Positions 1 through 64,000 of a DNA stretch of 64,000 bases are shown here, piece by piece; within the stretch, counting starts at the first letter, position 1, and each line of letters starts with the position of its first letter. The position numbers and the translations under genes were made by a program. The stretch is from Bolinopsis microptera (Eukaryota; Ctenophora; Tentaculata; Lobata; Bolinopsidae). The notes beneath the pieces are model-generated. The model saw only the letters and a program-made list of their open reading frames with translations. It was not told the DNA's origin and searched no databases. The stretch lies in the NCBI RefSeq assembly GCF_026151205.1, contig NC_087081.1:4459246-4523245 (forward strand), given 5' to 3'.

Positions 1-1602
1 GTGGGGGTAACTAGATCTCCAGTTCTGACAAACCACTCCTTTCTGCGTCTTGGAACGGTAACCTGAAATCAGAGTAAGTGTTGATATTGCTGTGAGGGTA
101 ACTAGATCTCCAGTTCTGACAAACCACTCCTTTCTGCGTCTTGGAACGGTAACCTGAAATCAGAGTAAGTGTTGATATTGCTGTGAGGGTAACTAGATCT
201 CCAGTTCTGACAAACCACTCCTTTCTGCGTCTTGGAACGGTAACCTGAAATCAGAGTAAGTGTTGATATTGCTGTGACTCTGTGAGGGTAGCTAGATAGT
301 AGATATCTAGTTCTGACAAACCACTCCTTTCTGCGTCTTGGAACGGTAACCTGAAATCAGAGTAAGTGTTGATATTGCTGTGACTCTGTGAGGGTAGCTA
401 GATATTTAGTTCTGACAAACCACTCCTTTCTGCGTCTTGGAACGGTAACCTGAAATCAGAGTAAGTGTTGATATTGCTGTGACTCTGTGAGGGTAGCTAG
501 ATATTTAGTTCTGACAAACCACTCCTTTCTGCGTCTTGGAACGGTAACCTGAAATCAGAGTAAGTGTTGATATTGCTGTGAGGGTAACTAGATCTCCAGT
601 TCTGACAAACCACTCCTTTCTGCGTCTTGGAACGGTAACCTGAAATCAGAGTAAGTGTTGATATTGCTGTGAGGGTAACTAGATCTCCAGTTCTGACAAA
701 CCACTCCTTTCTGCGTCTTGGAACGGTAACCTGAAATCAGAGTAAGTGTTGATATTGCTGTGACTCTGTGAGGGTAACTAGATCTCCAGTTCTGACAAAC
801 CACTCCTTTCTGCGTCTTGGAACGGTAACCTGAAATCAGAGTAAGTGTTGATATTGCTGTGACTCTGTGAGGGTAGCTAGATATTTAGTTCTGACAAACC
901 ACTCCTTTCTGCGTCTTGGAACGGTAACCTGAAATCAGAGTAAGTGTTGATATTGCTGTGACTCTGTGAGGGTAGCTAGATATTTAGTTCTGACAAACCA
1001 CTCCTTTCTGCGTCTTGGAACGGTAACCTGAAATCAGAGTAAGTGTTGATATTGCTGTGACTCTGTGAGGGTAGCTAGATATTTAGTTCTGACAAACCAC
1101 TCCTTTCTGCGTCTTGGAACGGTAACCTGAAATCAGAGTAAGTGTTGATATTGCTGTGACTCTGTGAGGGTAGCTAGATATTTAGTTCTGACAAACCACT
1201 CCTTTCTGCGTCTTGGAACGGTAACCTGAAATCAGAGTAAGTGTTGATATTGCTGTGAGGGTAACTAGATCTCCAGTTCTGACAAACCACTCCTTTCTGC
1301 GTCTTGGAACGGTAACCTGAAATCAGAGTAAGTGTTGATATTGCTGTGAGGGTAACTAGATCTCCAGTTCTGACAAACCACTCCTTTCTGCGTCTTGGAA
1401 CGGTAACCTGAAATCAGAGTAAGTGTTGATATTGCTGTGACTCTGTGAGGGTAACTAGATATCCAGTTCTGACAAACCACTCCTTTCTGCGTCTTGGAAC
1501 GGTAACCTGAAATCAGAGTAAGTGTTGATATTGCTGTGAGGGTAACTAGATCTCCAGTTCTGACAAACCACTCCTTTCTGCGTCTTGGAACGGTAACCTG
1601 AA
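1..1602 (-). repeat. Minisatellite made of a kringle exon start plus its splice acceptor, 17 copies
   Basis: There are seventeen units of 91 or 100 bp; the longer form has an extra ACTCTGTGA-type insert. Read on the minus strand each unit has an AT/pyrimidine-rich tract ending TCTGATTTCAG, a good 3' splice site, then about 58 bp coding YRSKTQKGVVCQNWRSSYPH. This matches the early part of a kringle domain (Y-R-x-SKT-x-G-x-x-CQ-x-W-x-S-x-x-PH). Several units have TAA after CQN, so the array is not one reading frame. The intact rest of the exon would lie to the left, outside the window. I infer local amplification of an intron-exon junction. The kringle match rests on family knowledge and was not searched. 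Confidence 0.75.
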
Positions 1603-1868
1603 ATTAAACGTCCAAATTTCGTAATAACGTGGGATTTAAGACATGATTGTTTGTTGCCCGGACGGTGAAGAAACTGAGAAATGAGTACAAGGAAGATTGT
1701 TGGTTCGATCCATAAGTTGTTTCAAGGTTTAATTAAAAGATTCAAATGAAAAAATGTTTAACTGTAGTACCTGTATAATTATACAACGTGATATTATTAT
1801 CAGTGCATTGTGTACAACACCAACTACACCGATCAATTGCCAAGCTGCGAAACATTTATTTATTATTA
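1603..1868. other. Spacer and 3' flank of the Kazal gene
   Basis: No exon is visible. On the minus strand AATAAA-type hexamers (plus strand TTTATTTATT near 1855-1864) lie just past the stop codon of the minus-strand gene and are a likely poly(A) signal. Confidence 0.5.
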
Positions 1869-3707
1869 TCACTTCGAGATGGCAGGGCCTACCCTACCTG
1901 TGTAATACAACCCTTTTTCATTGTAGCACATCACGTTAGTAACCACTGGTCTGATAGAGTAGAAAGAGCCCCGTCCTAGCCCACTAATCTTAGGGTACTG
2001 CCGACTATCTGTAACATCAGTCCTGGTGGTCCCCTCGTTCAGCCGGATCTTACTCCCTCCGTACCTGGTCCCACTGAAGATATACCAGTCACCTCTGTTA
2101 ACCTTGAACGAGCTTATCTTGCCTCTCAGGTTGCTCGCTAGCTGAGTCCTCTTGTCGTAGATCACTGATGTGCTGCCGCTGAAGCTCTTTCCTGTAGCAA
2201 TGGTGATTTCAGGTCCTTCACAGTCTTGAAGATCGGTTGCTTTGTCCGTGTAGGTGATGCTGTTCTCCGGACACTGCACACAGGACACTGAACTCTCTGT
2301 ATCTTGGTACGTGTCGTAGGGACAGCTTGTGCAGGATGTCTGGTTCTGCTTGTTCTGGTAGGTCCCTAAAGGACACGCAACACACGTGACCCGCCCGTTA
2401 ACGATCACCACCTTACTGCCAGGATCACATGACGTGAAGTGACATTCAGAGCTGGAGATGCTGCCTTGACTGTCGGTAGTCATCTTATCCGGACACTTGC
2501 TGCAGGATAGACCACCATCTGTTTCTCTGTAATAACCTTTAGCACACTTTTGACATATTTTCGCTCCTGTTTGAGGTTGGTAAGTTCCCCTCGGACAAGT
2601 GTAGCAGAACCTCCTCCCCAGCTCTATCTGGTAGGTTCCAGCATCACACTTCTGACAGGATGTAGCTCCGGTGACATTGTTATAGGTCCCCTCACCACAC
2701 ATTCTGCAGGCTGGTGACCCGACAGTGTTCATGTAAGTACCTGGGTGACAGGATGTGCACTGGAGAGATCCTTTAGAATTACTAAACGTTCCCACTGGAC
2801 AGGACTCACAAGCAGTAACCCCACTAGAGTTGGAGAAGGTGCCCATAACACACCCCTCGCACATGGTGCCATCAGTGTAGTTGCCCGCACCACACGTGCT
2901 ACAGGAAGCAGACCCCACTGCACTAGTCCAGGTACCAGCTGAGCAGGAAGTGCAGGGAGCTTTACCTGTAGCGGAGTAATGTCCGGCTACACAATCAGAG
3001 AGACACTGTGAGCTGCTAGTAGCTCCTGCATCTACAGTGTCAGTACCGTTAGGACAGGACACACAGATAGAGGCACCAGGTGCGGGCTGGTAGGAGTCTC
3101 TAGGACACTGATCACAAGACATACTGCCTGTACTGTTAGTGAACTCTCCTGGTCCGCACTGTCTGCAGGGTCCGTACTGTCCGTCGTTTGAATAGTGTCC
3201 AGTTGGGCACGCTCCTGTGCAGTTCCCATTCCAGTACACATAGCTAGCTACTTTAGACCTGTAGTCAGACTCAGTCATCATGCTGAAATCAACTCCGTCA
3301 TCAAAGCTGATAATACCCTCTCCACACATCTTCTTAGCCATGGCACAACTACTGTTGAACTCAGTTAGGGATGAGTCACAGACTGTGATGGCTCCGCTCA
3401 CAGTGGTACAGTTAGGACAGTTCCCACCCCCTCCATCATTACTGCAGGGACCATCATTAGTCTTGTATTGTGACACTATGATGGAAACAGGCAGCGAGTT
3501 TATGTCAGTGCCATCTCCGAATGTGATAGTTTGCTCCTCACAAAGAGCGATAAGAAGTTCACACTCGCTAGTGTAAGTGACACCATCCAGACCACAGACA
3601 TCACCAGGAGTACCTGTCCAGGTGCTGCAGTCCGGGCAGGACAAGGAGGAGGAGGTGAGGAGAAGGAGAAGGAGGAGGGGTGGCCAGAGGGGCTGAGAAT
3701 GAGTCAT
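1869..3707 (-). CDS. Secreted Kazal / Cys-rich repeat / beta-gamma-crystallin-like protein
   Basis: One uninterrupted 612-residue frame, probably a secreted extracellular protein. Residues 1-23 are a signal peptide (MTHSQPLWPP then seven Leu). A Kazal-like module follows (about 24-70) with the classic core VCGLDGVTYTSECEL, and a degenerate second one (about 96-150, CPNCTTVSG to SSCAMAKKMC). From about 165 to 495 run seven to eight Cys-rich repeats of about 45 residues of the GCC2/GCC3 (ephrin-receptor-like) type, of the form CxxGTYxxxxGxxxCxxCxxG. The last 115 residues look like a beta/gamma-crystallin module (RGDWYIFSGTRYGGSKIRL, then GRGSFYSI). Several NxS/T sites support secretion. The lack of introns is odd beside its intron-rich neighbours and could mean a retrocopy, but the frame is intact. 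A protease-inhibitor role is possible from the Kazal core but not shown. Confidence 0.85.
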   Translation of the reverse strand: MTHSQPLWPPLLLLLLLTSSSLSCPDCSTWTGTPGDVCGLDGVTYTSECELLIALCEEQTITFGDGTDINSLPVSIIVSQYKTNDGPCSNDGGGGNCPNCTTVSGAITVCDSSLTEFNSSCAMAKKMCGEGIISFDDGVDFSMMTESDYRSKVASYVYWNGNCTGACPTGHYSNDGQYGPCRQCGPGEFTNSTGSMSCDQCPRDSYQPAPGASICVSCPNGTDTVDAGATSSSQCLSDCVAGHYSATGKAPCTSCSAGTWTSAVGSASCSTCGAGNYTDGTMCEGCVMGTFSNSSGVTACESCPVGTFSNSKGSLQCTSCHPGTYMNTVGSPACRMCGEGTYNNVTGATSCQKCDAGTYQIELGRRFCYTCPRGTYQPQTGAKICQKCAKGYYRETDGGLSCSKCPDKMTTDSQGSISSSECHFTSCDPGSKVVIVNGRVTCVACPLGTYQNKQNQTSCTSCPYDTYQDTESSVSCVQCPENSITYTDKATDLQDCEGPEITIATGKSFSGSTSVIYDKRTQLASNLRGKISSFKVNRGDWYIFSGTRYGGSKIRLNEGTTRTDVTDSRQYPKISGLGRGSFYSIRPVVTNVMCYNEKGLYYTGRVGPAISK

Positions 3708-4632
3708 GAGGGTGTTTGCTATTGTTCTTAAGCTGAATGTGAGAGTTTAGGTTAACCTTAAAATGTCAATATTTTCATATCTTTTATAGTTGTATAGTTA
3801 TACGTGTGGCAGAAAAGCAGATCTCTTTTTTCAAAAGCAAAGTTATATGGAAGTTGAAGAAATATTTCAATTTTATAAGCGTCGTTATTAACGTCAAAAC
3901 AAAGCTGATAAGATTGAAACTTTTTTTTTCAAAATTCATATTATAGTCAATAATCGGAAATGAAAAACTTCAGTCACCGCAGTCACACTGTTTGACTGTT
4001 GAACAACCAACATAAGATACAGAGTGTGGCACCAAACCAAGAACCAATGTGTTCTCATCGAAATGGACAAGATAAGCTGCACATCTAGTTCATGAGAAAT
4101 AAAATGCAACTTGAGCCTATCCTGACTGAAATCAGTCAGAGGGTACAGGAAACATTTGTCCGAGATAATAATTATAAGAGATAAGAATCAGGTCATTGCA
4201 TGAGACAATTTATACCGTACCTTCGCACCGTGTTATGCATTACGTGACTACGCTTAGTCGGTCATATTATGGGGGGGGGGGGGGGGGGGGGGGGGGGGGA
4301 GGGTTGGGGGGAGGGGAGGGGGGGGAGGGGGGAATCATAGGTGTTAAAAATATGGACTGTTATAAATATGGTTCTTTGGCCCGAAATGGAGCAAATTAGA
4401 CTCCTATAATATTACCGACTCAGGTAAATTTTATGCAAATTTAGCCGTTAAGAGTTTAAGGGTGACGTAATCTGCAAAATATACAAAAGTCGATTTTTGC
4501 ATTTGAACTGCTTTGTGAGTAAACACAAAGTTCACCCTTATCTGTAAACATTTTGAAACAATGACGTAAACACTAAGCAGTTAACCCAAACTCCAGTGAA
4601 ACTTTACTGAAACTGACCTCATACCTCCTCAG
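3708..4632. other. Divergent intergenic region with a poly-G tract
   Basis: This lies between the minus-strand Kazal gene and the plus-strand Cys-rich gene. Promoters and the first exon(s) of the plus-strand gene may be here, but I could not find an ATG exon ending in the required phase. A run of about 29 G at 4271-4299, followed by interrupted G runs to about 4331, is a strong G-quadruplex candidate. Confidence 0.5.
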
Positions 4633-7600
4633 ATACCTGCTTAGTTAGCGATGTGGAGTATTACAAAGGAGAGACCTTCGGTTCAACATGCAACAGGTAA
4701 CACACAGAACTTAGCAATGCTAATGCTAATAGCTGTATGCGCTAAGTTAGCGTATAGAGCTATAAGTATTTTATTGGTAGTACGCTTAGATAAAGCATCA
4801 AGTATGATCAGTCAGCTGATAAATTGTCGAATTAAAATAGAGTCACGACTTGTCTTCCACCTTTCAACATTAACGTAACTAAGTGATAGCAGAGAACGCA
4901 CATCTAATAAAGCAAATTTAGAAATAACAATTAACCTCGTTTTTCACCTCATTTAACTCGTATTTAACTTCTTATTTTCCTAGATGCACGTGCTACTTAT
5001 ACAGTACAGTATATGTGGACTGTGTGAGGACCCCTGATTGTAAACACATGACCACACCAGCTCCTCTCCCTCCAACCACACCCCCTCCAGTCAGACTCAG
5101 GGTTAAATCTAGTGAGTACCCCCAACCACACCCCCTCCAGTCAGACTCAGGGTTAAATCTAGTGAGTACCCCCAACCACACCCCCTCCAGTCAGACTCAG
5201 GGTTAAATCTAGTGAGTACCCCCAACCACACCCACTCCAGTCAGACTCAGGGTTAAATCTAGTGAGTACCCCCAACCACACCCCCTCCAGTCAGACTCAG
5301 GGTTAAATCTAGTGAGTACCCCCAACCACACCCCCTCCAGTCAGACTCAGGGTTAAATCTAGTGAGTACCCCCCACCACACCCCCTCCAGTCAGACTCAG
5401 GGTTAAATCTAGTGAGTACCCCCAACCACACCCCCTCCAGTCAGACTCAGGGTTAAATCTAGTGAGTTATATCCCCAACCATACCCCCTCCAGTCAGACT
5501 CAGGGTTAAATCTAGTGAGTACCCCCAACCACACCCCCTCCAGTCAGACTCAGGGTTAAATCTAGTGAGTACCCCCAACCACACCCCCTCCAGTCAGACT
5601 CAGGGTTAAATCTAGTGAGTACCCCCAACCACACCCCCTCCAGTCAGACTCAGGGTTAAATCTAGTGAGTACCCCCAACCACACCCCCTCCAGTCAGACT
5701 CAGGGTTAAATCTAGCGAGTACCCCCAACCACACCCCCTCCAGTCAGACTCAGGGTTAAATCTAGTGAGTACCTCCAACCACACCCCTCCAGTCAGACTC
5801 AGGGTTAAATCTAGTGAGTACCCCCAACCACACCCCCTCCAGTCAGACTCAGGGTTAAATCTAGTGAGTACCCCCAACCACACCCCCTCCAGTCAGACTC
5901 AGGGTTAAATCTAGTGAGTACCTCCAACCACACCCCCTCCAGTCAGACTCTGGGTTAAATCTAGTGAGTACCCCCAACCACACCCCCTCCAGTCAGACTC
6001 TGGGTTAAATCTAGTGAATACCCCCAACCACACCCCCTCCAGTCAGACTCAGGGTTAAATCTAGTGAGTACCTCCAACCACACCCCCTCCAGTCAGACTC
6101 AGGGTTAAATCTAGTGAATACCCCCAACCACACCCCCTCCAGTCAGACTCAGGGTTAAATCTAGTGAATACCCCCAACTAAACCCCCACCAGTCAGACTC
6201 AGGGTTAAATCTAGTGAGTTATACCCCCAACCACACCCCCTCCAGTCAGACTCAGGGTTAAATCTAGTGAGTACCCCCAACCACACCCCCTCCAGTCAGA
6301 CTCAGGGTTAAATCTAGTGAGTACCCCCAACCACACCCCCTCCAGTCAGACTCAGGGTTAAATCTAGCGAGTACCCCCAACCACACCCCCTCCAGTCAGA
6401 CTCAGGGTTAAATCTAGTGAGTACCTCCAACCACACCCCTCCAGTCAGACTCAGGGTTAAATCTAGTGAGTACCCCCAACCACACCCCCTCCAGTCAGAC
6501 TCAGGGTTAAATCTAGTGAGTACCCCCAACCACACCCCCTCCAGTCAGACTCAGGGTTAAATCTAGTGAGTACCCCCAACCACACCCCCTCCAGTCAGAC
6601 CCAGGGTTAAATCTAGTGAGTACCCCCCAACCACACCCCCTCCAGTCAGACTCAGGGTTAAATCTAGTGAGTACCCCCAACCACACCCCCTCCAGTCAGA
6701 CTCAGGGTTAAATCTAGTGAGTACCCCCAACCACACCCCCTCCAGTCAGACTCAGGGTTAAATCTAGTGAGTACCCCCAACCACACCCCCTCCAGTCAGA
6801 CCCAGGGTTAAATCTAGTGAGTACCCCCCAACCACACCCCCTCCAGTCAGACTCAGGGTTAAATCTAGTGAGTACCTCCAACCACACCCCTCCAGTCAGA
6901 CTCAGGGTTAAATCTAGTGAGTACCCCCAACCACACCCCCTCCAGTCAGACTCAGGGTTAAATCTAGTGAGTACCCCCAACCACACCCCCTCCAGTCAGA
7001 CTCAGGGTTAAATCTAGTGAGTACCCCCAACCACACCCCCTCCAGTCAGACCCAGGGTTAAATCTAGTGAGTACCCCCCAACCACACCCCCTCCAGTCAG
7101 ACTCAGGGTTAAATCTAGTGAGTACCCCCAACCACACCCCCTCCAGTCAGACTCAGGGTTAAATCTAGCTAGTATACGCTCAGAGTATTTCAAAGAATGC
7201 TCCAGTACTAGAACATACCACTGGTATAATTATTGCACATATACCATTACATTTACATTCCTTACAAGTTTTAGTAGCAATTATACTTCAGAGTGTCACG
7301 GAGGAGTAAGGTTCCTGGATTGTTCAACTCCTTGTGAGAGGGAATGTGGGTCTCGTGACTCAGACTGCAGACGTCACTGTTCCCAGGTTGGCTTGAATAA
7401 CCGATCAGGGGAAGGGATGCTTAAGTAGTAGTAGTAAAATGAATTAAATTAAGTAACGGTGAATAAATCAAAGGAGGCATGAAGAATATGGCGAAAGATT
7501 TCATTGTAACCAGCCAGTTACAGCAGTCGAAAGTACAATTTGAATTATAACTACAGCAGGGTGTCATTATTAACTGTTCTCAGTTTAAATGTGGGTTATG

Positions 7601-7985
7601 GAGAATAGAGGGAACGGGAAATATTCTATTTAAGTTTATAAGATTATATATCAAATTTTAGCTTTTCGCGACCCAAATTTCACCGTTTTGACTGAATTTT
7701 TCTTGAATGACAATCTAGCAAGGTCACTGGGGATAACACAAGACACGATTGTGGTTTTGAAAGTTCTATTCCCAAATAAAGCTTTGATAAACGGAAAATC
7801 ATCAAAAAATAAAAAGAGGTTTTTCAGATTTTTGTAAGATTTAAAAAAGAGTATAGCAATAAAGTAATAGCAATTATATATCCCCACAGGAGTGTTCCTG
7901 TCCCCCAGAAAGACCAGTGTTTTATGGAGGATGTTGTGTAGCTGAAGCGGTCTGTATTGAGGACGGCTGGGACTCCTGGTTTTAG
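4633..7985 (+). CDS. VWC/TIL-like cysteine-rich secreted protein, 3' three exons
   Basis: Exons 4633-4696, 4984-5111, 7292-7386 and 7890-7985 join in phase (phase 2, then 1, then 0) to give a Cys-rich C-terminus ending DGWDSWF-stop. The first two give a von Willebrand C-like pattern (TCLVSDVEYYKGETFGSTCN then CTCYLYSTVYVDC), followed by a short Thr/Pro linker. The last two give a TIL-like pattern (CHGGVRFLDCSTPCERECG, then ECSCPPERPVFYGGCC). It is probably extracellular. The 5' exons and signal peptide were not found and may lie in 3750-4630. The donor of the exon ending at 5111 (TCTA, then GTGAGT) is the first copy of a 50-bp array that fills the next intron. Domain names come from cysteine spacing only. 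The exon chain is well supported by phase; the family is less certain. Confidence 0.65.
5070..7168 (+). repeat. 50-bp minisatellite, about 41 copies, each with a 5' splice site
   Basis: Near-identical 50-bp units (a few of 49, 51 or 54 bp) read CCCCCTCCAGTCAGACTCAG then GGTTAAATCTA then GTGAGT. The first unit is the real end of the exon at 4984-5111, coding PPPVRLRVKS, and GTGAGT is its donor. So the unit is about 39 bp of exon end plus the start of the intron, tandemly repeated. A unit of 50 bp is not a multiple of three, so use of a later donor would shift the frame. The last copy has decayed (AGCTAG at the donor). Confidence 0.85.
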
Positions 7986-9179
7986 ACAAATTATACCCTT
8001 ATACAGAGTTTAATTACTTACCATTCGGAGAATCGATCTCTCAAATCAGAACAGTGCCGATACCAAACTCTCACTACCTAAGACTCGAAGACAATTTTAC
8101 TACGACACATAATTTGCTGGTGGATTCAACATTTTTAGAAGCCGAATTCTTCTTGCTCCTTAGCTATGTAACATGTCAATCAGACTCAGAGACGAAAGTA
8201 AATTTTGCTTGCTGGACATTATTACTTTCAAAATGTGTTCTTGGGTTTAATTCATGGGTTTGTCTCAATGTTTATTTCATTTTTACGTATTATAGATACA
8301 TCTTTATTTGAATTCGAATTACTATTAAAATAAAAAAATAAAAAAACAAAAGTTTTGGTATTATTCCAACTCGTCAGAAAATAAAGTAAATATTTCTATA
8401 TTATCATTATTATATTATATTATACATGTACACACATTGAAATACAGATTCATTTTGAATCTAGCCAATTCGCATGATCATTTTAATAGTTTTGTCATCT
8501 GACTCTGAATTCTGAATTTGCTGAGTAAAAAAATACATTTTGCTAATTTTGTCACTTTATATTTAATCATCATTCGAAGAGTTGAAATGGTGTGTCCTAT
8601 AGTTTTTGGCAACGTTCCATCTGATTATACTTGAACTTCTGTTACCAAGGTTACTACGTGTTCTCTTATCTTTCTCTCCGCAAACTAATTACACTGTTTG
8701 CTGAACCCTTCATATTGAAATACCACTGTTTTCTCATAATCAACCAAGTAAAATACTTCCTTTCAGCCTGAAGATCGTCTCTTCTGGTTTCCATAGTTAC
8801 ACTACTTGTTACCATAGTTACACTACTAGTTACCATAGTTACACTACTAGTTACCATAGTAACACTACTAGTGAGTTAGTGAGTTTACTTCTGGTTACCA
8901 GATGAGTTAGTGGCAAGGTTCTCTCCCACAGATTTGGGATGTCGGCTGCTACTGTTGTTGTTACTGTTGTCAGATTCAGTGGTTGTCATGGTGACTTTGC
9001 AACCCAGTGTGCTGGTTATTGGCTGGATTATTGAAGACCTGGAGTAGTTGAATGTTTATTATTTATTTATTGTTTGTTAAGATAAACATCCATTATATTA
9101 TACTCCTTACCGCTTTCTTACTTTATTGATATTAAATCGGAGGAAGGAAATCAATATCTTGTCTTTATAAATTGCAAAC
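7986..9179. other. Convergent intergenic region
   Basis: AT-rich sequence between two 3' ends. I see no exon. Four copies of a 21-bp X-box-like unit (ACTAGTTACCATAGTTACAC) lie at about 8797-8872, the same unit as in the introns of the neighbouring GPCR. Confidence 0.5.
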
Positions 9180-12100
9180 TCACCAAACTTTAGACTTGAT
9201 GATAAGGATTAACTTGAGGTAAGCTCTTCTGAAGAAAGGGTTCACGATGCCGTAAAGTACCGGATTCACGGCACTCCCACTGAGCAGTAACCAGTGGAAC
9301 GCTATAACAAATTCTGCAGGGTTTTAACATTTAACATACTAGTATTACATTTGTTAACATACTATTATACATGACGTGTTAACATACTGTTGTCACGTGA
9401 TCCACACATTACCATATAAGGCATGGTTGTCACGTGATCCACACGTTACCATGGTAACCGTTTACTGACCTGGTCCAATGGTAATGAGAGAGCCGTCAAT
9501 AAAGTGCAGAAACCCAACTACTGTTATTGGAACTAGGCAGGACATCATGACACCTGCAGAATGATTGCTTTATAAATATTAATATATTTATACTTTTATA
9601 TAATATTAATATATTATATATTATGTTAGAGCAACTTCACATACATTTCTTGACTAGAAGAGTGTGTAACTAGTAGTGTAACCATGGTAACTAGTAGCTG
9701 TAACCATGGTAACTAGTAGTGTGTCCCACTGCTGGACACATTGGAAATTATTACAGTGTGATTCACAGTTATCATAGAGTTATAGTATTGATGAATAACG
9801 GACTAACCAATAATTACTAAAACAGTAACAGTATTGCTCTTGTTCTGCCGTTTTTTCATTAACATAGAATCAGATGCTGGTCTAGACAAATCCCCTGCGG
9901 CACGTGTAGTTGAGCGCATAAAACTTGCACGTGCAGTCTTCTCGTTTGCACGTGCACAGTTTTTCTGGACCAGGTTAGAGGTGGAGTTGGGAGATGTTCT
10001 GGGTATTTCCAGGTCAACACGGACTTTGTTGCAGTCACTAACCGTGTTTCTGCGGTGACTAGAGGATTCTAGTGCTTTTACTAAAGCCTGAAAATAGAGG
10101 ATTCTAGTGTTTTTACTAAAGCCTGAAAATAGAGGATTCTAGTGCTTTTACTAAAGCCTGAAAATAGAGGATTCTAGTGCTTTTACTATAAAAGCCTGAA
10201 AGTAGAAGAAATGGTGATTTACAGAAAGTGTAGTGGTTGTGGTTGTTTATAGTATCACGACGTCTTGCATAATGACGATAAAACGTAATTTTTATTGAAA
10301 AGCAGTAATTTAATCACGCTTAAAAATATGAACCATGGATTTAAACTTTTAGATTTTCCTCTTCTCAATAACACTTACTTCATCTTTCTTAGAAATAGAC
10401 TTGGCGATTGTGAAGATCTTGACATAGCAAATGGTTATCATGAGTAACGGAATTGGCACAAATATCACCGAATACGTCAAACAATACACCTGAAAAACTG
10501 TGTCATTTTTTAACTGTGTCATTTTAAATCAAAATCTCCTAATTTTACAAACGCTAATTAATATTTTAAGTCGGTATTTTTTTAAAGTTCACAAAAAGTT
10601 TTTTTGATGTGACTGAATCGGTAATTCAGTATGTTTTTAAAAGTTCTATTCGTCACACTTTGGTCTGTCCAAAAAAAATGATGAAATGTCCTAAAATACT
10701 TACTAAGATACCCGAAGATACACAAAAACGTAAAATACCTGAAAATACACTAAAATACCTGAAAATACCTGAAAATACTCACTAAAATACACTAAAACAC
10801 CTAAATATACTCACTAAAATACACTAAAATACCTGAAAATACACTAAAATATCTGAAAATACACTAAAATACCTAAAAATACCTGAAAATACTCACTAAA
10901 ATACACTAAAATATCTGAAAATACACTAAAATACCTGTCCGTAAAGTTCCTGAGGGCAGATGAGTCCACAACTGTAGGACCAGGTCGAATAGTTGAATTC
11001 TAGTCCCTGGTAGCTGAAGAGAGGTGGAGAGTTGCACAGCCCTGCTACCACCCAGATACCAACTGAAATATAGTACTTATGTACATCAACGAGAGTAACT
11101 AGTAGTGTAACTATGGTTAACTAGTAGTGTAACTATGGTAACTAGTAGTGTAACTATGGTAACTAGTAGTGTAACTATGGTAACTAGTAGTGTAACTATG
11201 GTAACTAGTAGTGTAACTATGGTAACTAGTAGTGTAACTATGGTAACTAGTAGTGTTACTATGGTAACTAGTAGTGTAACTATGTTAACTAGTAGTGTAA
11301 CTATGGTAACTAGTAGTGTAACTATGGTAACTAGTAGTGTAACTATGGTGACTAGTAGTGTAACTGTGGTAACTAGTAGTGTAACTATGGTAACTAGTAG
11401 TGTTACTATGGTAACTAGTAGTGTAACTATGGTAACTAGTAGTGTAACTATGGTAACTAGTAGTGTAACTATGGTAACTAGTAGTGTAACTATGGTAACT
11501 AGTAGTGTAACTATCAGGGGTGTAGGAAGCGGGGGGGCAGGGGGCCGAGGCCGTCGCCCCCATGAAATCTGGGCAAGGGGCCAAAAAGGGCCAACTTTTA
11601 AATTTAGGTTTCTAAAAATTTTACCGAAAATTTTTTGAGTCACAAATTTTTTAAAGTCGCAAATTTTCAAAGTCAAAAATTTTCAAAAGTAGTTTCAAGT
11701 TTTCTTGGAAACTACTTTTGTTCATATTTCATGCTACCCTGATCATTATGAGCCGAAAATATTATTTTCGGTTTTTGAAGTTCGATGTACGATTTTGGAC
11801 TACCTTACTCGGGAATATTATAACCGGGATAAAGTGGTGGGTTTTGGAAGATTCCACCATATTTTTCCCGGTCAAAAATTTTACCAGTCATAAAAAACCC
11901 GCCGACTCAGATTATGGGGTTCCAAGGGGGTGGTGATCATCATATTTTACCTGAAGTCTCATATGTGCTAGAGAAAACTTTTGAAGCAGTGGATGGAGGG
12001 CTGTAACTTTATTGGCGGTTGCTACCATAATTTCGTTATAAAAATCACAATTTGGTTATAGAAATCAGATTTCAGGGTGGACCGTGATTCTCACTTCTCT

Positions 12101-15100
12101 TGCCCATGAATCAGTGAATCGTAGAGAAGAAAACAATTTATATGTTATAGAAGAAAAAGAAAATAATAATAATATATAATATATATTATAATAATAATGT
12201 CTCTAAAGATTGATCGCTTCTCGTGTGCAGTGTGTAGACTAAAGAAAGAGGGAGTTTTTCCCGTTAAAGTAACTTGTGGCCACATCCCGCTAGAAGTGAG
12301 TAAACTGTGCCACTATTTCATGGTCCACGGTGGATTGATTACTGGAGCAGTTGAAGATGCAAAGCCAAGACGTTCCCCAATACCAAGCGGTGGGCAGGAA
12401 ATTAAGCTCCGGCTGACCTTCAGAGCAGTAGCCCCATTAGTGGACAAAATGAAAGTCTTGTTAAGACAACAATACAACTTCGAATTTGACGGTCAGCAGC
12501 TCAGGGGGATATCAATAATAATAATGGCGGGGACATTAGCGATAATGAGAATGAGAATACGCTTTAATGAAGATTTGACTTATTATTGCTTAGATTTATT
12601 TTCCTTTAAATAAGTAACAAAAACAGTAATTTCGGTTGAAAATTTGTTGACCTCTGAAAAAAAACTTGAAAGGTCGGCCACCGGTAAATACATGACCGGG
12701 ATAATTTGGCGGGTTTTGGGAAAGTCCGCCATATTTTTCCCGGTCATTAATTTTCCCAGTCATAAATTAACCCGCTATAATATTCCCGAGTAAGGTAGAC
12801 GGTTCCCCTTTTATTTATTATTTGTAATGCGATCTCGGAAGGCAGGCCTTCCCTTCGCAATACGAGCTCGGAAGCGGAAGCTCTGCTTTCAGAGGAACGT
12901 ATCGAGAATTTTCTAAGTCAAAATTTTTCAAAGTTTTTCTGGAAACTACTTTTGTTTATGTTTTATGCTACCCTGATCATTCTGAGCCGAAAATATTTGT
13001 TCGGTTTTCTGAATTCCGTACCTACATTCGGAAGGTTGTGGATGTGATTGGTTTCATATACTAATTATAGAAAACATGATATTTGGCCCACAGATTTAAA
13101 GGAAAATGCGCAATTTGATGCGGAGAACTGAAAAAAATCGCGATTTGTCGTGAGGCAAGGATTTGAAAAATCGCGATTTGTCGTGGCAAACGTGAAAAAT
13201 CGCGATACCTAAATTTCCTTTTGTCCTTACCCCGACAATTTTTCGAAATTTAGGCTTTGGCGCGAAGCAAATCATTCCTACACCCCTGGTAACTATGGTA
13301 ACTAGTAGTGTAACTGACCTATAAGTTTAGTGACTCTAGCCCAGGTAATGTTGCGGTGGTAATGTAGCGGGTACTGGACCATGTAGAACTTGTCTAAAGA
13401 GGAACAAGCCACTGTCCATACGCTGATCAGTAACATTGTGTTGTCCACAAACGCTGAAAAAGAGTCAGAGTTATATAATATGGTAACTAGTAGTGTAACT
13501 ATGGTAACTAATAGTGTAACTATGGTAACTAGTAGTGTAACTATGGTAACTATGGTAACTATACAGCTGATCAGTTATTGCATCTAGTTCAAGTTGTTTT
13601 TATTTATATACTTAATAATTTAATTGGTCAGCTTCATCCTAGTCTGGTTTAATCCAAGGACCAGTGTGTAAAGTCTTAATACAGACTGATTGTCTCTCAT
13701 AGTGTAACTATGGTAACTAGTAGTGTAACTATGGTAACTAGTAGTGTAACTATGGTAACTAATAGTGTAACTATGGTAACTAGTAGTTTAACTATGGTAA
13801 CTAGTAGTGTAACTATCGTAACTAGTAGTGTAACTATCGTAACTAGTAGTGTAACTATGGTAACTAGTAGTGTAACTATGGTAACTAGTAGTGTAACTAT
13901 GGTAACTAGTAGTGTAACTATGGTAACTAGTAGTGTAACTATCGTAACTAGTAGTGTAACTATCGTAACTAGTAGTGTAACTATCGTAACTAGTAGTGTA
14001 ACTATCGTAACTAGTAGTGTAACTATCGTAACTAGTAGTGTAACTATGGTAACTAGTAGTGTAACTATGGTAACTAGTAGTGTAACTATGGTAACTAGTA
14101 GTGTAACTATGGTAACTAGTAGTGTAACTATGGTAACTAGTAGTGTAACTATGGTAACTAGTAGTGTAACTATGGTAACTAGTAGTGTAACTATGGTAAC
14201 TAGTAGTGTAACTATGGTAACTAGTAGTGTAACTATGGTAACTAGTAGTGTAACTATGGTAACTATAGTAGTTTAACTATGGTAACTAGTAGTGTAACTA
14301 TGGTAACTAGTAGTGTAACTATCGTAACTAGTAGTGTAACTATCGTAACTAGTAGTGTAACTATCGTAACTAGTAGTGTAACTATGGTAACTAGTAGTGT
14401 AACTATGGTAACTAGTAGTGTAACTATGGTAACTAGTAGTGTAACTATGGTAACTAGTAGTGTAACTATGGTAACTAGTAGTGTAACTATGGTAACTAGT
14501 AGTGTAACTATGGTAACTAGTAGTGTAACTATCGTAACTAGTAGTGTAACTATCGTAACTAGTAGTGTAACTATGGTAACTAGTAGTGTAACTATGGTAA
14601 CTAGTAGTGTAACTATGGTAACTAGTAGTGTAACTATGGTAACTAGTAGTGTAACTATGGTAACTAGTAGTGTAACTATGGTAACTAGTAGTGTAACTAT
14701 GGTAACTAGTAGTGTAACTATGGTAACTAGTAGTGTAACTATGGTAACTATAGTAGTGTAACTATGGTAACTAGTAGTGTAAAGGTGTAACTATGGTAAC
14801 TAGTAGTGTTACCTGAGAAGTTGCAGAGGGTTTTACCCAGCAACCACTTGTTAGCCGCCACAGATATTACAGTTATAGGCATGTTCCACACTCCTACCAC
14901 AAAGTCTGACACGCTTAGGTTCATTAGGAAAGCGTTGCTTATACCTAGTGCCTGCGGGGGAGTCTGTTTTAGTTCCAATGGTATTGATAAAAGCCTTGTG
15001 ACGTCATCATCACAACTCGATGATGTCATCATTATTACTTGATGACGTCATCATCACAACTTCAATGGCATTCATAAAAGCCATGGCTATAAAACCTGTG

Positions 15101-15374
15101 ACGTCATCATCACAACTTGATGGCGCCATCATCACAACTTGGTTCCGCGTAGGTTGACATGATTAAAGTTTATATGTGCCCATCCTATTCATTCCTAAAC
15201 ATGCTGTTATTAATTATCTACACAGCTGATTCTTAATTGTCTTACCCGTTTGTCATAGAGAAGAGCAAACCAAAAAAGAGCATTACCCAATACAGCCACC
15301 ACCGCGAACACAGACATACTGGATCCAAGAGCCATCCTCGCTGCTACCCCCGACAAGCCTGTAGTGTTTGTCAT
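9180..15374 (-). CDS. Rhodopsin-family (class A) GPCR, eight exons, orphan
   Basis: Exons on the minus strand: 15374-15246, 14951-14813, 13453-13319, 11062-10935, 10489-10379, 10087-9808, 9553-9470, 9313-9180. All phases match, giving about 379 residues from ATG to TGA. TM1 has VLGNALFWFALL; TM2 has FLMNLSVSDFVVGVW; TM3 starts after LCNF and has Asp at 3.32 (SAFVDNTMLL), with DKF in place of DRY; TM4 ends CNSPPLFSY; TM5 has FVPIPLLMITICYVKIFTIA; TM6 has CLVP in place of CWxP; TM7 has SAVNPVLYGIVNPFF. The third loop is long, basic and Ser/Thr-rich. Asp3.32 is the amine-binding position in aminergic receptors, but the altered DRY and CWxP motifs argue against a standard one. SPPLF in loop 2 recalls opsin- and GPR161-like receptors. 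The ligand is unknown. Introns 2, 3 and 4 are packed with tandem repeats, and intron 3 also holds a hAT-like element. Confidence 0.9.
10053..10200 (-). repeat. Fourfold 35-bp repeat of a GPCR 3' splice site
   Basis: On the minus strand ATTTTCAG followed by GCTTTAGTAAAAGC and ACTAGAATCCTCT occurs four times (35 bp; the outermost unit has 38). Exon starts would be 10087, 10122, 10157 or 10195. The innermost gives the open phase-0 exon used in the GPCR model. Each unit has the end of the intron plus the first 27 bp of the exon. Confidence 0.8.
10690..10934 (-). repeat. Imperfect GTATTTTAG / TATTTTCAG repeats at a GPCR donor
   Basis: Intron 4 of the GPCR begins CAG, GTATTTTAGTGTATTTTCAG on the minus strand and continues for about 245 bp as variants of the same words. 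Many copies contain AG-GTATTT junctions. This is a weaker case of repetition starting at a splice site. Confidence 0.6.
11094..11514. repeat. 21-bp X-box-like array in GPCR intron 3, about 20 copies
   Basis: The unit is GTAACTATGGTAACTAGTA plus GT. The core GTAACTATGGTAAC differs by one base from the palindrome GTTACCATGGTAAC-type RFX X-box (GTNRCC, 0-3 N, RGYAAC). As 21 bp equals seven codons, false open frames arise (repeating MVTSSVT). A hAT-like element interrupts the array at 11515, and it resumes at 13289. Confidence 0.9.
11801..12797. mobile_element. Nested TIR element with TA target site
   Basis: It is bounded by TACCTTACTCGGGAATATTA and its inverse (ATAATATTCCCGAGTAAGGTA) and interrupts the hAT-like sequence: the uninterrupted form is visible near 56310 and 56570 (GATTTTGGACTCGAGGG). 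A TA duplication fits Tc1/mariner-like insertion; a 3-bp GAC duplication is also possible. A second copy of the GGCGGGTTTT / CCGCCATATTTTTCCCGG sub-terminal block occurs near each end. It contains one short reading frame. Confidence 0.75.
12197..12613 (+). CDS. Small unknown ORF inside the nested element
   Basis: A 138-residue frame from ATG. The first part has CAVCRLKKEG followed by VTCGH and a later KLCHYF, which suggests a small zinc-binding cluster like other transposon-borne fingers. The C-terminal part looks like non-coding sequence read through. I do not recognise a transposase core. It may be the remains of a captured or element-encoded protein; expression is doubtful. Confidence 0.3.
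   Translation: MSLKIDRFSCAVCRLKKEGVFPVKVTCGHIPLEVSKLCHYFMVHGGLITGAVEDAKPRRSPIPSGGQEIKLRLTFRAVAPLVDKMKVLLRQQYNFEFDGQQLRGISIIIMAGTLAIMRMRIRFNEDLTYYCLDLFSFK
13289..13570. repeat. Resumed 21-bp X-box-like units flanking GPCR exon 3
   Basis: Short runs of the 21-bp unit lie on both sides of exon 13319-13453, at 13289-13314 and 13482-13562. The first is the continuation of the array split by the hAT-like insertion. Confidence 0.7.
13698..14812. repeat. 21-bp X-box-like array in GPCR intron 2, about 52 copies
   Basis: About 1.1 kb of the unit GTAACTATGGTAACTAGTAGT with blocks of a G-to-C variant (ATCGTAAC) that cluster, showing higher-order amplification. The right end abuts the donor of GPCR exon 2 (minus strand, CAG then GTAACACTACTAG), so the first bases of the intron are themselves repeat. 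Confidence 0.9.
15000..15135. repeat. CRE-like TGACGTCATCA repeats in GPCR intron 1
   Basis: The words TGACGTCATCATCACAACTT and TGATGTCATC recur four to five times in intron 1 of the GPCR. TGACGTCA is the full palindromic CREB/ATF site. A regulatory role is inference. Confidence 0.5.
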
Positions 15375-15469
15375 TCTACTATTCTAGTGTGGATAATTTC
15401 ACGTGTCAGCAAAGAAAACTTCGAACGTTAGATACAACAAAAAACAAGTGAAGGTCTCTTCCGAACGTT

Positions 15470-15696
15470 GGGATGGCCTGAGGTGCTTATCTACTTTTCA
15501 GTAACCCTAAGCCACTCTGTGCCGAGGCACTATACTAGCTGTAAGGGGATTAGTCCTACCAGCCAGAGAGTATGTATCACCAGCCGAAGCCGTACCAAAT
15601 CACAGCTTGGTAACTGGCCGACTTGCATCCGACCGGATTTGAACCCGGGTCATCTGCTTGGGGGGCGATCGTGTTACCACTACACCACCCGGTCGA
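15470..15696 (-). mobile_element. tRNA-derived SINE
   Basis: The minus-strand head reads ACCGGGTGGTGTAGTGGTAA then CACGATCGCC..., an A box, followed by a perfect B box GGTTCAAATCC: a tRNA 5' and T-arm, Gly-like. The anticodon stem does not pair well, and about 150 bp of unrelated body follows to the left, so this is a SINE rather than a working tRNA gene. Confidence 0.65.
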
Positions 15697-15699
15697 CAA

Positions 15700-16680
15700 C
15701 TACTACAACTAGACTTAAGTAAAACTCGAATAGTATATAGAAAACAAAATAGCCTACTGCTTGAAAGCATAAACTGTTGTCAACTTGCATTTAATGGCAG
15801 AATTCAATTGCTTATGAAAATCAGTCCAGAACTGTTATTTTGTTGTGAAAAATCAAACATTTTACAATTACTGATATTTCAAACAAAGGAAATGGCAACC
15901 AAAAAGAAAAATCCGGTTATACTAATGTTCGAAAAACTTCTGGAGTATTAGCAAAGTGGACCGTGTCCAATGTTTACTTTTACCGAACAAAAAGATATGA
16001 TATCAATTTAAAATACCATTCTCAAATGCAAAATTATACCTCATATTTGAAATAAATTACTTCATGTAAATCAACTTGAAAAGTGATAATATAAACGTTT
16101 AAATAATTTTACCTTCAAGACCTGTGGGCCGAGATCTCATATAATTTCAAATCTACAGACGTTTGAATAGCTAGTAGGCTACAATTTTGTATTGTATACA
16201 TAATATACAAAATAAAACAACGGGTTACGAATATAATATATACTGTATAATAGTATATATGAATAATCCCTCAACACTAACACTTACAAGAAACTGATGT
16301 TACTTGGGTTGATTTGAAGATGAGGATATTATATTTGGTATCAAGTCTAAAGCTATTCAGCCTGAGCTGGACAGTTCACGAAAATTTACTAATGAACTTG
16401 CACCCTCTGGACCCAATGACCGTTTTGTATAGAAAACCATATATAGTACCCAATACACATACTGAACTCACGGAAATAATATCCCAATTGGATAAATCTA
16501 GTGATATCCCAATCCATATATAATCAAAAAGTGGTATAATCTGCCCGGTTTTAGCCTATGAGTATTAGTAAGTTAGTATTAGTGACTTCAACAAACTCAT
16601 GATGAAAGTTGGGAAAGTTATACCTATATTATATATATAGTAACCATGGTAACCAGCTTAATAATATACCTATGGCTATA
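15700..16680. other. Intergenic, AT-rich
   Basis: I see no exon, RNA gene or clear element here. Confidence 0.4.
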
Positions 16681-16682
16681 TT

Positions 16683-17335
16683 AGTATATTCAAGAAAGGA
16701 AACCAAGAGGATGTAGGAAACTACAGACCTGTCTTATATAATACCCTGCCTATATTCGGAAAGACATTTGAAAAAGTGATATACAGCCGTATCTATAGTT
16801 TTGCATTGTCGCAAGATATCCTTGATGAAAACCAATTTGGTTTCCGCAAGTCCATTTCACCAGCCAAGCTGTCCATAGTAACCAGCTCAGTAATCATGGT
16901 AACCAGCTCAGTAACCATAGTAACCAGCTCAGTAACCATAGTAACCAGCTCAGTAACCATGGTAACCAGCTCAGTAACCATGGTAACCAGCTCAGTAACC
17001 ATAGTAATTAGTAACCAGCTCAGTAACCATGGTAATCAGCTCAGTAACCATAGTAACCAGCTCAGTTACCATAGTAACCAGCTTAGTAACCATGGTAAAC
17101 AGCTCAGTAACCATAGTAACCAGCTCAGTAACCATAGTAACCAGCTCAATTACCATAATAACCAGCTCAGTAACCATAGTAACCAGCTCGGTAACCAGCT
17201 CAGTAACCAAGCTGTCAATTATTCCCTCAGGATTATTGAAGAGAGCATCAAAAAACAAAACCATGTCGTGGGTATATTTATACTTTTATAAATTTGAGTA
17301 AAGCGTTTAATTTAACATTGTACGCTCCTAAAAAA
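16683..17335 (+). mobile_element. LINE reverse transcriptase fragment split by a satellite
   Basis: Before 16870 the plus strand codes FKKGNQEDVGNYRPV, LPIFGKTFEKVIYSRIY and DENQFGFRKSIS, typical early RT blocks of CR1/Jockey-type LINEs. After 17205 it codes SLRIIEESIKKQNHVVGIF and, after a frame break, LSKAFNLT, the block leading to the first catalytic Asp, here replaced by Asn. The two halves are adjacent in the normal protein, and an X-box-type array now sits between them. It is inactive. Confidence 0.75.
16873..17213. repeat. 21-bp GTAACCATAGTAACCAGCTCA array inside an RT relic
   Basis: About 16 units. The flanks are CAAGCTGTCC on the left and CAAGCTGTCA on the right, so the array seems to have grown from, or been inserted with duplication of, the RT sequence CAAGCTGTC. 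Confidence 0.8.
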
Positions 17336-18430
17336 GTGTTGGATTATTCAACATTTTAAATTAATTAAAACACTACAAATGTATTATATTTATTGAAAAT
17401 TTTACAGAAGCAATTGTTTAATGTAGTATAGAACGAGGGGTCCTAATCCAAAATGGTAGTTTTATATTTCATTTTAAATCAGTTCTATGGTAGTCTGTTA
17501 TGATATTTAATAGAACTAAAACCCATCATATCTATATAATCATATCAACGTTGACTTTTTAACAGATGATTTATGAAAAAAGCTGATATGATCGGCAAAA
17601 CAAGTTTAAACTGCATAATATGCTGTGATGGAGGTTCATTATAATTGATCGCAAGCGTTAAATAGGAAAACAAGTTTAAACCGCATATCATGCTCAAATG
17701 CTGTGATGGAGGTCTATAAATGATCCTTAAATAGCGATATTTCTATTTCTCACGCACCAGTTGCAGTACGCACCAACGCTGGTTACACTGTTTCAGTGAC
17801 AGGTTACCATGGTAACTGAGCTGGTTACCATGGTTACAGCAATCAATCCCACTAGTCACCTCTTTAAACTGTCTATTATATACTAATACGTTACTTTGTT
17901 TATTAGTATATATTAGCTTTTTAGTACACTGTTGCAGTTAATGAAAGAAATGAAAAGGTGTAGAGAGGTCTTTTTGTTACAAATTTTTGTTAAGTAAAAC
18001 TCGATTACTGCTAAACTCAAGATTGCCTATTGCGAACTCATCAACTTATCATAAAAATGTGCTGTCATCTTTCGCTGCTCCCACGATTCACTGGCTGTTA
18101 TAATATAACTTCCACTGTTCCCACGATTCACTAGTTGTAATATAACTTCTCGTTTACTCATGCTACACAATTTCCCATTCTGCCGTGTGCACTTTCGCAG
18201 ATATAATATACATATTGAAATATTCAATTTTAAAATTGCACGAAATATTTATAAAACTTTAAAACAGGGTGGTCAAGTAAAAATAAAATATATTCAAAAA
18301 CGATTGAATTTGTCATTTTTAAACCTTAATATCGTACGAGGGTGATGTTGACAAAATATTAGTTATTATTACATATATTTGTCTCAATTAGTCGACTTAA
18401 ACAGAATGGTTGATATTATGATAAGTCAAC
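17336..18430. other. Intergenic, AT-rich, small duplications
   Basis: No gene seen. A duplicated block (AAACAAGTTTAAAC and GCTGTGATGGAGGT) occurs near 17600-17720, and one with CCCACGATTCACT near 18075-18145. A perfect X-box palindrome GTTACCATGGTAAC lies at about 17802. Confidence 0.4.
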
Positions 18431-18439
18431 TTAAAGATT

Positions 18440-19065
18440 TGGCAATACTGAGGAGGGTTACCATGGCAATATTATACAGAGGAGGGTTACCATGGCAACA
18501 TTACTTTATATGGGGGGGGGGGGGGTTACCATGGTACTCGACTTCGACTCGACTTAGGGCGGCTTCAACGTCCGAACAGAGATAGTTTTTTTCCAAATCT
18601 GTCTATCCAGCATGAGTTTGTTAATCTCCTTGCTGTCGATTACCATGGTAACATTACCTTATATGGGGGAGGTTACCATGGCAATACAGAGAAGAGTTAC
18701 CATGGTAACATTACTTTATATGGGGGAGGGGTTACCATGGCAATACATAGGGGGGTTACCATGGTAAAATTACCTTATATGGGGGCCGGGGTTACCATGG
18801 TAACATTACCTTATATGGGGGGTTACCATGGCAATACAGAGAAGAGTTACCATGGTAACATTACTTTATATGGGGGATGGAGGGGGTACCATGGCAATAC
18901 ATAGGGGGGTTACCATGGTAAAATTACCTTATATGGGGGCCGGGGTTACCATGGTAACATTACCTTATATGGGGGGTTACCATGGTAATACAGAGAAGAG
19001 TTACCATGGACCATGGTAACATTACTTTATATGGGGGGGGGGGGGGGGTTACCATGGCAATACAG
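18440..19065. repeat. Palindromic GTTACCATGGTAAC satellite with G runs
   Basis: About fifteen irregular units of GTTACCATGGTAACATTAC, CTTTATATGGGGG and GTTACCATGGCAATACA. The palindrome is a perfect RFX X-box. G runs of 5 to 12 follow TATAT. It is the same word as in the 21-bp arrays but in a different unit. Confidence 0.85.
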
Positions 19066-19114
19066 AGGAGCCCGGCATAAGTAAAAGAGAGAGGTTTGAC
19101 AATGATTTAGGATC

Positions 19115-19245
19115 ATCTACCACTACCATTGAAAGAAGTTGGGACAATTAACTCTAAAGAGGAACTGCGAACCCTGATGCGGGACAGGAATCCAAATATA
19201 TATGGAGAGGGTTATCTGGCTTAGATCGTACTTAGTTCCGACATA
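19115..19245 (+). mobile_element. LINE 3'-end fragment
   Basis: The sequence AGAGGAACTGCGAACCCTGA and TGCGGGACAGG is shared with the inverted fragment at 34700-34960, where it codes the ELRTLMRDRDIW tail seen in many LINE polyproteins. Confidence 0.5.
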
Positions 19246-19683
19246 GTAGTAGTATTACACGCACGCAACCTATCTGATAACTCAACAATAAATCTGCATT
19301 AGAACCTTCTATAACTGATTGATATAACAACCTGAAGGTACATCGTCAGCCTGACTTTTTTCATATCTAAAACTAAACTGAAGGTACATTTATTCAATTC
19401 TTACTCACAGTGATTAATAACCTGGCATATGTTATATGTTTATATATATATATATAGATATATGTGCAAATATAATATAATATTAAATATATATTATGTA
19501 GTTATGTATGCGCTTATATACAACAGGTGGAGAGGGGTCCAAAAGCCAGTCGGAACTTATTTATCAGTTACTGGGTGACCAATTGAAATAATTCGTTTTG
19601 GTACGACTTGCTATTATCACTCATTCGAGGAATATATTAATCAAATAAAAACGATACTCATTTTTTTGAATGAATGTTCAAAA

Positions 19684-19915
19684 ACAAGGTTTACAAGGTT
19701 TACAAGGTTTACAAGGTTTACAAGGTTTACAAGGTTTACAAGGTTTACAAGGTTTACAAGGTTTACAAGGTTTACAAGGTTTACAAGGTTTACAAGGTTT
19801 ACAAGGTTTACAAGGTTTACAAGGTTTACAAGGTTTACAAGGTTTACAAGGTTTACAAAGTTTACAAGGTTTAAAAGGTTTACAAGGTTTACAAGGTTTA
19901 CAAGGTTTACAAGGT
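19684..19915. repeat. 9-bp AAGGTTTAC microsatellite, about 26 copies
   Basis: Nearly perfect copies. As 9 bp is three codons, all frames stay open by chance. Confidence 0.95.
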
Positions 19916-22900
19916 TTTGTATTCGCCGTCTTTAAATCAAATCGTGAGATGCTGGGTTGCGATACGAATGCGTATTGCACAATTAATACTACAAAGTGAC
20001 AAAATTTATGACTTTGTCCCAATTTACCGAAGAATAGCTGTTGTGTGAATACTATGGTAACCATGGTAACACCACCATATAAGCCATAAGGTACCAAATC
20101 ATCTTTTATTGACACTCATGATCATCCCCGCATCCAAATACATACTAATTAAATTAATCAAAATGCACACAGTAGGATTGTCACCATGCACCAAGCTGGC
20201 TAAATTTATCAGCTGGGCCTGTCAATCCATTTGATGACATTTTAATACCAATGCCTTGCAAATAACAGGATTTGGGAGATGATTTGAATCGATAATGATA
20301 CCTGGAAGTCAGTTTCAATTAAATATATTCCAACTGATCAATATTAATAATAATAGAAAATCTAATAATTAGCATTAATTAGCGATTAACTGATCGATAT
20401 TAATAGAAGATCTAATAATTAGCATTAATTAGCGATATTCGGAAGATTAGCAGTCGTATTATTTGGTATATTTATCCCCACACTTGGAACCTATCGAGGT
20501 CTATTGAGAGGAGTCATTCAAAGACTGACACCTGTCAAACAGTGGCGCTATTCTTTACGTATAAGCTGATCGAAAACGTATACAGAATATATACTGTGTA
20601 TAATATAAAACCATACTATTTTTAATTTTCTACACAAAATTAAACGGCAGAGAAAAAGTGAAAATGTGCATCAGTGTATGTTATCAGATTGTACACCTAG
20701 GCAATGTTGGGACAAGAACAATCTCAAATCGCCCTCGTGATAACGCACACGATTCACATCATCGGTTCAATATTCATATTAAAACCGTCCTCACTCCGCC
20801 TGTAAAATTAATTTATTCATCAAAGTAATCAAACTAATTAAATTAACCTGCACAAGAACACAAAACTTGGGCAAAGTGGCCCGGTTTAATTCGCGGTCTC
20901 ATTTTAATTTCATGTTATATTTTTCGCTTTTGAACCTTGAACACGCATCACAAACTGTTTCCAATTATTGAGTTTTGGCTGAGATTTTTAACGAAAGACA
21001 ATTTTAGTTCATGCTGATCTGCTGAAAACCTAATACAAAGCTTTAATTGAAAGGAATAGATTTGATCGGAAGGAAAAGTATGAGTTTGATTTTTGATGTG
21101 ACAACAGCTTCATTAAAAACTAAACTATCTACTATATTGGTGAAAGTATTGGAAAGCTAAACATGAGAGAACAGAGCCATTGCAAGTGACCGCGGACTGT
21201 CAAAGAACGTGAAACATTGTCGTAGAACGCGAAATATGTTCAATGTCTACTCAAACTCTAAATTAGATGTGAGACCAATCAAATATTTGAGCAGTGGTTA
21301 TTCATGAGGGCAGTCTTCATTGCTTGAAGAGTGAGATAGTGGTCATTCGCACATCTGTTATATCTATAAATGGAAACAAGAGCGCAAATTGGAGAATAAG
21401 AGTTGGTTTAAGTTTGGCTCATTTAATTTGCTAATTTGATTGCAAATCATTAAAGTATTAAGATATGCGTGATATGCGTGGCACTCGTAAGTTTATTACT
21501 TTATCAATTTTAAGTTTATTGCTTTATTAATCTTAAGTTTATTACTTTATTAATCTAAAGGTTATTACTTTATTAATCTTAAGGTTATTACTTTATTAAT
21601 CTTAAGTTTATAACTTTATTAATTTTAAGTTTATTACTTTATTATTTATAGCAAAGAAAGTGATTATTCGTAAATATGTCATGCCTTACCTCCCAAAATT
21701 TGGGCATGATTTATTTAAGCAGGAAAAATGTGAGCATATATTTCAATTTATTCTGAGAAGATTTGCTTAGTTAGTTTTGTGACTTTACTCTTCCGTTTGT
21801 AATAGATATCATGAAATTTGCAACAAATTATAATTTACAAGTTTTACTTTATGCAATAGTGCCACGACATGCAATAGATACATTTTTGATAATATGATTT
21901 ATCATACCTATATTTTTATAGTGACACATTGGATGAATCACCTCGTTTCTTAAAAGCATTTGATAGGTATAATGCATCCATGAATAATTTTAACATGTGT
22001 TATGTGTATCATATACGTTTGTGTAGCAGAGAAAGCAATTACTCGCAAATCCAAAGAAACAAGTAAGCAGCTGTAGTATAATAACGCTCATATGATAGCG
22101 AGTATGTATATAGGTAGGTACTGTATCCATGGTTACATGCACCAAATTATGTGACAAGCAAGTTTGGTACTTTATTATTAATTTGGTAGTTAGCAGTTAG
22201 TTGTAATAACTATTAACTTTATTGTGTGCAATAAAGTGGCAAACATAACAAACGTTTGTGGGTTTACGTATATACACAATAAAAACTGAAATACGTTGCT
22301 CAAAACTATTCTACATTAATTAAAGTGTAATTAGAGGGTATAGTAGTAGGAGTGTTTTTTTTAAAGAGCATGTGCAAATTCGTAAAACTTGATTAAACTG
22401 AACAATAGCTCAATATCAAAACTGTAAATGACACCCTTGTGATGTAATCGTAACTTTAGCGCAAAGATTCACGAATGGGGAGAAAACCGCCGGAAGGTTT
22501 CCGCAGAAAATATCTTTTGCCTTCAAAATACGTGGTTTTACTTTCATTACTTTTAACATAAAAGTAATATGTCTCGATATTGGTTCCCTAAAGAAGCAAT
22601 ATATGTCATAAAGTCATAACGATTACTGTCAACATCACGTGCTACCAGTTACCATGGTAACGATTACTGTGAATGTCTGTACGTTTCCGTACAGCTGTTA
22701 TATTAGAATAATGTAACTGTGTGGAAATGATGCGGTAACTGCATAGTAACACTCTAGTATTCTTTTTCCCGATATCTCATTTTAGAAGAAATGGGAAGCT
22801 ATATTATAAAGTTATAAGCTTACAAATTCAGCATTTGATATTACCGCTTTTGAATAACAACTTTCACAGCAAAGGATTTATGACCTAACGTGCAATATGT

Positions 22901-23160
22901 GTATCGTATGAACCATCCGGATGTCCAGCTGAATCCAATTCCATAGGTGCTTTCAGCTTTGCCGGATATCAATCGTACAATTTTTTAAATTTGATTTGGG
23001 GTAGAGCTCAGGTAAAATTCCGGGTCCGCACAATCTCATCTCGAGACCTATAACTCTATAATATAACTTTACAATATAACTCTATACTTCTATAAGTCTA
23101 TAATACGCATGTGTCCAGATCTGATGCCGATTGAAAGTTGAAACGGCTGTTAAATGCAGG
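19916..23160. other. Gene-free AT-rich stretch
   Basis: I find no exon with splice sites, no RNA gene and no element ends over 3 kb. A short series of TTTATTACTTTATTAATCTTA-like imperfect repeats lies at about 21490-21640. Confidence 0.45.
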
Positions 23161-23165
23161 GTCAT

Positions 23166-24422
23166 AGGTTATAGGTTATAGGTTATAGGTTATAGGTTAT
23201 AGGTTACTAGAAACCCGCTAGTCGAAAGCTTTGTTCGAGGAAATTTTAAAAATCAGTTATGTTTTAATTTCTCTTCATCATATAGCTCTGTTATACTGTA
23301 GACATAATGGAATTTATTTAACAATGGCGACAGCGTTGTTAGTATTCGGATTCCCAAAACGATACTTTTTACCGCATCAAAAAATACCAATCACAACCAA
23401 AGTTATGAATATAAGTCATAGCGTGAGCGTAAATGTGAGCTAGTTTTGAAATTATGACGTAGCATACAGCATAACAACGCGCGTAGTTAAGATGTTTTTG
23501 CTCGCGCACGTGCATTTTAACGTTGCTACGCAACAGCGCAGTAAACCTTTGCTAAAATAACGACATTATTCTAACGGTTATTTTACCTCACTTCCGACGT
23601 TAATTATAAAAAATCTAAAGCCTAAATCAAAATTCTAAGAATGCTATAGCCTATTCCTATCCTTTTTCTACATTCTACAACCCTGCTAAAAATGGCGAGG
23701 TTTCAACTCCATTTGCGAGCTGGGTTTGATTTCACCAGAGGGTCATTTTGAGGTCGATTTTCGGTGTTTTTTCTGTCCCCGTTGCCGGGGAAATTTCGTC
23801 AAGTTTAAATTATAGTATAGATAGGTTATAGGTTATAGGTTATAGGTTATAGGTTATAGGTTATAGGTTATAGGTTATAGGTTATAGGTTATAGGTTATA
23901 GGTTATAGGTTATAGGTTATAGGTTATAGGTTATAGGTTATAGGTTATAGGTTATAGGTTATAGGTTATAGGTTATAGGTTATAGGTTATAGGTTATAGG
24001 TTATAGGTTATAGGTTATAGGTTATAGGTTATAGGTTATAGGTTATAGGTTATAGGTTATAGGTTATAGGTTATAGGTTATAGGTTATAGGTTATAGGTT
24101 ATAGGTTATAGGTTATAGGTTATAGGTTATAGGTTATAGGTTATAGGTTATAGGTTATAGGTTATAGGTTATAGGTTATAGGTTATAGGTTATAGGTTAT
24201 AGGTTATAGGTTATAGGTTATAGGTTATAGGTTATAGGTTATAGGTTATAGGTTATAGGTTATAGGTTATAGGTTATAGGTTATAGGTTATAGGTTATAG
24301 GTTATAGGTTATAGGTTATAGGTTATAGTAGGTTATAGGTTATAGGTTATAGGTTATAGGTTATAGGTTATAGGTTATAGGTTATAGGTTATAGGTTATA
24401 GGTTATAGGTTATAGGTTATAG
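23166..24422. repeat. Heptamer (TTATAGG)n satellite in two blocks
   Basis: Block one is about 23167-23206; block two (23820-24422) has about 86 copies with one interruption near 24327. The unit TTATAGG is telomere-like in length and G-run placement but is not the animal TTAGGG. Between the blocks is AT-rich unique sequence with several gcgcg-rich words. Confidence 0.95.
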
Positions 24423-26635
24423 GGGCGAATAATTTGAACCATAATATAACCATAACCCTTAACTGTCTATTTTGAAATAAAACAAGCTTTGATATGAAAA
24501 GATGACATAACAATAACATAAACAAGCTGTTATGAAGTGATGACAAAAATAGTCGATTGACATCTCACCGTGCAAATGAAAGTGTTCATTTCTCACTAGA
24601 ACTAATTAGTTTAAAGTTCACCCCCGGATAGGTGCGCGTTATCACGTGGTGCGCGTTATCACGTGGTGCGCGTTATCACGTGGGCGAATAAGCTATTCCA
24701 GTTTGGAGTGAGGAGTTCCTGTGTTCACTACTAGTGTTTAGTCACTAGTACTACTGCGTGGTTTGAACTGGAAGAGTCGGACTGACTGTATAATTGAATT
24801 GATCAATTTGTAAATTGCACAATAAATTCTCAGCTGCGTGCTTGTTGGCAGTGAGAAGTTGTTGTTGATAACATCTGTTCTGGACATTGTTACCACGGTA
24901 ACACGTGGAAATTGCTATTCACGCATGGTTCCCTGGGTAGCTTATCAACGATTAGTGAAGTACAACAACTATTGATTGTTAGATGGTAAGAGGAGCATTT
25001 TTATAGACAACTTTATGAAACGAGTTTGGCTTGAATTCAATAAACGCGAACAAAGTTTTTTATTTATTCTCCCACTATGATATAATTTTCTTAAACAGTA
25101 AACCTAAAAGAAGAGCTAAAAGAACATAATAGCTTGTATTGCTGGGCTGTTACCTATTCAATGGACTGGTTAAATCATGAACTCACACATACATAAATTA
25201 ATATTTCAGCAATTGTGAAACTGAATGAATGGGAAAAACGAGCGACCGATTTCAACCTCGGTATCATTACCATCACGTAGTTACCATGGAAACGATTACC
25301 AATACCATATTCTTTTATTCTATTAATATAAATAGGGAATAGGGATTATTTTGATAATTCTAATTCTTATAATAAAATATTCACATTTATATCTTTATAT
25401 CCATCATGATACATTTCATTAACAATCACAGTGCTGGTGTTTGGGGGGGGGGGGGTTCAGGGTGACCCCTCCCTTAATCAGATGCGCTCGGTTTGTCATC
25501 GGCTTTTGCTGATTTATAGGGGAGACAGAGGTGCAAGAAAGAACTTTGTCGATATTGGGAGTCTACAGAGACGTGCACCGCCGCCTGTTTAAGTTTAAGA
25601 TTAAACTTCAATTTATTGCATATCAATTATTAGTTTTTAATTTAATGGCACAGCAAATTATAAAAATGTAATAAAAATCAAAGTTTTGTTCACAAGTCAA
25701 ATTTACTCTATTGGACCTACGAAGGCCGCTGATTTCGTGAATGAGGAATTTACTCGTGGACCACTCATTTACATTATCAACCCCATTATGTATGCTGTAG
25801 CTTCAGTATTGTTCTCTTACATGGTGATTTTAACACCTTCAGCGATTGACATGACACTGAATTGGAAGCTTCGTCTATCGATGCGTCTACAAACAGGAGT
25901 GGGCCGTCGAATAATATCGAATTTCTATGTGTGGCAGTATTGTAATCATTGAACTTCACAGTTTTCCTGAGTGATAACTTCTGAGTTTCGAGACGGCACA
26001 TTTTCGTGAATAGTTTTTGCGACGGGCGGAGGGAGATGATCAGGGAAATGGAAAATTTAATTCATGAAGATTAGTGAATTAGATAAGATTATGCTGTGTA
26101 TTATACATATCATATTATACATGTATTATAAATATAATATAAATATCATATTATATATGCTATAGTTAAAATCGAATGGCTATTGAAAAAAGCTTGCACC
26201 GTCCAATAAACTTTTAGCCGCTAACATTTTTTCAACGATCAAAAATTTCACTGTTTGATTTTTACTAGATCAAAGTTTTTTCTGACCGAATGTTTATCGG
26301 CCTTTTATTTTGATTCAATCTGATCGGAGAAAAACATACAAACGAAAAGGTAGAATTTATAGTTAGTTATAATCATTAATCCAGTCATTATAATATAGTT
26401 TATTTAAAATTTTAGGATTATGAGTTATTGTGATTTCAATGTTTTTATGTATTATGTGTACATTTTCATTTAATTTCGATAAAATCCTTTGCAGATTATG
26501 TTTACTTTTTTGAGAATTATGATAAATTGCCGAAATTATTTTCAAAAACCTACTTTTTGTTGTGACCCAGCGAGGATCAGTACATGATATAACTAGTAAC
26601 GACCCCACCGTGCACATTAGGATGGTTGGATAGTA
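24423..26635. other. Intergenic with E-box trio and poly-G
   Basis: Three copies of GCGCGTTATCACGTGG lie at about 24635-24684, each with an E-box CACGTG. A G run is at 25442-25454. No confident exon is seen apart from the weak frame at 25686. Confidence 0.4.
25686..25952 (+). pseudogene. Weak ORF resembling a TM7 segment
   Basis: An 88-codon frame with a hydrophobic part IYIINPIMYAVASVLFSYMV. NPIMY fits the NPxxY pattern of class A GPCR TM7, and IGP just before echoes the same position in the GPCR at 9180. No flanking exons were found. It may be chance or a relic exon. Confidence 0.2.
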
Positions 26636-28490
<1,855 letters not shown>

Positions 28491-28494
28491 AGTT

Positions 28495-28845
28495 AATTCC
28501 TACATACGGTTAAATTCCTACGCAATATGCATTTTTTAGTTCCTACATATGGTTAAAGTCCTGCGTAATATGCATGTTTTAATTCCTACATACGGTTAAA
28601 GTCCTACGCAATATGCATGTTTTAATTCCTACTTACGGTTAAAGTCCTACGCAATATGCATGTTTTAATTCATACTTACGGAGTTACGGTTAACGTCCTA
28701 CGCAATGTTTTAATTCCTACGCTTGGTTTAATTCCTACGCAATATGCATTATGCATGTTTTAATTCCTACATACGGTTAAAGTCCTACGCAATATGCATG
28801 TTTTAATTCCTACATACGGTTTAAGTCCTACGCAATATGTTGTTC
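28495..28845. repeat. About 43-bp minisatellite, about 8 copies
   Basis: The unit contains TAATTCCTACATACGGTTAA and GTCCTACGCAATATGCATG. It is irregular, with truncated copies near 28700. Confidence 0.85.
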
Positions 28846-29249
28846 ATTCAGTGTGTAAATTTGTATGAAATTGATTGATTTGAAATGAAATGAAATGAAA
28901 TGAAATGAAATGAAATGAAATGAGGTATTTATATCCCGCTCATATGATTAACCAACAACACAAGGAAGGTGGTTAACCATGTCAGAGCGGCTGACTGTGA
29001 GTGATGTGAGCAAATGTGTAAAAATGAACTAAAGTATAACTCGTCATAAGGTAAAGACAAAATTAAAACATCTTTTATTGTAAACCACACTAAACTAAAT
29101 AGAAGCAGAAACCATACAATACATGTAGGTAAAATAAAGGTACAGTGACATAATCAATCAAGAAAGAGACATCAAGACATAAAATGGAGTGCGGTAAAAA
29201 ATAAAAGCCAACGTGTCTTGCAAAGTGAAGACAATGGAAAGAAAAAACA

Positions 29250-31610
29250 TCAGAACTGATTATATAAATGATTCTTTAACATTCGCTTGAAACAGTTGGT
29301 ATCAGTATCAGTAATACTTCTCAACATCAGCGGAAGAGAGTTCCATGCAACCGGTGCATGGCTTGAAAAACGTCTGTCATCAACTTTGGATCTTTTATTC
29401 TTTGGTATCTTGAGCATGAGATGGTCATCCGGTCTTTTCGACCTGGTCATGGTGTTTGAAAGCTCTATATCCACTACATCCATATCCAGTAGTGCTTTGA
29501 GGTAATCAGGTGCAGTACCGTGAACTGATTTGTGGGTTAAAAGACAAACTTTGAAGAAGATTCGTTGGTCTATAGGGAGTATGTGGGCCTTCTTATAGAA
29601 GGGAACCAAGTCCGTGGTCCTCTCTTCTATGTTGTAGATGAAACGAACTGCCCCATTAAGGGTTGATCTAAGTTTGTTCAATCTGGTCTTGGGTAGATTC
29701 ATGTTAAGAGAATTACAGTAGTCTAATTTAGATATGACCAGTTGTTTCACCAGCATCAATTTAATGCCTTCATCCAGGTAACGACCAATGGTTCTTAGGT
29801 TCATCATTGTCCAGCTGCATTTCCTTTTGACATTATTGATCTGTCTTTCCATATTTAGAGTTTCATCAAATTTGACACCCAGAATCTTCCAGCTGTCTCC
29901 TTTACACTCCGTAGGCAGAATTTCAGTGCTTCCAAATTGCAGTCTGACACTGAGTTCACACTTTTTTAGAACATGGCTCTTTCCTAACACCAGTAGTTCT
30001 GTCTTTGTTTCGTTCAGTTTCATGTAGTTGTTCACCATCCATGCTTTTATCTCTGCAAGACATTTGTTTGTTCTGTCTTGGACATCAATGAACTGTACCA
30101 CACGGTTTGGTTTAAATGAGATGTACAGTTGAGAATCATCTGCATAGAGCTGTATATCAAGACCATATTTGGCCGCATTTTTCTGGAGAGCTTTGATATA
30201 AAGGATGAAAAGAATAGGCCCCAAGAGTGATCCCTGGGGAACTCCAAACAGAAGCTCCAAGAAAGATGAAAGAGTATCATCAATCTTAACACAGAAGTGT
30301 CTTTTCTCAAGGTAGGACTTTATCCATTGCAGTGCACTTCCAGTAATTCCATAGTCCTTCATAAGCTTTTCCAACAAGACTGTGTGGTCAATGGTATCAA
30401 ATGCTGCACTTAAGTCGAGAAGTACAACTATAACAACATTCCCAGCTTCAATTTCTTTGTTTAGATCATCACACATTCTAACAAGTAATGTTTCACAGCT
30501 ATGATTAGGGCGATATCCAGATTGGACTTCTGAGTAAAGGCTATGGTTAGTTAGATGGACATTAAGCTGGTTTAGTACAATTCTCTCTAGGATCTTAGAG
30601 AAGGCAGAGAGGTTAGACACTGGTCGATAGTTACTGAGAATATCAACATCAGCATTTTCCTTCTTCAAAGTCGGCTTGATGACTGCTTTCTTCATATCTG
30701 AGGGAAAAACTCCAGTCTTCAAGGATGAGTTCAAGACGTGGAGTATAAAAGGTGTTAGTTCATCAACACAGTTTTTTAAGAGAAATGCTGGGATCGGATC
30801 CAAGCAGCAGAACTTGTTGGACATCTTTGATACCAGGTCTTTGAGTTCATCAGCTGTTATCTCAGAGAAATTATCAAAGATGCAGTCTTTATCAAGAACA
30901 GGATCTTTGTCTTTGTCTTTGTCTTTGTCTTTGTCTTTGTCTTTGTCTTTGTCTTTGTCTTTGTCTTTGTCTTTGTCTTTGTCTTTGTCTTTGTCTTTGT
31001 CTTTGTCTTTGTCTTTGTCTTTGTCTTTGTCTTTGTCTTTGTCTTTGTCTTTGTCTTTGTTTACATCTTTGTCTTTGTCTTTGTCTTTGTTTATATCTTT
31101 GTCTTTGTCTTTGTCTTTGTCTTTGTCTTTGTCTTTGTCTTTGTCTTTGTCTTTGTCTTTGTCTTTGTCTTTGTCTTTGTCTTTGTCTTTGTCTTTGTCT
31201 TTGTCTTTGTCTTTGTCTTTGTCTTTGTCTTTGTCTTTGTCTTTGTCTTTTCCTTCCTTCTCAATGGCTTGTCTGATGGTTGCAACCTTTTCAGCGAAGA
31301 AATCTTTGAAATCTTCTGACAGTTTCACAGGATCCTTGTAGTTTGGAAGGTTTTGGGTGTCATTTCCTAAAAGCCTGTTGACTTTTTTGTACAACGCTTT
31401 AGTATCCCCTGAAGAGGACCTAAGAGAGGTTTTGTGGTGAGCGCATCTTTTGACAAACTCTAGTCGGGAAAACTCATCTCTTAGCTTAACATAATCCGAT
31501 CTCAGGTACTCAGATCTTGTACTGTCTATATAGTCTACTTTATCTTTTCTCCACGCACGTTCAGCAGTTCTTCTCTTTCGCCTGAGAATACGAATCGACG
31601 TTTCAGCCAT
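29250..31610 (-). CDS. LINE reverse transcriptase, open frame with Asp-Lys expansion
   Basis: A 786-residue frame. The N-terminal part (ILRRKRRTAERAW) is the linker that follows the endonuclease in CR1/Jockey-type LINEs. Residues about 120-240 are an almost pure Lys-Asp repeat. The RT core follows: NYRPVSNLSAFSKILERI, QSGYRPNHSCETLL, LLDLSAAFDTIDH, GVPQGSLLGPILF and the catalytic YADDSQLY; then a C-terminal part ending KRMLKNHLYNQF. Catalytic Asp residues are all present, so the copy is young even though it is truncated. Without its endonuclease it should not move alone. The Met used is simply the first after a stop. Confidence 0.85.
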   Translation of the reverse strand: MAETSIRILRRKRRTAERAWRKDKVDYIDSTRSEYLRSDYVKLRDEFSRLEFVKRCAHHKTSLRSSSGDTKALYKKVNRLLGNDTQNLPNYKDPVKLSEDFKDFFAEKVATIRQAIEKEGKDKDKDKDKDKDKDKDKDKDKDKDKDKDKDKDKDKDKDKDKDKDKDKDKDKDINKDKDKDKDVNKDKDKDKDKDKDKDKDKDKDKDKDKDKDKDKDKDKDKDKDKDKDKDKDKDKDPVLDKDCIFDNFSEITADELKDLVSKMSNKFCCLDPIPAFLLKNCVDELTPFILHVLNSSLKTGVFPSDMKKAVIKPTLKKENADVDILSNYRPVSNLSAFSKILERIVLNQLNVHLTNHSLYSEVQSGYRPNHSCETLLVRMCDDLNKEIEAGNVVIVVLLDLSAAFDTIDHTVLLEKLMKDYGITGSALQWIKSYLEKRHFCVKIDDTLSSFLELLFGVPQGSLLGPILFILYIKALQKNAAKYGLDIQLYADDSQLYISFKPNRVVQFIDVQDRTNKCLAEIKAWMVNNYMKLNETKTELLVLGKSHVLKKCELSVRLQFGSTEILPTECKGDSWKILGVKFDETLNMERQINNVKRKCSWTMMNLRTIGRYLDEGIKLMLVKQLVISKLDYCNSLNMNLPKTRLNKLRSTLNGAVRFIYNIEERTTDLVPFYKKAHILPIDQRIFFKVCLLTHKSVHGTAPDYLKALLDMDVVDIELSNTMTRSKRPDDHLMLKIPKNKRSKVDDRRFSSHAPVAWNSLPLMLRSITDTDTNCFKRMLKNHLYNQF
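30901..31252. repeat. Hexamer (TCTTTG)n inside the RT frame, about 58 copies
   Basis: Six-base repeat coding (KD)n on the minus strand, with two interrupted units (TTTACATC and TTTATATC, coding Val/Ile-Asn). The frame is kept on both sides. Confidence 0.95.
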
Positions 31611-31640
31611 AATGTTGGGCGGACTGACGTTTCCGAGTGG

Positions 31641-32725
31641 TTAATGTTTCATCTCTCATACTATAAGGCATCATCTGGCTACATTTTGATGGGTCGATGT
31701 GGTATTCAGATCCATCTTCGAGATCGTTTTTTTCATTTGTAGCAAGATAAAGTCCTTGCTATATTTTCCATACGATACTGTTTAATTCGTGACTTTGAAC
31801 GAAGTTCCAGGAAATGAACAATTATATATAGCCATAATCCATATTATGACAAGACGACATTTATCCTGGAATTTGACCACATAATTGTCCAGAACAGAAG
31901 TTTGCAGCTACAGTATATAAAAGTATAAAGAATTGTTGACGCTCAATGTTCATTAGCTGTTAGCCGCTCTTTTTAAGTAACATAGTTTCTACACAGGCCA
32001 GCCAGCTATATTAATATAGAAACTTGTACTCCGAACAGAAACTACATTACTCCTGATAGGTGGTGTGTCGAGGAACTCGACTTATGGATAATACCACATG
32101 CTCAGTTGATCGGTACCGGCACGAGCGTGCAGTCACGTGACACTCCGCGTTTTGTCACGTGACGCGCGCACTAAGTCACGTGGTACATTCTCCATGTGTG
32201 ATTGGAAACGCGTGCTGCACGTGGGTTTCAGACAGGTTTTTATTGGATATTGGTAGGGATAGAGACGTTATGTGATTAGAGGGAGCGTGCAGGGAGTACA
32301 ATATCCGTAACCTGGCCCACACTTCCTGGATCGGGTCCCGCCGAGTGAACCAGGGATCCCGCCGAGTGAACCTCCATAGTGTCATACCCAACCTGGGAAC
32401 AACTTGATTACTTGCGAAAGACGTAGAGTGCATTTTTAGAGTTCCGATGTTAATTTTACTATTGGAAATAACTAAATCCGTTGGGATCAACCAATTTTCT
32501 TATAATTATTACCAAGGACCGTGTAACTGGCCATCAGTACTACTTACTTACTACTTGTTTGTTAGTGTACCAATTTTGTTACCGATAAAAATCAATTCAA
32601 TTATCATCGGACCACTGATAATCGGTTCTTCGGTCAAAGTTCAAGTTCCTAGTGTCTCGAGCAAAAATACCGTTATGTCTTTACCGTAAAGTGTAAAACC
32701 AAGTAATTTTACCTCTTCCCCTCCC
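31641..32725. other. Intergenic with clustered E-boxes
   Basis: No exon seen. Between about 32130 and 32225 there are four or five CACGTG sites (GTCACGTGAC, GTCACGTGACG, GTCACGTGG, GCACGTGGG). A short duplication TCCCGCCGAGTGAACC is at 32336-32373. Confidence 0.4.
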
Positions 32726-32734
32726 TGAATACAG

Positions 32735-33440
32735 GATGTTTCATGAATAGTGTCCGGTTTTTGATTTATTGTCAAATTTAGTACAAATGAAATAACTTTT
32801 CAAATTTTGGTTATAAATGTAACAAATATATCAGAAAATCATAAAACATAATAATATGTGACTCAAAGTCAATAATTTATTATCTGCTCAAAGAATCGTC
32901 CTTTATTGGAGAGCACATGTTGAGGCAATTGTCTACAGCAGACTGCACCGTGCTCAACAGTATTCTCCTTGCCTCTCCTGATATTATGCTTAAAGTTCTG
33001 CGATTTTCTTAGGGACTGGATTACTGCAGTAGACCTTACTCTCGAGATATCCCGGCCCAGAGGTAGAAGTCGCAGCGGTTTAGGTCGGGGAGTATGGGGG
33101 CCAAGCAAAGTCTGCGTTTCGGATATGATCTTTTCCTTGAAAAGATCAAGCGCGCGCTTTCTCTTAAAGTCTTAAGAGCTGGCACAAACTTTTTCTTTAA
33201 CATTTCGATGTAATTGGATGTTCTGATATAGTGTCTGTTTTCCCGGTCTCGCCATTCTCTTTATTTGCATGGACATTAATTGGACGCTGGAGAGTGGAGG
33301 CCCTAGCGTTCATTTTAATGTCCGTTCAAACAAAGTTTGGTGAAGTTGTTAAATTAAATACTGATCATGAATGCCTTTGAGCGTTCAATTGAGTGTCCGT
33401 TAAAAATTATGTTTGTTCACACAATGTCCGGTCAAATAAG
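32735..33440 (-). mobile_element. Degenerate mariner-type transposase relic
   Basis: In the minus-strand frames near 33040-33100 the words PPYSPDLNRCDFYLW appear; this is the block with the last catalytic Asp of mariner/Tc1-like DDE transposases. It is followed after a frame break by a divergent C-terminus (VCCRQLPQHVLSNKGRFFEQII). TGTCCGGTTTT at about 32752 and several TGTCCG words to 33440 may mark the ends, but I could not fix them. It is inactive. Confidence 0.5.
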
Positions 33441-33479
33441 TATAGCGTCCAATAAGGTAATACAAACTTCAACAAGTTT

Positions 33480-33895
33480 ATTGGAGACTACTGCACAAGA
33501 TACAGTTCACAAAAATGCTGCTAAAGCCTAAACGGTATGGGATAACGTCCCTAACGGTCTAACGGCATGCGATAACGTCCCTTAAATAAAGTTAAGATAA
33601 CGTCCCTAACCGGGCCTAACGTCCTCTAAAAAGCGTTAAGATAAAGTCCCTAACGTCCCTTAAACAGAGTTAAAATAATGTCCCTAACGTCCCTTAAATG
33701 GAGTTAAAATAACGTCCCTAACGTCTCGTCCCTAACGTCCCGTCCCTAACGTCCCGTCCCTAACGTCCCGTCCCTAACGTCCCGTCCCTAACGTCCCGTC
33801 CCTAACGTCCCGTCCGTAACGTCCCGTCCCTAACGTCCCTTAAATATAGTTAAGATAACGTCCCTAACAACCCCTAAATATAGTTAAGAGGGCAG
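33480..33895. repeat. Irregular GATAACGTCCCTAAC satellite
   Basis: Mixed units: AAACGGTATGGGATAACGTC at the left, GTTAAGATAACGTCCC in the middle and a pure CGTCCCGTCCCTAA run at 33725-33830. Confidence 0.8.
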
Positions 33896-34699
33896 ATTAC
33901 TGTTAGCTAAATGGGAAAGTGCAGTTTGTAGGATCACCAGGTCAGATTATCAGGGTCGTTAACTATGATAATGAACCATCACAGCCATGTAATGAACCAT
34001 CACAGCCATGTAATGGGGTGTAATGAACCATCAAATCTCTGTAATGAACCATCAAATCTCTGTAATGAGCTCTAATGAACAACAAGGCTGAGTTTGCCGC
34101 TGCTTTTTCTTATTTGGTTCTGTCATGATTTTGTGTATCTTCTAGTTTTACTGTCTGTTGGCTCTGCAATTCTTAAACTTTTGAAGATAAACCCGATTTG
34201 GTATTGTTAAAATTGTAACCCCTTTAACCTGCTGTATAACGTGTCATAACACTAAGAACTCTGTGTTTAACAGCTTAACAGGAAGTGTATTTTGTAAACT
34301 GACAGATTCTCTGCATACAGGTAACAAAACAAGCTGCAGAGAATCAGGAGATACCACGTGATCTTTATAGTAACCTAGCAACAGAGAATCAGGAGATACC
34401 ACGTGATCTTTATAGTAACCTAGCAACAGTGAATCAGGAGATACCACGTGTCATGAACTCACAACACCAACTAGCTTTGTAATATTACCAAGCTATTGAA
34501 TATCTGGAGAAATCCAAGCTGGGGAAATCAGGGGTAAAACTTTGACAACATTAGCTGTCAAATAATGCAGATTTCAGAGTTTCCGTAAACACTTTCCACG
34601 CTCCCTAGGGTAAACACTGAACCCGGTTACTAAGATGGCGCCCCCCCCCCTCCCTCGTTTATCAACGATAAAACCCCGAATAGGGCTCAACTACTACTA
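33896..34699. other. Intergenic with a 60-bp threefold repeat
   Basis: At 34330-34450 a unit with GAATCAGGAGATACCACGTG, ATCTTTATAGTAACCTAGCAA recurs; it contains an E-box and an X-box-like GTAACCTAGCAAC. AATGAACCATCA units lie near 33970-34060. No gene seen. Confidence 0.6.
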
Positions 34700-34960
34700 C
34701 TTCTACTACTATGTCGGAGCTAAGTCCGATCTACGCCAGAAAACCCCCTCCATATATCCCTGTCCCGCATCAGGGTTCGCAGTTCCTCTTTAGAGTTTGT
34801 CCCAACTTCCTTCAGTAACATAGACAAGTAGCTTTGTCTTGGTCGGCCTTGCTGTGCTCTACCGTGCGTAGGTTCCCATAAGACTAAATCACTGGCAAGT
34901 AGCTCAGGATGTCGGATGCAGTGTCCCGCCATTTTTTTTTTGCTCAACATAATGTAAAAT
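34700..34960 (-). mobile_element. LINE C-terminal fragment
   Basis: The minus strand codes AGHCIRHPELLASDLVLWEP, HGRAQQGRPRQSYLSMLLKE and ELRTLMRDRDIWRGF: the GHxxR ... LWxPxHG ... GRPxxxY ... LxxLMxDRxxW tail of many LINE polyproteins. It is related to 19115-19245. The C-terminal motif suggests a different LINE clade from that at 28873. Confidence 0.7.
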
Positions 34961-36093
34961 TGTAAAAGATGTAAACATCTTTTTACATTGCGTTGAGCCC
35001 TATATGGGGAAAGGAAAAGGTAAAAGGGGCGCAGTAAACTAGGCTAGGGTTTAACTGTAACCATGATATTGTGGACAGTAAAGGGTTCGAAGACTAATAA
35101 TTATCATTATGGAGGGTAAAGTAAAGTAGTAACTAGTTGGTGGGGGGAGGGGGGAGCTACGAGAGGGAGGGTTAACCCCGGCTACGAGGGGGGGTTACCC
35201 CGGCTACGAGACTGAAATGGTGAACTAGTACTAGCTCCGTTTCTACTCTAACATGGTATCATGAACCACTTGAACCAGCTCACCTCCTTTTCCTTTATCA
35301 GTGATGATTATAGCCTACAACTCTACAATTAAAGTAGTAGTTCTAGTCGTTAAGATTTAAGAAGTTCTAGTTGTTAACAAGCTATGGTACTGACTGCTGG
35401 CACGAGCTGGACAGTTAATTAAGGGACATGTGATTAAGGAAGGTGCGTGTTGACTTTAGTTACCACGTGATGCCATGGTAACACGGGTAGAGACAATAGT
35501 GTTCAGCGCGTGCCTATTGACTTATTGAAACTTGAGTCGGAGATTTGTTGAAAAGTTGAAACATACCCTGAGAATGCTTTGCAGACTAGTTACATGAATT
35601 TCCCAGGATTAATATCTCCTCCCTGTACTGTAGTGTATTTTGCAAGGAACGCCTTGTGTTGTGGGGCGGGAGACTCTCTCTCCGGACTGTCAGATGATTT
35701 CCCCACTGGTCCTGACAGCCCCTCCTTCCCCCACCAACCAGACGCTCACCACCGGGTCACGTGATGTGACAGTGGCCAATACTTTAGGAGTGCCTGATCC
35801 GAGCATGCCCTGTTGCTTAGCGAACCCAGCCTCCTGAAACTTTACTCGCAGCCCACCCACCAATAAGAGAACGTCTGCAGGTCACGTGACTGGAACCCGA
35901 CCAATCAGCTGGCTGGAGCCACACCACGTGATCAGAGCGTTTGAAGTTTGCGAGTGTTTCCTGTTAGGTCACGTGCGCGCGCCGGGGTCACGTGACACGG
36001 CACGTTTAAGGATCGCACGGACACGACCTGCGCCACCAGAACCTCAAGCACCGAATTTGTTGCGAACTGTATTTGTTTTGATTATCTGACAAC
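34961..36093 (+). promoter_or_regulatory. Upstream region of the Bsx gene, rich in E-boxes
   Basis: CACGTG occurs at about 35464, 35758, 35882, 35925, 35969 and 35987, twice as the extended palindrome GTCACGTGAC, all within 650 bp of the Bsx start codon. This is the MITF/USF/Myc-type site. No TATA box is obvious. Regulation by such factors is inference. A transposon-free, GC-richer stretch at 35580-36090 is probably promoter plus 5' UTR. Confidence 0.5.
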
Positions 36094-41031
<4,938 letters not shown>

Positions 41032-41035
41032 ACAG

Positions 41036-41180
41036 TGTCAGATGATGACGTCACACTGATGACGTCACGTTACTGTGATGACGTCACCTGTTTCTTTGTT
41101 TAAAGATGGCGCGTTGTAATGATGACGTCACGTGTTCTTTGTTTAAAGATGGCGCGTTGTAATGATGACGTCACGTTTTG
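41036..41180 (+). promoter_or_regulatory. CRE cluster in the Bsx 3' UTR
   Basis: TGACGTCA occurs five times right after the stop codon, mixed with two copies of TTTAAAGATGGCGCG (AAGATGGCG is a YY1-like core). It may be an enhancer or only a short repeat; function is inferred. Confidence 0.5.
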
Positions 41181-41312
41181 ATTTTGTGAAGGCAGCGCGT
41201 TACTGTGGGACTACCTCATAAGAAGTATTTAGATTGTAGCCACTGTTCAAAATGACTGCATCAGCTCGGTTACAGTTGTTAGGTTACAGTTGCTAGGTTA
41301 CAGTTGCTAGGT

Positions 41313-42200
41313 ACAGAATTGATTATATTTGGTGATAATGAATTAACTGCACTTTAAACTGCTGTTTTCAGAAATATTCAAATATTCTCGCTTTTCAACC
41401 GAAAAACCAAATATATATGTGAGTATGTGGATAACTAACTGCATTTAAAATTGTACCCTATTATATTCTCGAACTTTCTTTGAAGTTTGGTTCCTTTTAT
41501 TTGATTCTTGTAGCCTTTATATAGAGACTGTGAGTGATCTACGATTTTTTATTTTATTTGTTGTTTGTACATAGTATAACTTATTTTTAGCCAATTTATC
41601 TCATAAATAGCCGTTTTATTTTTATAAAATTCGCAGCAAATCAAGGTTTCAAATCTTATTAAAGACATTTTATTGAAACTTACGGGATTTTGAAATACTG
41701 ATAGTTTGATGATATCCGGTAGAAATGACCACAATGCGGTCATTTATGCATGAATTATGTTCATATTTGAATATATCGGATCGTTTCAACATCTCACTAA
41801 GGATTATTTCAACTTCTCACTAGAAATTGTTTCAACATCTCACTAGAGATTTTTTCAACATACACTAGAGATTGTTTCAACATATTACTATATATAAAGC
41901 GAGACGATATATATATATATATATTTATCCGTGCCATTTTACTGACACCACGGCATCAACTTTAACGCAAATTTTCGCAAAAACCGTAGAAGATATACAA
42001 CTGAAACTTTATTGACTGGGTCAAATGATTTAATGGCCTCCAAATCTGCATAAAAAATAAAAAATTGGCCAAGAAATAGGAGTTTTAGAGTCTTGACACC
42101 ATTTTAGGGTTATACGGGTTCCTGCTAGTATCACTAAAGAGTAGAGATTGTTTGAACATCATACTAAGATGTAAAGTTTGTTTGCGTCACACTTAAGAGT
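41313..42200. other. Intergenic, AT-rich
   Basis: No exon seen. From 41785 scattered GATTGTTTCAACAT words foreshadow the array at 42205. Confidence 0.4.
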
Positions 42201-42204
42201 ATAG

Positions 42205-43190
42205 ATTGTTTCAACATCTCTTTAGTGAGATGTTGAAGCAATCTCTACTCTTTAGTGAGATGTTGAAACAATCTCTACTCTCTAGTGTGATGTTGAAACA
42301 ATCTCTACTCTCTAGTGTGATGTTGAAACAATCTTTACTCTCTAGTGAGATGTTGAAGCAATCTTTACTCTTAAGTGAGATGTTGAAACAATCTCTACTC
42401 TTTAGTGAGATGTTGAAACAATATCTACTCTTTAGTGAGATGTTGAAACAATCTTTACTCTCTAGTGAGATGTAATTGAAACAATATCTACTCTTTACTC
42501 TTTAGTGAGATGTTGAAACAATCTCGACTCACTAAAGAGTAGAGATTGCTTCAACATCTCACTAGAGAGTAAAGATTGTTTCAACATCACACTAGAGAGT
42601 AGAGATTGTTTCAACATCACACTAGAGAGTAGAGATTGTTTCAACATCTCACTAAAGAGTAGAGATTGCTTCAACATCTCACTAGAGAGTAAAGATTGTT
42701 TCAACATCACACTAGAGAGTAGAGATTGTTTCAACATCTCACTAGAGAGTAAAGATTGTTTCAACATCACACTAGAGAGTAGAGATTGTTTCAACATCAC
42801 ACTTAAGAGTAGAGATTGTTTCAACATCACACTAAAGAGTAGAAATTGTTTCAACATCTCACTAGAGAGTAAAGATTGTTTCAACATCACACTAGAGAGT
42901 AGAGATTGTTTCAACATCACACTAGAGAGTAGAGATTGTTTCAACATCTCACTAAAGAGTAGAGATTGCTTCAACATCACACTAGAGAGTAAAGATTGTT
43001 TCAACATCACACTAAAGAGTAGAGATTGTTTCAACATCACACTAGAGAGTAGAGATTGTTTCAACATCTCACTTAAAGAGTAGAGATTGCTTCAACATCT
43101 CACTAGAGAGTAAAGATTGTTTCAACATCACACTTAAGAGTAGAGATTGTTTCAACATCACACTAGAGAGTAGAAATTGTTTCAACATCA
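42205..43190. repeat. 30-bp minisatellite in two head-to-head arms
   Basis: The unit AGAGATTGTTTCAACATCACACTAG... is in inverted orientation at about 42215-42525 (10-11 copies) and direct orientation at 42537-43190 (about 22 copies). The switch lies around 42524-42537. The transcript could form a long hairpin. Confidence 0.9.
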
Positions 43191-43344
43191 CATCATGTTC
43201 AGCATGTTTTAAAGCGCTGGACGTCTCATTAACTTCTGTCTGATGGTAGCTTGGTCTCTATAATGAATTAACCCTCATCACCCTGCCCCCTCTTACCCTC
43301 TTATTGGCTCATTAAATTGATTTTCAAAACATTGTGATTGCATT

Positions 43345-43580
43345 GGAGCAGACACGTGGGGGAGTCACGTGGTTAACAAGCTGTCACGTGACGACGCACG
43401 TGGGTGTGACACGTGCTCTTAGTCGAGTAATCATCGCCTCACGTGCGTGAGTAGCCATTTAATGGGTTCATTAATAAAAGCTTTGAAAACGTGTTGTTTG
43501 TATTAAAAATACGGTGGTGATACCACGTGCACAAGAGTGCAATCCATTAAAACGCACCCCATGTAACCAAGTCAGCACGT
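43345..43580. promoter_or_regulatory. E-box-rich stretch between homeobox genes
   Basis: About eight CACGTG or near-CACGTG words (ACACGTGG, GTCACGTGG, GTCACGTGAC, GCACGTGGG, ACACGTGC, CACGTGCGTG, CCACGTGC, GCACGTGC) in 240 bp, as upstream of Bsx. Likely regulatory, by inference. Confidence 0.4.
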
Positions 43581-43674
43581 GCTAAAATATACGCTAGATT
43601 TTGCACGGTTTACTGCTCTTCATTGATCTAATATTTTTCAAGTTTTTAGTAAACTCCCCGCAGTTGCTAGGTTA

Positions 43675-43722
43675 CAGTTGCTAGGTTACAGTTGCTAGGT
43701 TACAGTTGCTAGGTTACAGTTG
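43675..43722 (+). repeat. GTTGCTAGGTTACA run
   Basis: Four to five copies of the X-box-like word, intergenic. Confidence 0.7.
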
Positions 43723-44004
43723 CGAGTGTCACTACTGTTCGAGCTGTTTCTTCTAATTGTCTCTAATTAGTGGTTTCTGTAGGGTAGTTTTCCGAATTCT
43801 CAGATCGTTTACCTCTGATTAAATGATTCGCAACAATTTAGTATCCCCGAGAGATCATTAAAACCGGGCCGAAAACAATTTATTTCAAAATGAGGCCACG
43901 ATCAAAGATTGCTAGATTACAGTTGCTAGGTTACAGTTGCTAGATTAGGGGCCGTAGTTAACCTCGGGTGAGTTCAGATGACATAAAAACTTGACCTTGT
44001 TTAT

Positions 44005-44270
44005 ATAGTTTTTACAGTTTATATAGTGTTTACAGTTTATAAGTTTATATAGTGTTTACAGTTTATATAGTGTTTACAGTTTATATAGCGTTTACAGTTT
44101 ATATAGTGTTTACAATTTATATAGTGTTTATAGTTTATATAGTGTTTATAGTTTTTATAGTGTTTACAATTTATATAGTGTTTATAGTTTATATAGTGTT
44201 TATAGTTTTTATAGTGTTTATAGTTTATATAGTGTTTACAGTTTATATAGTGTTTACAGTTTATAAATAT
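44005..44270. repeat. 18-bp TTTATATAGTGTTTACAG array
   Basis: About 15 copies with small variants (TTTTTATAG, ACAATTTATA). Confidence 0.9.
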
Positions 44271-44686
44271 AAAGTTTGCAGATGAGACTAGACGGTTCGG
44301 TTCCTATCTATTAGTAGTAGTTTATTTGGGACTGGTCTGAGGTTTCTACTCAGACGGAGCATGGTAGTCATGGTTACGCATGGGTTTGCTAACCAACAAT
44401 AACCTCCTGAACATGATATAGAAACATATTATTAATAATCCTGCATATTACTGTCACTTATTTCTCATACTGTTAGATACGCATGTTGTCATGCTAACGC
44501 ATGTTGTCATGGTAACGCATGTTGTCATGGTAACGCATGCGCTTTCCTTCAATTTCCCTGTCATTTAACTGACAGTGTTATTGGTTGCTACATGTTGGGA
44601 GGTGGTTGCTATGGTAATTTAAGTGACAGCTCTATTGGCGGTTGCCTAGACAAACCATAGCAATAATTATCTCGATAAAGGAGCAA

Positions 44687-44792
44687 TGACGAGAGACACC
44701 TCGCTAGCTCGATGGCTGGAAATGTCTCTAAAAAATGCTGCCCTCATAAACGAGACAGACATTTCATTTGATCAGTCTTACCAAAGTTTTAG
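44687..44792 (+). CDS. Possible first exon, unknown gene
   Basis: ATG opens a 35-codon frame (MTRDTSLARWLEMSLKNAAL) ending at a GTAATT donor (TTTAG, GTAATTT). No later exon in matching phase was found. Could be a short upstream exon or chance. Confidence 0.15.
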
Positions 44793-45371
44793 GTAATTTA
44801 TCATTACTCTGAGGTAATCTACCATTACTCTGTCTTTGTATTGGCTGGTGGATCTCACTTTGCTGGAATATTCAAGTTTGATTGGCCTCCCTTCAGTCTA
44901 CACTTTTTATTTTGTTATTTTTATTGGTTTTTATGAAGATCCTTGCTGCTAAAAATTACGTTTAATTTGTGGAAATTAAAATTTTTGTGCCGTAAAAACG
45001 TCCAGATTTGTAACATTAGCGAAACCAAGGCCCGTCGGTGATTACAGTTGAGAACAACAGTAAATCTTTAGGTTTGCAGAAGTTTAGTTTGCAGATCTAG
45101 TTTGTCTAGACATTACTTTCAAATTTTATTGCACTCTTATTAGAATTATTTTATTGGCGACCATGCCTAGTGTAGACTTAAAGGAGTTTATGTTATAGTG
45201 AGATGATCTTTTAACTTAACTGGTCTATGTCTTAGTGTTGATCATGGTTTGAATTTGTTTACTTGGAAGTTGCAACGTTACAATCTTATTTGACATTCGT
45301 TTTTCCTATCGTAGACTCTATCGCTAATTGATCAACTTGGTTGCTGACGTTCAGTTTCAGGTTACCGATCA

Positions 45372-45715
45372 ATATTTCCTCGAGCATATGGAACCTGAAA
45401 TAGCTACTATTAGCATTATCCTCGAGCATATGGAACCTGAAATAGCTGCGATTAGCATTATCCTCGAGCATATGGAACCTGAAATAGCTACTATTAGCAT
45501 TATCCTCGAGCATTTGGAACCTGAAATAGCTGCTATTAGCATTATCCTCGAGCATATGGAACCTGAAATAGCTGCTATTAGCATTATCCTCGAGCATATG
45601 GAACCTGAAATAGCTGCTATTAGCATTATCCTCGAGCATATGGAACCTGAAATAGCTGCTATTAGCATTATCCTCGAGCATATGGAAGCTGAAATAGCTA
45701 CTATTAGCATTATCG
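45372..45715. repeat. 45-bp minisatellite, about 7-8 copies, upstream of the second homeobox gene
   Basis: The unit has CCTCGAGCATATGGAACCTG and AAATAGCTGCTATTAGCATT. As 45 bp is 15 codons, open frames arise on both strands by chance. It ends 150 bp before the ATG at 45866 and may lie in the 5' UTR or promoter. Each unit has a CATATG E-box. Confidence 0.9.
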
Positions 45716-45865
45716 AGACAAATTCAATTATCATGAGCAACCAGATTTTGTCGAAGTCACTGATATGTTTTTTTGATTATTATGCTATAACTAAAGATAT
45801 ATTGCGCGACTTACATTAGAACTATAAAAGTATAAAGCAATATACTAACTATAATACTATAAGCA

Positions 45866-48424
45866 ATGATCGCTACAGCCCATCCATTCTCGATAACCAA
45901 TATTCTGGAGGGTGACTCTCTTTCTAGCAGCGTGGAGAAATTGTCTCCACTCAACGTAGATACATCTGTAAGAAAAGGTAATTATTCAAGTTATTTACAT
46001 AACTTTATATAATAGAAATATAACAAGACAAAGTAATTATTCAAGTTATTTACATAACTTTATATAATAGAAATATAACAAGAAAAGATAATTATTCAAG
46101 TTATTTACATAACTTTATATAATAGAAATATAACAAGACAAAATAATTATTCAAGTTATTTACATAACTTTATATAATAGAAATATACCAAGGAAAAGTA
46201 ATTATTCAAGTTATTTACATAACTTTATATAATAGAAATATAATAAGAAAAGGTAAATATTTAAATTATTACATAACTTTATATAATAGAAATATAATAA
46301 GAAAAGGTATTTATTCAAATTATTTACTTTTTCAGTTTCGTGATTCTAATCTCTGTTCATGTTTGGTGTTACGTTTTTATCATAATTCATGCCGTAACAC
46401 TCGCCTGCGAACAACTGAAATATTTCCGCTTAATCGATTAAACAATATTCATATCATGTTTATAAGTAATATTATCAATATTATTAATTATAGGTATATC
46501 ACTAACTGGACCTCTGTTGCCAATAGCTACTTACGCAGAGCCCTCTCTTAGCAACCGCCTCACCTCGCTTAGCAAAACTACAAGATCACTTAGCAACATG
46601 ATGGCATGTTCTAGCCAAACAACTTCGCCAAACAACAGAATTACGTCACCTAGCAACCTCGTGATGTCACCTAGCAGCCTCGTGACGTCACCTATTTACC
46701 ACATGACATCACCTAGCAACCTCGTGACGTCACCTAGCAACCTCGTGACGTCACCTATTTACCACATAACGTCACCAGAACAACAGACAGTTCACCCAAA
46801 TATGGTAGTTCAGGAGAGTGACACGTGGAGACAGAGTGATGCTATCAACTCTTTTACTGAGGTAACCATGACAATATATTTGAAGTAACCAGAGCAACAT
46901 ATCTCCTAAATTATATATCTTTTGGCGTTATTTGTTATCTTGCACAGGACACAGGTAGATATCTGTTTTAATGATTTATTTTCATCATCTCTGTTCTAAA
47001 CGTAATTGCAATTTCTGCAGGAGTTGATGAAGAATTTTGGTACAAGTTTGATGAAGTTGAGTGGATTATCAGATCCAGTGTCCTTGGTGACGGATCAAGG
47101 CGCACCTTTACCTTGGCCTATACTTATTGCTTCTAGTCTCAGCAAACATGGTAACAAAAGGAAAAATTACGAAATTTAGTTTATAATTTTAACATGGTGA
47201 AGTTTTAACTTTTTAAATTTGAATGCGTTTTAGTCGTGTCCTGCGATATCTTCTCATAGCAGGGTTGCAAGATGTGAAGGATAGAAATGGCCCAGAAGTA
47301 TATATATCTATATACTATGTACATGTACTATGTACATATACTATGTACATGTTATGTATATATCAAGACTCTATGAATATAACACAAGACTTGGTCACAA
47401 TGGTAACCATGGTAACATGGTAACACAGGACTTACCATAACATGTCACAATGGCAGGCATGATAAAAACAAGAAAGAGAAGAACGACTTTCTCGCGCGAA
47501 CAGCTGGTGAACATGGAGAGAACGTTCCAGAAGCACCCTTATCTAACTCCAACACAGCGAGCAGACCTGGCTAAGTCCCTCAACTTGGCTCAGATACAAG
47601 TCCAGGTAAGTACCTCAACTTGGCTCAGATACAAGTCCAGGTAAGTCCCTCAACTTGGCTCAGATACAAGTCCAGGTAAGTCCTTCAACTTGGCTCAGAT
47701 ACAAGTCAAGGTAAGTTCCTCAACTTGGCTCAGATACAAGTCCAGGTAAGTCCCTCAACTTGGCTCAGCTACAAGTCCAGGTAAGTCCCTCAACTTGGCT
47801 CAGATACAAGTCCAGGTAAGTCCCTCAACTTGGCTCAGATACAAGTCCAGGTAAGTCCCTCAACTTGGCTCAGCTACAAGTCCAGGTAAGTCCCTCAACT
47901 TGGCTCAGATACAAGTCCAGGTAAGTCCCTCAACTTGACTCAGATACAAGTCCAGGTAAGTCCCTCAACTTGGCTCAGATACAAGTTCAGGTAAGTCCCT
48001 CAACTTGGCTCAGATACAAGTTCAGGTAAGTCCCTCAACTTGGCTCAGCTACAAGTCCAGGTAAGTCCCTCACCTTGGCTCAGATACAAGTCCAGGTAAG
48101 TCCCTCAACTTGGCTCAGATACAAGTCCAGGTAAGTCCCTCAACTTGGCTCAGATACAAGTCCAGGTAAGTCCCTCAACTTGGCTCAGATACAAGTTCAG
48201 GTAAGTCCCTCAACTTGGCTCAGATACAAGTCCAGGTAAGTCCCTCAACTTGGCTCAGATACAAGTCCAGGTAAGTCCCTCAACTTGGCTCAGATCCAAG
48301 TCCAGGTAAGTCCCTCTATTTGGCCTATTTTTTATCACAGTCAATAAACAAATATAAATTATATTCTTACTCATAGGTTTGGTTCCAAAACAGAAGAGCT
48401 AAGTGCAAGAAAACTGGAGTTTGA
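45866..48424 (+). CDS. Homeobox transcription factor, PRD-like, class uncertain
   Basis: Five exons in phase: 45866-45977, 46494-46861, 47021-47150, 47457-47605, 48377-48424; about 268 residues. The N-terminus has HPFSITNILEG, an EH1-type repressor motif (Groucho-binding in other proteins). Exon 2 is Ser/Thr/Pro-rich with repeats of TSPSNLV; exon 3 ends GAPLPWPILIASSLSKHG. The homeodomain lies at the very C-terminus: RKRRTTFSREQLVNMERTFQ, then PYLTPTQRADLAKSLNLAQI and VWFQNRRAKCKK, stopping two residues later. The intron falls between homeodomain residues 46 and 47, as in many PRD-class genes; residue 50 is Gln. Helix 1-2 (Met16, YLTPTQRADLA) does not match a family I know. Two introns carry splice-site minisatellites. 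It lies 5 kb downstream of Bsx on the same strand. Confidence 0.88.
45978..46335 (+). repeat. About 60-bp repeat carrying the exon 1 donor, about 6 copies
   Basis: The true donor is AAGAAAAG, GTAATTATTC at 45978. The intron then repeats TCAAGTTATTTACATAAC, TTTATATAATAGAAATATAA and AAGAAAAGGTAATTATT-like junctions. Some copies keep AAAAG-GT (46254, 46308); others have lost G or T (GATAATT, AAATAATT). Confidence 0.8.
47590..48310 (+). repeat. 35-bp repeat carrying the exon 4 donor, 21 GTAAGT sites
   Basis: The unit CCCTCAACTTGGCTCAGATA, CAAGTCCAG, GTAAGT is the end of homeodomain exon 4 (SLNLAQIQVQ) plus its donor. From the first donor at 47606 to the last at 48306 there are exactly 20 further 35-bp steps, almost every one with CAG-GTAAGT intact. 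As 35 bp is not a multiple of three, any outer donor breaks the homeodomain frame. Confidence 0.95.
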
Positions 48425-49896
48425 GAGAATTCAGGTAGAGATCTGAAGGGGATCTCACAAAAGTCTAATCCTCAAAAGAATAATCCTCAAGCTCAAGTCA
48501 AAGTGTTTTAGACTTCCGATCAACAGCCAAATCAACGAGCAACAAAATCGAATTCTGTGATGAAATAATAAAAATGATTTACACTGTTCCACTCGGCCGT
48601 TTAACGCTCTAGGAAGGAGTCACAACAATTAAAATATTACTTTGCACTATGCTGTATTGAATGACAAATATTTTTAACATTTAATATTAAAATGATTGAA
48701 TGGTAAGTATTTTGATGACAACGATTTTATGAATTTTGAATTTACAATTTCTCTATAGAGCTATAGGGCTACTATTTAATTAATAGTAATACTGCGGTAT
48801 TACTATTAGTTAAATTAACTATTTCCGTTTTGTTTTAATACGTGCACTTAACAGTCATGGTTACTTGCTGATGTTGTAATATACTATGACTCTTAAAGGC
48901 CACGGCGGTAATAAGTCACGAATTTCTGTATGGAACTACTAGGGCTACTATTTAATTTTAACTAATAGTAACACTGTGGTATTAACTATTTCTGTGCTGC
49001 TTAATTAATCTACATACAGTACGAATAATTTACACAACTTTATACCTTAACATGATGTCATGAAACGTGGTTTTTTAATAGTCCGAAAGTAGGCTAGTCA
49101 CTTTGCCACTTTTATGTTGAACTGTTATAGGTTAAAACCACTCCAAATTTAAACAGGTCGTCATTTTAAAGATTGACATTGCATTCAAGAGCATGTACCA
49201 TGTTCTTTAATTCTTCTTAATTTTCATCGTTTCAAATGTTTAACTGTATTTTAGATTTAACAAAATAAATAATTATAACTTGATGATCAAGAACTAAAGC
49301 GAGCTGCAGAAGAACAAATTCATTTGTTATTCTTAAAGATAAGCATCAAATCCCAGAATGATGTAGTGAATTAATGATTTAGTGCTCACTTATTCGATTG
49401 TATTACATCGCTTTAAACTTAAGAAATAGAGATTTGCATCTTTCTACTGTTATTAAATTAGACAATTCGAATTTTAATTTGGGAGGGGGTCTGGTAAATT
49501 AACATTAGAGTGATTTCTACAACAAAAGCACTGTGTAAAGCATCTAATGTCGGGATTGTGCTATGAAACTCCTCAAACAATCAGTTTTTTAACTGCTTTT
49601 CGCCAAAATTAAAATATCTCTCAGAACCTGTGTTTTATCCACTGTCCGCTGTATACTCACATATTGGTCCTATTTTAGTTATTTTCCATCATTTACTCCT
49701 TTCCCCAAAAACTCTGTAACCACTTTCATTGACTCAATAACAAATAAATTAAAAATAAATGACAAAAATGGAAAGTACAATAGAACTTTTTAAAATGTGT
49801 CTCAGCTATTTCTAAACTTGAATGATCACGTGTATGGAATTATAAAAGTTTGTAATAAAATTTAGTTTGTAAATATGAATGTTCATATCTGTGCAG
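48425..49896. other. 3' flank and intergenic/intronic DNA
   Basis: No exon seen. AATAATAAAAA at about 48565 may serve as the poly(A) signal of the homeobox gene. Confidence 0.4.
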
Positions 49897-50162
49897 GTGC
49901 TATGGGGGACTCTGGAGACCCAGGAATGCCAGGAATGCCAGGAATGCCAGGAACGGACGGAACACCAGGACAACCAGGGAGCTGTGAAGCAGGAACAAAT
50001 TCCTGCTCTCTTAAGTTAGGACATTGTTATGCAGAGAGCAGCTTTAAGTTGACAGCACAGTGTCGACTAGGGTACGCCGCTACGTCAATCTGGAGAAATT
50101 CCAAATTTTGGGGACTGAGATGTTGTAAGATTGTTGGAGGTGTTGAGGATGAAGTGGTTTAA
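49897..50162 (+). CDS. Collagen-like gene, last exon
   Basis: Acceptor CTGTGCAG at 49889-49896, then a phase-1 exon with nine Gly-X-Y triplets (GDSGDPGMPGMPGMPGTDG and GTPGQPG), followed by a Cys-containing C-terminal module of about 55 residues (SCSLKLGHCYAESSF, GYAATSIWRN, WGLRCC) and a stop. AATAAA follows at about 50583. The exon must be joined to an upstream collagen exon ending in phase 1, but none is seen in 48425-49896. Either a long intron spans the homeobox gene, or the exon is a relic, or it starts at the Met at 49875 without signal peptide. The C-terminal module is not one I recognise. Confidence 0.55.
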
Positions 50163-52569
50163 ACAGACTGGAAGCTGATTTTGAAGTGAAACTTGAGATG
50201 AAACAAAATCTATTTCACTCTGAGTTAAAGCTGTATTTTTACAATCTATAACGCAAAACAAATTGCGTAAAATTTATCTAAAACTGAGAACATGAGCCCC
50301 TTTTTTCTTGATCATTGACAAAGGTTTACATTTATTATTTACTAATTGGATATTACAATGGCTCAGACAGACCTTGATATATGTACCGAGCACTTTACAA
50401 TTGTTATAAAATTTAATCATATTTGTTTATAACTGCTCCTTATACAAAGCTTACTAAGTTTTCATTGTGTAGTGTCTACTTTACGTCAGCCTAAGCTAAG
50501 TTTTTATTACGTTCAAACCAGATAATTATATTTAAGTTGCTCATTATGCAGTCATTATAATTTGAATTACGTGTTTCGATAAGAATAAAGTTTCATCGAA
50601 AAAGCTTACAGTTCTTTTGTTTTATTTTAAATGGTTATTATCTAATACATTTTAAATCAAAAAAGTGGAATTATGCAGCAACATTTAATACCTAGGTATA
50701 AGTTTAAACCCCCTTCTTTATATTAAGAGACCATATCTACCCTTACCAATATTAGTGGTAACATTAATTGATTGCGTAGTACCTCACAAAAATATTTAGA
50801 TAACGTAAATAGATTAAGATATAGATAACGTAGTTGCATAACGATCGTATAAGCATCAGCATGACGCCATAAATTCTAGAAAATAACATCGTTCTCAAAT
50901 TGTAGTAACTATTCATTTCGAATGGAATCTAACACAATCCATAAAGTGAATATATTTCTAATTAACATCGTGACCACATGCTAGGAAAGTTTTTGGAGTT
51001 TTCAGTAGATAGTGGCACGGTGATTTCATAGAAATACTGATAACAATTGCAATTATTCCAAGTTTTCACGTTGATTTAATCGCTCACGTTCCAGCTTTGT
51101 GAAATAGTCATTGTTTCCTCCCTAAATATGACGTTAAAACTACCTTCACCACAAGAGAAGACATTCTGTAATGCCTGCTGCTATTCGAATTTTAAACTAT
51201 CGTGCTTGTGATCGTACACATTTGTTCATCATGCTTATATCTTTTATGTAGTCATAAATGTTCTCAACTTTCACTCGTTCCTGCTCTCGTGAGATTTTCA
51301 ATTTTCGTTATTTTGTGTCAGAGTGACTGACTCAGCGTGGCCGATGTCGTGTAAGAGAATTTTGCCAATTGCATGCACCATTCGAACTTGTTAAAACGTT
51401 GTGATTTACGATTGACCGTATAAAATGTAGTGCTAGTAGTAGTAGTAGTAGTAGTAGTAGTAATGATAAGATAAATGCTAAGAATTCGTGCCTGTCTCAT
51501 TGTCTCGATTGTTTCTACGTTGAGCTCGGATATATATAGGTATTATAAATTAAGTTACTCAAGTCCGAGACACTATTAACTTTCAAAAGGTATCGCTATC
51601 AAGCCAATGTTGACTCAATACTCTAAAATATTTTAATGGTTTCTTTAAGATTCGGAAGGTTCGTGAGTGATTAGTTTGTTACTTTGCAGAAGTGAACCCT
51701 TTAGTAATAGTATGTTGTTTTATAGCTGTTGCCGAGGTTACATTTTTAAATACATTTGATGCTTATTAAATAATGATCTTGCGAGAAATTTAGGAATATT
51801 TAGTCATCTGCAGAGATTTCCTCCCTTCGATTAAGTTCAATAATATCGAGAGAGTCGCGTAAACTTTCCTTTGCTTATTCCAGATTACAAATGTTGTTTT
51901 ATGGGATCCCTAAAATAAAATAAAATTTTTTATCAACAAATAAACAGAAATCATAAATTGATCGGCATTTGTTTCATATCTCTGTTAATAATAAGAAGTA
52001 CATCCGAAGAGTGAAGATACGATACTATCAACCATTGTCCTCAAATCTCGTCACAAAATAGAGTACTCGAATATAATTTATATTCATGTGAAAGGTTTGA
52101 ATTATTAGAACCTGCTTTGAATTTTTTGTGAAGCCAACCCACTAAATCGAGACAAAGATACATATATCTCAGACCCATTGTATAAAATATAAATGGCAAT
52201 AGATAATGAGCGTTATAATGGCCGATTATTTCTGTCCCTTAAGTGTTATTGTCTATCAGTTGCATGCATTATTCTCCTCCGCGGCTGAAGTCGAACATTT
52301 CATCTTGTTAAGTTATAGTTCCTCACTCATGTGTGAAAGGGGCCCCAGCCAGATGCTGAAAATTATCATCTCGAAATATTTGTTTTATTCCTAAAATAAA
52401 AATAGTTTGATCTGACTTTGTTCATCATGATCAGAAGACATTTATTTCAGAGTCTTCGGCTATTCTTTCTCCCGCCTTGTGGAGCTGCACAGTAAAAGAA
52501 CTTTTGATATATTTAAGTGTTTGTCTTGGCATTAATATCCTTTATATGTCTGTCCAGAGTAAATAGGTA
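50163..52569. other. Gene-free AT-rich stretch
   Basis: I see no exon or element. A (GTA)n run of nine lies at about 51437. Confidence 0.45.
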
Positions 52570-53075
52570 CCTTACAAGACTTTTTTGTGGCGGACCAATT
52601 TGCGACGAAATTTTGGCGGTCCGAAAATATGGCGAAATTGAACAAAAACCGTCACATTTCGGACGTCACAGAAAATAAGGGTATTTTTCATCATTTTTTG
52701 TGACAGTAAGCAGTAAGGAAATTTCTGAAAATCGGTAAAATCATGTTCAAACTTAGTCTGTATTAAGACTGTAAGACTTTCATGTTAGCACATACTAATG
52801 CGTATTTTAATGCAAATTTAAACTGTATTGCTTGACATTCAATTCGTCATTGGTGTGGTGATAATTGGTCCCAAGATGCCAGAATTTATTTATTTATTTT
52901 ACTTGATATTACTTTTTAGAAACAAAATAAAGCAGTGAAGGCACAGTCATTGAAATAAGCTAAAAGATAATGCGACGGATTCTATTACGACGACCGAAAT
53001 TTTGGCGGTCCGAAAATATGGCGAAATTTTCGGAAAACCGCCACATTTCGTACGTTATAAATATGTCTTGTAAGG
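52570..53075. mobile_element. 506-bp TIR element (MITE) with TA target site
   Basis: Ends CCTTACAAGAC and GTCTTGTAAGG, flanked by TA at 52568-52569 and 53076-53077. Near each end a block GGCGGTCCGAAAATATGGCG occurs in direct orientation. CCTTAC plus TA is also the start of the nested element at 11801, so both may use a related transposase. Non-coding. Confidence 0.8.
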
Positions 53076-53952
53076 TACCTTATCAGCCCTAATTTATACG
53101 CAACAACCTGTTATTGAGAGCCCTAATTAAGAGCATAGCAGAGCAAATTACTCAAATAAATGTTTCAAGAAGTCTTAGGATATAAATTTTGGACCGCAAT
53201 TTAATGTTTGTTTGCTACATTTAAGCTCAATTAAACAGGAATTTCAACGAAGCACGAATTACTGTACAGATTAAGAACCATCATAGTTCATACAAATGTC
53301 GGCGAATAATTAGTCATTACACAGTACGTTCTGTGTCAGTCATAGGACATTTGTACGGTATTTGTACTCTTGTACGCATAAAGACTGCAAGACTATTGTA
53401 AATAGTATTGATCCAAATTCCGAAATAATGAATAAACACAATTATATGAGCAATCAAAATTATACGGCCAAAATTGTGAGCGTCCCTCTTTATAAGCAGT
53501 CGATTGCAAGTTGCCGAAATAAGGGCTGTTCATTAACAGGGCCTTGATTCATTAACAGGATTAATTAAAGGGTCGACGAGATTTGCCTTGTCTGCCCAAT
53601 TTTCATGGATATGATCGACCTTTTACTATTAATATTATGGCTATCCGCTTTCTTAAATAATTATCTTATAGTTTTTGGCTTAGATTAACAGATTCGCTGC
53701 GCCCATACTTTTAACGGCTTTCTTTCTTCACCGATCATTTCCCCGACACAATTTCAAACGATTATGTTTTTCGTCGACCATATTTTGAAATTTAAATATG
53801 ACATCGCTGAGCCAATTTGAATTTCTTGAGTTGTTTAAAAAAATTTTAAAAAACGATCTTGAATTCTTCTGATAAATGTTTTGTTTAAGACGAGGTTTTA
53901 GTCATTATATTTATACTGTTAACAATAATCAGTGATTGAAGGGTGAAGGGAG
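53076..53952. other. Upstream region of the adhesion GPCR gene
   Basis: No coding seen. It should include promoter and 5' UTR, but no clear motif stands out. Confidence 0.4.
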
Positions 53953-56900
53953 ATGATACGAGCTTTATGGCAGATTTTATTCTACAATACAGGTATAAAG
54001 TTTTAAAATATGTTGAATAACAGCTGCTGAAAATCCTCAATCTCAACGTTCCATATTATTAATTTTATTACTTTTACTTAACTGAATTATTTCAGCATTG
54101 CTTGGATTGACTTTAGCGATATGCAAGCCCCCAGTAGACAAAACATGCCAACTGGATGGGATAAAATTCAGTGGAACACAGATAGTTAAACTTTCTGCTA
54201 GAGACTTTAACACGTGTGCAATATATTGCATGTGGTCTGAAGATAAGTGTAATGGTATTTCTTTTGAGGTAAATTTACAAATTAACGATATGTTTAGTTC
54301 AGGTCTCTTAACAGCATTTCTTAACAGCATCTGTGGTGAAAATTGCCTTCGAACTATGTTACAGACAAGAAAAATATAAAAACAAACCTTTTGAACCGTG
54401 CTGTTAGGGCCAGAGTTCAAACTGAAGCTTTAAACAGACACATTGCCTCAATAATGATAAATAGTACCATTATCATCAAATAAATCGTGACCCTGAAATT
54501 AGCCAGATAATCTTCTCTCCTACCAGTCGTTTGAAGAAGGAGGATCCTGCATATTATTCTCTGAAGTTACTGCCTGTGAGGTGGACCAACCGAACTGGAA
54601 GTCTTCCTACAAATGCTATTCTTCACAGTCAGGTTTAAAACGGTTCGACTGACGTTTTGACGACTTTCGTTATGTTCTTTTGATGAAAAGATAATGTATG
54701 GTCATCAGGGACAAAAGGATTTCGCGGTTATTTTGGCCGAAAATCGCGGCACCGCGACAAGCCAAACTAGGCTAATTCGCGGCTAATTCGCGACGGGAAT
54801 TTCGAAAATCGCGGCATATTCGCGGCAAATAATCGAAAAATCGCGGCGAATTCGCGGCAAAAAATAATGTATTTACAGTGCTTAGTTAGAGTTCACATAT
54901 TCTTTGACTATTCTATTTGATCGGCTCATGTCCCATGAGGATGTGATCTCATCATATGATCTGATACAGGCTGATGGGGGTCCATAACAACAAGAGCTGC
55001 CATAACTTTTGACATGATCTCAAATGTTGCAATGTCATACGTACTGTATGACATATCTCGTTATCGATACTATATAACTTTCAACAGACGACAGGAGACA
55101 TCATCATTCGACCATCTACACTTCACAGCTATAGCAATGGAATACTACGAACTTTTCAATCCAATTCCCATATCCCTACCTAGTCTATCCCCATCTAGTA
55201 TCCAAACTCTACCCCTTGAAGCTTACATCAACCTGGACGACATCCTTACCCCGGCCCCCTGCACGAACCTTTTAGAAGTTCTAACCACATCCGAGGGAAG
55301 CCCATGATTGTTCCTTATGTGGTCTACGACGAGATTACATGCTCTACAAAATAGCTTCCCATTGTCAGCATAAAACGATGATTTGCCAAATTCAGCCACT
55401 CTCGTGGAAGCTGTTACATTGGCCTGTTTAGCCTGTTTCGAGCGTTTGCTAGACGAAGGTCCAGCCGGTTTGTCGGCAGGCCGTTTGACAAAGCGGTCCA
55501 TTATAACAAGCGAATACAATACCAAGCGAATAACGATGACGTTATCGATGACGAAATATCTGACAAGTGACGATTCAATAACAACACTGATTTAACATAC
55601 TGTTCGATTTCTTAATCCATTGTATGTCTTCTGGTCAACTTTATGTCGTTTGGTCAAGTTTTTTATGTCTACTGGTCAACTTTATGTCGTCTGGTCAACT
55701 TTATGTCGTTTGGTCAAGTTTTATATGTCGTTTGGTCAACTTTATGTCGTCTGGTCAAGTTTTATATGTCTACTGGTCAACTTTATGTCGTCTGGTCAAG
55801 TTAAATTATATGTCTACTGGTCAACTTCCATATACGATCTCGGAAGGCAGACCTCCCCTTCGCAATACGAGCTCGGAAGCGGGAGCTCCGCCTTCAGAGG
55901 TACGTATCGAGAATGACTCGGACAGAAAATTTTCTAAGTCAACATTTTTCAAAGTTTTTCTGGAAACTACTTTTGTTCATGTTTCATGCTACCCTGATCA
56001 TTATGAGCCGAAAATATTTTTTCGGTTTTCAAAGTTCACACATACCCTTCGATACACGATTTGGACTCGAGGGCTCCCCTTGTAATGCGATCTCGGAAGG
56101 CAGGCCTCCCCTTCGCAATACGAGCTCGGAAGCGGGAGCTCCGCCTTCAGAGGTACGTATCAAGAATGACTCGGACCGAACATTTTCTAAGTCAAAATTT
56201 TTCAAAGTTTTTCTGGAAACTACTTTTGTTCATGTTTCATGCTACCCTGATCATTATGAGCCGAAAATATTTTTTCGGTTTTCAAAGTTCACACATACCC
56301 TTCGATACACGATTTTGGACTCGAGGGCTCCCCTTGTAATGCGATCTCGGAAGGCAGGCCTCCCCTTCGCCATACGAGCTCGGAAGCGGGAGCTCCGCCT
56401 TCAGAGGTACGTTTCGAGAATGACTCGGACCGAAAATCTTCTAAGTCAAAATTTTTCAAAGTTTTTCTGGAAACTACTTTTGTTCATGTTTCATGCTACC
56501 CTGATCATTATGAGCCGAAAAAATTTTTTTCGGTTTTCAAAGGTCACATACGCTTCGATACACGATTTTGGACTCGAGGGCTCCCCTTGTAATGCGATCT
56601 TGGAAGGCAGGCCTTCCCTTCGCAATACAACCTCGGAAGCTCCGGAAGCTCGGAAGCTCCGCCTTCAGAGGTACGTATCGAGAATGTACCTACAATCGGA
56701 ACTCACGGAAGGCTGTAAATGTGATTAGTTTCATATACTTAATACTTGTAGAAAACGTGACATTTGGCCCGCAGATTTTATGGAAAATACGCAAACTTAA
56801 TCCTCAGATTTAAAGGAAAATGCGCAAATTTGGTCTTCAGATTTAAAGGAAAATGCGCTATTTTTTGCGGAGGACTGAAAAAATCGCGATTTGTCGCGGA

Positions 56901-59900
56901 GAATGGGAAATTTCGCGATCTGTCGCGGAAAACGTAAAAAATCGCGATTTGTCGCGGAGAATGGGAAATTTCGCGGTTTCGTACATGCCGCGAAATCCTT
57001 TTGTCCCTGATGGTCATCAATTAGGAATAGATGAACTGATTATAATGCTTCTAAAATTTCATCATACTTTTTTACTATCACAATATTAAAAAACAATTCC
57101 TCCAGGTGATTTATATAAGTGGGAAATGTTCCCAGATAAGTTACCTGATAACCTCACGCTTGCAGTGGATGGATCATATGGAATGGAAGAGGATTCTGAT
57201 GTGATCTTGAACTGCACTATTCCGAGGTTGAATGATCTGTTTATCAACACGGATATAACTTACAGGTTTGTTTCTTAGAATGTTTTCTGAGTGATTAATA
57301 TAATTGCACTGACGGTTTTATCAAGATAACTATTCATAGTTCATACTGCAGATATCTCCAATAACCATTACCATACCCGTCAATATGGTATGAACATATT
57401 CCATTTCTAAACAGGATACTATTAGCAAAACTGTAACAGATTATTCAACCCAAGTTAATTTACACAAATGACTAGTATTGTCAATAACGATATTAATAGT
57501 GTAATTCTTAATCCAATACTCAGATGGTACAAAAGAACACTTCTTAACGAAATAAAGATTGAACAGACTCCGAGTGACCAAAAATTACGTTTGAATTCAG
57601 TTCGACGTCCATCATCAGACCATAGTGATGATGGATTCTATAGCTGTGAAATTGTTGTATTTTCAAATATCACCATAAGAAGTCCAGAAAGATATCTTTA
57701 TGTAGTCTGTAAGTATAACATTTTCCTAGAAACACTAAAAAGTAAAAAGCTTCTTTAAATTTTCTTTTGTTTCTATACTGCAACTTTCCAACATGTATAT
57801 TTATATATCATCAATCATCATCCATCGCTATTACATATATTGCCAATACAACTCAAGATCAAAGTTTTTAACTTGAAAGTTTTTTTCGTAAATCTGCAAA
57901 AAGTCTTGTCATCAGATTTGGCGAAAAATCTAAACAGACCAACGAAGACAACATTTTCCGGAGGAGACAAGTATGTGGTTCTAAATTGTAAACCTCCGGA
58001 TAGTAATCCACCAGCTATAGTGGAGTGGTTCTACTTCAAGAATCACATAAAACATCACGGTAATTACATATTAGTTGGTGGAATGAAACATAGGTATTTA
58101 TGTATAATTATTATCAATATAGTTAGTTTTTAACTAATCGGCCTTTTTTGTTGGTCATGCTCAATAAATTTATATACACCATATAGTCGGTAGATAGATC
58201 TTCGTATCATTTTCAGAACGCATCAGCGAAGTAAAGAAATTGAACTATGTGATAGTTGATGGCAACTTAGTTATTTTAAATCCAACTAAAAAGACTGTAC
58301 AAGCCTACTACTTTTGCAAAGGTGAGATATAGGAGTTAAGCCCTGTAAAGGTGTAGACCTTTACTTATAGAAGTTGACGCTACTGATTGCTTCGCTCGAT
58401 TTATGTAATGAATTACAGTTCCGCATCATCGTTGCTGAAATAAAGACCACTTAAATATCATTATATTTTACCATTAAACTCTCTAGTCTTTAGTACTTTA
58501 TTAATTCTTTATCGAAAATCAAAACATCAGCAAAAAACATGATGCTGAAAGAAAGCGTAGAAAGTCCTCCAGTTCATCTCTACTGCTCTGGATGCACTGA
58601 AGATAACGATGACTACGCGGATAACAAAGGTTGGTTTCGCCTAATAAAAATGTAAGCTTTTGATTCGAAATACGCCCCGCTCTTTGTTGACAAACTCAGT
58701 CCCAGATTTTAAGTCTTGATGAAAAATATTCCTTTATAATAATATTTTTCAGCTGACGTTCCCAAAAACTGGAATTCCCTAACGACACATCTTGCTGGAG
58801 CTAACCTTGAAGATGGCTTGACTAAATTAAAGGTTATACGTACTATGTAATATGTGTATCAAGATTATAATATGTTAACTTAAATCCTTCTTTAATTATT
58901 TTAAAATATAGTCAAATAATTTACATTATTTCATACTACCTTGATTGTCAGGGACAGGATAAAAACGGAGTTTGGAGTGAAGAAGAAAAAATATTTCGAT
59001 GTTTTTTCATTGAAAGTATCGGAGTTGAAATAACTTGGACGTTTGCAGGTATAGTAAGCTTTGCACATTCTTTTTATAATTCCATGATTACAACTTCTTT
59101 TGTATTTACTAAAATTACCATTTAAAAATAAGAATTATTGAATGGCCTGAACAAGGTGTTAAACCATTGCTTTATACTTTCATATTAAAAATATAGCAAT
59201 AACCACATAATATATTTCTTTCAGGCAGTAGAGAAGTAGTCGAGGGCGACGGTGTTGACATTATGGAGGGTAATCAAGTTTTAATGCTGTCACCAGAAAA
59301 AATACTCGAGCTACAGAGAAAGGATCTGCAAGGAGTTACCTGCTCTGCGGGGAGGGAAAGTTTGAAAATTAGGTTTCCACCGCGAGGTTGGTGAGGTTAA
59401 ATTATATTGATTCGTAATTTTCTATTTACTACTTTGGTTTCACAATGTGAGTACTCTATTCTTTCTAGAATTAAGATTCAGATGTTTTGGTGTAAAGTTC
59501 GTCGAACTTTTCTTGCTGGCATCCAAGTAAATAGGGGAATTTTAATTAATTTTTAAAATGTAATCAATTCGCTTGCCTCAAATTAAATTTAACGCACCAC
59601 ATAATTTCAGTCGAAGATTTCATAGAGAAGACGTTCATGCTGAATTTAAACCCGGATATGAATGAGCTGTCTGATATCTTATTGAAATCAAGTGCTGGTC
59701 CACTATTTAAAGTATGTTACTGAAATCCACACAATTCTTTTTATATCACGTGCGATCATATAGTGCAGTTATCAAGTATGAAATCAAAATAAACGTAAAC
59801 TTCAAAGCTGTATAATCGAATAAAACCTTTTTTGATATCTATAATAGGAGGGTGAGATATTACGAGAAAAAGAGAAGTATATGTTTGCTTCACACAGTGT

Positions 59901-62900
59901 ACCCTCCAATGCTCGTATTGGAGACACTCACTTAGATTTCCTCGCCGTCAGAGGTTAGAACTTTCTTAGAAATGTTTTGTTGCATTGAGGAGTTTTGTGA
60001 AACTTGGTTTTCTGGCCCTAAACATATTTTTAAGAAGCAAAAGTGTTATACTGACACAGATATCTCAACCAATTCTCGCCCCATACCATTATTTAATTGA
60101 TGTTTTGGGACAAAGTGAGAGTCTCCACTCAGTTTTTCAAACAAATATTTGTCGACGTTTCGGCCCACGCCTTTGTCATGGAGAGACGTCCTTGACAAAG
60201 GCGTGGGCCGAAACGTCGACAACTATATTTTGTTTAAAAAACTGAGTGGATATTCTCACTTTGTCCAAAAACATTAATTAAATGATCAACCCACTCAAAA
60301 GAGTTAAAACAGATTGTTACCATACCATTATTCTTTAAAATCAAGTTATTTCACACTTATTTATACCAGGGGAAAATTGTAGCAAGTACAAGTTACTGAA
60401 CTGCACCTTCGAAAATGTTGCTCTTGGTGAAAAGGATACGTCATGTGACGGGATTAAAGCTCATTGCAAGCTTAAATCTCTTTCCAAGGTATCAAATAAA
60501 TCAATCTTCAGGCAATTTAATAGATATTGATTGATTCTGCACATTGTCATTAACAAATATGGCTAAATTAATATAACATACATTTGTTATTAACGTGATA
60601 GCTGAGTTTGTTTTACAATGTAATTAGCATCTTTGCCATTGTCTTAATTTTAAACCATTCCTAGACTACATACTGGATAAACGACACAAGGTCGGACTGC
60701 AAGCTAAAAAAGATAAGCGACCTTAGCCTGGATTCCATCAACGTGTTACAAGGACAACTAGTAAATTTGACATTGAACGTCGACACAGCAAAGAATGAAC
60801 TTTGTCTAGTGTCCTCGCAGTTACTGCTACAAGAACTTGAGAATAACCAAATTTATTATGAACATGATGATAGACTGAACGCTGCTTTGATCATATTGAC
60901 TCAGATGAGTTCGTCAATGAATGTTTCTTCTGATTTCCGGAAAAGGTGGGAGCACATTTTTTATAACGTTTTGAATCTTGCAATTGGTATCAAATATTTT
61001 GTGAACATTTCGAAATTATAACAAATCATTTCAAATTATTTTGAATGGTAAATTTTTAACGATTTAAAAAACATAAAAATCTCATTATCTATAACAGTTG
61101 AAATCTAGATTGTCCTCAGAGCGAAAGACCTAAGACTAGCCTTCATGAAAAATGTTAAATTAGAGAATGGCTTCAGAACCACCCACGGAAAGAAGGTTAC
61201 TAGGGTCTTATGGGAAGTTCAGTTTCCTCTAGCAAAGGAAGAAACACTTAAATTTCCTATGGCAGAGGGTAATGTATTTAAATGTTTATTCTTTCCCTTC
61301 GATATGTCTTATTCTATTTCAGCAAACGTTTAAATTCACAATTGGATCATTCAACTCTGATGTAATCTTTTAATATAAGGGAAATTCCTCACCAATTTAT
61401 AACTTTCAGGGGTAAAAGAGACTGAAATAAAAATCACACTGCCAAGGGGCCTCAATAACATAACTGCTCTCGCGGGGTCTCAATCTTTTATAGTCTCCCT
61501 ATACCATGATCCTGAAACTGATTTCAATAGCAAACTAGAAGGTTCATCATTCACAATTTCCTCTTTCCTAAATGTTTAATGAAGGATCCGTGGACATGGC
61601 AGATTGTATTTGATAATATTTGCAGTGTAATCTGAATTTTCCTGATACATTTCTCAATAAGATAATGTATTTATTTAACAGATACACGTTACGTCTCGAA
61701 ATTGGTAGATGTTGAGCCGCCAACCGAGTTATCTGGGCTAAAGAAGGATCAAGAGATCTCAATCGGAATTAGGCTAACTGATAAGAACAAGTTTAGTTTG
61801 AACTACCACCCTTTGTGCCATTGGTATGATGAAGAAGGTTAGTGAGCTGCTTCGGTGTAAGGTTACTTACGATGACTGAAAAATAAGGTATCTATATGAT
61901 ACAATTTACTTATTTTTGTTCACTATTGCAATATATTTTATTTATAGACTATAGAAGCCTTTCTAAAAACACTTTCCTACCTTATCTTTAGCCTTTATAA
62001 AAACCGAATATCCTAAAATAAATCGAACTTTGCAGCGCTCTCTTGGAAGACTGATGGAGTTACGACAACATTTACAGAAGACGGTACTTTGGAATGTAAC
62101 ACGACTCATCTGACTGCATTCTCTGCACTAATGGTGTGACAATTTGTATACAGTAGCACACTAATTATTAATTGGTGTTTAATTAATTAGTTATTAGCAA
62201 TTAAGCAATTAAGCAATTAAGTAATTAAGTTATTAAGTAATTAAGTAATTAAGTAATCAAGTAATTTAGTAATTTAGTAATTAAGTAATTACGTAATTAA
62301 GTAATTAAGTAATTAAGTAATTAAGTAATTAAGTACTTAGTAATTAGTAATTGACACTAACAGTATACACTAGTTCTCACTGACAACTCAAACGAGTTAA
62401 AAAGTGAAGCTAACGGTTGTTTCCCAACTTGAAGTGTCACAATTCGTGACACATAATACTTTATAGGTTTATACATATTTAGAAACCTATACTGCTTAAT
62501 ACATAAAGAATAAGTTTGTTTACTGATTTGTCGTTATGTATTTAAACTTGAGCTGCCTACGTTTCAAAGTAACAAACTAAATCATCACTAAATAACAACC
62601 TCTCCTCTCCAGAGCACGAAACTACCTTCCCCGCACGACAGTATACTATCCTACCTAACCTACGTGTGCGGGGGAATGTCGTGTTTTGCTCTAGTGCTCA
62701 CTCTCATAGCCCTCACTTGGTTCAAGGACATCAGACGGTCTCCTTCTAACAAGATTCACATCTGCCTGGCTACAACCATGTTAATTGCCATGCTCCTCTT
62801 CCTGGGAGGTAAGTGTGTGGAAATTATTATTAGGTGTTGGGGACTGGGGAGGGGTGTGGAATTATCGTGTAAACTTTTAAACAATGATAACTTAGAAAAA

Positions 62901-64000
62901 TAACGATGTGAATTAGCTGTCGTTAGGCGGAGTACCAGGAAATATGGTTGTTATGAAAATTGTTCTCAACTTGTAACTCACCGCAGGAGCAAAACATTAT
63001 GATGGCATGAACGAGCACCTCTGTAAAGCTATAGCTATAGCTCTACATTACTTGTGGTTAACTATGTTTATGTGGACTGTGGGGGAATCTTACAATCTCT
63101 GGTTGCTCTTCATCAGGATCCTTCAAGCTAGAAGCTCCAGATTTATAATGAAATTAGGTTTCTTTTTTTCTGTATCTTGCCTCAGAAATTCAGAATATTG
63201 TCACTTTAAATGAAATGATATTCACACTAGAATAGTTTTAAGAAGATGTTATTGTTAGTTTCATGAATGTTTCAAATCTTTCAGCGATAATGGTATTTGT
63301 GATACCGGGACTGATTGTTGGTTTAACTGCCGGAATATCTTATGACAGTTATACTGACGAGACAGTTTGTCTGCTTCGGAATTCCAACGAGAACAACATA
63401 CCAATGCTATACTTCGCTTTCTATATTCCAATTGGTAGGTTTGTAGAGATGTCACGGGAACTGATGGCCACTATTTTATTGGTTATGAGGAATATTTTAT
63501 TGGTTAATAGCAACACTATAAACAGTTTAACAAACCTAATTAAATAATTGTTACAATCTCTTTAATAAATTACTTGCTAAACAGTGCGCTAATTACTGGC
63601 TAATCATTCCACAGGTGTATCGATTATAGTAAACGGGGGTATCTTCATCGCTGTTGTCGCCAAAATCTTCAAGAAAGGAAGATACCAGCATTTCGAGAGT
63701 AAAGTACAGAAAATAATCTCACAGTTGAAGGCTGTTTGTACTTTGTCGTGTGTTTTGGGTCTCGCCTGGGTGCTGGGGTTTTTGGTGTTCGACCATCCCG
63801 CTAATATTGCATTTCACTATCTGTTTACTGTCTGCAATACTCTGCAAGGTAGGTCATATAAACCTTCAAAATCTATGATTTCAAAATACTTTATCATGTC
63901 ATCATTATCTAACAAAATTTACATTGCCACAACTAGCAAAATGAAAAATCTCCATTGTCTGTTAATGATGCCATAATGTCATTTCTAGATTTATTTTGAA
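53953..64000 (+). CDS. Adhesion GPCR with PAN, Ig and GAIN/GPS domains; 3' end outside window
   Basis: Exons in phase: 53953-53992, 54096-54268, 54527-54632, 57106-57265, 57524-57708, 57904-58059, 58217-58321, 58531-58629, 58753-58832, 58952-59048, 59225-59386, 59611-59711, 59848-59953, 60370-60488, 60665-60945, 61120-61268, 61410-61541, 61682-61837, 62036-62133, 62613-62808, 62987-63157, 63285-63434, 63615-63848; about 1085 residues so far. Signal peptide across exons 1-2; PAN/apple-like (DFNTCAIYCMWSEDKCNGISF); three Ig-like units (C-W-YSC and C-W-YFC patterns); a possible SEA-like stretch (VEDFIEKTFMLNLN); GAIN and GPS ending THLTAFSALM, so cleavage at HL/T (about 828/829) and the tethered agonist look intact. 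TM1 onward has SPSNKIHICLATTM, FMWTVGESYNLW, FYIPIG, and VCTLSCVLGLAWVLGF. The last exon seen ends CNTLQG, entering TM7. The GPS keeps only two of the usual four Cys. Acts at the cell surface; ligand unknown. Confidence 0.9.
55223..55525 (-). CDS. CGGBP1-like BED-type zinc finger fragment in the hAT element
   Basis: A 100-residue frame. TRVAEFGKSSFYADNGKLFC followed by RACNLVVDHIRNNHGL matches the finger of CGGBP1, itself derived from a hAT N-terminal DNA-binding domain (RVTEFG ... GGKLFCTSCNVVLNHVR). It ends after about 100 codons, with no dimerisation or catalytic part. Probably the remaining N-terminus of the element's transposase. Confidence 0.6.
   Translation of the reverse strand: MVLYSLVIMDRFVKRPADKPAGPSSSKRSKQAKQANVTASTRVAEFGKSSFYADNGKLFCRACNLVVDHIRNNHGLPSDVVRTSKRFVQGAGVRMSSRLM
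55618..55828. repeat. TATGTCGTCTGGTCAACTT short repeat in the hAT element
   Basis: About ten units of 18-24 bp with variants (GTCTACTGGTCAAC, GTCGTTTGGTCAAG). Confidence 0.85.
55836..56690. repeat. About 250-bp tandem repeat in the hAT element, 3.5 copies
   Basis: The unit contains CGATCTCGGAAGGCAG, AGCTCGGAAGCGGGAGCTCC, GAAACTACTTTTGTTCATG and GATTTTGGACTCGAGGGC. The same unit is single (and split by a nested element) in the hAT-like element at 11515-13288. Confidence 0.88.
60090..60283. repeat. Near-perfect inverted repeat in adhesion GPCR intron 13
   Basis: Arms of about 90 bp (TTTTGGGACAAAGTGAGA ... GTCGACGTTTCGGCCCACGC and its inverse) meet around 60180-60187 with almost no loop. GGCCGAAACGTCGAC lies in the right arm. 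It is a snap-back element; GAAACGTC recalls part of the hammerhead ribozyme core, but CTGATGA is missing. Confidence 0.85.
62190..62350. repeat. AAGTAATT octamer repeat in adhesion GPCR intron 19
   Basis: About 19 copies of TAAGTAAT with small changes, some carrying GTAATT donor-like words on the plus strand. Confidence 0.85.

Follow-up and report, generated by a model that had tools for sequence, protein, structure and literature searches.

Minisatellites across exon–intron boundaries in the genome of Bolinopsis microptera, probably of the lancelet mirage type

Tandem arrays that cross exon edges are real and widespread in the genome of Bolinopsis microptera, and they are of a known kind. 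In the window (the whole 64-kb stretch analyzed, C10:4459246-4523245, from an assembly of 264.65 Mb in 232 contigs) and at loci beyond it, the edges caught in arrays were the acceptors at 10087, at 40330, and of a kringle exon, and the donors at 45977, 47605, L030, L051, and L055. Both exonic and intronic bases lay inside these edge arrays (the window arrays, L030, and the donor-word cases described below), and the splice signals were repeated within the array copies. The arrays are most likely mirage-type minisatellites, that is, neutral births that included an exon edge and that would survive since the extra copies can be spliced out.

Three blocks of sequence were analyzed: 104 kb around the window and two 80-kb blocks from other chromosomes. 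Together these amounted to 264 kb (254 kb without N) and formed the training set for a two-strand exon-chain gene finder, which was self-trained without supervision and gave tandem-repeat bases no coding credit. By TRF, tandem repeats accounted for 26.7% of the window block, compared with 5.5% and 9.8% of the other two; the window block is exceptionally rich in tandem repeats. Arrays were counted as edge arrays if they had at least five bases on each side of the edge and satisfied a score rule. Four of the 13 gene-finder edges within arrays were dropped: those at 10935 and 46861, with 3 and 4 exonic bases, respectively, and both edges of 56379-56406, where the coding score was negative.

The original prediction held that six arrays in the window lie on exon edges. 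TRF found all six at closely similar positions (Table 1), and five of the six edges were backed either by the gene finder, which called acceptors at 10087 and 40330 and donors at 45977 and 47605, or by a domain rebuilt over the junction. The exception was the VWC/TIL edge.

Table 1. Repeat arrays and associated exons in the window (window coordinates; a slash marks the exon edge)
Feature	Position	Strand	Unit and copies	Edge and support
Kringle acceptor array	1..1604	-	91/99 bp, 16.7 copies	TRF
Exon feeding the kringle acceptor array	1898..3732	-		Donor ACAG/GTAGGG; gene finder coding score 194.8
VWC/TIL array	5072..7168	+	50 bp, 41.8 copies	Exon edge unconfirmed
Acceptor array	10060..10206	-	35 bp, 4.1 copies	TRF and gene finder
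Bsx-like acceptor array	40076..40358	+	48 bp, 5.9 copies	Exon 40330-40463
Array at next Bsx-like exon	40724..40828	+	31 bp	Donor 40731, 8 exonic bases; gene finder
Homeobox donor array	45970..46327	+	55 bp, 6.5 copies	Donor 45977; TRF and gene finder
Homeobox donor array	47572..48324	+	35 bp, 21.5 copies	TRF and gene finder

The second of the homeobox donor arrays begins within exon 47457-47605, with 34/35 exonic bases, and carries the donor CAG/GTAAGT at homeodomain position 46/47, the site of an intron that we take to be old. When this exon was spliced in silico from the exon-proximal donor to 48377, homeodomain positions 1-57 were obtained (E = 4.4e-23). Each copy of the kringle array consists of the acceptor TCTGATTTCAG followed by the initial ~60-70 bp of kringle coding sequence. 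This array extends to base 1 of the window, with masked sequence beyond it. Joining exon 3732..1898 to an array copy gave kringle positions 1-32 (E = 1.6e-6; a score of 28.8 bits where the cut-off for the whole domain is 34.3, the remainder of the kringle exon being masked), and because these positions were rebuilt across the junction, the kringle acceptor edge is supported. Predicted use of the exon-proximal copy thus rebuilds two domains, the homeodomain at 47605 and the start of the kringle.

At the 10060 array, the acceptor TTTTTCAG is repeated together with 28 exonic bases of exon 9808-10087. The 45970 array covers nearly the whole intron-like stretch after its donor. The Bsx-like exon holds the start of a homeodomain (E = 3.5e-24), and since this start lies downstream of the array, it backs the exon and not the array edge; the part of the exon outside the array had a low gene-finder coding score (1.7). 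The array at donor 40731 is one edge array in the window beyond the six predicted. Most copies of the 5072 array bear a donor-like TCTA/GTGAGT. The gene finder called no exon at 5072-7168 in the window block, and a domain search returned only a TIL match under the cut-off (E = 0.042) downstream of the array, so the VWC/TIL edge was rejected as a proven case.

Edge arrays were also found outside the window. The gene finder placed three more within 11 kb to its left and one in the C13 block; one of the three on the left is a 42-bp donor array with 18 copies in a lectin-like gene (weak lectin match, E = 0.093). A repeat-blind sample consisted of 20 expected homeodomain exon edges (17 donors), picked by domain boundary only; TRF was applied to all 20, and six were inspected by eye. 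The homeodomain donor at L030 lies in an array of a 34-bp unit with 15 exonic and 19 intronic bases and five copies. At the similar locus L029, array remnants lie behind a GTACATT repeat that begins at the donor. One of these similar homeobox loci has five intact donor copies, the first intron copy of the other is broken by the GTACATT repeat, and copy number differs between the two within one haplotype. At L039, an 11-bp array begins exactly at the donor. For the other 17 of the 20 homeodomain edges, TRF detected no array crossing the expected edge.

In an exon-blind search, we looked for places where CAGGTAAGT or AGGTAAGT occurs three times with restricted spacing. Three such searches gave 450, 565, and 299 matches, and at least 18 arrays were found among the matches listed. 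Sixteen were scored for an adjoining exon end, leaving out the window's own arrays and L061, where the array exceeds the piece taken. Nine of the 16 passed and seven failed, among the matches listed, at a cut of 6.5 that was chosen after a gap between 2.5 and 6.8 had been seen; this cut was passed by 8.8% of 1030 background AGGT sites and by 96% of 74 predicted donors. Those passing included a WDR62-like WD40 exon (E = 1e-4), an exon Ig-like in appearance with no Pfam match, and L049, where the array starts right at the donor. The exons of L055, L063, L064, and L065 had no match in Pfam, and a discoidin-like exon had a weak one (0.064). Among those failing, the L053 array runs up to the acceptor of an exon matching TAF2 (E = 1.9e-7). 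At L066, both edges of a putative exon carry repeats.

Such placement had been held hard to see as chance. This was compared with a null model in which each array grows from a one-unit seed placed at random outside coding interiors. The window block had 8 edge arrays compared with 2.9 expected (p = 0.007), and its count was above the null under every one of the eight settings (p = 0.001-0.007). The other two blocks had 1 versus 1.24 and 0 versus 0.78, together 1 versus 2.0 expected (0.6-3.1 over the eight settings). Over all blocks, 9 of 178 arrays lay on edges versus 4.9 expected (p = 0.057), with p for the total ranging from 0.002 to about 0.10 over the eight settings and the excess reaching 3.9-fold in the strictest. 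When arrays were moved to random places, the gene finder on average called 1.08, 0.28, and 0.04 edge arrays falsely in the three blocks, versus 8, 1, and 0 seen. Counted by edges, arrays included 8 of the 129 in the window block and 1 of the 197 in the remaining two (p = 0.003); given this difference and the window block's excess over the null, the rate of edge arrays is uneven. The window block had been selected on account of the finding itself, and its count was rejected as proof of enrichment for that reason. Of the donor-word arrays, 9 of 16 lay at exon ends; of AGGTAAGT sites occurring singly, 2 of 7 fell on predicted donors (Fisher p = 0.37; one-sided binomial p = 0.02 for 9 of 16 against 0.29). 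An excess over chance is not established: it comes from the window block, and edges were captured at roughly the rate predicted by array density. There may be a true excess of roughly two-fold, but the counts do not show a large one.

These results fit a simple sequence of events. The genome would produce tandem duplications of ~10-100 bp at a high rate, and a duplication running from an exon into the adjoining intron, or the reverse, would carry the splice site along. Splicing at the exon-proximal donor or acceptor could still connect the original exon with the remainder of the gene, and every other copy would sit within the intron and be removed. Because the remaining copies would lie in the intron and be removed, edge-crossing births should be about as well tolerated as intronic births, and births wholly within coding sequence should mostly not be. 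Copy number could thereafter expand as in any minisatellite. We infer three elements of this account, namely the spliceosome's choice of copy, the loss of births in coding interiors, and neutrality.

Nine donor arrays had a readable frame (47605, the lectin array, L030, L050, L051, L055, L063, L064, and L065; the set leaves out 45977, two noncoding lectin frames, L049, L062, L066, 40731, -5513, and -10821). Reading through past the exon met a stop after 1-98 bases in all nine, so the extra copies in these arrays would have to be spliced out. Unit length was a multiple of 3 in 4 of 17 edge arrays, compared with 55 of the 167 noncoding arrays, the 17 being a hand-made list that includes the unsupported 5072 array and omits 40731, L049, L062, and L066. 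The suggestion that a repeat-generating process is filtered so that exon-edge duplications survive therefore agrees with the rebuilt domains, the stops, the unit lengths, and capture at about the rate set by array density.

It had also been proposed that no such class of minisatellite had been described, which does not stand: lancelet mirages and a human CBS repeat were already known (PMC3087553, PMC3902484, PMC2630376). In lancelets, mirages are reported from Adh3, the globins BflGb6 and BflGb9, and TnC, with similar repeats in PGBD5; they have many copies with AG/GT signals and retain regular splicing (PMC3087553, PMC3902484), and those of Adh and TnC yield no aberrant mRNAs (PMC3902484). 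They share with the arrays described here copies with splice signals at an exon edge. They differ in that copy numbers in Bolinopsis reach 21 and more, cases are numerous genome-wide, and splicing here is predicted. Mirages are named for lancelets only in the literature found, in which coverage of subscription journals was poor.

According to PMC2630376, human CBS has a 31-bp VNTR whose name, c.1444_1467+7, puts the repeat across the exon end, and the 844ins68 allele duplicates an intron–exon junction, with one of the two sites strongly preferred; an association with enzyme activity is given in a title cited there. The likeness is a repeat unit or duplication across an exon–intron junction; the difference is that CBS is a single human gene. 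In the Rogers model of intron gain, as outlined for potato RdRp and ATP2A1, splice signals come from tandem duplicates, and splicing takes out the additional copy (PMC4974935). Tandem copies bring splice signals and an extra copy is removed in both cases, but that model makes a new intron, whereas here only the edge of the 46/47 intron is repeated. Variable minisatellites on exon–intron boundaries in human segmental duplications may form novel introns (PMC2812944). They resemble ours in position, but they belong to paralogues, and half lie within coding sequence. Mirages, reported from a few lancelet genes, are common here across a minisatellite-rich genome, and with so many natural cases it could be tested whether repeats on boundaries promote the gain of introns and the turnover of splice sites. 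Where edges are repeated, genes in such genomes are liable to be misannotated.

A second explanation, which we regard as unlikely, is that duplication is targeted to splice sites, with short matches between GTAAGT and the nearby exon giving slippage or end-joining a preference. AAGT or TAAGT does occur inside the exon at 47572, L051, and L064, and in three donor arrays the unit runs from a (T)AAGT within the exon to the GT, or the G, of the donor; no such match was seen by eye at 10060, 40076, L050, or L055. The donor word AGGTAAGT gave 565 triple matches; at equal spacing, the five words used as controls gave 163, 64, 48, 15, and 0. Among words of eight bases with donor-like make-up and frequency, GAAGTTAG had 163 matches (15 reversed) and GATTAGGA 48 (64 reversed). 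The reversed donor word, about as common as AGGTAAGT as a single site (6 versus 7), had none at this spacing, and at the wider spacing it had 1 versus 299 for AGGTAAGT. Among nine-base control words, at the spacing of the 450-match search, GTGCAAAGT had 18 matches (136 reversed), CAGAATTGG had 0 (8 reversed), and the reversed donor word had 0. Matches count copies, however, not arrays: AGGTAAGT had 5 arrays among the matches listed, two of them very long, versus at least 8 for GAAGTTAG, 4 for GATTAGGA, and 6 for GTGCAAAGT, the donor-word array counts being lower bounds. The lead of the donor word in matches comes through some very long arrays, and other words are about as often caught in arrays, as far as arrays can be counted. 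Targeting would also suit the 3.9-fold total excess in the strictest setting, but the two blocks away from the window had no clear excess (1 versus 0.6-3.1). That tandem duplication in this lineage is drawn to donors, so that repeats breed at exon edges and keep supplying new splice sites and introns, seems doubtful.

A functional role for the arrays, for example adjusting splicing by acting as decoy or buffer sites, had been offered in the original prediction and found no support; we consider it very improbable. Perfect consensus donors are retained in many copies of a homeobox array, and in the kringle array the acceptor columns were unusually clean compared with the rest (p = 0.003). In the 45970 array, on the other hand, donor columns were worse kept than the rest (p = 0.004) and several copies lack the GT, and five other arrays had splice and other columns alike; these p values are rough because copies in the same array are interdependent. 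Summed over the seven arrays, mismatches numbered 17/1210 in splice columns and 84/4695 in other columns; in general, conservation of the splice columns does not exceed that of the remainder of the unit. The interruption of the first intron copy at one of the two similar homeobox loci also speaks against a role.

Equally improbable is that some arrays are coding repeats within elongated exons: the Bsx-like array may be coding, given its 48-bp unit and a reading frame open through every copy, but the nine donor arrays hit in-frame stops soon past the exon, and 13 of the 17 units on the list have a length not divisible by 3. Arrays lying wholly inside predicted exons numbered only four, with periods modulo 3 of 0, 2, 1, and 2.

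Every copy of the 37-bp unit at the TAF2 exon looks like a complete tiny intron, since it starts with GTAAGT and ends with TTATTTCAG, and the acceptor of this exon is the end point of the repeat. Elsewhere in the genome, both edges of a putative 66-bp exon are repeated: one carries an acceptor repeat in three copies, and the opposite edge carries a donor array. Tandem arrays detected genome-wide by a splice-donor word repeated at limited spacing included two very long examples, one at an exon end and one with no exon seen at its 5' flank.

Repeat arrays and mobile-element-like sequences (bare coordinates, window; L, pieces from elsewhere in the genome, local coordinates; G000:C2 and G000:C5, other contigs)
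Feature	Position	Detail
37-bp unit	L053 742-1111; L067 1-60	
Putative 66-bp exon with its edge repeats	L066 88-189	
47-bp donor-word array	G000:C5:747936-751324	3.4 kb
34-bp donor-word units	G000:C2:21866317-21873721	clustered over 7.4 kb
14-bp dispersed family	36442-36546; 39332-39458; 40724-40828; 43661-43723	GTTGCTAGGTTACA
21-bp dispersed family	8787-14782	GTTACACTACTAGTTACCATA
LINE-like reverse transcriptase frame	29250-31640	minus strand
253-bp unit	55835-56686	3.3 copies

The 21-bp family lies within and close to introns of the minus-strand GPCR gene; its unit forms the intron start at donor 14812 and, in another intron, begins 4 bases past donor 13318. A 1-kb query including the 14-bp family had 270 genome-wide matches, and nearly all of those listed fall on the 14-bp repeat. 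Sequence resembling the 253-bp unit recurs near 11700 and 13000, suggesting a small mobile element. The LINE-like frame contains a hexanucleotide repeat (58 copies) that reads as KDKD.
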